Source: Cinnamomum chago (taxonomy: Eukaryota; Streptophyta; Magnoliopsida; Laurales; Lauraceae). Taken from it: a stretch of DNA of 64,000 nt. Numbering within the stretch: the first letter of the stretch is position 1; every line of letters starts with the position of its first letter. This document shows positions 1 to 64,000 of this stretch, one piece after another. The notes under the pieces were generated by a model that was given only the letters and a program-made list of their open reading frames with translations, did not search any database and was not told the DNA's origin. The stretch is from contig CP142458.1 in NCBI GenBank assembly GCA_038049695.1, positions 41,819,501 to 41,883,500 of the forward strand, in the 5' to 3' direction. The translations under genes and the position numbers were made by a program.

Positions 1-44
1 TACCGCCTCCTCCGGCTCCTCCTCAAGGAAACTGGCGACGGGAC
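1..44 (-). other. Conserved LTR acidic ORF tail, cut by window edge
   Basis: First 44 nt of the 92-nt conserved block, from the splice-acceptor-like CTCAG (complement of 45-49) to the window edge. It encodes the start of the acidic run (E-E-E-P-E-E), as in the copies at 1773 and 61643. Confidence 0.5.
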
Positions 45-1233
45 CTGAGTACCAAAGCAAAGGATCAGACACGACGGTCTGGCAAGAGAGTGAGAAGATA
101 TAACAACATAAAACAGATGAAATATCTCGAAAAGCAAGGAAATCCGTTTAAGCAAGAACTCTCATAAAATAGATAAATCATTTGTTAGAAAAACATGTAA
201 ACAAGATAAAACTCATAGGGTATCCAAGGAATCAGGAACAAGCAAGATGGCGACCACACGAAGCTAAGTCCTCTATCACTAAGGTGATAGAGTAATAACT
301 AGGCCCTGGTCTCAGTCACTCGAGGTGAGGAGGAACAGGGGGTCTCATATAAATACATATGCATATACAATACTATACATGACCACGGTAGCGAGCCGGG
401 CATCGGGGACCACAGTAGCAATCTGCGGTATCGGGACAAGACCACGGTAATGACCGGGTAGCGGGATCCAAACTGCAGCTGGCGGGACAAGAGGGGGATC
501 TCCAAGTCGGTGGATCAAACCAACGAGGTTATCCAAGCTTAGTGGTGCCGACTCATAGGTCAAATACAATCGAGACAATGCAAGTAAATCAGGTACAAAT
601 ATATATAATCAAACGGGCAAGACGGGGGTGCTCAAGGGCACACTGACATATCATGTGGTGCAATGCACTTCGGGTCAAGTAACCATTTCAAGTGTACAAC
701 AATGCTTTCGGGAAAGACAAGTCATGTAAAGAAATCTTGGACATGAAGAAATAAAATGAACTATTACAATTCCGGGAAATATTGATTTCAAGATCTATTT
801 AAGTGAATAGGGGTCCCGTATGTCAATTATAGCCATTACTTGGTACTCCTTGAGTTTGAAGACATTCCGGGCTCCTTATGCACTTTTACGATTTTTAAAA
901 CTTAAATTGAGCTTATGGTTATAACTAGATATTATGATAGGAAAGCAAGACTATAAACGGTCCATCCTAAGTAGGATGTCAACCCGGAACCATCAAGTAA
1001 CCTACTCAGTCACCGAAAGGAATAGAATTCGCGATACCCAAGGAAATAGACTTTGCATTTAGGTTTGAAGAGGATATCGTGTCGTTCCATCCCGTTCAAG
1101 ATTGAATCGATTGAACTTCGATGCATTCCGAACCAACCGTGAAGAGCATCGGCTCAAGACGCTCTCACATATGGTCAAGTGAGTCCAAGGAGGGTAGCCA
1201 AGGTCCACAAAAAATAAATTTCAAAACCCACAT
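1..1233 (-). repeat. Tekay-like gypsy LTR, partial 3' LTR (GATCGATC subfamily)
   Basis: This stretch matches 1800-2990 and 61690-62880 almost base for base, so it is the middle part of the same minus-strand LTR. It begins inside the conserved 92-nt tail and stops near 1233, exactly where the GATCGATC palindrome array starts in the other copies. What follows is internal leader and a primer site, so a deletion has removed the rest of this LTR and all coding sequence. No coding gene is seen. Confidence 0.8.
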
Positions 1234-1362
1234 AATAATATAAAGGGTCACACATTGCTCACACGATACTAGCTAACGAAAGATCTAACGGATCCTCGCC
1301 ACGTCCTTAGGATTTCTAGTTTCTTTTAAATGCTTGAAACACGTCTCGCTCTGATACCAGTC
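1234..1362 (-). other. Gypsy 5' leader fragment between LTRs
   Basis: About 130 bp with no LTR similarity, ending at the primer site and the 5' LTR boundary. It is the remnant of the internal region of the minus-strand element; gag and pol are gone. Confidence 0.65.
1348..1359 (-). promoter_or_regulatory. Primer binding site, initiator Met tRNA type
   Basis: On the minus strand this reads TGGTATCAGAGC, the standard plant primer site complementary to the 3' end of initiator methionine tRNA. It sits three bases inside the LTR end at 1363. It fixes the orientation of the element and shows that 1363-4403 is its 5' LTR. Confidence 0.92.
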
Positions 1363-1772
1363 TGTCGCGACCCCGGACCGGGAAATCCCAATCCGGGATC
1401 GGGACATTAAGTGTGTGTCGTGAACCAACAACACACACGTTTTGTTTAATTTCCCACAGGTGTCCGCTGTGAGGATATCACAAACATCAATGAACATTTC
1501 TTTTTGAGTGCGGAAGCGTGTAGCAAATCAAATAGTCCAACTATCATTAGTCATGAAGATCATAACAATAACATGAGTATGAAAGACTGTATCAAAATGA
1601 GCAATGATATATAGCAATGTTTCCCAAAAGTTGTTAAAGTTAGACAAGCTATCATTTAGTTACAATCCCCAAAAAGAGAGGCCAACAAAGGCCAATATGA
1701 ACAAAATAATAACCCAAAAGAATGGTTAAAGTATAGCTCCCAAAATGTGCGTCTCTCGTAGCAACCCGATGT

Positions 1773-1864
1773 CTACATGACATCGTCAGCACGCCACTCA
1801 ACTAGAGGTTGCGGCTCTCCTACCGCCTCCTCTGGCTCCTCCTCAAAGAAGCCGGCAACGGGAC
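1773..1864 (-). other. Conserved 92-nt LTR acidic ORF tail (copy 1)
   Basis: From the AG of a TTGGTACTCAG acceptor-like site to a TAG stop is exactly 92 nt, a length shared by all seven full copies. The frame (two bases then 30 codons) gives an acidic peptide with E-E-E near the start and E-W-R-A-D-D-V-M at the end. The reading frame is also open upstream of the acceptor here, but not in the copy at 13506, which favours use as a terminal exon. Its start codon is unknown. Confidence 0.5.
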
Positions 1865-3035
1865 CTGAGTACCAAAGCAAAGGATCAGACACGACGGTCT
1901 GGCAAGAGAAAGCAAGGATACAACAACATATAATAGGGGAAAATACCTTGAAAAGCATATAAATCTGTTTAAGCAAGAACTCTTATAAAACAGATAAATC
2001 ATTTGCTATAAAACAAGTAAACAAGATGAAACATAAGAGGTAACCAAGGAAATCGGGAATAACAAGGTGGCAATCACATAAAGCTAAGTCCTCTGTCACT
2101 AATGTGACAACAGTATCACGGGACGTTGATCTCAGTCACACAAGGTGAGGAGAAACAACGTATACATATATACAATATAATAATACGGGAACGGGACCAC
2201 GGTAGCGAACCGGGTATCGGGACGGGGCCACGGTGATAAATCGGGCATCGGGATCCAAACTGCAGCTGGCGGGACGGGAGAGGGATATCCAAGTCAGTGG
2301 ATCAGACTGACAAGGTATCCAAGCTTAGTGATGCCGACACATAGGATAAAACCAATCGAGACATATATGAGTAAATCAAGTACAATAAATAAACGGGGAA
2401 AACGGGGGTGCTCAAGGCACACTGTCATCTCATGTCGGGCAATACATATCTGGACAAGTCAATACTACTATCATGCTTTCGGGAAAACGATTCATGTCAA
2501 GTAATGCTTGGAAATAGAGAAATATGATGAACTATACCAATTCGGGAAAGATGATGATTTAAAGATCTATTTGAGTGGATAGGGGTCCCGTATGTCGATT
2601 ATAGATATAACTTGGTACTCCTTGAGTTTGAAGACATTCCGGGCTCCTTATGCACTCTTACGATTTTCAAAACTTAAAATGAGCTTATGGTTATAACTAG
2701 ATTTCATACTAGGAAAATCAAGGTTATAGACGGTCCATCCTAGGCATGACGTTAATTCGGAAACATCGACCAACCTATTCAGTCATCGAAAGGAATGGAA
2801 TTCGCGATAACCAAGGCAAAAGACTTATATTTGGATATAAAGAAGTTACCGCGTCATTCCATCCCGTTCAAGATTGAAACGGATTGAACTTCGATGCCAC
2901 CAAACTAGCCGTGAGAAGCGTCGGCTCAAGACATCTCACCCATAGTCCAATTAGTCCAAAAAGGGTAGCCAAGGTCCCACCTAGCACTAAGGAAAAATAA
3001 AAATCTCAAAATCCACCGGACTCAAACTGAGTCCA

Positions 3036-3180
3036 CCGATCGATCGGACCTCGGCCAAAATTTTCTGAACAGGGACCGATCGATCGGCCGAAATTTCTAC
3101 ACAGGGCCCGATCGATCGGTCCAAAAACCCTTACAGTTACTGACAGACCGATCGATCGGTCTGCACGTCCGATCGATCGG
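3036..3180. repeat. Array of five CCGATCGATCGG palindromes
   Basis: Perfect 12-bp palindromes start at 3036, 3076, 3108, 3148 and 3169. The copy at 3148 extends to 18 bp with its flanks. The spacers are 9-28 bp and unrelated. The array lies between the predicted LTR splice donor and acceptor. The same array occurs at 62889-63013. Confidence 0.9.
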
Positions 3181-4403
3181 TCCTGGGCGCAGTGCAGGTC
3201 CGGGACTTGGATTTTTCTCCTTTTTGTTCCTTTCTTTCCAACACTTCAACAACCACAATTAACTATAAACAAGATGACTAAAACCCATGCTTCCAAGACA
3301 TTAAATGAGGCTATCAAGAGATATAAATATCATTTATTGCAACCATGAAAACTCAATAAAAGCAATCAATGAAAGCATAAAAATCCATCAATGTTTCACC
3401 AAATCATTTGAAACTTAAAAAACCTCCAAACATTCACTTGCCTCAAGTCTTCAATTAATGATATTAAGCTCTATCAAGTCCTCCAAGAAAATGGTCCAAG
3501 CTACAATGCAAAATCCCCAAATAAAGCCCTAACATGGGTCAAACAATATAATGACTAGGAAACCTTTCAAAAATGGAAATGTAGCTTAACAAGAACTAGA
3601 GGAACACTAATCTAGGAGATGGGGATGATCTCTTACCTTTAAGGTCCTCTAATGGCAATGATGAGCTCAAAGAAGGTCTTGTGATGGAGGGTCCTCTTCA
3701 CAAATGGTATCAATGGAATGCTTGCAAGATGAGGAAGAAGAAGATGATCTCCATTTTGAGTTTGGTGCAAGATTGGTGAGGCTTTGAGATGGAGAAGCAA
3801 GAAGAAGGAGAAGAAAACCAAGGAAAACCCTAGACTCTTCTCTTGGGCTGGAAAATGGAGAATGAATTGCAAATGGAGGGTGAGTTCTTCTTTGCTAACA
3901 AAGGGAAGGTTGGGTCCCACAACTTAAGGAGCTAAATAGGTTGAAATCATCTCCCTCGGGTCCTCGGATGAATTCGACGAAGAAGGAAGAAATGATCGTC
4001 GAAATATCTAGTTTCCAAAAAGTCTATGTTTTGCGGGTTTCGGGAATATCAAGTTTTGGGTACGGATTTTGTGTGCAATGACTATTTTGCCCTCAAGGCC
4101 AAGAATTCGGGTTTCGGGATCTCAAACGAACACGGGATCAACATCAAAGTTGTCGGGATCATTAAAACGAGTAAAACGGGATTAAAATCATACGTGTAAA
4201 AATCTCCGGTAAATCATCAATCATATGCAATGACATGAAAAGGAACCCCCAAAGGGCCCTACTAGCACAAAGCCAATCAAAATCCCCAAAACTATATCAG
4301 AAGCTATTCCAAACCCATCTTAACCAAAAATCACTAATCAAGCTTAGTACTAACACGCAACTTAATTAGTACTAATCGGGTTCACTCGGGTCGGGGTCTT
4401 ACA

Positions 4404-4573
4404 AAGATGAATAAGACCTTGAAGTGCCTCTCGAACATCTCCAAAAGCTGCAGTCGACATGATGGTGTTATGCCCCCGTCTCCTCCAGATTCATCTTAGA
4501 CCATAGGAGGGTGTTTTTTCACTTTTTGTGGGGATAGTGATGGGTAGTGATAGATTGTTTTTCTTGATGTATT
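4404..4573. other. Unclassified 170-bp segment between two LTRs
   Basis: This is the only piece of the left half that matches none of the other repeats here. On the minus strand an ATG (complement of 4456-4458) opens 18 codons running straight into the gypsy LTR. It may be a fragment of the insertion target, possibly an older element's gag. I do not recognise it. Confidence 0.35.
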
Positions 4574-6888
4574 TGTTGGAATTGGTGTATGCCCTAAAGC
4601 CCACTGACTGCACTCACATCTCTGTTACTGGATATTTATTGGTTATTTAATAGAATGACATCTTTCTCTTATTACTTGTGTATATGTATGGTTGTGTAAG
4701 GCCCATTGTTTTCTAGTAATGACTTGGGTGTGTAGTGGCTACACACAGTAAGGTCTGAGTCATGGACACTTGAAACAATAAACTTGTTCATAACTGAGAG
4801 ATGGAGTTGGGCACTTCATCTTGGTATAAGTTATAATGAGATACTCTCCTGTATTCAGGGTGACTTACCTAAGTCACGGGAGGCTTTTCCGGATTTATCT
4901 CATTAGTGCATGTGTCATGCATTGAACATGACCACTTGTAGGTGTGATCTCTAAAATAGTACTATCATAGAGAGAGATCAATTCACCTCTTGCTACTGAG
5001 TGACCAGTGCTCTTAATCTTGAGCATTTGTGGATGAACTGACGAAGTCAAGTTCTTGTGCTTTAATTCACTATGGGTGAGATCCTGTTCATGGGTCAACA
5101 GCTCTGTGTTTTGGGTGCTCGGGCTTGATTAGTTGGGACGTGCAAATGCAATATGGAATCTATGCCATCGTGTGATGGAATGATCGTCCCCTTAGAATTA
5201 TCCGATTAATCATCAGAATCTAAGATCTTAGTATATGGATGTTCCATATGGATATTGAACTTGTGGGTCGCTCCCTGGATCAAGAGAATGATATCCGGAT
5301 GATGATTAAGTCAAGGGTATGAAGTTCTAAGGATGAGATGTAATCAAGAAGGTAGATAGTACATCGGTTAACCTACTTGATTATGGATGTTACATAGAGG
5401 GGCATTGTGGTCATTGTACTTGGTAGGTCAAAGACAATCGTCAGTTTATGATGAGCTTTATTTGCAATTTAATATTTGTCCCTGGAGTGCAACCATAACT
5501 CTTTAGTGGAATGAGTTAGGGTTAAAATGATCTTAATGTTGCTATGGGGTTAGCATGGACATTTTGGTCATTTTGGGAGCCAAGGGAAAATATGTCTTTT
5601 GGTCCCTCTTCTAGCCATCTTCCTATATTGGCATGGTTTCCTAATTTAATTATATGATATGTGGTTGAATTAATTTTGTGGAAGAATAATTTTGAGTTTA
5701 AATTCAAATAGGCTTTTGATGGCATACATGAATTTAACTCTAGCTAAATTATTAACTAGTGGGCCATGGTGTGTTTATCTATCTTGTGGGCCAGCCATAA
5801 GGGGAGCCACTTGTGTGAGGTTTCCAAGTTTGACTAGGTGTCTTTACTTGGAAGGAAGAACTCCTCTTTGGGTAAGAATTCCTATAATTAAAGCTTACTA
5901 ATTTTTAGTATCTTTAATTAGAAAGTGTTGCACAACTAAGGGGGTTGGTTGCTTATTTTATGGGATTGTCATTCCTATTAGAAAGAGAGCTATCTTAAAA
6001 GGAATGTGATCTTTATAAATAGAGAGGAACTACCCTTGGGCGTGCAATATACAAAACAAGGAAGAAACAAGGCTGGAATAAAACCCTAGGGCGTGAAACA
6101 CATCATATACCTATTGGCCGCCCAAGACAAAGAGGCAGCACACTCACGCCCAGCCCTTGCTGCCTTCTTCTCCTTCATTGGAGAGAGTAGATCAGGTCCT
6201 GGGCTTTTTCCACAAATTGTAGATTCAGAAAACCCTTCTTGGAATCCATATTTTGATCCCACAATCAACACCAATCAGATTGGGTTGTGGAATAGAAGAG
6301 AAGATCAAAAGGAAAGTTGCTGCAGTAAATTCCTGCAACCTGTATAGCTGATTGCAGGCTTGTGATCAGCAGTTTGCAAGTTCAATTTCAGAGATTTGAA
6401 GACTTCATATCAGCAAGGTATTAGTCCTCTATCATCTCCTTTCATTCTCCACATGTTGATCATGATTTCATGGAGTTTTTATGCATGTTTCATGGCTGGA
6501 AATCAGATCTGTATTCTTGTTTTAAAAACTTGAAAAACCAAATCAGCCATGGAAGTCCAAGTTCAGATCTGTAATGCATGAACTTTCAGTATTTAGTATC
6601 TATCATCTAACATGTTATTTTGATTTACTGATCATGAACTTTTGATTTTTGTATTGGTCAAGTAATTAGTGATTTTTGTACTGAACTTCTATTGTTAAAT
6701 CAATGAAATTACATTTTCACTTGTTCATCCTCTATCCTCTTGTTATATTTCTCTTAATGAATGTTTATGTTGCTTTGAAGCTTTATATTGTTAAATCAAT
6801 TCATATTTGTTATCTTAGCTTCATTCAAACAATGCATAAACAAATCTATATACCTGATAACCTGTTCCGCATTACATTTGCATTCTCA
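4574..6888 (+). repeat. Ty1/copia LTR (plus strand), probable 5' LTR
   Basis: Begins TGTTGGAATTGGTGTATGCC, a start typical of copia LTRs. A TATA box lies at 6014-6022 and a possible AATAAA near 6077. I place the end at 6888 because the bases after it resemble a primer site, but an end near 6415 is also possible. No internal coding region of this element follows; it joins SIRE-like sequence within about 60 bp. Confidence 0.6.
6014..6022 (+). promoter_or_regulatory. TATA box of copia LTR
   Basis: TATAAATAG in the right orientation for the LTR beginning at 4574. Confidence 0.6.
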
Positions 6889-6890
6889 TT

Positions 6891-6902
6891 TGGTAACAGG
6901 TG
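6891..6902 (+). promoter_or_regulatory. Possible degenerate primer binding site
   Basis: TGGTAACAGGTG resembles the initiator-Met site TGGTATCAGAGC with mismatches and a slip, and follows a CA dinucleotide after two bases. The weak match makes this tentative. Confidence 0.3.
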
Positions 6903-6939
6903 CTACTGAAAGGTATTTGTTTTCTCATGTATACAGGTT

Positions 6940-7020
6940 CCTTCGCAATTCGATGTCAAAGGGGGAGAGATTAGAAGATCTGAAGATCAAACAGAAAGAA
7001 GATCAAACAAAGGGGGAGAG
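6940..7020 (+). other. SIRE-type copia 3' tail, left part
   Basis: Contains two purine runs (GGGGGAGAG at 6961 and near 7012) in AGATC-rich sequence. The same texture resumes at 8784 after the inserted solo LTR, so this is the left half of one interrupted 3' untranslated tail. Confidence 0.6.
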
Positions 7021-8783
7021 TGTTGGAAAATAGGTGGGCCATTCAGATAGGTTTCAAAAACTTTTGACCAACTTGATGCAGGGATCAACTATCTAAAAGG
7101 CAACAAACCCAATCTAGGATGCAATCTCTCAAACTCATAAATCAGGTACATCAATATAACCTATCTAGAAGATAGAAAATAGCACATAAACATGCAACCA
7201 CGAAATCCACAACATACAAGGATGTAGATTATACCTTTGGAGCTTAGTTGTGCTCTAATGGAGAATTTGAATTCTTTCTTTGATGATGAACACCTTCACT
7301 AATCAAATTAGAATCTCCAACACCGTTTGATCTTTCATGCTATGACCCGTATCAGATTCTCTTTTCTCAAGAAGATGGTGGGATCTCCAAGAGAAAAACC
7401 CTAAAGGAAACTAGAAGAGAAACTAGAAGAGGGAGAGGAAGAGGAGTGTGCAACACTTGCACAAAAGGGGCTTGGGCGTGAATCCCTAGGTCGGATTGTG
7501 CATTAGGACGTCCAAGGCACTCCTCTCCACTTTTTATAGCATTCAAGCCACCTCCTCTTACTAATTGAAATAGAAGTCTTACTTCCACTACAATTAGTTG
7601 CTTACAAAATCACAATTAGAAGTCTTACTTCAAATATGATTAGTAACTTCCTCTTTTACTAATTAAAATAGAAGTCTCACTTCCATTAATAATTAGTAAC
7701 TTATTATTACCACTATTAGAAGTCTCACTTCAAATAGAAATAGTAACTTTTTATTTCCTTTTAGAGTTCTACTATCATTAGTATCTTTCTAATATCTTGG
7801 GCTAGTGTGGGGACCACTAGGGATTCCTTAGAAAGCTGGCTCCAACTGGGACACGCGACCCCACATCTCATGTGCAATCCGGGTCCACAGTTAATTGCAA
7901 ATAACTCCACTAAATAAATGCAATTGCATTCCAGTCTTAGGAATATAATACAATGAAGACCCTAAACTTCCTCAGTACCACAAGTAGGCCCCTCTATCAA
8001 TATCCATGGATCAATTGGACCTGTCCACCAAAATAGATCCATATCTTATTATCCTTGAGCCCCAATTAATTATAGTGATCATTTGGTACCGATCCAATTA
8101 ACTCTTAATTGGAATGGGTGCGTACTTACCAATGATAAATCCATTAATTGGCACAAGAGGATATTAAAGATAGATTCCATCTTGACCATTGAATGTTCCC
8201 ACAGCTCTACTACCACGTACTCAAATCACCGAGGTGTTGACCTACAATTGGCCTCACTCATTGGTGACTCAAAGCAAATGCATAGATAGAAACTTGAGTT
8301 CATTAATGTCTCAGGATTATGAGCCTATTGCTAGGGAATTATGAGAGCAGACCTTAAAGGTAAAGACAGTGTATATAAGGTGTTTCTCATGGTCCTTCAA
8401 TACATCCAATGTACCAGCATTATGATCCAGAATCTTACATTCTGATGATCGAGACAAATCACACTATCTCATAGTGATCAAAGTGCTGCAACCTTGTCAA
8501 ATGAAATGCCCAATCTCATTACTGGTTGTGAAGATATTTAAGTATAAGATTTGCAATACATGTCTCCGGTATGTGGATCTCATCCATACACATGTATTAC
8601 ATCTAGTATACTTGTGGACTCCAGTTCATCTCATGAACCATTATGTCATTCGTATTAGTTATGTACAAATAAGTAATAAAACACCATTCATCTCATGAAA
8701 GGAAAGCAATAATACATATTGATGAATAAAGAAATTAATCAATTTATTCATCATATACTGGTATTGAGACCATAAAACTAACA
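7021..8783 (-). repeat. Copia solo LTR (1763 bp), target duplication GAGAG
   Basis: Termini TGTTGG and CTAACA. It is near-identical in layout to 28041-29804 and 32150-33912. The five bases before (7016-7020) and after (8784-8788) are both GAGAG. It is called minus because the copy at 32150 is followed on its right by the polypurine tract and pol of a minus-strand element. The short ORF near 8083 recurs in the other copies but is simply LTR sequence. Confidence 0.93.
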
Positions 8784-9040
8784 GAGAGAAGAACAGATCT
8801 AACTAAGGGGGAGATTTGCTTCAAAAACTAAAGAAGAAGATCGCTTGAATACGAAGAGCAAGGGAGGGCTCTAACCAAGGGGGAGAAATCTTGAAAAGAT
8901 TAAGTTAAAGCTTGCGACGAATCGGTCATTCGGTTGAAGCTACATTCAAGAGATTTCAAGATTAAAGCCATTCTGAAGAACCAAAGTCCTAGGAGTGTTG
9001 TGATCATATTAGTTTCCATCAAATTACTAAAGGGGGAGAT
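8784..9040 (+). other. SIRE-type copia 3' tail with repeated polypurine tracts
   Basis: AAGGGGGAGA-like runs occur near 8806, 8877 and 9030; the last abuts the LTR start and is the likely polypurine tract for plus-strand priming. Duplicated tracts in a long 3' tail are known in the SIRE/Maximus lineage. No coding frame is visible. Confidence 0.7.
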
Positions 9041-9396
9041 TGTTAGGTTTTTGTTTGTTGCTAATTTGATGGATTCACACTCACCTTAACTGTCAAATGA
9101 TCACACACTCATGCATCTTAGTTTTGACTTTGGAATCTAAGATTCTAACTTGCATTTGCACTTGATTTTCAAATGATTTATTCATGCATGTTTTTAGAAC
9201 TTTAATACACTTTTGAAAACCTAATTCTTCATGCATAATGTTGGAAAATCACATTAAGGATCTAGGTTTGTGATTTGCATACATTCCCCATTTTTAGAAT
9301 CATATTAATATGCTTAAATCACACTGGCCATGAGTTCCAAGTTTCTTCTTTGAAATTTTGAAAATTCAGCAGGAACTCATCCCAAGCCAGTTGACT

Positions 9397-9559
9397 CGGT
9401 CGACCGACCCCTACACCCGGTCGACCGAGCCAACTAGCCGTTGGGCTTCTGGCCAGATCACCCGGTCGACCGAGCCCTATCCAGGTCGACCGAGGAAAGA
9501 GTCGTTAGGCCAATATGACGGTTGGGCCAGGTCGACCCGGGGGTCATGGGGTCGACCGG
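9397..9559. repeat. Array of GGTCGACC palindromes upstream of TATA
   Basis: Six GTCGAC-centred palindromes, several as CGGTCGACCG (9397, 9418, 9463) and others slightly degenerate, end about 30 bp before the TATA box at 9587. A second array sits at the same LTR offset in the copy at 27154-27290. Confidence 0.9.
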
Positions 9560-9586
9560 GCCAACTAGCCGTTGGACTGCTTTTTG

Positions 9587-9594
9587 TATAAAAG
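9587..9594 (+). promoter_or_regulatory. TATA box of SIRE-type LTR
   Basis: TATAAAAG just downstream of the palindrome array; the sister LTR has TATAAATAG at 27316-27324 in the same place. Confidence 0.65.
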
Positions 9595-10223
9595 TCCATT
9601 CCATTCCCTTCTTTTAAAGGGCTTGATCATTGAATCTTTGGAACCATATTGAAGCCTAAAGAAGATGAATAGGCTAAGAAAGCTAGAGGGCTATTGGAAA
9701 TCAAATGTTTGAGATTTAAAAGGTATATCTTTCAAGTTAATCTTGATTTCCATTCCATTTAAAACCATGCATGTTCAAGTCTTTGTAATTTCATATATGC
9801 ATGATTTCTAGCTTTAAAAGAGATGTTTTGCAAACACAATATCACCTTGGAATATTAGATTGCTTTGCAAACATTCTTGTCTCAATCACATGTGTTCTTA
9901 GTCGTTAAACTTCTTACAACTTGTTTAGTACTTTCTTTCAAGTTGCTTGAACTTTTCATGTGATTAGCATATAACTTCAATCATCATTTTCTGAGCTTAG
10001 ATTTTAAAATGCATCAAGCATTCATTTAAGAGCTTCATTATAGAATTTGATTGAAGTAAACATTCATACACTTTGTGCACACACCTTAGCTAATTGTTGT
10101 GTATGTTTGTATCTTGATTTAAACCTTCATATCAGCCTATTTTAGAGGCATTTGTATTGAGCTTTAAATGTATCTCTTTGAGTGTTTGTTTAGACACTTC
10201 TTTAAGAGAAATCTTTCTTTTGT

Positions 10224-10365
10224 AAAGGTTATTGTTTAGCCTAAGAAAAGCACATTGTAAAGGTTATTGCTTAGCCTAGAAAAGCACATAGAGAGGTTGT
10301 TGTTTAGCCTAGAAAAACAACATTGTAAAGGTTATTGCTTAGTCTATTAAAAAGCGTAGATAGTG
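10224..10365 (+). repeat. Short tandem repeat, about 35 bp x 4
   Basis: Four units built on GTAAAGGTTATTG, TTAGCCTA and AAAAGCA in the 3' part of the SIRE-type LTR. Three diverged units occur at the same place in the other copy (30081-30187). Confidence 0.8.
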
Positions 10366-10618
10366 GAAATCCGGTGGGGTGATTGGATCATAAGCCGGTA
10401 GTGGATGTAGGCATTGAGGCCGAACCACTATAAATCTTTGTGTGTTGGTGTATGCTTGTGGTGATTTCTTTTGTTAGCTTCCGCATCTTGTTTGGTAAAT
10501 CATCACTTGTAACTAGTTATCTTAAAGAAATTAAAATTGGTCTTAATTGGTCACTTCCTTGTAGCTCACCCTATTCACCCCTCCCCCCCACCTCTAGGGT
10601 TACGATCCAAGACTTTCA

Positions 10619-10991
10619 CAAATTGTCAAGGCGATTCATTGGACCGTATGAGATTTTGAGTCGCATTAGTGGCGTGGCCTATAGACTAGCTTTGCCACCA
10701 AAACTTTCAGGTGTGCACAATGTATTTCTTGTCTCGATGTTGAAGAAATATGTCTCGAACCCTTCGCACGTGTTAAGGCATGAACCATTGGCAATTCGAG
10801 AAGATGCCACCTATATTGAGAAACCGGTCATGGTTATTGACACGAAGAAGCAGGAATTGAGGAACCGGACAATTTACTGGGTAAAAGTACTTTGGGAAAA
10901 TCACGGACCGGAAGAAACTACTTGGGAACTACGTGATCAAATTCAGAAGAAGTACCTTCACCTGCTACCAGAGGTTAGTATTTATTTGTAG
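10619..10991 (+). pseudogene. Tekay-type gypsy pol, integrase C-terminus and chromodomain
   Basis: The open frame encodes the last ~124 residues of a chromovirus polyprotein. It has the integrase tail (R-F-I-G-P-Y-E-I-L, then L-S-G-V-H-N-V-F and V-S-M-L-K-K-Y) and a chromodomain-like end (V-K-V-L-W-E-N-H, then P-E-E-T-T-W-E-L). It stops at TAG 10989-10991, 13 bp before the polypurine tract. Upstream pol is missing because the SIRE-type element inserted at 10618, so this is a 5'-truncated fragment. The apparent ORF start at 10440 lies in the inserted LTR and is not real. Confidence 0.92.
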
Positions 10992-11004
10992 GACCAAATG
11001 CTCT

Positions 11005-11017
11005 AAGGGGTGGAGGA
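11005..11017 (+). promoter_or_regulatory. Polypurine tract of plus-strand Tekay element
   Basis: AAGGGGTGGAGGA directly before the LTR start TGTTAGACCCC. The minus-strand element has the same tract at 19005-19017. Confidence 0.9.
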
Positions 11018-13096
11018 TGTTAGACCCCAACCCAGGTCTGATTTATTTAGCGTCGTTTAAGCTGATCGTTAGTCTCTAACTGGAATTAGGAGCCCTTTTA
11101 TCTTATATTTTATAGTTTGACTAGATTTTTCTAGCTTTGGAGAATTTTGAGAGCCGTTGAGCTTGATTGGACCCGTCCCGGGGTGGCCCATGTGATGGGT
11201 GTTCGTGTGGGAATTTATCTTTTATTTCAAAAAAATCTAATTTTTACTCCTCTTGATTTGTTTTATTGACCTCAACAATTTTTATGTTCCTTTCGTCCGA
11301 ATTCAAAACCCAGAAATCCCGTTTTTCGAGAAAAAGGGCAAAAACTGACGTTTTACACCAAATCTATGCATAAATTTCGATATTTTCAAATCATGAGGAA
11401 AATATACTTTTTGAAAACTAGATTTTTCGACGATCAACTTTCTCTTTTTCGTCGATCTTGTCCAGGACCCACAAGGTGCTGTTCCAGCCATTTGAAACTT
11501 TTGAGCCAGTGGAGCCCACTCTTCACTTAACTCAAAACCCAACTCACGTTGCTTTCTCCCTCATTCTTCCTTGTGCTGAAACCTACTAACATCTAAGAAA
11601 AAAAGTGGTTTTCCTCTCCCTCCTTCTCTCTTTTGCATGTCCATGAAATCTTGCCCAAAGTGAAAATCTGGTTACACATTTCATTTCCTCATCTCCTTGG
11701 CTTTTTAAAGAACCTATTTGTGAAAGATTTCTGCTGGACCCATCTTCCTCTTCAAGTTGTTCTTGCTGGCTTTTGCACTTACAGGTAAGACCTGATTTTC
11801 TCCTCTTAGCCATGGGTTCTCTAGACCCTTGGGATGCTTTCCATCATGCATGCAAGGAGGTTCATGGAGAACTCCTTTCATTTTCAAAATGATTGAGTTT
11901 TTGAGATGTTTTCCATGGGGATTATAGTAGAGTGGAGGTCTTGCTATAACAGAGGAGTGCTTGGAGTGTGAGTGGAACCCATTTTGACTCAAGGCAAGTG
12001 AATAATCAGATTATGAAATGCATTCTATGGAAAATTTGTTTCTTCCTTAAAATTCTTGTTTGTAACACAAATGCTTTCAAATGGGTTCTTTGTTTTTGAG
12101 GTTTGATTTAGGAATGTTTTAAGTGGATGATTGATGCTATATTTCCACATGTTATCTTTTACAGCAACATGAATCTTCCTCATTATATTACTATTTTTAA
12201 GTTAGTAGGAATACATTTCAGAAATTATTCTTTTTGTGGTTATACCATGTTTATAAATTTGAATTGGTTATTGGAATGAGTGTGGATATTTTGGGGTTGA
12301 TTGGAGTGTTTGGAAATTAATGGAAGCTAGGGTTGGTGTAAAGAGCATGGTGGAGGTTAATGGAAATGAAATAGGGTTAAGGACAAGAAGAAGAGCAAAA
12401 TTCTTGCTGGAAGAACGAGCCCAAACAGCAGCTCAGCTCGCTCAAGCAGGTTGGCTCTGTCTGGCGCAGGAGCAGGAGAAGCTATGCCCACTCGAGCGAG
12501 CTTGGGCCCGCTCAAGCGAGCCAGCTTCTGGGAGGCTCCGTTTGAGCGGAGGTTCCCTCGCTCGAGCGGACCTAGACTCTGTCCTGGGGACTGTTTTCTA
12601 CACATTATTGTACTGTTTTGAGTTGCATACCTCCCCTAAGGACTCATTAGTGTGGAACAAGGGAAATATGAGCCTCAAACACTTGTATGATGGAAATCTA
12701 AGGGGAAATAAGGAGGATTATTCGATGGTCGAATTACCAGGGGATTGCTATAAGCCTCGATGTGCACTATATGTTCTCAAATGTCGGAGATCTTCAAAGG
12801 CACCAAATCCTTCATTCATAGACCGACGTTGAGGAACTAAATGCATAACGAGACGACCCTAGGTAAGCCAATCAACCACGCCACTCAACTTCATTCCAAT
12901 GTTAGTAGATTTATATGTTTCCTTATAAATCGATTCGGAATAGCTTTGAGTGGTTCGCCACGTTTGAAAATATCAGTAACACTACTCATTTGATTCACCT
13001 CATATTTTGTCTAATTGTACTTTGATAGAGTAGTCCTCTTATCGATTTGAAATGTACTATGAGGATTTGTCTTGTATCGATTCAGAATTTGGTCGA
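11018..13096 (+). repeat. Tekay 3' LTR, left part (rest at 23835-24824)
   Basis: Begins TGTTAGACCCC after the polypurine tract. It holds the conserved U3 block (11330-11470), a leader with donor AG/GTAAGA at 11785, and a degenerate GCTCGAGC array. It is cut at 13096 by a minus-strand Tekay element and resumes at 23835. Both parts total about 3069 bp, matching the family length. Confidence 0.87.
12439..12569. repeat. Degenerate GCTCGAGC palindrome array
   Basis: About five CGCTCRAGCG-like units, only one perfect (12559-12568). Others carry C-to-T changes, for example CGCTCAAGC. The mutated state suggests an older copy of the array seen at 16318 and 14581. Confidence 0.75.
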
Positions 13097-13505
13097 TGTC
13101 GCGACCCCAGACCGGGTCTATCGAACTAATCCGGGATCGGGACTAATTGGTGAGATGTTAGGTGATGAGTATAAGGTGTGCACATTTATTTAATTTCCCA
13201 CAGGTGTCCGCGGTGAGGATATCACAACCATATATGAACATTTCTTTTAAGTGCGGAAGCGTGTAGCAAATCAAATATTCAAACCATCTCTAGTCATAAA
13301 GACATTAACACAAGTATAAATACTGTATCAGAATGAGCAATGATCATTAGCAAGTTTCCCAAAACTAAATTAAAGTTTATACAAAAGATCATTTAATTAC
13401 ATTCCCAAAAATAGAGGCCAACAAAGGCCAATGCAAACAAAATACCAATCCCCAAAGAATGGTTAAACATCCCAAAATATTATGTCTCTCATAGCAATCG
13501 AATGT

Positions 13506-13597
13506 CTATACGACATCATCAGCACGCCACTCAACTAAGCGCTGATGTTCACCAACCGCCTCCTTTGGCTCCTCCTCAAGGTAACCGGCACCAGGAC
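13506..13597 (-). other. Conserved 92-nt LTR acidic ORF tail (copy 2)
   Basis: AG acceptor to TAG stop is again 92 nt. The peptide ends V-E-W-R-A-D-D-V-V. In this copy the same frame has a TGA a few codons upstream of the acceptor, so the peptide could only be joined to upstream coding sequence by splicing. Confidence 0.5.
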
Positions 13598-14580
13598 CTG
13601 AGTACCAAAGAGTGAGTCAAACACAACGGTTTGGCAAATGGGTGAAAAGACATAACAAATACATTTACCTTTAAAAGCGTTTAAACATGTTCGATCAATA
13701 ACTTTCATAAAAGAAACAAATCATTTATTGAAACCATAAATGTAGTATAAAACATGAATGGGTATCCAAGGAAATTGGGAAACAAGCAAGATGGCAACCA
13801 CACATAGCTAAATCCTCTATCATCGAAGTGATAGAGCAAGATCAAGGCCTTGACCTCAGTCATCGTAGTGAGGAGGTACAATGAAATATACATATGCATA
13901 TAATATACTATACATGACCACAGTAGCGAGCCGGGCATCGGGAACCACAGTAGCAATATGCGGCATCGGTACAAGACCACGGTAATAACCGGGTAGTGGG
14001 ATCCAAACTGCACCTGGCTGGACAAGAGGGGGATCTCCAAGTCGGTGGATCAGACCAACGAGGTTATCCAAGCTTAGTGGTGCCGACTTATAGGTCAAAT
14101 AACTAATCGAGACATGTGTAAATAAATCAAGTACAAGTAAATAAACGGGCGGGACGGGGGTGCTCAAAGGCACAACTGTCATTTCATGTGGTGCAATACA
14201 CTTCAAGACAAGTAACTATTTCAAGTGTAATTTTGATGCTTTCGGGAAAACAAGGCATATAGTATAAATCTTGGGATCAGTAAAGTACAATAAACAATCG
14301 GAGTTTCGGGTTTAGGATTGCTCAAATTGAATAGGGATCCCGTATGTCTAAATAAATAAAGGCTTGGTACTCCTTGAGTTTGGGAGCATCCCGGGGTCCT
14401 TATACACTTCGGCTTTTTCAAGACTTCAACGAAATCTTGGTGATGTGGTTTTCTTCACGAATGGATGTTCAAACATAGGAACGGTTCTTCTCATTGCAAT
14501 AGGGCTCTCAATAGACCTTTCTCAAACATTTAGATATTTCATTAGTGCTCCCAAAATAGTCCCAGGTGAACAGTACCCAT

Positions 14581-14842
14581 CGCTCGAGCGGACTATGGGT
14601 TCGCTTGAGCGGTGAGCTCTCTAGAATGGTTGTCAGGGTGGGTTCACTCGAGCGAACTCATCCAGTAGGTGGTTGGCTCGAGCGAAGATTCAGTTTGCTC
14701 GAACTAACCACTCTCTGGAACGAGTTCTGGAGGGTTCGCTCGAACGGTGAAGGGTTCGCTCGAGCGAACTGTCCTCTGGAAAGACTCGAACCCTTTTCTG
14801 GACAATTCGCTCGACCGAAGTGTCATGTTCACTCGAGCGAAC
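14581..14842. repeat. Array of GCTCGAGC palindromes (about nine units)
   Basis: Perfect CGCTCGAGCG at 14581. The best-developed unit is TTCGCTCGAGCGAA (14755-14768), a 14-bp palindrome; other units differ by one or two bases. Within the predicted LTR intron. Confidence 0.88.
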
Positions 14843-16317
14843 TGTCCAGAAACTGATTCCGGAACAGTTCTCCTCCTCTCTTTCTTTTCCTTTTACAATC
14901 CATTTTAGCTCCTTTATATACACCAAGAGAGGGGTTCAAAACTTCATCCAAATCAACATCAATTTTCCAACAACATCCATTTTAACCTCCTTCAACATAT
15001 CACAGCCAAAAACAAGGAAGAGAGGGAAGGAGATCACTACACACAAGAGTACATTCGAGATAAAACAAGAGAAAATTAAATTCTATGAACCAATATGTTA
15101 GACCCCGACCCAGACCAATTTGATTAGTGTGCGATTAGTATGTGTTTAGTCCTAAGTGGGTTTAGTTGTCTTGGGTTAGAAGTAATTAGTTTTAGTCTTG
15201 GACATAGCTTTGGGAATTTTGAGAACGTTTAGTACTAGTCTGACACACTCAAGAAGGCCTGAGTGCACGTGTAAGCTTGGGAGGATCGTATCGATTTCTG
15301 TGTATTTGTGATTTTGATTTCAATTGGATGATTTTACTATGTGTTACAACTTTTTTTTTTAGCCCATTCATGTTTGAAGCCCAAAAGCCCAAACTCTGGC
15401 CCAAAAAGGGTAAAGTGGTCTTTTTGCACAAATCTGGACATAATTTTTGAGATCTCAAAACCATGTCAAAAATATACTTTTTGGAAACTAGATATTTCAA
15501 GGATCGTTTTATCCTTCTTCGTCGAAGTCATTCGAGGCCCCCAAGATCATGTTTTCGTCATTTCAAAGTTCAAAGTCATTGGGCCCCATTGTCATCACTT
15601 AAGCCTAACCCTCATCTCTTTCGTTCATTTCCCCAAAATTCCTGCAACTTTCTTAACGTAGGGCTGAAAATCCCTCTTTCCTTTCCATCTTCCTCACCTT
15701 GCATGATCTAGCTAGAGATCTCCAAATAAAATTCCAAGACCGTCATCTTCTTCCTCTACTTGCAAGCTTTCTATTGGTACAAATTTCTTGGAGTTTCTTG
15801 TGGGACAAGCTCTACATTTTCCTCGTCTCTTCTTGTTTGGCCATTTCTAGGTAAGAGCTTCAACCCATACTTTTCATGAAGTCTTTTTAGTTCCTTAAAA
15901 ATCTTGTTTTTCATGTTACAAAGCCCTTTGGTAAAATGGGTTTCTTGTTTTCAAGATTGAGTGAGTTTTGTGTGGTTTTCATGGGTTTTTTGTAGTTCTT
16001 TGGATTAGTGAGTGAAGTGCTTAGAGAAGTGTGAGACATCTTGGACTAAGGCAAGGAATCTCTATAGGCAATGTTTCATGTGTATTTTTGATTTCATGGT
16101 TGTTCTAGAAATTGTGCATATGAATTTGTTTATAAATTTTATGATCTTGTTTTTCATTGGATTGGATGTTTGAAATGGTGAAAATGAACCCTTGGTGAGC
16201 ATGAAGGCTCAAGGGATTGTATGTGATTTAAGGAGGAGAAGAAGGAGAGAAATGTGTGGGAATTTGTACAAGAGAAAGGCTTTTTCTGCACTCAGCGAGC
16301 ACAGGCAGAAGCTATTC

Positions 16318-16546
16318 CGCTCGAGCGACCTTTGGGTCCGCTCGAGCAACCAAGCCACTGCTTGGTCCGAGCGCAGACAGAGAGCTGTCCGTTCGAGCGA
16401 CCTTTTGTCCGCTCGAGCGAACTGCCCATTGTCTAATCTAGAGCAAGACAGAGAGTTGTCCGCCCGAGTAACCTTATTGTCCGCTCGAGCGAACTGTCTC
16501 GCTCGAGCGATGTGTCAATTCCTTACAAGTTTCGCTCGAGCGAACC
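16318..16546. repeat. Array of GCTCGAGC palindromes in solo LTR
   Basis: Perfect CGCTCGAGCG at 16318, 16410, 16482, 16500 and 16533, plus degenerate units near 16338 and 16390. It lies between the donor at 15851 and the acceptor at 17432. The 135-codon ORF crossing it (16192-16599) is probably only the absence of stops in GC-rich repeats. Confidence 0.9.
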
Positions 16547-17432
16547 TGCCAGATTCAGGAAGAAGAATTGTTTCATTTGGGTATTTTCTTGAAGGTTGAA
16601 AAACTATACTATGTTAAGGGTTTTGACTTGACATTGTGTAAATGGAACTTCGAAATGCAACCCAACTTCGGGGACACCAATTCTTGTATATTCCGACATT
16701 TGGGGTCCCAATTACACAAAGGTCAATTAGTAGCCTTAACACATGCTTGTTAGATTTCGTATTTTGAATTTCCGTCTTGGTACGATAAGTACCATCGTGC
16801 ACTCATTTTGAATTTCAAGCATAAGCTCGTTTTGAAGATTTGTTTCAAGAAAAAGGGGATCACTTCCTAAGAGTGTTATGCATATTAATTATGCCTTTTC
16901 CTAGTCGTGTTTGTTGTGTTTGATAAGTGATTTTCCCCCTTCTTATCTCGACATGTTTTGATAGTGTTTCGCGTGTTTTGTGCATTCATGAATTAAGTGA
17001 ACACCACTGAGCTTGGACTACCCTTTCAGTTTGATCCACTGTCTGGGGGTCCTTAAACATGTGGACTGTCTGCAGACTAGTCGTGTATTTTATTACACAT
17101 CGTGCGTGTCCGGTTTCGCGGCCGGAATCCCCGTATATGTGGGAATTATGTCGTGATTATATTATGTATATCGTGCTTGTTGTGCGTGCTTGCTCTTTTC
17201 ATTATATATATGATAGAGAAAGGATGAGCTCTTTGTGGAATGTAACTATTCATGATATTATAAGTATGCATGTTAGCTTTACTCGTATTTTGAAATGTAT
17301 CTTAGTCTTGTAACTATTTACAATCCAGCAAAATGTCTTTATATGTTCTTTAAAGGTTTACTATTTTATGTTCATACCTAAATTGATTACCTGTCAAACC
17401 GTTGTGTTTGACCCTTGTTTGTTGGTGCCCAG

Positions 17433-17524
17433 GTGCAGGCGACGTTACCTTTGAGGAGGAGCGTCTGGATGAGGCTTTTGAGCCAACCCCTGTTAGAGAG
17501 TGGCAGCCCGACGATGTCAACTAG
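17433..17524 (+). other. Conserved 92-nt LTR acidic ORF tail (copy 3)
   Basis: Follows TTGGTGCCCAG and ends at TAG 17522-17524. It reads F-E-E-E early and R-E-W-Q-P-D-D-V-N at the end. Codon by codon it aligns with the minus-strand copies without a gap despite many base changes. Confidence 0.55.
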
Positions 17525-19004
17525 ACGTCGGGCGGGTTCTTGATTTTTGTCATTATGTCATGGGTTTCTTTTGTTATTTTGAGAATTGTATTGGCCTCTC
17601 ATGGGTTGTAACTAAAACTTAACTTACTTTTGAGTTAGTCTCATAACTTGAATCTTGATGGGAATGCCATTTTAACTTCTTCCTTTGATACTATGCCTTG
17701 TTATTATTTGTCATAGCACTTAAGGATTTGTTGGTGCTTATCTTGATGTGATTTGCTACACGCTTCCGCATACTTGATCATGTGAGTCAGATTCCGCGTG
17801 TCTTTGGGAATCCTCACCGCGGGAACCTGTGGGAAAACATAAACAATCGTAAATTCAACTCGTCGCGGGCCCGGGATCCGTTCCGGGGTCGCGACACAAT
17901 ACATCTCTATGGCAATAAATGCACCATCAAGGCTCTTCATGAGCATTCATTTCAAGTCAAAGTAATAAATAAACATGTATGGAAAAGCAATGAAATCAAC
18001 CACATTTCTATAAAACCATTTAAAACTCAAAGAAATCAATTCATCCACTTGCCTTAGGTCTCTAATAAGCAAATCAAGCTCTAATCACCTCTCCAAGCCA
18101 AGAGTCCACGCTATGAACCAAAAAATCCCCAAAAACACACCCTAGATGGGTCAAAACAAGAAATAGAAAGGGAAACCTTACAATAATAAAAATGGAACAT
18201 CTTCAAGGTCAGAGAAACACAAATCTAAGAGATGGGGAAGGTTGCTTACTTGTAGGTTCTCTAAATGAACAAAGTGAGCTCAAAGAGTATCTTGAAATGG
18301 AGGGCCTTCTCTAAAAATGGTATCAATGGAAAGCCATGGTGGTGAGGAAGAAGATGATGATCTCAACCTCTCAATTTGTGCAAGATTGGTGGTGGATTTG
18401 GTGATGTAAAACAAGAGAAGAAGGAAGAAAATGAAACCCTAGGTGAAGAGTGGAGTTGAGCTAGAAAAGGAAAAAGGGAAGGGGAGAGTTCTCTTTATAT
18501 AGAAGATGGAGTTGGGTCCCACCACTAGAATTATTCAAGGGCTGAAATCATGTCTATCGGGATCTCGGATGAATTCGACGAAGAAGGAAGAAATGATCAC
18601 CGAAATATCTAGTTTCCAAAAAGTATATGTTTTGCGGGTTTCGGGGATATCAAGTTTTGGGTACAGATTTAGTGTAAAAATATTGTTTTGCCCTCAAGGC
18701 TAGGAAATCAGTTTTTGGGATCTCGGACGAGCATGGGATCAACATAAAAGTTGTAGGGATTAACAAGATAAACAAAACGGGATAAAAACACAAATCAAAA
18801 TAATTTCGAAAAATCCCCTAAGTAAACGCAAAGTCACAAAAGGAACCCCCAAAGGGCCCCACTAGTACCAAAGCACTCAAAATTCCCCAAAACTATATCT
18901 AAAGCTATTCCAAACCCAACTTAGTCAAAGACTACTAATCACGCTTAAGACCAACACGCGACTTAATTAACACTAATCTGGTTCTCTCTGGTCGGAGTCT
19001 TACA

Positions 19005-19017
19005 TCCTCCACCCCTT
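19005..19017 (-). promoter_or_regulatory. Polypurine tract of minus-strand Tekay element
   Basis: The minus strand reads AAGGGGTGGAGGA directly before the LTR start TGTAAG, identical to the tract at 11005. Confidence 0.9.
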
Positions 19018-19395
19018 AGGGCATTTGGTCCTCCAAATGAAATATAAAACTCACCTCTGGTAGTAGATGTGGATACCTTTTCTGCACTTGATCTCGTAAT
19101 TCCCCCGCTGCCTCTTCCGGTCTGTGATTCTCCCATAGTACTTTTACCCATTAAATAGTCTGTGTCCTCAACTCTTGTTCCTTCGTATCAATGATCTGTA
19201 CGGGCTTCTCAACATAGGTAGCATCTTCTCTGATTTCCAAAGGTTCATGCCGAAGTACATGCAAAGGGTCGGGAACGTACTTCTTCAACATAGACACATG
19301 GAAGACGTTATGTACACCGAATAGCTCAGGTGGTAAGGCTAATCTATAACCACATCACTGATCTTGCTCACAATGTCATACGGTCCAATGTATCT
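19016..19395 (-). pseudogene. Tekay integrase C-terminus and chromodomain (broken)
   Basis: Translation in pieces gives the integrase tail (G-V-H-N-V-F-H-V-S-M-L) and a chromodomain-like end (V-K-V-L-W-E-N-H-R-P-E-E). In-frame stops interrupt it near 19350 and 19150. It is homologous to the plus-strand fragment 10619-10991 and ends at the polypurine tract. Confidence 0.85.
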
Positions 19396-20059
19396 CTATG
19401 ATAGCTTACCCTTCTGTCCAAATCTCAATGTTCCCCTTGTAGGTGACACCTTCAAGAAAACCTTATGTCCTTCTTGGAACTGTAAATCCCTCCGGTGAGA
19501 ATCTGCATAGCTTTTCTGTCTACTCTGGGACACTTTCAGACGTTCTTGAATCAACTTAATCTTGTCGCTGGTCTCACTTACAATAGTCAGTCCATGGAAA
19601 CTGCGAATGCCGACTTCTTCCCAACATACATGTGTCTTACACCTTCTGCCATACAAAGCCTCAAAAGGCGCCATCCCAATGCTCAAGTGGTAGCAATTGT
19701 TGTAAGCAAACTCACACAACGGTAGAGTCTCATCCCATTGAGTCTTGAAATCCAATACACAAGCACGGAGCATATCCTCAAGAGTTTGAATAGTCCTCTT
19801 TGACTGGCCATATGTCGGCGAGTGATAAGCCGTGTTGAACTGTAGTTTCGTACCCATAGACTCATGTAGTGTCTTCCAGAACCTCGAGACGAATCTGCTG
19901 TCTCTATCAGATGTGATAGAAACTGGCTATCCATGTCGACTGGCAATCTTGTTGACAAACAACTCTGCCAAAGGTAGCATGTGCATCTTCTTCCCTGACC
20001 TCATAGGAATGAAATGAGCTGACTTGGCGAGACGGTCCACAATGACCCACATCGCATCG
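19396..20059 (-). pseudogene. Tekay integrase core (broken)
   Basis: Encodes the DDE integrase core with V-D-R-L-A-K-S-A-H-F, S-D-R-D, and the Q-T-L-E-D-M-L-R-A-C region. A TAG stop splits it near 19930. In the usual G-Q-S-E-R motif the catalytic Glu is Lys (AAG, complement of 19798-19800). The copy is therefore inactive for strand transfer even without the stops. Confidence 0.88.
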
Positions 20060-21214
20060 TTACCTCTGCTGGTCCTCAGTAGTCCCGAAATAAAATTCAT
20101 GGTAATATGCTCTCATTTCCATTTCGGGATGGATCTCTAACGGCTGTAACAATCCTGGAGGCCTCCGATATTCTGCCTTTATCAAATGGCAAGTCATACA
20201 ACAGGAGACGAACGCTGCAATCTCTCTCTTCATGTTGTTCCACCAAAAGCTGCCCTTCAAATTCTGATACATCTTCATACTGCCTGGATGCATAGAGTAC
20301 TTTGTACTGTGAGCCTCGGTCATAATGTCATTTCTCAAATCTTCAATATTGGGTACACACAGACGGCCACGGTAGTACAAAACTCCAACAACAATACGGA
20401 AGTCAGGACGTTCTGCTATGTGCTCTAAAATCTTAGCCAACTCTGGATCTTGCAACTGACTATCCTTGATCTTTTGAATTAAAGAAGGTTCTGACACTGA
20501 CATGTTAGCTAACAAAACACCCTTCCTCAGTGGTTGTAGGTATATACTCAACTCTTCAAATTGTTCAAAAATACAAGTGCCACTTAGATTTGCCAAACCT
20601 ATTGATTTTCTGCTCAAGGCATCGGCAACTACATTAGCTTTCCACGGGTGGTACTTGATTGGAAAATCGTAATCCTTGATATATTTCATCCATCTTCTAT
20701 GTCTCATGTTCAATTCCTTCTGAGAAAATAAATATTGCAAACTGCGGTGATTGGAGTGGACTTCGAACTTCTCTCCATAGAGGTAATGTCTCCACATTTT
20801 CAACACAAAAACAACCGCTGCTAACTCAAGATCATGGGTGGCATAGTTCTTCTCGTGATCTTTCAACTGCCGGAATCCATAAGCAATAACTTTTCCTTCT
20901 TGCATCAACACGCAACCGAGTCGAACATTCGAAGCATCGGTAAAAATGGTGAAATCGCCGCTTCCGGATGCCAAGGTAAGGACTGGTGTTGTAGTCAGTC
21001 TCTTCTTCAATTGTTGAAAACTCACTTCACACTGATCTATCCATACATATGGTACGTTCTTCTTTGTCAACTTCGTCAATGGTGACGCAATCGATGAAAA
21101 TGCTTGCACAAACCTCCGATAATATCCTGTCAATCCTAGAAAACTTCTGATTTCAGTCACATTCTTTGGTCTCTCCCACTTCATTACTGCTTCAATCTTG
21201 GACGGATCTACTGA
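20060..21214 (-). pseudogene. Tekay RT C-terminus, RNase H and integrase zinc region
   Basis: About 385 codons are open. The order is RT thumb/connection (F-L-G-L-T-G-Y-Y-R-R-F), RNase H (F-T-D-A-S, H-D-L-E-L-A-A-V-V, H-S-N-H-R-S-L), then the H-H-C-C integrase zinc region (H-P-G-S-M-K-M-Y, C-C-M-T-C-H). The frame enters from the right, where pol is joined abruptly to LTR sequence at about 21214. RT catalytic core, protease and gag are deleted. Confidence 0.92.
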
Positions 21215-21275
21215 CAATCCCCAAAGAATGGTTAAACGTTCCCAAAATATTATGTCTCTCATAGCAATCGAATGT

Positions 21276-21367
21276 TTATACGACATCATCAGCACGCCAC
21301 TCAACTAAGCGCTGCGGTTCACCAACCACCTCCTCTGGCTCCTCCTCAAGGTAACCGGCAACGGGAC
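21276..21367 (-). other. Conserved 92-nt LTR acidic ORF tail (copy 4)
   Basis: Same 92-nt span; the stop is TAA (complement of 21276-21278) where the sister LTR has TAG, so the stop is kept through a base change. The peptide ends V-E-W-R-A-D-D-V-V. Confidence 0.5.
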
Positions 21368-22216
21368 CTGAGTACCAAAGAGTGGGTCAAACACAACAGT
21401 TTGGCAAATGGGTGAAAAGACATAACAAATACATTTACCTTTAAAAGTATCTAAACGTGTTCGATCAATAACTTTCATAAAAGAAACGAATCATTTATTG
21501 AAACCATAAATGTAGTATAAAACATGAATGGGTATCCAAGGAAATCGGGAAACAAGCAAGATGGCAACCACACATAGCTAAATCCTCTATCACCAAAGTG
21601 ATAGAGCAAGATCAAGGCGTTGACCTCAGTCATCGTAGTGAGGAGGTACAACGAAATATACATATGCATATAATATACTATACATGACCACGGTAGCGAG
21701 CCGGGCATCGGGAACCACAGTAGCAATATGCGGCATCGGTACAAGACCACGGTAAATAAATCAAGTACAAGTAAATAAACGGGCGGGACGGGGGTGCTCA
21801 AAGGCACAACTGTCATTTCATGTGGTGCAATGCACTTCAAGACAAGTAACTATTTCAAGTGTAATTTTGATGCTTTCGGGAAAACAAGGCATATAGTATA
21901 AATTTCGGGATCAGTAAAGTACAATAAACAATCGGAGTTTCGGGTTCAGGATTGCTCAAATTGAATAGGGATCCCGTATGTCTAAATAAATAAAGGCTTG
22001 GCACTCCTTGAGTTTGGGAACATCCCGGGGTCCTTATACACTTTGGCTTTTTCAAGACTTCAAACGAAATCTTGGTGATGTGGTTTTCTTCATGAATGGA
22101 TGTTCAAACATAGGAACGGTTCTTCTCATTGAAATAGGGCTCTCAATAGACCTTTCTCAAACATTTAGACATTTTATTAGTGCTCCCAAAAACAGTCCCA
22201 GGTGAACAGTACCCAT

Positions 22217-22478
22217 CGCTCGAGCGGACTATGGGTTTGCTCGAGCGGTCAGCTCTCTGGAATGGTTGTCTAGGTGGGTTCACTCGAGCGAAGTTGAGGT
22301 CGCTCAAGCGAACTCATCCAGTAGGTGGTTGGCTCGAGCGAAGATTCAATTCGCTCGAACTAATCACTCTCTAGAACGAGTTCTGGGAGGGTTCGCTCTA
22401 GCGGTGAAGGGTCCGCTAGAGCGAACTGTCCTCTGGAAAGACTCGAACCCTTTTCTGGACAATTCGCTCGAACGAACT
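22217..22478. repeat. Array of GCTCGAGC palindromes, sister of 14581-14842
   Basis: Perfect CGCTCGAGCG at 22217, then about nine units with small differences from the sister array, including one additional perfect unit near 22280. Confidence 0.88.
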
Positions 22479-23834
22479 GTCCAGAAACTGATTCTTGGAC
22501 AGTTCTCCTCCTCTCTTTCTTTTCCTTTTACATTCCCTTTTAGCTCCTTTGTATACACCAAGAAAGGGGTTCAAAACTTCATCCAAATCAACATCAATTT
22601 TCAAACAACATCCATTCTAAACTACTCCAACATATCACATCCAAAAACGAGGAAAAGTCTGAAGGAGATCACTACACACAAGAGTACATTCGAGATAAAA
22701 ACAAGAGAAAATTAAATGTTATGAATCAATACATCTCTATGGCAATAAATGCTCTATCATGGCTCTTCATGAGCATTCATTTCAAGTCAAAGTAATAAAT
22801 AAACATGTATGGAAAAGCAATGAAATCAACCACATTTCTATAAAACCATTGAAAACTCAAAGAAATCAATTCATCCACTTGCCTTAGGTCTCTAATAAGC
22901 AAATCAAGCTCTAATCACCTCTCCAAGCCAAGAGTCCAAGCTATGAACCAAAAAATCCCCAAAAACAAACCCTAGATGGGTCAAAACAAGAAATAGAAAG
23001 AGAAACCTTACAATAATGAAAATGGAACCTCTTCAAGGTTATAGAAACACAAATCTAAGAGATGGGGAAGGTTTCTTACTTGTAGGTTCTCTAAATGAAC
23101 AAAGTGAGCTCAAAGAGTATCTTGAAATGGAGGGTCTTCTCTAAAAATGGTATCAATGGAAAGCCATGGTGGTGAGGAAGAAGATGATGATCTCAATCTC
23201 TCAATTTGTGCAAGATTGGTGGTGGATTTGGTGATGTAAAGCAAGAGAAGAAGGAAGAAAATGAAACCCTAGGTGAAGAGTGGAGTTGAGCTAGAAAAGG
23301 AAAAAGGGGAAGGGGAGAGTTCTCTTTATATAGAAGATGGAGTTGGGTCCCACCACTAGAATTATTCAAGGGCTGAAATCATGTCTATCGGGATCTCGGA
23401 TGAATTCGACGAAGAAGGAAGAAACGATCACCGAAATATCTAGTTTCCAAAAAGTATATGTTTTGCGGGTTTCGGGGATATCAAGTTTTTGGTACAGATT
23501 TAGTGTAGAAATATTGTTTTGCCCTCAAGGCTAGGAAATCAGTTTTTGGGATCTCAGACGAGTACGGGATCAACATAAAAGTTGTAGGGATTAACAAGAT
23601 AAACAAAACAGGATAAAAACACAAAACAAAACAATTTCGGAAAATCCCCTAAGTAAACGCAAAGTCACAAAAGGAACCCCCAAAGGGCCCCACTAGGTAC
23701 CAAAGCACTCAAAATTCCCTAACTATATCAAATGCTATTCCAAACCCAACTTAGTCAAAGACTACTAATCACACTTAAGACCAAATCACAACTTAATTAA
23801 CACTAATCAGGTTCTCTCGGGTCGGGGTCTGACA

Positions 23835-24824
23835 GTGGGCACCACTAAGCTTGGGTTGCCTAGTCGGGCTGATCACCTGACTTGGGATCCTCAACTATTT
23901 CACCAATTGCAACTTGGACACTTTGATTGTTTGTCATTAGTTCCGCGGTGGATTTTGATTGCTCCGACCATTTCATATGGCAACAGTTATTGATTGTTCC
24001 GGCCATTTCACATGGCAACGGTTATTGATTGCTCCGGCCATTTTATATGGCGATGGTTATTGATTGCTCGTGTTACTTCGGTAATAGGAGAGTGTAGCTC
24101 AATGTGGATTGCCAATGGTTTGTCCGGTTCGTACTACTCTTTCAAATGTTCTCATTGTAAATTATTTAATTTGTTAATCACTTTATTTTATCATTACTTA
24201 TGTTTCAATTCTCAAATGTATTATTATGATTTTATAATGTTTTTGCAAATACTTGTCATTCTATTATCTGCTTTATTGGCTTGCCAGACCGTCGTGTCCT
24301 ATACTCTCTTGTTTGGTGCCAGATGTCGACCCCGCCGCCTTTGTGGCGGAGCGCGAGGAGGAGGCGGTTGAACCGCCGGTTGCTCGAGAGTGGCAGCCCA
24401 ACGATGTCATCTAGACATCGACATGGGTGATGGGACGCGTATCACATTTTTGGATGGATGTTTATTTTGGGAACTTGTTACTTAAGCCTTTGTTGGCTTT
24501 ATTTTTTAGGAATTGTATAACTTTAAACTTACTTTTGGTATCTGTACAACTTAAACTTTAACTTTGGGGCTTGCTTATGAATATTTCTCCTTTTGATGCG
24601 AGGCTTGAATACCTTATACACCATTGATCTTTAGTTTTATGTTTGGTACATGCTTCCGCGTATATCCGTTCATTGTGAGATTGATTGTGATGGATCGTAT
24701 TGGAAATCCTCACCGCGGAAACATGTGGGAATTAACAAGAGCGCGGGCAAAATTTTCTGGCCCGCAGCACCGCGGCCCTGGATTAGGGACCTGGTCGACT
24801 AGGTCTCGGTCCGGGGGCGTGACA
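23835..24824 (+). repeat. Tekay 3' LTR, right part (continues 11018-13096)
   Basis: Its first bases continue the sequence cut at 13096, judged by comparison with 26400-26430. It contains three ~35-bp repeats with TTATTGATTG and TGGCAACGG (about 23955-24075), the 92-nt tail and the U5 block (24707-24733), and ends GGGGGCGTGACA. Confidence 0.82.
24323..24414 (+). other. Conserved 92-nt LTR acidic ORF tail (copy 5)
   Basis: The most diverged copy, still exactly 92 nt from TTGGTGCCAG to TAG 24412-24414. The peptide keeps the acidic run (E-R-E-E-E-A) and the ending R-E-W-Q-P-N-D-V-I. Confidence 0.5.
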
Positions 24825-26788
24825 CCACTTCTCCCTCTCTCTCGTTCATCTTCATTTCTGCAACCTTTTTTTCAAACTCAGAGCTTTAGGAAGAGAACTA
24901 TTCTCTCCAATCTTCTTTCCCTTGCATTACCTAGCTAGAAGGCTTCAAATGAAGATCTGATCACACCATTGCATTCCTCTCCAAACAAGCTTCAGCTGGA
25001 CACCCTTGTGCAGAAATCCTACAGTTTTTCCTCTTCCTTCCAGCTATTTCCCCTTGTTTGGAATACCTCTAGGTAAGAGCTCCAACCCATCTCTTCAATG
25101 GAGTCTATTGAGCTCCTAACGAACTTGTTTTTCATACATGCAAACCCATTTCGAAATGGGTTCTTTGTTTTCAAATTTGTTGAGTTTTTTAATGTTTTTC
25201 ATGGGATTTTTGTAGACTCTTGGCTTAGCTTGTGGGTAGGATCCTTGAGGAAGCTTTGTTTTGCATTTTGGATTTGACTTTTGGGCAAAGGCAAGTAATC
25301 TCTATAGGTTTATGTTACATGCATGTATAAATTGCATTCCATTTTTGAAGTGCATCCAAATGGTGTTGCTAAGTCTTCTAAATTTATGGTTTTAGACTCT
25401 CACTTGTTAGTTTCATTTCTTTACAAGTATTTATGCCATTGACTTTCCAAATTTCTGTTTGGGATTGCAAGTATGTGTTTTGTCTAGCTTATGGATTGAG
25501 TTTTGAGGTTTTAAATGAAGATTATTGGATTAGTTGTGGATTGAATGGTGTTAAAATGTGTGGAATGAACCCTTGGAGAGCATGAAGGCTCAGGGAAGTG
25601 CAGGTGATCAGTTGTGAGAAGAAGGGAGGAAAAACTGCGGAAAAATCTGACTTGAAATGCACTGCCCATGCAGAGTCGGTCAACTGGCGGCTAGCCAAAA
25701 TGCCCATTCCGGCTAACCCACTCCTGACCGAGCCTTGTCGGTTCCTTTTCCAGAAGCTTGCATCCCGTCAGGGAGATGTCGGTCAGCTGGCGGCTAGCCG
25801 AACTGCACGATCTCGGCTAACCGCGAGCCAACCGAATTAAGTCTGGTTCCTTTTCCAGTATGTTGCATTCTTGACATGGATTCAAGCAATCAGTCGTCGG
25901 TCAGCTGGCGGCTAGCCGACACACCCCATTTCGGCTAGCAGACATGTGACCGAGAGCTGACCGAATTGGCAAACTGACCTATTTTTGAAGAATTTATGTA
26001 AGAGTGAAAACTAGAATATGTTTAGGGACCTTTAGCCTGATGTTGTGCACTTGAAACTCGAAATGTCTTGTAACTTCGGGGGCACCAATTCTCTTTTAAA
26101 TTCCAGCATTTGAGTCTCAATTACAAAAGGGGTCAACCAAAGGTCCTTACATATGCTTGATAGATCTTGCTTTCGAACTTTAGTTTTGATAAAAACAAGT
26201 GTCATCGTGTACTCATTTTGAAATTTACGTATAAGATCTTTTGAAGAATTGTTTCAAAAATAAAAAAAGGATCAATTCTTAAGCTTGTATGCATATGATT
26301 TATGCCTTTTGCTAGTCGTGTCTTGTCTCATTTTGATAAGTGATTTTTCCCTTTATTTCGACGTGTTTAGATCGTGTATGAGTGTTTTGTGCATTCATAA
26401 ATTCAAGTGAACATCACTAAGCTTGGACTGCCCCTTCAGTCTGATCCACTGTCTGGGGGTCCTTAAACATGTGGATTATCTGTAGATTGGTCGTGTATTC
26501 TATTACACATCGTGCATGTCCAGTTCCACGGCCGGAAATCCCCATCTACCTTATTGTGGCGTGGGAATCGTGTTTTGTTTATCGTACTTATCGTGTTTGT
26601 CATGTGTGCTTGCTCTTTTCATTTTATATGATAGAGAAAGGATGGGCTCTTTGTGGATTCACTATTCATGATATTAAAGTATTCATGCTAGTTTTGTTTC
26701 GTATTTTTGAAATGTACCTCAGCCAAGTAATTGTTTCAAATTCAATAAATTGTTTTAATATGTTTCTTTAAACATCTATTGTTCCATG
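24825..26788 (+). repeat. Tekay LTR fragment, GGCTAGCC subfamily (left part)
   Basis: Aligns to the solo LTR 15096-17896 from about 15597 onward, including the donor AG/GTAAGA (25073) and the motif CCACTGTCTGGGGGTCCT (26448). It is the host into which the element ending at 24824 inserted. It is interrupted at 26788 and resumes at 30436. Confidence 0.85.
25689..25970. repeat. Array of GGCTAGCC palindromes with CAGCTG companions
   Basis: Perfect GGCTAGCC at 25689, 25792 and 25910, each preceded by a GGTCAACTGGC or GGTCAGCTGGC block. Degenerate GGCTAACC/GGCTAGCA units and GACCGA blocks lie between. It is located in the predicted LTR intron. Confidence 0.85.
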
Positions 26789-27153
26789 TGTTAGGAATTT
26801 TGTGTATTGCAATTTGATGGATGCATTATCATTCTAGCATCATTTGAATTTTCACACATGCATTGTTTTAGAAAAACTTGAAATCTTAATTTACACATGC
26901 ATTGTTAGAAATATTGATTTATGCATGTTTTGATTTTTAACTTGGATGCATTTTTATTAAAAAAAAGTTTTATGAATCAAGAAAGCCTATGAGTTTTAAA
27001 TCTTTCAAATCATTTTAGGCTTTTTATGTTTCATTTTTTTAAACCTCCTAGTTTGATTTAAAACATGATTCCAAGCTTGATTCAGTGGCCCAAAAGTCCC
27101 CTCATGAAAATACTTTGAGATATACAAGTTTAGGGGATTTTGGTCCCAGGCCC

Positions 27154-27290
27154 GGGTCGACCCGTAGTGTGGCCGGTCGACCGGCCCAAGGGACCCGGTC
27201 GACCGAGCCCACTTCGGGTCGACCGGGTAAAGACCGTTGTGCTCTTTTCAAACGGTCAATTTTATGACCGTTGAAGGCCAAGTCGACCGG
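27154..27290. repeat. Array of GGTCGACC palindromes upstream of TATA
   Basis: GGGTCGACCC at 27154, CCGGTCGACCGG near 27173, and further GTCGAC-centred units near 27197, 27218 and 27282. The array ends 25 bp before the TATA box, as in the sister LTR. Confidence 0.9.
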
Positions 27291-28040
27291 GGACTAGCCG
27301 TTGGGCAATTTTTAGTATAAATAGAAGCTCATTCCTAAAGAAATTTTGAGGAACAAAGAGGCCCTCCTTGAGGTGTTTTGAGGCCAATCAAAGAGAAATG
27401 AGCTAAGGGATGAAAGGGGTCATTTGGAAAGCTTAAGCTTGGTTCCATTGAGTTAAATCACTAAGTAAGCTTTACTTTTCTTAATCATATATTTTCATGC
27501 TTTGCTTTAATTATTGGTAAATCTTTTCTAGCATGATAAACTATGATTTGTTGTGTCCTTAACATGTATATGTTTTTTGAATTGATTTATTGTTTTGGAT
27601 GCATCACCTTGATTCAATTCAGGTAGTACTTAAATTGGTATATCTAAGTAAATCATGTTAATGAAAACATCTTTGAAATTTTATGTAACATGATTCCTAT
27701 ACTTGGTTGAATCTTTGGTTGTTGTTTTTCATCATAAGAAAATCACTTTCAAATCTATCTTATGTTTTGGATTCAACAACTTCACAAATCGTATGTGCTT
27801 TTGTTTTAAAGTTTCACAACTTGTTTAGCATTGATAGGTATATCATTTTCAAGTTGAATTTATAATTACATATGATTTGTCCCCTAATTTCAATCAAATC
27901 TATTTTTATGTTTTATGCTTATAGCATACACATATTAAGCTACATTGTTAATTTGATTGACATCCCTATGCGTCACATGTTTTGTTCTTAGAATTTCACA
28001 ACTTGTTTAGAATACATATGTATATCTTTTACAAGTTATT

Positions 28041-29804
28041 TTTGTTGGAATATAGGTGGGCCTTCCAGACAGGTTTCAAAAACTTTTGACCCACTTAATG
28101 CAGGGATCAATTGTCTAGAATGCAACAAACCCAATCCAGGATGCAATTCCCTCAATCTCATAGCCATGTACAGCAACAACTACTATCTAAAAGATAGAAA
28201 ACAGAACATAAACATGCTTCCACGAAATACACAACATACAAGGATGTAGATATACTTTTGGAGCCTTGTTGTGCTCTAATGGAGGATTTGATTTCTTTAC
28301 TTTGATGATGAACAACTTCACTATCCAATTCAGAATCTTCAACTCCTTTTGATCTTCCAACGCTATGTCCCGTATTAGATCTCTTTTCTCAAGAAGATGG
28401 TGGAATCCTCAAGAGAAAACCTACTAATAACTCTAAGGAACCAAATGTGAAAGAGAGGGGAACTTTGAGAAAAAGAAGACTTGTACAACTCTTGCACAAG
28501 GGGCTGAAAAGTGCTCTATTATTCTATGCACGAATTTGAGAGGAGTATTCCTCTATTTATAGCCCTCCATAACTCCTCTTTTCCTATTTGAAATAGAAGT
28601 TTAACTCCCATTACAAATTAGTAAACATCTCCCTTACTAATTGCCATAGAAGTCTTACTTCCACAACTATTAGTAACTTTCTCCTTTCTAATTAAAATAG
28701 AAGTCCTACTTCCATTATTAATTAGTAGCTTACCATTACCACTATTAGAAGTCTCACTTCAAATAGAAATAGTAACCTTCCTTTTAGAGTTTAAGTAGAA
28801 TTAGTATCTTTCTAATATATTGGGCTAGCGTGGGGACCACTAGGGATTCCTTAGAAAGCTGGCTCCAACTAGGACACGCAACCCCACATCTCATGTGCAA
28901 TCCGGGCCCACAGTTAATTGCAAATAACTCCACTATATAAATGCAATTGCACTCCAGTCTTAGGAATATATTTCAATGAAGACCCTAAACTTCCCAATTA
29001 CCACAAGTAGGCCCCTCCATCTATATCCATGGATCAAATGGATCTGTCCACCAAATTAGATCCATATCTTATTATCCTTGAGCCCCAATTAATTATAATG
29101 ATCATATGGTACCTATCCAATTAACTCTTAATCGGAATGGGTGCGCACTTACCAATGATAAATCCATTAATTGGCACAAGGGGATATTAAAGATGGATTC
29201 CATCTTGACCATTGAATGTTCCCACAGCTCTACTACCACGTACCCAAATCACCGAGGTGTTGACCTACAATTGGCCTCACTCATTGGTGACTCAAAGTAA
29301 ATGAATAGATAGAAACTTGAGTTCATTAATGTCTCAGGATTATGAGCCTATTGCTAGGGAATTATGAGAGCAGACCTTAAAGTAAAGACAGTGTATATAA
29401 GGTGCTTCTCATGATCCTTCAATACATCCAATGTACCAGCATCATAATCCAGAATCTTACATTCTGATAATCGAGATAAATCACACTATCTCATAGTGAT
29501 CAAAATGCTGCAACCTTGTCAGATGAGATGCCCAATCTCATCACTGGTTGTGAAGATATTTTAAGTATAAGATTTGTGACTCATATCTCCCGTATGTGGA
29601 TCTCATCCATATACATATATCACATCTAATATACTAATAGGACCCGGTTCATCTCATGAACCATTATGTCATCTATATTGGTCATGTGCATAAAGTAATA
29701 AATCATCATTCATCTCATGAAAGGAAAGCATGATTATATTGATAAATAAAGAAATTAATCAATCTATTCATCATGTACTGGTATTGAGACCATAAAATCT
29801 AACA
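28041..29804 (-). repeat. Copia solo LTR (1764 bp), target duplication ATTTT
   Basis: Same family as 7021-8783 and 32150-33912, with TGTTGG and CTAACA ends. ATTTT flanks both sides (28036-28040 and 29805-29809). It lies inside the SIRE-type solo LTR. Confidence 0.95.
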
Positions 29805-30435
29805 ATTTTTAACATGTGATTAGCATTCTTTCCTCAATCATAAATATTATTATGAGCTAAAACTTTCAAAAGCCTTAGGCATACATTTATGAGCTTTCAT
29901 TTTAAAATTGATTGAGGACATACATACACATTGTGCATTCATCTTTGCATCCATAGTGTGTGTGTGAATTAGGTTTTCACTTTTATATCCACCTAATTAA
30001 GAGGCATTGTAATGAGCTATTAATTGTATCTTCATCAAGTGTATTATAGACACTACTTAGAGAGATAACCAACATTTTGGTTGTAGAGGTTATTGCTTTG
30101 CCTAAGAAAAGCATAATGTAGAGGTTATTACTTACCCTTGAAAAGCATATTGTAAAAGTGATTTCTTAGCCTATTGAAAAGCATAAATAGTGGAAATCCA
30201 GTGGGGTGTTGGATCACAAGCCGGTAGTGGATGTAGGCATTGAGGCCGAACCACTATAAATCTTTGTGTGATGGTGAATGCTTGTGGTAATTATTTTTGT
30301 AGGGTTCCGCATTTAGTTTGATAATAATCACTAGTGGCTAATTTAATTTAAAGAAGTTAAAATTTTTCATAATTGATCACTAATTTGAAGCTCACCCTAT
30401 TCACCCCCCTCTAGGGTTCGGATCACGGACTTTCA

Positions 30436-30673
30436 CCATGCTCATGCCTAAATTGATTATCTGTTAAGCCATCATGTTTGACACTTGTCTATTTTGGTGC
30501 CCAGGTGCAGGTGACGTTGCCTTTGAGGAGGAGCGTCAGCAGGAGGCTTTTGAACCACCCCCAGTCAGAGAGTGGCAACCCGACGATGTCAACTAGACGT
30601 CGGGCGGGATCTTGAGTTTCGCTTCATCTTGTCTTGGGTTCTTTTTGTTTATTTTGGAAATTGTATTGGCCTT
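30436..30673 (+). repeat. Tekay LTR fragment, right part of 24825-26788
   Basis: Continues the host LTR after the SIRE insertion and carries the acceptor and 92-nt tail. It is cut at 30673 by a copia LTR; its U5 end is not in the window. Confidence 0.85.
30505..30596 (+). other. Conserved 92-nt LTR acidic ORF tail (copy 6)
   Basis: TTGGTGCCCAG acceptor to TAG 30594-30596 is 92 nt. The peptide contains F-E-E-E and ends R-E-W-Q-P-D-D-V-N, identical at the end to the copy at 17433 although this LTR has a different palindrome type. Confidence 0.55.
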
Positions 30674-32149
30674 TGTTGGACTCTTACTTGGGATGTATCA
30701 AAAGTAGGTGGGCCTCGTGGATAGATTTTCAAAACTTTTGACCCACTTGACTCAGGGATCAACTATCCATAAGGCTACAAAACCCAATCCAGGATGCAAT
30801 CCTTCATTCTCATCAACATATACAGCAATATAACCTATCTAGAAAATAGAAATCAGCAACTACATGCAACAAAATAATCTACAACAAGTAGAGAAGTAGA
30901 TTATACCTTTGGAGCCCGGTAGTTCTCTAATGGAGGAGAAGATAATTAACTTGATTAAGAACTCTTCTTGAAGCAATTAGAGATCTCCAAGACCTTGTTG
31001 TCTTCCACGCTATGACCCTCTATCAGATTTCTTTTCTCAAGAAGATGGGTGGGATCTCCAAGAGAAAACCCTACTAGAAACTCCAAGCAAACTAGAAGAG
31101 AACTAGAAAAGAGAGAGAGAGAGGAAGAGAAGAGTTGTGCAACTCTTGCACTTAAGGAGTCTTGGGCGTGAATACTAGAGTGGGACGTCCAAGGGGTGTT
31201 TCTCCCTCATTTATAGCCCTCAAATCTCCTCTTAAGACTCTCTTACTAATTGCGTTAGAAATCACACTTCCACACAAATTAGTAGCTTACTATTACCACT
31301 ATTAAAAGTCACACTTCAAATAGAAATAGTTACTTTCTAATTCCTTCCTTTTAGAGTTCCAGTAAGATTAGTAGCTTTCTAATATCTTGGGCTAGCGTGT
31401 GAACCACTAGGGATTCATTAGAAAGCTGGCTCTAAATGGGACTTGCGACCCCACATCTCATGTGCAATCCGAGCCCACAGTTAATTACAAATAACACCAC
31501 TATATAAATGCAATTGCACTCCAGTCTTAGGAATAAATTACAATGAAGACCATAAACTTCTCAATTACCATAAGTAGGCCCCTCTATCATTATCCATGGA
31601 TCAATTGGAATAAGTCTATCCCATCTAATCTTAGATATACATCTTATTATCCTTGAGCCCCAATTAATCACAGTGATCATCGATACCATCTAATTAACTC
31701 TTAATCGAGATGGGTGCGCACTTACTAATGACAAATCTATTAATTGGCACAACGGGATAATAGAGATAGATTTCATCTTGATCATTGGATGTTCCCACAG
31801 TCCTACTATCAAGTTCCCAAGACACCAAGGTGTTGACCTATAATTGGCCTCACTCATTGGTGACTAAAAGCAAATGAATAGACAGAAACTTGAGTTCAAC
31901 AAAGTCTCAGGATTGAAAGCCTATTGTTAGGGAATTATGAGAGCAGGCCTTAAAATCGAGAAAATATTCATAAGGTGCTTCTCATGGTCCTTCAATACAT
32001 CCAATGTACCAACACTGTGATCCAAAATCTTACATTCTGATGATTGAGACAAATCACACTATCTCTTAGTGATCAAAGTGCTACAACCTTATCAGATGAG
32101 ATGCCCAGTCTCATCAATGGTTGTGAAGATATTTTTAAGAATAAGATTT
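30674..32149 (-). repeat. Copia LTR variant, truncated by copia insertion
   Basis: Related to the 1763-bp LTR family. After TGTTGGA it carries about 20 extra bases before the shared AAGTAGGTGGGCC. It stops at a point equal to about 29575 in the intact copy because the next copia element inserted there. Its last ~230 bp should lie beyond the right edge of the nest. Confidence 0.8.
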
Positions 32150-33912
32150 TGTTGGAAGTAGGTGGGCCCTTCAGATAGGTTTCAAAAACTTTTGACCCAC
32201 TTGATGCAGTGATCAATTATCTAGAAGGCAACAAGAACCCAATCCAGGATGCAATCCCTCAAACTCATAAATCATGTACAGCAAGATATACTATCTAGAA
32301 GATAGAAAACAGCACCTAAACATGCAACAACGAAACCTACAACATACAAGGGTGTAGATTATACCTTTGGAGCTTTGTAGTGCTCTAATGGAGAATTTGT
32401 GTTCTTTCTTTGATGATGAACACCTTTGCTAACCAAATTAGAATCTCCAACACCTTTTGATCTTCCACGCTATGACCCGTATTAGATCTCTTTTCTCAAG
32501 GAGATTGGTGGAAACTGCAAGAGAAAACCCAACTAGTAATTCCAAGGAACTAAAGGAGAAAAAGAAGAGAACTTAGAGAGGAAGAGAACTTGTGCAACAC
32601 TTGCACAAAGGGGCTGGAAGTTCTCACACTAATATGGATGTCCAAGAGGGGTTTCTTCCTCTATTTGTAGTACTCCATTCCACCTCTTTTCCTATTTGAA
32701 ATAGAAGTTTAACTCCCATTACAAAATAGTAACCTTCTCCCTTGCTAGTTGCCATAGAAGTCTCACTTCCACAACAATTAGTAGCTTTCTCCTTTCTAAT
32801 TAAAATAAAAGTCCTACTTCCATTAATAATTAGTAACTTACTATTACTACTATTAGAAGTCTCACTTCAAATAGAAATAGTAACCTTCCTATTAGAGTTC
32901 AAGTAGAATTAATATCTATCTAATAATGTGGGCTAGCGTGGGGACCACTAGGGATTCCTTAGAAAGCTGGCTCCAACTAGGACACACTACCCCACATCTC
33001 ATGTGCAATCCGGGCCCACAGTTAATTGCAAATAACTTCACTATATAAATGCAATTGCACTCCAGTCTTAGGAATATATTACAATGAAGACCCTAAACTT
33101 CCTCAGTACCACAAGTAGGCCCCTCCATCTATATCCATGGTTCAATTCGACCTGTCCACCAAAATAGATCCATATCTTATTATCCTTGAGCCCCAATTAA
33201 TTATAATGATCATTTGGTACCGATCCAATTAACTCTTAATTGGAATGGGTGCGCACTTACCAATGATAAATCCATTAATTGGCATAAGGGGATATTAAAG
33301 ATAGATTCCATCTTGACCATTGAATGTTCCCACAGCTCTACTACCACGTACCCAAATCACCGAGGTGTTGACCTACAATTGGCCTCACTCATTGGTGACT
33401 CAAAGCAAATGAATAGATAGAAACTTAAGTTCATTAATGTCTCAGGATTATGAGCCTATTGCTAGGGAATTATGAGAGCAGACCTTAAAGTAAAGACAGT
33501 GTATATAAGGTGCTTCTCATGGTCCTTCAATACATCCAATGTACCAGCACCATGATCCAGAATCTTACATTCCGATGATCGAGACAAATCACACTATCTC
33601 ATAGTGATAAAAGTGCTGCAACCTTGTCAGATGAGATGCCCAATCTCATCACCAGTTGTGAAGATATTTAAGTATAAGATTTGTAATATATGTCTCCTGT
33701 ATGTGGATCTCATCCATACACATGATTACATCTAGTATACTTGTGGACTCCGGTTCATCTCATGAACCATTATGTCATTCGTATTGGTTATGTGCAAGTA
33801 TATAATTAAACACCATTCATCTCATGAAAGGAAAGCATGATTGTATTGATAAATAAAGAAATTAATCAATTTATTACATCATCTACTTGGTATTGAGACC
33901 ATAAAACTAACA
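32150..33912 (-). repeat. 3' LTR of minus-strand copia element (1763 bp)
   Basis: TGTTGG to CTAACA, followed on the right by the minus-strand polypurine tract and pol. This copy anchors the orientation of the two solo LTRs of the family. The left target copy would be GATTT (32145-32149). Confidence 0.93.
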
Positions 33913-33924
33913 ATCTCCCACTTG
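33913..33924 (-). promoter_or_regulatory. Polypurine tract of copia element
   Basis: The minus strand reads AAGTGGGAGAT directly before the LTR start TGTTAG, four bases after the pol stop codon. Confidence 0.85.
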
Positions 33925-33927
33925 GGC

Positions 33928-35262
33928 TCAATGCCAGTCAGGATTGCATCTCATGCCCATCCCATCTACATGATGTTCAAAGACTTTGGTGGTCAAAGGC
34001 TTAGTAAAGGGATCTGCTAGATTGTCCGCAAAAGCTATCTTAGTGATTGCAATATCACCTCTCTGCACAATCTCTCTGACCAAGTGATACTTCCTCTATA
34101 CATGCTTTTGGCTTTTATGGCTCCTGGGTTCCTTGGACTGAGCGACTGCCCCGCTGCTGTCACAGTAAACTGTGAGCGGCTGTGGTGGCAAAGGTACCAC
34201 TCCAAGTTCCAAAAGGAATCTTTTGAGCCATACTGCTTCCTTAGCTGCTTCACAAGCCGCTACATATTCAGCCTCAGAAGTGGGATCAGCGGTACATTCC
34301 TGTTTAATACTCCTCCAGCTGATGGCTCCTCCGCCAAGCATAAACACATAACCAGAGGTGGATTTCCTGGAATCCTTATCTGACATAAAGTCAGAATCTG
34401 TGTATCCGACTGGAATCAGCTCATCACTACCGTAAGTCAACATTTAATCTCTAGTTCTTCTCAAGTACTTGAGGATAATTTTATAGCAGTCCAATGGTCA
34501 GGACCTGGGTTAGACTGATATCTGCTGACTAAGACCACTGCATGATAGATATCCGGTCTAGTACATAGCATAGCATATATGAGGCTACCAACAGCCGAAG
34601 CGTATGGAATTGCTCTCATTTGCTCCTTTTCCTTCGGGGTCTTGGGACCCTGAACCCATGGAAAGGTGCACTCCATGCCTGAAAGGTGTGATACCCTTCT
34701 TGGAGGGAGTACTGCATAGCAAACCGTACCAGTACCTTATCTATGTAAGCAGCTTGAGATAAGCCAATCATCCTATTTTTTCTGTCTCGATAGAGTTTGA
34801 TCCTTAGGATGTAACTAGCTTCTCCCAAGTCCTTCATATCAAAAGTCTTTGCCAACCAAACTTTTACTGTTGACAACATTCCTATATCTTTCCCAAGGAG
34901 AAGGATGTCGTCGACGTATAAAATCAGAAAAACTATCATGTCACCTTCATTTTTCATGTACACACATGACTCATCCGGGTTTTGACTAAAACCAAATGAT
35001 TTGATTGCCCGGTGTCAAAACGGATGTTCCAGCTTCGGGATGCCTGCTTCAGTCCATAAATGGACTTCTGCAACTTGCAAACTCTTTGCTTTTGGTAACT
35101 TGCTATAAAATCGTATGGCTGCATCATATAGATGTCTTCCTCAAGATGGTCGTTGAGAAATGCCGTCTTGACATCCATTTGCTAAATCTCGTAATCGAGA
35201 TGAGCCGCTATGGATAAGAGTATCCAGATAGACATGAGCATGGCTACCGGCGAGAAGGTTTC
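33928..35262 (-). pseudogene. Copia pol, RT and RNase H part (broken)
   Basis: Minus-strand frames give the RT palm (M-D-V-K-T-A-F-L-N, then L-Y-V-D-D-I-L-L-L), the Y-A-S-A-V-G-S-L-I-Y-A-M connection, and RNase H (Y-T-D-S-D-F, T-S-E-A-E-Y-V-A-A, C-D-S-S-G-A-V-A-Q). The C-terminus ends at TGA (complement of 33928-33930). Shifts near 34460, 34620 and 34960 break the frame. The right edge at 35262 is the Tat insertion; the N-terminal part of the same RT resumes at 59397. Confidence 0.92.
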
Positions 35263-36104
35263 TGATGGTCCCGGCTTTTCTCTTTTTCCAAAGCTGCCTC
35301 CGCCCCGGGGCTGACGGGGTATGGTGGAGGGAAAGAAAGGAAAAGCAGGCATCAGTTTTTTTTTTTGTACGGGTATGCCAGATTTTCTATTCTACTTGGA
35401 ATTTAGAGTGGTGATCCAGAGATTCACCTTCACAAGTAGAAAAGGAAATCAACTTTTTTCCATCTTTCCATTGCACACATATTTTTAAAGAAAAGAGACA
35501 AGGTTTGTTTTTTGAATGCCGTGAGAGGCGGTTTTCTTTGTTTGCCGTGAAAGGCGATTTACAAATCTTATCAATAATGAAAGACAAGAGATGTGATTTT
35601 TTTTGTCTCTTTATAAAAAAAATACAATGCAACAGAAAAGAAAGAAAAGGAATCTAACTTCTCATGCGATTGTGGGGGACCCGTTCAGATCGACGGTCGC
35701 GAGTTATGTATGGACTCCGCCATCGTCCTTCAAATGAGAACTTTAATGCTTGATTTCTTGGCTTGGCTCCAACCTCAGATTTTTAGAGGATAAGGACCAA
35801 GGTAAGGTCCTATATCCGGTAAAAAGCCGAGTAGACGGGCTGAAAAGCAGCATCTAGCCATGTTGGATAGAAGGAGAGGTGGCCTTTGGGGGGGTGGCCT
35901 CCCAAGGGGCTTTGATCACCTTGTAGTGCTTGTTGTAGCAGAGTTTTCTTGAAGGAGCAGAGTTGTAGAGATTTCTCTGAGGATTTTTGAATGATTTTCT
36001 GGCGATTTTTCTGGATCTTTGAATGATTTTCTGGCGATTTTTCTCTGGATCTTTGAATGATTTTCTGACGATTTTTCTGGATCCGTTTCTCTTGGAATGG
36101 CCTC

Positions 36105-36113
36105 CTATTTATA
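36105..36113 (-). promoter_or_regulatory. TATA box, Tat 3' LTR
   Basis: The minus strand reads TATAAATAG; the same site in the 5' LTR is at 57621-57629. Confidence 0.65.
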
Positions 36114-36787
36114 GACATTTGGTAGCCATTTAGGAGAGTTTATGAGCATTTATGGTATTAATGCTCATGATGGGAGGAGTTACAAGTTTTTAATTACTTG
36201 TTTTGTAACTCCTTTTTCCTTGAATTTGATTGGCCGATGGAGAGTAGTGGGCATTTAATCGCCTTTAATCTCCATGATGACGGGAGTTTCATGATTTTAA
36301 TGTCATGATTACTTGGACTTGTAACTCCCATTTGCTTGCTTCTGATTGGGCCGTTCAAAATAATGAGTTAATGACCGCATTAACTTGCCATAAACGGGTC
36401 ATTTAACTTCATTAATTGATTGCCTGGGCGCTTGAAGAGTCGCGGGCCGTGCCGCGTCCTTTGGGATTCTTCTTGCGATGATCATCAATGGACCCACATA
36501 CCATTTGATGTCGGATGGTGATCCAATGTCAAACATTGGTTGATGTCAGCGGGCCAGCAACATCTGTCCAGTCGATTTCACGATCGGGCGGGCAGAAAGG
36601 GTGCTTTCTTGGTTAGCCGTTTGACGATCTTGAGGCGTCCGATGATGATCTAATGATTCCAGTGATGGATCCGTGATGTTGATGAAGATCGACGGATATC
36701 ATGCACAAAAAATCAGATTTTGGAAAAATCACAGGGGCCAATCAACTCGAAACGCGAAAAATACCCGAAAAATGGGGTTTTTGGGCG

Positions 36788-36846
36788 AGGTCCGGCGGCC
36801 CGGACCTCCATGGTCGCCGGCGACCATGGGGCCGGCGACCATGGGC
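36788..36846. repeat. Palindromic segment in Tat LTR (22-bp perfect palindrome)
   Basis: A hairpin with 8-bp arms AGGTCCGG/CCGGACCT and a 4-bp loop (36788-36807) is followed at once by a perfect 22-bp palindrome centred on GCCGGC (36808-36829). Half of it is then repeated (15 bp) in this LTR only. The 5' LTR has the same structure near 58305-58345 without the duplication. Confidence 0.9.
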
Positions 36847-37084
36847 CTTGGCCCATTTTTTTGGCCGCCTTTCGGTCGCTTTTTCTTCGCCGTTTTTCGT
36901 CCGTTTTTGCTTTTGTTTTCTCCTGCATCTTTCTTGGAATTTCCTCTCATTTATTGGCTGGATTTCCCTCAAGAAAACCTGACGAGAAGCCGTGCAAATC
37001 GGATCACAAAGTTTCCCATTTTCTGAAAAGCCGAAGACTTTGCTGTGGAGAACTGCCGATTTTTTTGTCAAGCGTCGAAACTAG

Positions 37085-37590
37085 GTCAAACGATGTCGGA
37101 ATGACCTGAAATTCGACGTGTAGCTTCTTGAGCAGCAGACGAGACCAACCATAGGCTTTTGTTCAGGTTTTGAAGCCGTTTGGGGGCCCGCAAATGCTTG
37201 ACTTGATTTCACTGCGAGGGAAATGCCGAGCTTTGACTTTCAGTCAAACGATGTCCGATTGACCTGAAATTTGATGGGTAGCTTCCTCATCAGTAGATAG
37301 GACCAACCATAGGCTTTCGTTTGAGTTTTGAAGCCATTTGGAGTCATGCAAACGCTTGCCTTTATTTCACCGCGAGGGAAATGTCGAGCTTTGACTTTTG
37401 GTCAAACGATGTCCGATTGACCTGAAATTCGACGTGTGACTCCCTCATCAGTAGATAAGACCAACCATAGGCTTTCGTTTGAGTTTTGAAGCCGTTTGGG
37501 GTCATGCAAACGCTTGCCTTGATTTCACCGCGAGGGAAATCCCGAGCTTTGACTTCAGGTCAAACGATGTCCGATTGACCTGAAACTTGA
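37085..37590. repeat. 158-bp tandem repeat in Tat U3 (over 3 copies)
   Basis: GTCAAACGATGTC starts at 37085, 37243, 37401 and 37559, an exact 158-bp period. The unit also contains CCATAGGCTTTCGTTTG and CCGCGAGGGAAAT. The 5' LTR repeats this at about 58587-59090. Confidence 0.9.
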
Positions 37591-37895
37591 CATGGAGCCT
37601 TTTGGAGGTATTTTGTAACCATCCGTAGGCTCTGATCGAAGATTTGAAGTCTTCGACACTGTCGCCGCCGGGAGCTGCTGCTCAGCTGTTGGAGAAGTGA
37701 AGTTAGGCCGAATGATGTCGGAATGGCCCGAAACTTCATGTGTACCTCTCTTTTGGTTGTTTTGAATGACCTTGCAGTTTTTGTTTGATTCTGACAAGAT
37801 CTGATGCTTGAAGTAGCGCCTGCCTATTTTTGGTAAGATGCGGCTCCGTGTAGCTTTTGGTGTGAGGAGGCAAAGTGACATTTTTGGTGTCAACA

Positions 37896-37910
37896 AATGC
37901 CCCCTCGAGG
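37896..37910 (-). promoter_or_regulatory. Polypurine tract of Tat element
   Basis: The minus strand reads CCTCGAGGGGGCATT directly before the LTR start TGTTGACACC. The G-run with a GCA end fits Tat-type tracts. Confidence 0.8.
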
Positions 37911-37912
37911 TA

Positions 37913-38929
37913 CAGCGACGATATGGTTTTTGCAGTCGATGTGCCTCGAAGAGAATTTTGAAGAAGAGCTTCTGACTTGACCAAGAGTCTTTGAGCTTTT
38001 TTTTTTTTTTTTTTTTTTTTAGTAACCTTTTGAGTTTCCAGGGGATTTTATGGTAGTGAGAGGGATCACGTACCATCTCAAGGCAAGATTTTGAGAATGA
38101 CATTTGGATTTGGATTTGGTTTTGGTTTTTTGGTTTTGATTTTGACCTTGTGACCTAACAAGCTGTATGTGGCAGGTTAGGGGGTCAGGTTTTTTGTTTT
38201 GGTTTTGACCTTGTGACCTAACAGGCTGTATGTGGCAAGTTAGGGGGTCGGGTTTTGATTTTTGGTTTTGGTCTTATGACCTAACAAGCTGTATGTGGCG
38301 AGTTAGGGGACCATGGTTTGGTTTTTTGGTTCACTCTTTGGGACAATTTTGGGTCCATTGGAGTGGTTTGGGCTTTTGTGGAATGTCAATTTCAAGATTT
38401 TGGCTTAATTTGGTTCATGAGGTGGGATGGTTTGGATTTTTGGAAACTCATGAAGCTTGGATTTTTGTATGGTCCAATCAACTCAAAAGAGGCATGGGAC
38501 CATTTTTTTTTGTATGCTCTTGGTAAGAGGAATTTGGACTAAAAGCCACTTTTAGTGCCTAGGTGGTCAAACCTGGCTCATATGGGCTAACCCATGGAAC
38601 CTTAAGCTTTGAAGATGGCTTAGATCTCATATGGTGTCATTTTCATAAAGAATATCTAAAGATATCTCTTTTGGGTGGAGAATATCTAAAAATATCTTTA
38701 CTTTGAGAGATTTTTTTCAAGTTTCCTTGATTTTGGGAGAGATTCTCTCAAAATATATTTCTTTGGGAGAGAATATCTATCATTCCCTTTCTTTTTGGAG
38801 AGAATTTCTCAAGGAATCTTTGTTTTGGGAGAGAATATCCCAAGTTTCCTTTTCTTTTGGGAAGGTTGCTAATTTTAAGCACTTACCTCCTTAGTTTTCT
38901 TCTCTTTCCTCTTTTGGTTTGCTTTCTTC
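37913..38929. other. Noncoding spacer between 3' LTR and antisense gene promoter
   Basis: About 1 kb without a credible gene. It has a poly-T run (37999-38021), a three-copy repeat (38148-38315) and degenerate GGGAGAGAATATCT units (38690-38870). It would be upstream sequence of the antisense gene. Confidence 0.7.
38148..38315. repeat. Tandem repeat, about 64 bp x 3
   Basis: Units share GTGACCTAACA, GCTGTATGTGGC and GTTAGGGG, with T/G-rich linkers. Confidence 0.8.
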
Positions 38930-38937
38930 TATAAAAG
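38930..38937 (+). promoter_or_regulatory. TATA box of antisense gene
   Basis: TATAAAAG about 120 bp before the ATG at 39058, plus strand. The interval is pyrimidine- and CTTC-rich, like a plant 5' leader, and has no ATG before 39058. Confidence 0.6.
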
Positions 38938-39057
38938 CAAGGGAGGTGGGATCTCTTGCTCCTATTGCTTTCTTTTTGCAAAAGTCTTCAAGAGTTGCTC
39001 TAAGATCAAGAATCCTCCTTCTTCAAGAGTCTTCAAGTTCTTCTTTCTTCTCCATCC

Positions 39058-42000
39058 ATGGCTTCAAGTAAGTTTTTTTTTCTCTTTTTTTTTTTTTTGC
39101 AAGAAATTCCATGTAAAGAAAGTTTCATCATCATTTTTTTTTCTTTTTTTTTTGCACGTGTTGTTTTCCATTTTTTTTTTACACGCCCTTTTCTTTTCTT
39201 TTTTTTTCTTCTCTCTTTTTTTTTTACTGTTGTACGGACATGTCCGTACAGCCTGGGCCGTACGGCTTGTGGGCCAGCCCAGAAATTTTCTTTTCTCTTT
39301 TTTTTTCTCTTTCTTTTTAGGAAAGAAAACTTTCTTTTCCCCTCTTTTTGCTCTCCATGATAATGAGATTTATGCAATCCAAGATGCTCATGCATTCCCT
39401 TTTTTTTTTTATGCATCAAGATAGAAGGCTAGAATTTCTATGCTAAGCCAACATGAATTTTGACTTAGACAAAGTTTGATTTTGACCAAATTGGGTTGGA
39501 ATTGGTCAAATTTTGTCAAGGTTTTCCTAGCATCTAGTGCATGATGATTTTCTTTTATGCATGATTTTTGGTAAATTGAATTGGGAGCATGATGATGATG
39601 CACACCTGGAAATCTTTTGCAAGGCACGAGATTTGAAGCTCGCAGCAATGTTGAGCTCTTTCTTTAGTCTTGCGGGGGTTTCAAGGAGCTTTTTGCAAGT
39701 TTTGGGATTTGAAGCTCGCAGCAATGTTGAGCTCTTTTCCGGTTCTTGCGGAAATTTGAGAAGACTGTCTTGATCTCACAGCAATGTTTGAGTTCACGTC
39801 TTCTTTGAGAATCCTTCATTGATCATGAGGTCGCGGCGATGTTGAGCTCATCTTCAGGCTTCCTTTCTTTTCGGGGTGATTCCCTTTTCTTCGGAATTGC
39901 CCCGGAGTCATGCCAAAATTTCGCTAGGATTTTTTTTTTAGCAAAATTCTGTCATTCTGTTGATTGATTTCTTTCTTTCAATCTTTGCAGGCAGTTCCTC
40001 CAAAACGAACAAGGGTAAGGAACCAGTTACCAATGCACCTCGTCGATCTGCCAAATCTTCCAATGCGGCCGTACAGCAGGCCTGGGAGAAGGTCCAGTAT
40101 GTGGAGAGAAACTTGGAAGAGTGTGACTCGCTCAACCGAGATGAGATGAGACAGCGACTGATCGCTTTCAAGGATGAGGAGCTCTACAAGATTATGGTAA
40201 GCAATCGTCCTTGGGTCATGGACGATCAGAGCGTTATGCCCAAGCCTACTTTTTTCTTTGGTGATGCAGCCCCTGATGATTCGTCATACCAAAGGAGATG
40301 CTTTCAATTCTCTTACACAGCTGATGGTGAGGAGAGAACCATTTCTACCCGATCGCCTTTGGATCGTACTATTTCGATCATGAGTCTTTCTCCCACATGC
40401 TCTAAGAGAGAAGATCCTCCAAGCTGGGTGAAGAGGACCAATGTGGTCAAGACCGGGGTTTTTGTTGGCGGTCCTTCTGGTTATGCAGAGAAGTCGCCTG
40501 TCCGTCTAGACATGTTGATGCCGGCCAGCGGCTACCAAGGATCTGATCATCCATCGGTTGATTTGAGACCGGTGGGCCTTGGCATTTTCAGGGGTGATGG
40601 CAGCAATTGGGTAAAGCCATTTCGTCTTCGTGGCCGCTTCAGTGCAGACTCAGGCTGGGAGTCGTGGACTGATCACATCCTGCAGATCGGCGGTGCCATT
40701 CTGAAGGAGGCCGAGATTTTTGATGCGGTTCGCGCTTTTAGGCAAACCGCAGTTTTCTCTGATGAGGCTTTTATGGCCATGCTGGAGTCCTTCCTTCCAC
40801 AAACCAACACCTTCATTGTTACGAATGGTGAGATTGGTTTTTCTTTGAAGGAGCTGAGTGCCATTACCGGGTTGCCCATCCTCGGCAAACTCTATGAGGA
40901 ATTTATGCCGATCGACAGCGTCCTTGAGGAACAGTCCGAGGAGTTCAGGCTTTTGTACTTTCAGCTTGTCGCCTTCTATGATTTTTTGAAGGAGAAGGAG
41001 GGCTTGAAAGTCCGGTGCAGCAATTGGAAGAATTTTGGCTCTTTATCTCCCAACTTCTTTGGCAGTGGAGAATCTTCTGATAAGAATCTGGCTTCGAAGA
41101 AGATCTCCGTTATGCGAGAAAATCTGAAGGAATTCTTTGCAAGCACAAGCGCCATTTGTTCCGACATCGCGCTGCGAAGAGATCTCGCTATGTACCTCAC
41201 TTACTGGCTAGGTGAGGCTGTCTTTGTTGGAGGAGATGGGACGCACATCAGGCCGCATTGTATTTTTCCGGCTTGTCAGATGGCGTTTGGAGAGCAGCTA
41301 GCTTTGGTGCCGGCTCTTTACTCCTATTTATGTACCGAACTTCAGGCTGCTGCTTTCTTGGTCCGGTTTGGGCTCCCCATGAACAGAGTATTTTCAGCCC
41401 ATATTTTCTATTCGTGGTATGTGTACCACTGTCCTGGCTTTCACCGTTTAGGCGTTGCACAGGATGATGACCCTTTTATGATTCGGTTGGCTAGGGGAAA
41501 AGCCGTTTCCGATTCACTTCTGTCCACCCGCTTGAGAATCCGACGATTCAGGGATGTCGAGATTGGGCAATCTTCAGTAAAGCTTTCTCCAGATTTGCGG
41601 AAGAAGGCTTTTGATTTTGGTGTCTCCCGTGATTCCACCAGGGCAGGATCGGGAAGACACTATTCTTTGACCAACGCAGAGAAGAGGTGGCTTTTAAACA
41701 TACGTGTTGGCACGATGGTGTACCGCAGACATCTTTTTGTTGACATCCAGCCGTATGTCCCTTCGCGTTTTGCGTTGTAGTTAGGCTTCTCTCAAGGCGT
41801 TGTTGGAGCGCCTTCGAGCATGGTGAAGCGTTTTGGAGGTTTGCAGGACGGGAGAAATGCATGGGCTTTCTATAGTGCGGAGGACACTACTGCCATGATT
41901 TCCTATCCTGAGTTGCCCACTTTCCGGACTACTGGCTTCACGAAGTGGTTCGTGGAGAGCTTTGCTGTGTACCGAGGGCTTTCCGAGAAGGAGCTGAATG

Positions 42001-43870
42001 TCAAGCAATCTCCTGGGAAGGGTCTTGGTAGATCAGATGGCGTCCGTCGAGAGGAAGTTTTGTTCTTCCTTTCTGGAGAGAAGCATAGGATAGGCTTTCT
42101 CGAGGAACAGGATGTCATCAGATCCGGGGCCGCACAAGAGATACCTGTTGAGGTCTTGAGACAGTTCGCGGAGGAGGAAGCCGAGATCGACACTTGGATG
42201 CAAGCAGAGCAAATGAAGGCTTCCATGGGGTCTACTGGTAGGAGCGGGCCATCCAGTGAGGAGCCAAGTGGAAGTCCTGACTTTGACAGTGAGGTAGGTA
42301 CTTCAAGTAGACCGGCTCGTAGAAAAAAGGGGAGGAGAGGACAGCGTCGCATTGAGAGACGTCACGAAGACTCTCCTGATCTGGAAGTCCCTCCTACTAT
42401 TGCTGAGGAGGTATCAGGAGATGCTGGTGAGCCTCCAAAGAAGAGGAGTCGTGAAGAAGAGACCGCCGATGTTGGTATGATTCTCCTTCTTTTCTATTTC
42501 CGCTTCTTTCCTTTTATGAGGGATTTTTTTTTTATCTGCTATTTTCTTTCTTTTGCAGAAGATGAAAACTTGGTGATGCCCGAGGTTCCTGTCGATGAGG
42601 CGGTGATGGATCCAGTTACGGCATCTGAAGAAGAATTGAGGGACTCTGGGGAGGACCCAGAATCTCCACCTGGTATGAGGATGATGATTTTTTTTTTTTT
42701 TTTTGAATTTGCTGACACATATTTTTGTTTTCTTGTCAGCTGACTTGCCAGAGGATTCCGACTTCGAGCCATCTATGGATATAGCTTTTGACGATGCCTC
42801 AGATGAGCAAATGGAGACAGAAAGTACTCCACCCATCACGGAAGAAGGTATTCCATAGTGATAATCTTGACATTGATTTTTTTTTTTTTTACAAGATCAT
42901 ATTCATACCTTTTCTTGTGTTTTTGTCAGCAGGTTGTGAAGCAACAGGAGAAGTTCCTTCGCCTTCCTCAGGGCCAGAGCAGGAGATGCCAGCAGCCGAT
43001 CCAGAAGTAGGGGCTTCTTCTACCAGTCCCGTCACGGCAGAGGCGGGACTTTGTGGTGATATTGCTTCTTCAGTGGCTCCGCTTGGAAAGAGCCTTTTGA
43101 TTTCTTCTCCACCACGGCCTGACGTGGGCAGTCAGCCAACAGAGCATGGTGAATCTCCATCCGGACCATCCCTTCAATATGCAAAGAAGGTGTTGAAGAG
43201 TGTGCTGAGCTCATGGGTTGAAACTCTCTCTTCTGGCCATTTGGAAGCTGGTTTTGGCATGGTCAAGCATGTACAGGACATCCTTGCTGACAGTGCAGAG
43301 GTCGGTCTGGACATTGCAAGTGCCAAGGCCTTTGTTGATGAAGTCATTGCTTTAGGCGACAAATGGACTGAGACCAAGAATTTCCCAAGCAGTGACTTTT
43401 TCAATGAGATGTTTTTGCAGCCATCCGGTAAGATCAAATCTGAAATGGATGAGATCTCACGGGCTCGGAAGCAATTCGTTCGGGAGAGGAACGTTACCGA
43501 GTTGGCTATCATCGAGCTAACACAGGACCTGCGCCGTCTTGATAGGGAGGTCACAGAAGCTAGGCAGCGCCTTGAGCAATTGCAAGAACAAAATGCTACC
43601 AAATGGACTGCCATTGTAGAAGCCCGTGCTAAAGAGGGAACTCTGATTCGCCAAGTTGAAGAAGCCAGTAGCAGCCTTCAGAGAAAGACTCAGGAGTATG
43701 AGCAGTGGCAAATTCTCTGGGAAGAGCTTCCTCGTGCTGAAGATGGGTCGCGGCGTTCTGCCGCGTTTTATGGCAAGATCTTGAAGAAGCGCGGTCTTGA
43801 AGCTTTGGAGGCTAATGCCAAGAGTCTGCTTGAGGAACTGGATCTTTGGTTGAAGACCAAGCTAGACTGA
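39058..43870 (+). CDS. Spliced antisense gene of Tat element, plant-mobile-domain-like protein
   Basis: Opposite strand to gag-pol. Five exons: 39058-39067, 39991-42474, 42559-42672, 42740-42847 and 42930 (or 42933)-43870. All introns are GT-AG and interrupt after the first codon base; total about 1,218 codons. The long exon 2 frame has no ATG of its own and becomes complete only through the 10-nt first exon. Residues ~215-515 resemble the plant mobile domain (G-E-I-G-F-S-L-K-E-L, G-L-P-I-L-G-K, then Y-L-T-Y-W-L-G). Basic patches near 776-795 (R-R-K-K-G-R-R) and P-P-K-K-R-S-R look like nuclear signals. Acidic Ser/Pro-rich linkers follow, then a C-terminal coiled coil (~1075-1170). One in-frame TAG (41778-41780, codon 600) breaks this copy. 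Antisense ORFs are known in Tat elements; the role is unknown. Confidence 0.82.
39068..39990 (+). other. Intron 1 of antisense gene (923 nt)
   Basis: Donor CAA/GTAAGT, acceptor TTTGCAG/GC. It contains long poly-T tracts (39070-39420) and three ~75-bp units with GAAGCTCGCAGCAATG (39620-39800). Other introns: 42475-42558, 42673-42739, 42848-42929/42932, the last with a CAGCAG tandem acceptor. Confidence 0.75.
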
Positions 43871-44073
43871 GCTCTTTATTACAAACTCTTTTCTTCTTTT
43901 CTCTCTTCTTCTTTTTTTGGGTACCTCTATGTAAAACATTTTTGGTACTCTGTGTACCTTTTACTTAAATTCTTTTTGATGAAAATAAGCAAAGGTTGGA
44001 TGAGAATGTTTGTTTGAAAATTTTGATCAAAAGGTTGTCATTTTGTGAAAATCTTTTGTCAAAAGGGTTGTTT

Positions 44074-44780
44074 TAGGCATGAGAGCCTGATTTTATGGCA
44101 AAAAGCCTGGTTTTTTTATGGCTTAAAAAGCCGAATTTTGAGATGGCATGAAAGCCGAGTTTATGGCATGAAAGCCAAAATTTTCTTTTTGGCATGAGAG
44201 CCAAGTTTTTGGTGGCGTGGAAGCCAGTTTGGAGATGGCATGAAAGCTGAATTTGGATTTATGGCATGAGAGCCAAAATTTTGGATGCCGTGGAAGCCGA
44301 AATTTTGAGGTGGCATGAAAGCCGATTTTGGTGGCGTGAAAGCCAAATTTTAGGATGGCATGAAAGCCGATTTTTTTGGAGTGGCATGAAAGCCGTTTTT
44401 TTGTGGCGTAAAAGCCGATTTTTTTTTTTTTTAAAAAATGGCATGAAAGCCGAGTTTGAGATGGCATGGGAGCCAAAGATTTTTTGTGGCATGAAAGCCA
44501 AGATTTGGTTTGTGGCATGAGAGCCGGTTTTTTTTTTGGTGTAAGAACCAGATTTTGTTTTTGGCATGAAAGCCGAAATTTCTTTTTGGCATGAAAGCCA
44601 GATTTTTTGTTTTTGGCATGAAAGCCAGATTTTTTTTTTTTGAAAACCGAGTTTTGTTTTGTTGGCATGGAAGTCGAATTTTGATTTTTGGCATGCAAGC
44701 CGGATTTTTGATTTTTTGGCGTGAAAGCCGGATTTTTGGCATGGAAGCCGGGTTTTTTGGCGTGAAAGCCAAGTTTTTGG
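44074..44780. repeat. Degenerate ~25-bp tandem repeat, about 28 units
   Basis: Units of GGCATGAAAGCC followed by a T-rich stretch. All minus frames stay open (up to 247 codons) because the unit lacks stops, giving a repetitive F-H-A-K peptide. I do not treat this as a gene. It lies just downstream of the antisense gene. Confidence 0.9.
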
Positions 44781-44792
44781 TTTTCAAAAATG

Positions 44793-45236
44793 CAAGTATC
44801 GACTAAAAGTCGCCTCCCTGCCAAATGGTATTGTAAGTATCGATGGAATGTCGCCTCCTTGCTCATTCAGTTACGAGTATCGATGGAATGTCGCCTCCTC
44901 GCGGATTTGGGTGCAAGTATCGACTAAGCGTCGCTTCTTTGCTGAATGGTATTGCAAGTATCGATGGAATATCGCCTCCTTGCTCATTCGGTTGCGAGTA
45001 TCGATGGAATGTCGCCTCCTCGCGGATTTGGGTGCAAGTATCGACTAAGCGTCGCTTCTTTGCTGAATGGTATTGCAAGTATCGATGGAATATCGCCTCC
45101 TTGCTCATTCGGTTGCGAGTATCGATGGAATGTCGCCTCCTCGCGGATTTGGGTGCAAGTATCGACTAAGCGTCGCTTCCCTGCTTTTGTCTTCAAAAAT
45201 TTTGTTTTGTGGGTATCGATGGAATGTCGCTTCCCC
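44793..45236. repeat. 121-bp higher-order tandem repeat built from three 40-mers
   Basis: Three related 40-41-bp units (each with AAGTATCGA or GAGTATCGA and a GTCGC core) form a 121-bp block; CGATGGAATGTCGCC recurs at 44881, 45002 and 45123. Degenerate single units continue to about 45435. Confidence 0.9.
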
Positions 45237-45816
45237 ACGTTTTTGAATTTTGAAGTTTTTTCGAACCTTTGTTTTGTTTTTTGTTTGTTTTGAAATTTGG
45301 GTTGTGGATATCAACTGGAACGTTGCGTCTCCACGATTTTTGAAATTTTGGGGTTTTGGAAGTATCGAATGGGGTTCGCATCCTTCCGGTTTTGGGTTTT
45401 ACAAGTATCGACTGAACGTCGCTTCCCTGCGGTTTTTGAAAAACCATTTTTTTTTTGTTTAAAGACACGAGGGTCGTAAATTTTGACTCAAAACCATTTT
45501 GGTGGTAAAAGTCGGGGTGGACTAGGGCTGAAATCCCTAGGTCCTTCTTTTGTTTCAAACCATGAATTTTGGTTTCAAGGATCGAAAATTTTGGTCAAGT
45601 TTGGGAAGAGGCTCCTAAACTTGAATTTTTGGATCTGCTTTTTTTTCTTTTTTTTTTTAACAATGAAACGATGAAAGAAACATTGTTTTGAGGGGTTTTT
45701 TTTTTAGAAATTTCAACAAGAGGATGAAAATTCCAAAAGGAGTGGGTTTGATGAGTAGATACCTAGGAATAGGCTTTGGCCGTGCAGGCGTCGCTCTGAC
45801 CCGATGGAAGAAGCCT
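45237..45816. other. Spacer after pol stop, decayed repeats
   Basis: Contains diverged GTATCGA units to about 45435, then T-rich sequence. No gene seen. It is the 3' untranslated end of the pol transcript facing the antisense gene. Confidence 0.6.
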
Positions 45817-47191
45817 TCAAGGGTAGTACCGCTTCAAGAACTTTCCATTGATGGGCAGCATACATCTGTCACCCTCCATGTTTAGAAGAGCGTATGAGCC
45901 GTTGGAGAAGACTTTGTCGATGACGAAAGGTCCCTCCCATTTTGGTTCAAATTTGCCTTTGGATTTGTTGGCAAAAACCATTGGTCTTTTTACTGTAAGA
46001 ACCAAGTCTCCCTTTTTGTAGGCGTTGCCTGACCTTCTTGTCAAAAGATCCTGCCATGCGTGCTTGGTAGAGTTCAATGCTTTGTAGAGCTTCGAGCCGT
46101 CTCTCATCGAGGTTATCCAGCTCTTGGAGTCTCAATTTGACATTACTTTCTTGCGTCATGTCATTTTGCAGAGATACCCTTAAGGAAGGAATTTGAACTT
46201 CCAAAGGGACAACAGCTTCGCATCCATAGACCAAGGAGAATGGTGTGCTATGGGTTGGTCCTCGAACGGTGGTTCGATAGGCCCACAAAGCTTCAGGCAG
46301 TTTGTCGCCCCAATCTCTTTTGTGACTAGAGACCATTTTCTTGAGGATTTTGCAGAGCGTTTTGTTGAAAGCCTCTGCTAGTCCATTCACTGCCGGATTG
46401 TACGGAGTTGAAGGACAACTTTGGATTTTGTATTTGTCGCAGAACCTGTAGAATCGGTGATCGCGGAACTGTGGTCCGTTATCATGGATGAATCTTTTAG
46501 GTATGCCGAAGCGACAAATGATGTTGGTGCGCAAGAACTGAAGGACTGATAAGGTCTTCATTTCACTAAGCGCGAATGCTTCTGACCACTTGGAGAAATA
46601 ATCCGTAGCGGCGAAGATGAAGCGATGACCTTTGCTCGATGGAGGGGAGATAGGACCTATGATGTCCATACCCCAGGCTTCAAAAGGCTACGAGATTGCT
46701 GTAGGATGTAGCCATTCCGGAGGCATGTGGACATAATCTCCATGAATTTGGCATTATTGGCAGCGCTTAGCAAATTGCATTGCATCAGCCACCATGGTAG
46801 GCCAATAATAACCTAACCTTTTTATCTGATCGTAGAGCTTAGGGCCAGCCTGATGGGCTCCACAAAGACCAGCATGTACTTCTTTGAGTGTTTCCTCAGC
46901 CTCTTGTTGTGACAAGCAGCGTAGAAGCACTCCGTTGTAGGATTTTCTATACAGCATTTTTGAAGGAATATCCAAATGAAAATTTGGGGCTCGCCTTTGG
47001 ATGCTTACCCGTTCTTTTGGATCTTCAGGTAGGATTCCGAACATTATGTAATCAATGAACGGATCCCTCCAGTCGCCGATCAGAGGTTTAAGGACGGAGA
47101 TCCGACTTCCAACCACTTGGTGGCATTCAGCAACTGCTTGATGTGTGTTGAGAGGAGGGAGAATCCTTTTTTGACACACTGTAACTTGCAT
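45817..47191 (-). pseudogene. Tat integrase region (two stops, frameshift)
   Basis: Starting from a frame change against upstream pol near 47180, it encodes the zinc region (V-H-A-G-L-C-G-A-H and a C-x2-C pair), then the DDE core (M-D-I-I-G-P, D-N-G-P-Q-F, N-G-L-A-E-A-F-N-K, all three catalytic residues present) and a C-terminal domain ending at TGA 45817-45819. Breaks are TAA at 46754-46756, TAG at 46688-46690 and a frameshift near 46020. By family comparison these interrupt an originally continuous pol. Confidence 0.92.
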
Positions 47192-50100
47192 GTTTTCCCC
47201 TTCTTGGATTGCATAGACGCAGCAAGTCCAGCCAGGGCATCTGCACGAATGTTTTCACCTCTGAGGATATGGGTGATGTGACAGATGTCGAACTTTTGTC
47301 GAAGCGATTGTGCCTTGTTGTAGTAAGGCAACAGATCGGGCTTCCTGATTTCAAATTTCTGATTCATCTGGTTGACGATCAGTTGAGAGTCTCCAAAAGC
47401 TTCCAGCGTAGTGATGTCGGATTCAAAGGCGAGCTCTAATCCTACGATGAGGGCTTGGTACTCAGCTGCATTGTTTGAACATGGTTCCAGTAACGAGAAT
47501 GCGTGTGGAATCATGTTTTTGTCGGGACTAACAAAGAGAATGCAAATTCCCGATATTTGATTTCCCTTTTCATTTGTCCTGGTTGCGCCATCGAAGTACA
47601 TGTGCCAGGAAGCATTTGATAAGGAAGTCTCCACACTGAAGACCGATTCGTCTGGGAGATCATCCCTGAGTGGAGAATCTTTAGGCAATGGATGCTCCGC
47701 GAGGAAGTCTGCTAGAGCTTGGCCTTTGATTGCTTTTTGTGGTACATACCTAATGTCAAATTGTGACAGGAGGATGGACCATTTTGCCAGTCGGGCATTG
47801 AGAGAACCTGCTTTTGTGACAAGGACCTTTAGGAGGTTGATCCTCGAAATCAGGTACACTATGTTGGATAGCAGGTAGTGACGCAGTTTTTGTACAGCGA
47901 ACATCACTGCCAAGCATTCTTTTTCGACTGGAGAGTAGCGATGCTCTGCACCTATCAACATGCGACTAAGGTAATATAGAGCAGCTTCTTTTCCCTCGTC
48001 ATTCTTTTGTGCGAGTAGAGCGCCTAAAGAACAGTCAAGGGCTCTTGTGTACAAGAGGAATGGTTTTCCAGTTGTGGGGGCAGCCAACACTGGAGGTTTA
48101 GTCAGGTATGCCTTGATGTCCTGGAATGCGGCTTCACATTCAGCATCCCAGACAAAATCGACACCTTTCTTCATTAACCGAGAGAATGGACGGCACTTCC
48201 CTGATAGGTTGGAGATGAACCGTCGAATGTATGCCAATCTTCCTTGGAGCCCTTTTAATTGTCTTAGGGTTTTTGGAGATGGCATTTCTAGGATAGCCTT
48301 GACTTTGATGGGGTCAAGCTCTATGACAGCTTTCCGTACTACGAATCCGAGAAACTTACCCGATGAAACACCGAAGAAGCATTTGAGGGGATTCATTCGC
48401 AGTTTGTGTTTGCGAAGTCGGAAGAAGACTTCTCGAAGATCTTTGAGATGGTCTTCTTTTCTTTTGCTTTTGACGGCGAGGTCGTCGACATAACATTCAA
48501 CCGTCTTGTGCTGCATATCTTGGAATATCTTCATCATAGCCCTCTGATATGTAGCGCCGGCATTCTTCAGACCGAATGGCATGACAGTGTAGCAATACAC
48601 GCCAAACGGGGTCCGAAATGCTGTGTGTTTTTCATCTTCAGGATGCATCTTTATCTTATTGTAGCCAGAGAAGCCATCCATGAATGTCATTAGCTCGAAC
48701 CCACAGGTGTTGTCGATCATCACCTCCGGTATAGGGAGCGGGAATTCATCTTTTGGGCATGCATTGTTCAGGTATCTATAATCAATGCAGATCCTGATTT
48801 GCCCATTTTTCTTTGTCACGGGGACGATGTTGGCCAACCATTCAGGATGCTGTTCCTCACGGATGAAGCCAACGCTTTTGAGTTTTTGAACTTCTTGTTC
48901 AATTTTGTCCATCACGTCAGGACGGAACCTTCTTTGGCCTTGTTTGACAGGCTTGATATCTTTTTGAAGATTGAGTTTGTGGACTGCTATTTTGGGGTCT
49001 AAGCCAGGCATCTCAGCGTAAGACCATGCAAAACAATCAACGAACTCATGAAGAAGCGCGATATACTCGGGTAACTCATCATCCTTTATATTCTTGCTTA
49101 TGAATACAAGACGTGGGTTATCAGGTGTTCTCAAGTCTATCTTTTGAACAGAATCTTCAGTTGGAAGGTTTGAAGGTGGTTCCTCCACAATATTTTCGAA
49201 GGCTTCCAACCCAACAAAGCCTTCTGGAGTTCCAAAGGTATCTACAGACCACGGCTCAGCTTTTGTCCATGGGTCTTCTTGATTGGTACTTTTCTCAAGA
49301 TTTGCTATGAGGTGGTCCCAATCACCTGTTGAAACTAGGTCGAAGTAGGGCACTTCCTCTGGAGACAGTGGTTCTTCTGGGTCAGAGAACCGTGTGTCTG
49401 TATTATCGGACAATTCTTCTTCATCATCAGAGGAATCGTACCAATTGGATAGACTTCCTGGATCCTTGACGGTCAACTCTTCAAAGAGATATCCAGGGAG
49501 ATCAATGTCTTCATTAATATGAGATGTTGAGGCTTGGTCGACAAGATGACTTTGCGGCCTTTGTGTCAACTGTCTCAAGGAGGCGTCAGGATCATACCCT
49601 AGCCCATGTGAAGACTTTTCTATGTGGCGGTGGGGTTTCCAACCTTCCAGTTGACTTTTGGTCAAGGTTGGTTCCAATGGCGTGATAATACCACGACCAT
49701 CTCCCAAACCGATTGGGTTCTGAGCGTCGTAGCCCATTTTCTTCATGATAGCTTGCGCCATTGGACTATACAGGGATAGTTGAGGCATACCTTCATTTTG
49801 GAAAGGTTCAAGTGAAGAATTTGATGAAGAAACTCCCGATTTATGGAAGAAGATTGGCTTTTCTTCTGCTGATGTTGCTGGAACAACGAAGGAAGCAGAT
49901 GCCGGATCTTCTATGTCAACGGTTGTCTCCATCGGAGTGAGAGCGGGCTGAACTTGTTGATCATCAGCTTGGCTTGACGATGTATCGTCTTCTGGCTCTG
50001 AGTCCGAATCCGTGTTTTGCAAGATAGTCACGAAGGAGACAGCAAACTTGCCCCCAGCCTTTTGTTTTATCTTCTTTGCTTTGGTGGTGATCACCAGAGG

Positions 50101-51222
50101 CTTTGAAGACTTGAGGGAGACCATGAAGGGAGATTGATTATTCTCTTCGGTTTTGATAGAGGGTTTGTTTTCTTCCGTTGATTGCTGAGGAGCCTTGCCT
50201 TTGTCTTTCTGGAGATTTTCGGCAAAGGGTGTTGTTTCTTCCTCCCTTTCTTCTTTTTCATCATTGTACATCTGAGCATCTGTGAAATAGACTTCTTTGC
50301 CTTTGAAGGGCTTTTTGTCTGCAAACACTCGATGTATCAAGCCGTCACTGCCAACGAACTTGATGCACTGATGTAAAGTCGAAGGGACAACACCATTCTC
50401 GTGTATCCAGGGGCGTCCGAGAAGGATGTTGTAGCATGAAGGGGTCTTTATTGCATAGACAGTGACCTCGGAGATAAGATCATCGATTTGCAACTTGAAC
50501 CTAATTTTGCCGATCGGCCTTTGAGCGCTGCCATCATATCCAAAGATGGACACAGACGTGTGGCTCAGCTTGCTAGGCGGAATGCCCAGTTCTTCGAGTG
50601 CCGAAGTGGAGATGAGGTTGAGTGCAGAACCTGGATCGATCTGGATTCTGCGTACTGGCACCTCTTTGATGTACCCGGTAAAGTACAGGGGTCGGTTGTG
50701 CTTTGTCTCACCTAGCAGGAGGTCTTCCTTGGTGAAGGCGATGGTTGCACTTGCTGCTTTTTGAACCAAGAGGCATTCGATGCAGGATCCCTCAGTTTTC
50801 TTCTTTTCTCCTTTTGAGGGAGTTTTTGATTTTTTGACCCTATAGTCCATTTCAATTTGTAGGACTTGTGGGGCATGTTTGTCGACATCCGCATCCAGCA
50901 TTTGTAGTTCTGAAATGAGACTATCAAGAGTCTGTGGTGACATTCGTAATAAGTCTAGGATGTGCAGACGTGCAGGTATGTGTTTGAAGTGCTGAATCAA
51001 GTTGTACTTGAAAGCCTCCTTGGGGCCTGCATTTTCATTATTCTTGCCACTAGGGGCGTTTACAGCTTGTTTTCCCGAAGGATTTACATAAGATGCAGAA
51101 GGTTGGTTGTAGTTTTTGTGGTAATCCCGGCCAGAACGGGTACCTCTACCAACTTCAAGAGCTTCTGGAGAAGGGTCTTTGTTTAGAAGATACCCTCGAG
51201 ATCGAGGGGTTGTTCTTTCTCA
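47192..51222 (-). CDS. Tat pol: protease, G-patch-like linker, RT, RNase H, second RNase H
   Basis: An open frame of over 1,300 codons. Counted from 51000: protease with D-P-G-S-A at ~122; a G-patch-like segment (~410-470, K-K-M-G-Y and G-L-G-x-G); RT with Y-V-D-D at ~835; the gypsy RNase H (~970-1090); then an extra RNase H (~1125-1265) with M-Y-F-D-G-A, N-N-A-A-E-Y, G-D-S-Q-L-I-V and A-D-A-L-A. The double RNase H is diagnostic of the Tat clade. There is no ATG at the natural start; the frame enters by a shift from the gag frame between about 51222 and 51185. Confidence 0.93.
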
Positions 51223-52265
51223 TTTGCTGAAGATGTCTCTGTGTCAGCATTGCCATCTTCAGTAATTGTGTTGCATGGAGCATTTTCCGGGAGCAAGTCC
51301 TGAACAGCATCCAGCAACTTTCCTTCTTTATCGAATATTTTGTCGGTCCAGACATCACCGATGAGATCGGGCATTTGGGACCAATTGACCGGATTTTCTC
51401 TGAAGAAGATTTCACCGGTTGGAATTTCTTCATGGTGATCAGTCGGAAAAGGTTTGAGTTCCGATGTCACTGTTCCAGGAGACGAAGCCTGAGAAAGTGA
51501 GGAATTATCATCCTGAGCTATTGCATTGCAAGTAACTTTGACGGAAGATGCCTCCAAGATGAACTGTTGGGAATCAGATTCGTCCTCAGATGTAAGAGGA
51601 TCATTGATCCAACAGCTTTCTTCATTTTTCGGGGTTACCGGAGGAGATTCCTGTAGATTTTCAGGAACTTCCGGTGCTGGGTTGTGACGAAGTTGATTGA
51701 TGCGACCTTGTTCTTGCTCTATAGCAAGGTGCTGCAAGATCCTTGCGTATTCATCGAGATCAGGCACGGGAGCCAAATCTTCTTCTTCGTCTGCTCCTTG
51801 TGGTTCAACATGGTTGGGTTCCACTGGAGTATTTTCTTGGACAGCCTCTTGGTCTTCTTCATCATCAGACCAGGATCCTTGCGCCTGTAATGGGTTATAC
51901 CAGATTACTGGGATAAGATGAGATTCAGGGATCCATTCCTCATCGGAGAGATATTCTCCTATTTCGAGGGATTCCTCCCACTCATCGATGTCACTGGCGG
52001 TGTCACTGGACTCGTATCCATCCATGGGGAATCCGACCACCGAGTTGCAAGAGTATGATGCCCCTTGCATAGTTTCATCTTTGAGGTGTGGTGGCATTAA
52101 ATCACCAAGAGTGAATTTTCTTGCTGCCTTTGAAGCCTTAGGAGAGGACTCTTCTGTTGCCCCCAGTGAAGCGGTAGAGGAGGTTTCTGCCTTTTCAGCG
52201 ACTTCTTGCTTTTTCGGAGCTTTCTCCTGCTGTTTGAGCTTGCAGAGTTGTCTCCTGGTTTGCCT
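51183..52265 (-). pseudogene. Tat gag-pol acidic linker
   Basis: Same frame as gag, separated from it by the TGA at 52266-52268, and open to TAA 51183-51185. Very rich in Asp, Glu and Ser (D-E-W-E-E-S-L-E and similar). No known domain recognised. It probably formed one polyprotein with gag and the protease region. Confidence 0.75.
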
Positions 52266-53876
52266 TCACTGTCGAGCGGTTGGCTTTGTTTTGACGACCT
52301 CCCAATTTTCATCTTCTAGGATATCGGGGTGTACCCATATGGGTTGTCCGTCTGATGTTGGATATGGAACCAACTCTTGAGACGTTTGGGTCATCTTTAT
52401 TACCTTGAAGGAAGTAATGATCTTCTCTTTTGGTGATTTTTGTTTTTGTCCACACGACACCATGTTGACGGAGGCAGACCCATAGTTCTTGTCGAAGGTA
52501 ATGACTCCGTTTTTCCACATCTCATTTATCTTCTCTCTCACAACAAAGCATTGACTGAGAGGATGCGAGACCATCTGATGGTATGGACAGTACCGAGGAT
52601 CGTTGGTTTTGCCAACATCTCCTGGTCTTTTGGGGTCAGGCAAGGTGAGTTTACCGTTTGCGAGAAGTGCCCCAAAGATTTCTTCAACATCTTCATCGAA
52701 AGGGTATTTCTTCTCTACTCGTTCTTTAAAGGCATCAGAGAGTTCAGGCTTTTTACCTGCAGCTTTGTTTTCAGCTTTCCTTGGCTGCTGAGGAGCTGAC
52801 TTGGTTTGCACATTGAGAACCTCTTTTTTCTTTGGTTTTGAGGTTGCAATGGCAGTCGGCTCTTTCTTTGATGACTTCTGACTGTTGAGGTCTTTGATCA
52901 TCGTTTCAGCTTCCATAGCTGCTTCCAGGAGTTCTCCCAGGTTCTTTGATTTGTTGCCGATGATCATGGAGCGGATTCTTGCTCTCATGTTGTTTCGGCA
53001 GATGTCGACCAGTGACGCTTGTGGCAGTACATCGGAGCATTTGTATGCCATTGCCTTCCACTTGTGAATGAAGTCATATGTTGACTCATTCTCTCCCTGT
53101 TTTAGGCTGCAGAGCTGAGCCATAGTAACAGGATGATCCTCACCTTTGAAGTGGGTTAGGAAGCGTGTCTCCAGCATGGCCCAATTTTGAATGGAGTCCT
53201 CCGGTAGAGTGGAGTACCAATCAAAGGCCGTACCTTTTAGGGTACTTGCAAAGAGGCGGATTTTGAGGGCATCTTGGTCCGCAATAGCTCTCGTCAGGAT
53301 CTTCAAATGGATCACGTGCTGTCTGGCAGAACCCTTCCCCGTATATGTTTGGAGAGTAGTTTGCTTGAATTTTGTAGGGAACGGGACCGAGTCCATCCAC
53401 AAGGGATATAGTGGCTTGATCCCATGCTCCTTTAGTGTATCCTCTTCTTTTGCTTTGGCGAGGATATCGTCAACGTCCTTTTTGGTAAGGGCGCGTGACT
53501 CACTGTTTTCCGCATTTTCCTTGTCGCCTTGATGGCTCGGAGGAGCTTCATTGTTTTGTAGACGCTGAAGATTGAGAATTAGGTTCTCTATTAGAGTCTC
53601 TATCCTTTGTTGCCCTTGCTCCAGCTGCTGGATGCGTGCGGTTACGTCATCATGCGGCGGAGGTTGCTCAGCATTTGTGACCAAGACGTTCATTCTTCGA
53701 GAGTCGAAAGAGGATACAGTCTTGGTGACTGAGCTGGAGCTCATCCTTTTAGATGAAGAGCTCGAAGAGTGGTCACTCCGATGTCCTTGGCTTGAAGGAG
53801 CGGGAGAGTTTTCTTTATGTCTTCGTGTCCGGGAGACGCTGCGAGTCACCGGACGCCTGACATGGATTTTTGTTGC
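52266..53876 (-). pseudogene. Tat gag (capsid and zinc-knuckle-like region)
   Basis: About 530 codons in the frame of the upstream ORF. An N-terminal Ser/Arg-rich part is followed by a coiled segment, the retrotransposon gag core (F-D-W-Y-S-T-L-P, F-L-T-H-F-K, L-K-Q-G-E-N-E-S) and a C-P-Y-H-x-H-x-C motif in place of the standard knuckle. There is no ATG at the start of the open stretch, so translation would have begun at 54800. Ends at TGA 52266-52268. Confidence 0.9.
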
Positions 53877-54800
53877 TCACTTCTGGCGTTTTCTGGTTTT
53901 GCCAACCATATGAACAGCAACAACTTGGTCGGGTCTTTCTTTTTCGACCCATTTTTGGGAGACCTGAAGTGCAGAATCCTGGGTTCTTTGCTTCTCTAGT
54001 CTCTTTTGTCAATATGCCGTGCGGCAGCGCATACGACGAGCGATTTGAGCTTCGGTTACCTCTGACTGTGCTCTGGCAATGAAGGACGTAGTCCCTGGCG
54101 CGCAGCAGCCGAGCTTGTCTTCTTTGAAGACGGGCAGGGACAGGATCTGGACGCGGTCCTTTGCCTGTCGCAGCGAAGCTTTGAATTTGGCGAGTTCGGC
54201 TCCTGTTGAGAGGAAAGGTCGACTCGCAGGTGTGCAAGCCTTGGCAGGTTCTTACGGAGGCCTTACGATGCACGATTTGATTTTGGGCTTGTATGAGCAA
54301 GCCGGCTCGTGCTGAGTTGGTTTTGTTTGGCGGAGGGTAGGCTTCTCCTCTTTCAGGTAAGCAAGAGGGTAGAACCGGTTCTCCTTGAGAGGGGCCAGGT
54401 AGGCTGGCTTTGCAGATTTTTGTGACCTTCGCTGTTTGGGTGAAGGCCTTGGAGACCAAGTCTTTGAGCATACCTGGTTTCTTGCTGGTTGAGGCTTTGC
54501 AGGAGCGCTACGGGCCTCAGGGTTCTTGATGATCGCCCTTGGTATCACTGTAGTGATACGTTGAGGGGCGGTTCTCTGCTTCTTGGCAGGTGCGGTTTCT
54601 TCTGCGGGTAGTGGGAATGGTCCCAATGACCCGAAGACAATGGTCCGGGGAGTAGAGTTTGACCCGGTGTCTTCTGAGTTGCCGAGGGAAATGACTCTTC
54701 GGCAGCTGGCAGGGCGCTTGTAAGTGCGCTTGGTTTGCTTGTCTTGGAGCATGAGCTGGTACTTGTTCTCATCAAAGGTGATGGTTAATGAAGCTGCCAT
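53877..54800 (-). pseudogene. Tat N-terminal polyprotein region upstream of gag
   Basis: The ATG is the complement of 54798-54800 (M-A-A-S). The frame is the gag frame and is interrupted by TAA 54252-54254, TGA 54009-54011 and TGA 53877-53879. The protein is basic, rich in Lys, Pro and Arg, with no domain I recognise. A coding region upstream of gag is a known trait of Ogre-like elements; here it appears continuous with gag rather than a separate ORF. Confidence 0.75.
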
Positions 54801-55189
54801 TGTTAGTTTTTTGAAAACTTCTGAAACAAGACCATATCCATTAGTAATCACAAGAATATAGTGATCATAAATGGAAAATACTATGGTTTCGCCTCTTCAA
54901 GTTGCCCGAGGGGACATGGCCCAGCACAAGCAACATGAGGAAGGCAGAAAAGCCATAGAGGGCACAATTGTTCTAAACGCAGGTAGGGTCAACTCAGAAT
55001 GAGCGTCCCAGTGACTGCTAGAAGCAATTGTGAACCTTAATTCAAATTACCGAGAAGCAAAGCTCACTCAAGGTAAAATGATATAAGGTTGAGATACAAA
55101 TGTGTCGGTTGCGAATACAGTAGACCCGAAAGGGCGTACTAGCACCGCTTGGCACAAATGTTGCAAATCGCATCCTTGGAAAGGACACG
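54801..55189. other. Tat 5' untranslated leader, unique part
   Basis: No repeat or gene seen; contains short frames only. It lies between the start codon region and the repeat leader. Confidence 0.6.
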
Positions 55190-56620
55190 AGATGGGATTT
55201 TTGAAAGGTCAAGATTGGATTCATAGGAGAGAGCAAATGGTATTCCAATCCGAAAATGAGCTCAACATTTCTGCGAGCTCGAAAGTCCGAAAAGGAAGGA
55301 ACCAGGATTTCTCAAATGTGAATCCAAAAGTGGCGGAAGTTTTTTTTTTTTTTGAAAGTGTCAAGATTGGACTTTATAGAAGAGAGCAAATGGTATTCCA
55401 ATCCGAAAATGAGTTCAACATTTCTGCGATCTCGAAGTCCGAAAAGGAAGGAACCAGGATTTCTCAAATATGAATCCAAAAATGACAGAAGTTTTTTTTT
55501 TCTTTTTTTTTTTAGAGATTTTTTTTTTTTTTGAAGAATTTACATAGATTTCCAATTCGATCTTATGAAACCTCAGTGGATAGATCAGCCCCCAGGTAAG
55601 GGTAGGATTACTTAATGAACCCGTTTGGAAGACCCTTGCCTAGAACAGTCTAGCTGTCTCCACACTCTGGACAATGCTTTTCTTAGATCCACTTTGGTCA
55701 AAGAACGCAATTGGTGCAACCTTAGTGGTTTTTTTTTTTTTTTTTTTATGGATTCATAGAAGAGAGCGAATGGTGTTCCATTTCGAAAATGAGTTCAACA
55801 TTTCTGCGATCTCGAAGTCCAAAAAGGAAGAAGCCAAAGTTTCTCAACTTAAACCCAAAAGAGGAAAATCTGAATTTTTTTTTTTTTTTTTTTAAATCAG
55901 ATTTTTTTTTGATTTTTTTTTTTATGGATTCATAGAAGAGAGCGGATGGTGTTCCATTCCGAAAATGAGTTCAACATTTCTGCGATCTCGAAGTCCGAAA
56001 AGGAAGAAGCCAAAGTTTCTCAACTTAAACCCAAAAGAGGAAAATCTGAATTTTTTTTTTAAAATCAGATTTTTTTTTTGGATTTTTTTTTTTTTTGGAT
56101 TCATAGAAAAGAGCGAATGGTGTTCCATTCCGAAAATGAGTTCAACATTTCTGCGATCTCGAAGTCCGAAAAGGAAGAAGCCAAAGTTTCTCAACTTAAA
56201 CCCAAAAGAGGAAAATCTGGATTTTTTTTTTTTTAAATCAGATTTTTTTTTTGATTTTTTTTTATGGATTCATAGAAGAGAGCGAATGGTGTTCCATTCC
56301 GAAAATGAGTTCAACATTTCTGCGATCTCGAAGTCCGAAAAGGAAGAAGCCAAAGTTTCTCAACTTAAACCCAAAAGAGGAAAATCTGAAATTTTTTTCT
56401 AATCAGATTTTTTTTTGATTTTTTTTTTTTATGGATTCATAGAAGAGAGCGAATGGTGTTCCATTCCGAAAATGAGTTCAACATTTCTGCGATCTCGAAG
56501 TCCGAAAAGGAAGAAGCCAAAGTTTCTCAACTTAAACCCAAAAGAGGAAAATCTGAATTTTTTTTTTCTAAATCAGATTTTGTTTCTTTTTAAGAAAAAA
56601 AAATTTTAGAAACAAGAAAG
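55190..56620. repeat. Tat leader tandem repeats, about 172 bp
   Basis: Five close units start near 55747, 55926, 56097, 56270 and 56433, each with GGATTCATAGAAGAGAGCG, ATGAGTTCAACATTTCTGCG and a poly-T/poly-A stretch. Two diverged units lie at 55200 and 55365. They sit between the primer site and the start codon. Confidence 0.92.
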
Positions 56621-56758
56621 ACTGGAAATAAACTCAAAAGAAAAAATTTCCAAGAATCCCATCTCATGTGGTTTTTTTTTTTAGATTCAAGATCCAACAT
56701 AGGCCACCAACTAAAAAGGAGCCAAAGAATCCAAGCATCGTGTTCTCAAATGAACAAG

Positions 56759-56776
56759 GTCCCACCGGGTGTGCCA
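56759..56776 (-). promoter_or_regulatory. Primer binding site of Tat element
   Basis: The minus strand reads TGGCACACCCGGTGGGAC, beginning three bases inside the 5' LTR. A tRNA 3' end ending in ...GTGTGCCA is implied. I cannot assign the tRNA with confidence. Confidence 0.7.
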
Positions 56777-56779
56777 GCT

Positions 56780-59396
56780 TGATGGTCCCGGCTTTTCTCT
56801 TTTTCCAAAGCTGCCTCCGCCCCGGGGCTGACGGGGTACGGTGGAGGGAAAGAAAGGAAAAGCGGGCATCAGTTTTTTTTTGTACGGGTATGCCAGATTT
56901 TCTATTCTACTTGGAATTTAGAGTGGTGATCCGGAGATTCACCTTCACAAGTAGAAAAGGAAATCAACTTTTTTCCATCTTTCCATTGCACACATATTTT
57001 TAAAGAAAAGAGACAAGGTTTGTTTTTTGAATGCCGTGAGAGGCGGTTTTCTTTGTTTGCCGTGAAAGGCGATTTACAAATCTTATCAATAATGAAAGAC
57101 AAGAGATGTGATTTTTTTTGTCTCTTTATAAAAAAAATACAATGCAACAGAAAAGAAAGAAAAGGAATCTAACTTCTCATGCGATTGTGGGGGACCCGTT
57201 CAGATCGACGGTCGCGAGTTATGTATGGACTCCGCCATCGTCCTTCAAATGAGAACTTTAATGCTTGATTTCTTGGCTTGGCTCCAACCTCAGATTTTTA
57301 GAGGATAAGGACCAAGGTAAGGTCCTATATCCGGTAAAAAGCCGAGTAGACGGGCTGAAAAGCCGCATCTAGCCATGTTGGATAGAAGGAGAGGTGGCCT
57401 TTGGGGGGGGTGGCCCCCCAAGGGGCTTTGATCACCTTGTAGTGCTTGTTGTAGTAGAGTTTTCTTGAAGGAGCAGAGTTATAGAGATTTCTCCGAGGAT
57501 TTTTGAATGATTTTCTGGCGATTTTTCTGGATCTTTGAATGATTTTCTGGCGATTTTTCTCTGGATCTTTGAATGATTTTCTGACGATTTTTCTGGATCC
57601 GTTTCTCTTGGAATGGCCTCCTATTTATAGACATTTGGTAGCCATTTAGGAGAGTTTATGAGCATTTATGGTATTAATGCTCATGATGGGAGGAGTTACA
57701 AGTTTTTAATTACTTATTTTGTAACTCCTTTTTCCTTGAATTTGATTGGCCGATGGAGAGTAGTGGGCGTTTAATCGCCTTTAATCTCCATGATGACGGG
57801 CGTTTCATGATTTTAATGTCATGATTACTTGGACTTGTAACTCCCATTTGCTTGCTTCTGATTGGGCCGTTCAAAATAATGAGTTAATGACCGCATTAAC
57901 TTGCCATAAACGGGTCATTTAACTTCATTAATTGATTGCCTGGGCGCTTGAAGAGTCGCGGGCCGTGCCGCGTCCTTTGGGTTTCTTCTTGCGATGATCA
58001 TCAATGGACCCACATACCATTTGATGTCGGATGGTGATCCAATGTCAAACATTGGTTGATGTCAGCGGGCCAGCAACATCTGTCCAGTCGATTTCACGAT
58101 CGGGCGGGCAGAAAGGGTGCTTTCTTGGTTAGCCGTTTGACGATCTTGAGGTGTCCGATGATGATCTAATGATTCCAGTGATGGATCCGTGATGTTGATG
58201 AAGATCGACGGATATCATGCATAAAAAATCAGATTTTGGAAAAATCACAGGGGCCAATCAACTCGAAACGCGAAAAATACCCGAAAAACGGGGTTTTTGG
58301 GCGAGGTCTGGCGGCCCGGACCTCCATGGTCGCCGGCGACCATGGGCCTTGGCCCATTTTTTTGGCCGCCTTTCAGTCGCTTTTTCTTCGCCGTTTTTCG
58401 TCCGTTTTTGCTTTTGTTTTCTCCTGCATCTTTCTTGGAATTTCCTCTCATTTATTGGCTGGATTTCCCTCAAGAAAACCTGACGAGAAGCCGTGCAAAT
58501 CGGATCACAAAGTTTCCCATTTTCTGAAAAGCCGAAGACTTTGCTGTGGAGAACTGCCGATTTTTTTGTCAAGCGTCGAAACTAGGTCAAACGATGTCGG
58601 AATGACCTGAAATTCGACGTGTAGCTTTTTGAGCAGTAGACGAGACCAACCATAGGCTTTTGTTCAGGTTTTGAAGCCGTTTGGGGGCCCGCAAATGCTT
58701 GACTTGATTTCACTGCGAGGGAAATGTCGAGCTTTGACTTTCAGTCAAACGATGTCCGATTGACCTGAAATTTGATGGGTAGCTTCCTCATCAGTAGATA
58801 GGACCAACCATAGGCTTTCGTTTGAGTTTTGAAGCCATTTGGAGTCATGCAAACGCTTGCCTTTATTTCACCGCGAGGGAAATGCCGAGCTTTGAGTTTT
58901 GGTCAAACGATGTCCGATTGCCCTGAAATTCGACGTGTGACTCCCGCATCAGTAGATAAGACCAACCATAGGCTTTCGTTTGAGTTTTGAAGCCGTTTGG
59001 GGTCATGCAAACGCTTGCCTTGATTTCACCGCGAGGGAAATCCCGAGCTTTGACTTCCGGTCAAACGATGTCCGATTGACCTGAAACTTGACATGGAGCC
59101 TTTTGGAGGTATTTTGTAACCATCCGTAGGCTCTGATCGAAGATTTGAAGTCTTCGACACTGTCGCCGCCGGGAGCTGCTGCTCAGCTGTTGGAGAAGTG
59201 AAGTTAGGCCGAATGATGTCGGAATGGCCCGAAACTTCATGTGTACCTCTCTTTTGGTTGTTTTGAATGACCTTGCAGTTTTTGTTTGATTCTGACAAGA
59301 TCTGATGCTTGAAGTAGCGCCTGCCTATTTTTGGTAGGATGCGGCTCCGTGTAGCTTTTGGTGTGAAGAGGCAAAGTGACATTTTTGGTGTCAACA
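56780..59396 (-). repeat. Tat element 5' LTR (2617 bp)
   Basis: Paired with 35263-37895. The differences are mostly transitions, many at CpG. The TATA box is at 57621-57629 on the minus strand. The right end joins the copia RT at the target duplication GTTTC. Confidence 0.95.
57621..57629 (-). promoter_or_regulatory. TATA box, Tat 5' LTR
   Basis: TATAAATAG on the minus strand, the likely promoter for the gag-pol transcript, which would start about 30 bp to the left. Confidence 0.65.
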
Positions 59397-59904
59397 GTTT
59401 CCTCATAATCGATACCCATTTTCTGAGTATACCCTTTCGCAACAAGCCTGGCCTTAAAGGTCTCAACTCTTCCATCTGGTCCTCTTTTTCTGTTGTAGAC
59501 CCACTTGCACCCAATAGGTTTGATATTGGCAGGCAAGTCCACAAGTGTCCAGACCTAATTAGAGTACATAGACTCCATCTCAGCTTTCATAGCATCTTGC
59601 CAATGTCCCGAATCTATGTCATTGATTGCTTCGTCATAGTTGCAGGGGTCCTATTCCAATTCTTCCGGGATTGCCTCGTAAGACTCCCAAGAACGAGAAC
59701 CTATCAGGGGGCCTGATTATTCTCCCACTACGACGAGGCACTGGTGTAACTACTGGGTCTGGTAGGGGCGGTTCTTCCTCAAGTTCTATCATACTTGGAT
59801 TTGGAATTGATTATTCTTGAATCTCTTCCAAGATCACATTTTCTAAAGATTTCCGGTCCATCATATAATCTTCCTCCAGAAAAACCGCATTGGTGCTTAC
59901 TAGC
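59397..59904 (-). pseudogene. Copia pol, integrase end and RT start (broken)
   Basis: Continues the copia gene cut at 35262. The minus strand encodes the start of RT ([26 protein letters not shown]) and, further upstream, the Pro-rich integrase-RT linker (R-R-S-G-R-I-I-R-P-P). It contains in-frame stops. It ends at 59904, where a Tekay LTR is inserted; integrase core, gag and 5' LTR lie beyond the window. Confidence 0.88.
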
Positions 59905-61226
59905 TGTCGCGACCCCAGACCGGGTTACCGAGGTCCTAATCCGAGATCGGGACATTAATGAAGATGGTGGTGGTGTATGAATGGTTAAAAGGTAGAGTGT
60001 GTCAACAAGGTGCACACTGGGTTTTCAGGAGAAAAATGTTGCTCTCTGGAAAAGCAACCGCGACTATTCTGTTAGCTGGCGGTTAGCCGCCAGTCACCAG
60101 ACGGCTAGCGGATAGGTGACCGCTGGAAACACCCACTGTGTTCAGATTTGAGCCATTTTTCCTCCTCAAAACCATTCTCCTCACTTCCATTTAGTCCTTG
60201 CAATAAAACTGAGCTAAAAGCTCCTCCAATGCAACTATCTACACTTCTCCACAACTCCAATATGGGTTCATTCCATCACTTCCTCCATCAACATCAAATC
60301 CAATACAAAGAAAGAAAGAAGGAAACCATTTCACCATAGAGTACATTTAGGACAAAACAAGAGGAAATTAAATGCCATGCACCAATACCCTTCTATGACA
60401 TAAATGCACCATTAATACTCTATCATGAACATTTATTTCAAAGCAAAACAATAAATAGGCATGAATGGAAAGCACCAAAATCATTGAAAGCTTATAAAAA
60501 TAAAATTATCCACTTGCCTTAGGTCTCTAATAAGCAAACCAAGCTCTAACAAGCCTTCCAAGTCAATGGTCCAAGCTACAAGGAAAAACCCCAAAAAATA
60601 TAACCCTAAAAGAGTCAAAACATAGCATGGGAAGAAAGAAGCTTCAATAATAGGGATGGAGATTCCCTTAGGCTAGGAGAACACAAATCTAGAAGAAGGG
60701 AAGGATTACTTACTTGTAAGGTCCTCTAATGGCAAGAGTAAGCTCAATGAAGATCTTGGAATGGAGGGTTTTCTTCACAAATGGTATCAATAGAGAGCTA
60801 TGGTGATGAGGAAGAAGATGATGACCTCCATTTTGATGTTGGTGCAAGATTAGTAGGAGATTGATATGGAGAGAGCAAGAAGAAGAAGAGAAAAGTGGCA
60901 AGAAACCCTAGGCTCTCTTTTGTGCTGGAAAAAGGGAATGAGGAAGATGGGTCTCCTTATATAAGCAATGGAAATGGGTCCCACTACTTAAGACATTCAA
61001 GGGCTGAAATCTTGGCTTTCGGGATCTCGGATGAATTCGACGAAGAAGGAAGAAATGATCGCCGAAATATCTAGTTTCCAAAAAGTATATGTTTCGTGGG
61101 TTTCGGGAATATCAAGCTTTGGGTACAGATTTTGTGTGCAATGACTGTTTTGCCCTCAAGGCTATGAAATCGGGTTTCGGGATCTCGAACGGGGGCGAGA
61201 TCAACATGAAAGTTGTAGGGGTTAAT
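59905..61226 (-). repeat. Tekay LTR fragment, GGCTAGCC subfamily, internally deleted
   Basis: Starts TGTCGCGACCCC at the copia breakpoint. After about 110 bp of U5 it jumps to the palindrome array, so the U5 block, 92-nt tail and acceptor are missing. It continues with the leader and U3 block (61030-61160) and is cut at 61226 by another LTR. A TATATAAG-like site lies near 60956. Confidence 0.82.
60072..60127. repeat. Short GGCTAGCC palindrome array
   Basis: Four units (TTAGCTGGCGG, GGTTAGCCGCC, GGCTAGCG, GGTGACCG), partly decayed. Related to 25689-25970. Confidence 0.75.
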
Positions 61227-61642
61227 TGTCGCGACCCCGGACCGGGAATCCCAATCCGGGATCGGGACTAATTGGTGTGTAATGATTAAAGAGGATTATC
61301 TACATCCACAATATACAACTTATTTAATTTCCCACAGGTGTCCGCGGTGAGGATATCACAACCTTGCATGAATATTTCTTTTTAGTGCGGAAGCGTGTAG
61401 CAAATCAAATAGTTAGACTATCTCTAGTCATGCAAGCATTAACATCAAATATCAAAACTGTATCAGAATGAGCAATGATCTATAGCATGTTTCCCAAAAG
61501 TTGTTAAAGTTAGACAAAATATCATTTAGTTACATTCCCCAAAATTAGAGGCCAACAAAGGCCAATATTACAAAATAATAACCCAAAAGAATGGTTAATA
61601 AGTTCTCCCCAAAATGTTACGCCTCTTGTAGCAACCCGATGT

Positions 61643-61734
61643 CTACATGACATCGTCAGCACGCCACTCAACTAGAGGTTGCGGCTCACCTACCGCCTCC
61701 TCCGGCTCCTCCTCAAGGAAACCGGCAATGGGAC
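61643..61734 (-). other. Conserved 92-nt LTR acidic ORF tail (copy 7)
   Basis: Acceptor AG to TAG is 92 nt; the peptide ends V-E-W-R-A-D-D-V-M as in copy 1. Confidence 0.5.
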
Positions 61735-62888
61735 CTGAGTACCAAAGCAAAGGATCAGACACGACGGTCTGGCAAGAGAGTGAAAAGATACAACAACATA
61801 TAATAGATGAAATATCTCGAAAAGCAAGGAAATCTGTTTAAGCAAGAACTCTCGCAAAATAGATAAATCATTTGCTAGAAAGCATGTAAACAAGATAAAA
61901 CATATGAGGTAACCAAGGGATCGGGAACTCACAAGATGGCAATCACATAAAGCTAAGTCCTCTGTCACTAAAGTGACAACAGTATCACGGGACGTTGATC
62001 TCAGTCACACAAGGTGAGGAGATTCAACGCAATCATATATACAATATAAATATACGGGACGGGACCACGGTAGCGAACCGGGTATCGGGACGGGACCACG
62101 GTAATGACCGGGTATCGGGATCCAAACTGCAGCTGGCGGGACGGGAGAGGGATTTCCAAGTCGGTGGATCAAACCGACAAGGTATCCAAGCTTAGTGATG
62201 CCGACACATAGGTTAAATAACACATCGATACATATGCAAGTAAATCAAGTACAAGTAAATCAATGAACGGGCAAGAATATTCAAATGTATAACTTTCATT
62301 TCATATCAGGCAATACTCTTCGGGACAAGCCAATGTTACTAGTGTAACTATCAAGCTTTCGGGAAAACAGATCATGTAAAGTAAATCTTGGAAATGAAGA
62401 AATAAAATGAACTATTACATTACCGGGAAAATATTGATTTCAAGATCTATTTAAGTGAATAGGGGTCCCGTATGTCGATTATCGAAATGATTTGGTACTC
62501 CTTGAGTTTGAAGACATTCCGGGCTCCTTATGCACTTTTATGATTTTTAAAACTTAACATGAGCTTATGGTTAGAACTAGGTATCACCATGGAAAAATCA
62601 AGACTATAAACGGTCCATCCTAAGTATGACGTCAACCCAGAACCATCGAGCAACCTACCCAGTCACCGAAAGGAATAGAATTCGCGATACCCAAGGAAAT
62701 AGACTTTGCATTTAGGTATGAAAAAGATATCGTGTCGTTCCATCCCGTTCAAGATTGAAATAGATTGAACTTCGATGCCTCCGAACCAACCGTGAAGAGC
62801 ATCGGCTCAAGACGTCCTCACATATGGTCAAATGAGTCCAAGGAGGGTAGCCAAGGTCCACAAAAAAAAAAATCAAAACCCACTGGGT

Positions 62889-63013
62889 CCGATCGATCGG
62901 CCTTACAGTCCGAAATTTCTGTCCCAGTTATGAACAAGGTCCGATCGATCGGCCTTACAGTCCGATCGATCGGCTCAAAAAGCCTTACAGTTAAAGACAG
63001 ACCGATCGATCGG
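62889..63013. repeat. Array of four CCGATCGATCGG palindromes
   Basis: Perfect 12-mers at 62889, 62941, 62962 and 63002. A CCGAAATTTC remnant near 62910 marks a decayed fifth unit. Confidence 0.9.
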
Positions 63014-64000
63014 ACCTGGGCGTGTAGCAGGTCCGGGAACTTGATTTTTTTCCTTTTTGTTTCCTTCCCTTCCAACACATCAACAACCACATACAACTAT
63101 AATCAAGATGACTTAAACACATGTTTCCAAGACATTAAATGAGGCTATCAAGATGCATTAAGATCATTTATTCCAACCATGAAAAATCAATAAAAGCAAT
63201 CAATGAAAGCATGAAAATCCATAAATGCTTCACCAAACCATTTGAAACTTAAAAACAACCAATCATTCACTCGCCTCAAGTCCAAGCTAGCTGAAATCAA
63301 GCCTCTATTCACTTCTATTGCTCAAAGCCAAGCTACAATCAAAAACCCCAAAAACAAACCCTAAAATGGGTCAAACAATGAAATGACAAGGAAACCTTTC
63401 AATAATAAAGGTGGAGCTTCTCTAAGGCTATAGGAACACAAATCTAGAAGATGAAGAACAACACTTACTTGGATGACCTTGAAATGAAGAGAGCTATCTC
63501 AAAGGGAGTCTCAAAGTTGATGGATTCTTCTACAAAAGGTATCAAAGTGAAGCTTGCTAGATGAGGAAGAGGTTGGTGATCTCCATTTCGAGTTCGGTGC
63601 AAGATTAGTGTGGTTTGGATATGAAGAAGCAAGAAGGAAAAGAGAAACACAAGGAACCCTAGGTTCAGCTGGTTTGTGTTGGAGCAATGGAGAGTGAAAT
63701 GAATGAAGGAGGTGGGTTCTCTTTTGTTAACAATTGAGAGGTTGGGTCCCACAACTTAAGGAACTAATTTGGCTAAAATCATCTCTCTCGGGTCCTCGGA
63801 TGAATTCGACGAAGAAGGAAGAAATGATCGTCGAAATATCTAGTTTCCAAAAAGTATATGTTTCGCGGGTTTCGGGAATATCAAGTTTTGGGTACAGATT
63901 TGGTGTGAAATGATTGTTTTACCCTCAAGGCTATGAAATCGGGTTTCGGGATCTCAAACGGGGATGGGATCAACATGAAAGTTGTAGGGATCATCAAAAC

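What the first reader, a model, noticed from the sequence alone, without database searches (positions are those of the whole stretch)
1773..61734. Exactly 92 nt of conserved coding-like sequence in every intact Tekay LTR
Seven LTR copies (1773-1864, 13506-13597, 17433-17524, 21276-21367, 24323-24414, 30505-30596, 61643-61734), in both orientations and from diverged subfamilies, have exactly 92 nt between a CAG acceptor-like site and a stop codon. The flanks vary in length and sequence, but no copy has an indel inside. The 29-residue translation keeps an acidic run and an E-W-x-x-D/N-D-V ending while many bases change, and one copy swaps TAG for TAA. This suggests a selected terminal exon of an LTR-encoded peptide, which I do not know from descriptions of chromoviruses.
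Basis: partly seen in the sequence, partly recalled or inferred. Interest (0 to 1): 0.87.

Follow-up and report, generated by a model that had tools for sequence, protein, structure and literature searches.

The report
Likely coding exon inside retrotransposon LTRs
A 92-base stretch inside the long terminal repeats of a plant's retrotransposons looks like the last, protein-coding exon of a spliced message, perhaps adding a tail to the particle protein Gag, but no RNA data were available to prove it.

Summary
In detail: 7 of 7 blocks are exactly 92 nt, open in one frame, end in TAG/TAA and follow CAG; so is an eighth, cut by the window edge. All 24 distinct blocks recovered genome-wide by anchored scan are 92 nt. 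In the diverged M2 family 35 of 40 hits show no net length change in the aligned part. The frame is under moderate purifying selection, while LTRs L3 and L4, probably of one element, differ neutrally. The block is a GC-rich island in T-rich sequence. Its CAG is the best-scoring acceptor in four of six LTRs; a conserved GTAAG is the best or second donor in all six. So 'selected terminal exon' is partly supported. 'LTR-encoded peptide' is not: no AUG exon of the right phase is shared by more than two of four L copies. The best fit is a 3'-LTR terminal exon spliced from the Gag-protease boundary, where a phase-1 donor lies in all 6 distinct loci in which the boundary was found. That would make a Gag-only mRNA, as BARE1 and EVD do by other introns. 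No joined copy was found in the genome. RNA reads are needed.

The parts
1773..1864 (-). 92-nt block, LTR L1 (PVAGFFEEEPEEAVGEPQPLVEWRADDVM*)
61643..61734 (-). 92-nt block, LTR L2
13506..13597 (-). 92-nt block, LTR L3
21276..21367 (-). 92-nt block, LTR L4 (stop TAA)
17433..17524 (+). 92-nt block, LTR M1
24323..24414 (+). 92-nt block, LTR M2
30505..30596 (+). 92-nt block, LTR fragment M3
1..44 (-). part of an eighth block; the rest lies left of the window
1363..4403 (-). LTR L1 (TGTAAGACC...GTCGCGACA), a 5' LTR followed by a PBS
1348..1359 (-). primer binding site TGGTATCAGAGC of L1
61227..64000 (-). LTR L2, continues to 64234; solo LTR with target-site duplication ATTAA
13097..15095 (-). LTR L3, 3' part (its 5' part is 17897-19004)
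17897..19004 (-). LTR L3, 5' part
21215..23834 (-). LTR L4, truncated at its 3' end
15096..17896 (+). LTR M1, solo LTR inserted in L3, duplication CAATA
11018..13096 (+). LTR M2, 5' part (3' part 23835-24824)
23835..24824 (+). LTR M2, 3' part with the block
3631..3636 (-). conserved donor-like GTAAGA of L1 (LTR position 768), best of 183 GTs in this LTR
11785..11789 (+). donor-like GTAAG of M2, best of 165 GTs
15851..15855 (+). donor-like GTAAG of M1, best of 204 GTs
1865..1888 (-). acceptor of L1: branch-like CTGAT (1884-1888), T-rich tract, CAG; best of 145 AGs in this LTR
1767..1785 (-). hairpin CGATGTC-ATGTA-GACATCG around the stop codon

Best explanation
The block is a 3'-terminal coding exon built into the LTR. 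In the 3' LTR it can receive a splice from upstream, supplies 29 codons and a stop, and is followed by poly(A)-like signals. Shown from sequence: conserved acceptor, selected frame, few indels, exon-like composition. Inferred: the upstream partner is the end of gag. At the Gag-protease boundary (..VVEG) the codon GGT is split G|GTAAAC or G|GTACAC, a donor of phase 1. Joined to the block (CAG|GT..) it restores glycine and gives ..VVEG-PVAGFFEEEPEE..EWRADDVM-stop. The product would be Gag alone with an acidic tail, made from a spliced RNA without pol, while unspliced RNA makes Gag-Pol and serves as the genome. The copy in the 5' LTR exists only because the LTRs are copies of each other.
For: Frame: dN/dS 0.14-0.19 for the four L1/L2 against L3/L4 pairs, 0.88-2.34 in the two other frames; 0.93 for L3-L4, probably two LTRs of one element. 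Fewer amino-acid changes than neutral simulations, P 0.003-0.027 for these four pairs, 0.02-0.055 for M1-M3. On 24 distinct blocks: 0.32 on internal branches against 0.97 and 0.86 in the other frames. Indels in 20 M2-family copies: 2 gap runs in 1840 nt of block against 19 in 2000 nt of flanks; the 20 were picked from hits to the block, see evidence against. Acceptor rank 1 of 123-156 AGs in L1-L4, rank 2 in M1, where rank 1 is 6 nt on and in the same frame. GC 0.55-0.65 against 0.30-0.37 in the 200 nt upstream, six LTRs. Homologous open frames in Cinnamomum and Persea; 105 of 120 listed keep a loose form of the C-terminal motif. Donor G|GTAAAC or G|GTACAC in all 6 distinct loci where the boundary was found, L and M types. 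Gag and protease are one open frame in L035. BARE1 is spliced at the start of its protease domain to make Gag only (section read).
Against: No RNA was available. The joined sequence (L type searched, M type not) was not found in the genome: 2 near matches against 3 in the reversed-pattern control; a spliced RNA may not be copied into DNA, so this is weak. Five other distinct loci gave no boundary match. In L041 and L063 the donor is not in phase 1 when counted from the gag AUG, because those copies have shifted frame upstream. In L types stronger donors of other phases lie in gag, and a G|GTA donor can arise from coding alone. The M2 acceptor ranks 13 of 149, and M2 lacks an exact branch consensus. 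The L-M pairs simulated do not differ from neutral. With codons 22-29 left out, P is 0.045-0.14 for the four between-element pairs tested. My 20 fetched M2-family copies left out both hits with a 1-nt loss, so the indel contrast is overstated; counting all 40 hits gives 5 length changes, 3 of them of 3 nt. No 135-430 aa protein with the block was found; a Gag fusion of about 460 aa is outside that range and was not searched.
Confidence: 0.4

Rival explanations
1. One reading: an LTR-only transcript starting upstream in the LTR is spliced into the block and makes a small peptide.
For: The LTR's best or second-best donor (GTAAG near position 767, all six LTRs with that part) and its acceptor would pair naturally in one LTR. 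L3 and L4 have a short AUG exon in phase ending AAAG|GTAAAT, their top-scoring donor. The young LTRs with the L1 block that I examined are solo, so an LTR unit would be the one expressed.
Against: The AUG exon of L3/L4 is not kept in L1/L2 (in-frame TAA in my reading). Only two other phase-compatible AUG exons are shared by a pair (L1/L2, L2/L4), both with weak donors. The frame entering from exon 1 has no AUG in L1, L2, M1 (my reading). No exon1-block junction among the 40 matches scored of 1979 candidates.
Confidence: 0.15
2. The block is kept for RNA-level reasons: an exon with purine-rich splicing enhancers (GAGGAGGAG) and a hairpin around the stop codon; no protein is made.
For: A hairpin of 7 bp can form around the stop in five window copies and of 6 bp in L3; 94.6% of cells pair in 37 distinct copies. 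The bases just after the stop are also largely kept.
Against: Covariation is not above shuffles: two pairs with a change on both sides, reached by 235 of 500 shuffles. L4 breaks two pairs and its predicted fold lacks the hairpin. It does not explain the frame-specific substitution pattern.
Confidence: 0.22
3. Gag's first codons supply the start: L-type gag has ATG CCT CCA C|GTAAGA, a phase-1 donor, giving a 33-residue peptide MPPR-PVAGFFEEE...DDVM.
For: The C|GTAAGA donor at codon 4 is present in 6 of 6 distinct L-type loci with a gag start; phase fits exactly.
Against: M-type gag reads ATGCCTCCAAGA (ATGCCTCAAAGA in L041) and lacks this donor. Junction not found in the genome, 0 matches with up to 3 mismatches.
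Confidence: 0.1
4. A relic: a terminal exon of a former additional ORF of Tekay elements, now decaying.
For: Tekay elements of other plants carry additional ORFs upstream of gag (passages of PMC11728184). Eight of 20 M2-family copies have an in-frame stop or lost the final one, and four of the 24 distinct blocks have an in-frame stop.
Against: Selection is seen between subfamilies, and the identical young L1-type blocks are intact.
Confidence: 0.08

Closest known systems
BARE1 of barley (Ty1/copia), spliced Gag-only RNA
   Same: Splice donor at the end of gag, stop soon after the junction, Gag-only product (abstract and one section of PMC3735527)
   Different: There the intron is 104 nt at the start of the protease domain; here the acceptor would lie in the LTR, the element is Ty3/gypsy, and the splice is predicted, not observed
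EVD/ATCOPIA93 shGAG of Arabidopsis
   Same: Spliced, shortened RNA dedicated to Gag (passages of PMC8892269 and PMC12786077)
   Different: EVD ends its short RNA prematurely within the element after splicing; here the terminal exon would be the LTR itself
5' additional ORFs (5'aORFs) of Tekay elements
   Same: Extra conserved sense coding in the same clade (passages of PMC11728184)
   Different: Those lie upstream of gag and are long (about 400 aa in the sunflower case); here only about 155 nt separate the start of the PBS from the gag AUG
MMTV sag, an LTR-encoded retroviral protein (recalled, not looked up)
   Same: Coding sequence inside an LTR
   Different: Animal retrovirus, long ORF, no sequence relation tested

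Membership tests
Tekay clade of chromoviruses | Ty3/gypsy domain order with RT-RNase H and integrase | tested here: met
   RT_RNaseH followed by integrase H2C2 in one frame next to L4; Tf2-1-like SH3 before M2
Tekay clade of chromoviruses | chromodomain after integrase | tested here: inconclusive
   Pfam called only the SH3_Tf2-1 part; the following stretch looks like a chromodomain by recall
Tekay clade of chromoviruses | RT phylogeny places it in Tekay | not tested
Tekay clade of chromoviruses | 5' additional ORF (carried by some groups only) | tested here: not met
   gag AUG about 155 nt after the start of the PBS in the loci aligned; 11 distinct gag starts seen within 300 nt of it
Gag-only spliced RNA (BARE1/EVD kind) | gag and pol in one frame | tested here: met
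   L035 open 462 codons across gag and into protease, to the end of the locus; pol beyond that not read
Gag-only spliced RNA (BARE1/EVD kind) | donor at the end of gag | tested here: inconclusive
   G|GTAAAC or G|GTACAC in all 6 distinct loci where the boundary was found; 5 distinct loci gave no match; not the strongest donor in L types
Gag-only spliced RNA (BARE1/EVD kind) | stop codon soon after the junction | tested here: met
   29 codons to the stop in frame
Gag-only spliced RNA (BARE1/EVD kind) | spliced RNA observed | not testable with these tools
   No RNA data held; the genome searches found no joined copy
LTR-encoded autonomous peptide | conserved start codon in the LTR transcript | tested here: not met
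   No phase-compatible AUG exon shared by more than two of L1-L4; M copies not scanned

The most novel reading that the evidence does not exclude
A Ty3/gypsy element has turned its LTR into the last exon of its own messages: the 3' LTR carries the C-terminal tail, stop and poly(A) site of a spliced Gag-only mRNA. A second acceptor just before the gag AUG removes the PBS-bearing leader from translated RNA, so RNA for translation and RNA for copying are separated by splicing into and out of the LTR.
Probability: 0.27. Interest if true: 0.76.

Novelty: new variant of a known kind. Interest (0 to 1): 0.6.

Why it matters
Plant Ty3/gypsy elements with a single gag-pol frame must make more Gag than Pol, and for chromoviruses how they do so is not settled as far as I know (recalled). 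A coding exon inside the LTR would be a direct answer and would explain constraint in a region usually treated as non-coding. It also predicts that solo LTRs carry a ready-made terminal exon that host genes could capture. The passages I saw on Tekay describe extra ORFs upstream of gag, none in the LTR (listings).

Tried and rejected
Chance open frame: rejected. Reading without splicing: rejected, because the frame upstream of CAG is not kept (two frames among homologs, 'CQTVVSDP' and 'ARPSCLTH'). Pol C-terminus as the upstream exon: a good donor at ..LLPE| exists in L3 and M2 but has the wrong phase (my reading). Exon 2 (about 903-962) as partner: stop codon at the junction in L1-L4 and M1. 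A conserved AUG near LTR position 1780: dropped, spacing varies. Whole-block RNA fold: predicted hairpins 1 and 2 use different registers in different copies. Related loci in viral and bacterial collections: none. Pfam: one match below its cut-off (E 0.07) for L1, none for M2. Rfam: two matches far below cut-off in the L1 LTR. Limits of the numbers: splice weights and poly(A) hexamers are recalled, not a trained model; the branch counts use one FastTree tree and Fitch parsimony; the script took the junction codon from block bases 2-3 instead of 1-2, which cannot create or remove a stop there but makes its last printed residue wrong.
Full report
What is there. The seven blocks lie in LTRs of Ty3/gypsy elements that start TGTAAGACCCC or nearly so and end GGGGTCGCGACA or nearly so. 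On the sense strand the LTR is 2.8-3.1 kb long; the block begins about 2.3-2.6 kb into it and ends about 370-430 nt before its end. L1 is a 5' LTR followed by a methionine-type primer binding site. M1 and L2 are solo LTRs with 5-bp target duplications. L3 and L4 are probably the two LTRs of one element, L3 being split by M1; their outer flanks show no matching duplication. M2 seems interrupted by that element (inference). The window lies in a genome of 1.06 Gb in 14 contigs. Protein matches to Cinnamomum and Persea point to the laurel family.

Check of the observation. Every block is 92 nt, offset 2, 29 codons and a stop. A 92-nt window without a gap is rare elsewhere in the same LTR pairs. 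The M2 block has 40 scored hits of 465 candidates: 35 without net length change in the aligned part, 3 short by 3 nt, 2 short by 1 nt. I fetched 20 of these, which by my choice include neither of the two with a 1-nt loss. Eighteen are exactly 92 nt; gap runs are 2 in 1840 nt of block against 10 in 1200 nt upstream and 9 in 800 nt downstream, Fisher P=0.0003. That contrast is overstated by the choice of hits and by fetching through the block itself. Eight of the 20 have an in-frame stop or lost the final one, and two lost the AG of the acceptor, so old copies decay. In the anchored scan 78 recoveries, 24 distinct, were all 92 nt. Of 30 PBS-linked loci, 25 have the canonical open block (18 of them from one tandem array), 4 have an in-frame TAG at 92 nt (three of them identical and close together), and 1 gave none.

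Selection. Nei-Gojobori counts give 0.14-0.19 between L1/L2 and L3/L4, 0.23 for M1-M3, 0.18 for L1-L2, and 0.93 for L3-L4. L-M pairs give 0.34-0.84; the two I simulated, L1-M1 and L1-M3, and M1-M2 and M3-M2 are not distinguishable from neutral. On the tree of 24 distinct blocks the ratio is 0.32 on internal and 0.47 on terminal branches, against 0.97/0.64 and 0.86/0.72 in the other frames. In the M2 family the pooled ratio is 0.45 against 0.61 and 1.02. Substitution rate in the block is not unusually low: for L1-L3, 27% of other windows are at least as similar. Few indels together with many silent changes is the pattern of coding sequence rather than of a protein-binding or purely structural element.

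Exon signals. All seven copies have CAG before the block. About 19-27 nt upstream six of seven have a branch-like YTNAY, then a T-rich tract. With recalled plant weights the block's AG is the best of 123-156 in L1-L4, second of 154 in M1 and 13th of 149 in M2. The conserved GTAAG near position 767 is the best donor in L1, L2, M1 and M2 and second in L3 and L4. Between them lie an acceptor-like TAG near 900 and a GC-type donor AAGGCAAGT or similar near 960. The block has 55-65% GC; the 200 nt before it have 30-37% GC and 43-47% T. Poly(A)-like hexamers lie 65-126 nt after the stop in L1-L3 and 46-92 nt after it in M1, others further on; M2 has only the far type (no shuffle control). This is how a plant terminal exon looks.

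Where is the start codon? Scanning donors in L1-L4 for an AUG frame of the right phase gave 14 alignment columns shared by two copies (12 by L3/L4, one by L1/L2, one by L2/L4) and none by three. The internal region was then read in loci fetched by LTR end plus PBS: 1371 such junctions exist in the genome, 30 loci were returned, mostly from one tandem array. Eleven distinct gag starts remain after 19 duplicates were dropped. All 11 have CTAA[CT] plus TTTTRCAG ending 4 nt before the gag AUG; this acceptor ranks 2-8 of 202-243 AGs in the ten loci scored. This suggests that translated RNA loses a leader intron. In the 6 distinct loci where the script found the Gag-protease boundary it reads GAA G|GTAAAC (M, 4) or GAA G|GTACAC (L, 2), phase 1 in the local frame; 5 other distinct loci gave no match. 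Counted from the gag AUG it is phase 1 in L035, L036, L038 and L059, but not in L041 and L063, which shifted frame upstream. The block needs exactly phase 1. This donor is the top or joint top donor in three of four M loci and second in the fourth, but not in L loci. L-type gag also has a phase-1 donor at codon 4, which M types lack.

Genome test for joined copies. Exon 1 to block: the 40 matches scored of 1979 candidates are all half matches. Gag-protease to block, L type only: 2 near matches, control 3. Gag codon 4 to block: none with up to 3 mismatches. Leader junction: not completed. A spliced RNA lacking the 5' part of the LTR may not be reverse transcribed to completion, so these absences say little about RNA.

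Relatives elsewhere. The searches returned 30 and 130 (120 listed) short open frames, mostly on short contigs of unnamed sources, with named hits in Cinnamomum kanehirae and Persea americana and one in a bacterial assembly (P0072). Of 120 listed, 105 keep a loose form of the EW..DDV motif, and several of the other 15 are cut short; of 96 that could be measured, the codon count from the acceptor codon to the stop is 30 in 54, 29 in 39, 28 in 2 and 26 in 1. These frames were found as proteins, so frame-keeping indels are favoured by the method. One Persea model, P0107, appears to enter a block exactly at this acceptor (my reading), which is a prediction by its annotators.

The hairpin. CGATGTC-NNNTA-GACATCG encloses the stop: 7 pairs in L1, L2, M1, M2, M3, 6 in L3, 5 in L4, whose predicted fold lacks it. 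It pairs in 94.6% of cells over 37 distinct copies, but changes on both sides are no more common than in shuffles. It may be real, yet it is not supported by covariation.

Literature. Gag-only spliced RNAs are known for BARE1 (abstract and one section of PMC3735527) and EVD (passages of PMC8892269), and spliced isoforms with Gag frames in sunflower (passages of PMC7730604). A review passage says plant LTR elements generally lack introns, with exceptions including Ogre and EVADE (PMC12786077). Tekay 5'aORFs are described upstream of gag (passages of PMC11728184). Passages of PMC6317226 on Tekay and splicing mention no LTR exon. Nine searches showed, in the listings and starts of abstracts, no report of a coding exon in an LTR of this kind; I read no further than the passages named.

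Verdict. A selected terminal exon is the most economical reading (about 0.6 for any coding terminal exon), Gag as its upstream partner about 0.4. The LTR-encoded peptide as first proposed is less likely because it lacks a start.

Noticed in passing
loci L009-L031 of the source genome, and window 15096-17896, 61227-64000: Of 40 hits with a block identical to L1, 23 were fetched with flanks; all 22 that could be delimited are solo LTRs with perfect 5-bp duplications, although nearest relatives among them are up to 99.7% alike. Such a share of solo LTRs among young copies seems unusual; the sample was chosen by block identity.
   Followed up: partly
source genome C1:39289315-39421752 (loci L041-L058): LTR-PBS junctions repeat every 7745 or 7873-7874 bases, 18 times: a tandem array of LTR-internal units.
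   Followed up: no
loci L034-L063, about 150 nt after the PBS: CTAA[CT] + TTTTRCAG ending 4 nt before the gag AUG in 11 of 11 distinct loci, suggesting a spliced gag-pol leader.
   Followed up: partly
window 35263-59396: A 2.6-kb repeat pair, 98.3% identical, flanks gag, RT-RNase H and integrase frames on the minus strand and a plant mobile domain (PF10536) ORF on the plus strand at 39942-41777: probably one large Tat-like element with an antisense captured gene.
   Followed up: no
LTR positions about 385-435 (window L1 near 3970-4020, minus): A stretch like ATACTTTTTGGAAACTAGATATTTCGACGATC is among the best conserved parts of the six LTRs aligned, upstream of the presumed start of transcription.
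   Followed up: no
P0072, annotated as Lysobacter sp. N42: A 93-residue protein in a bacterial assembly matches the plant LTR frame, so that contig is probably plant contamination.
   Followed up: no
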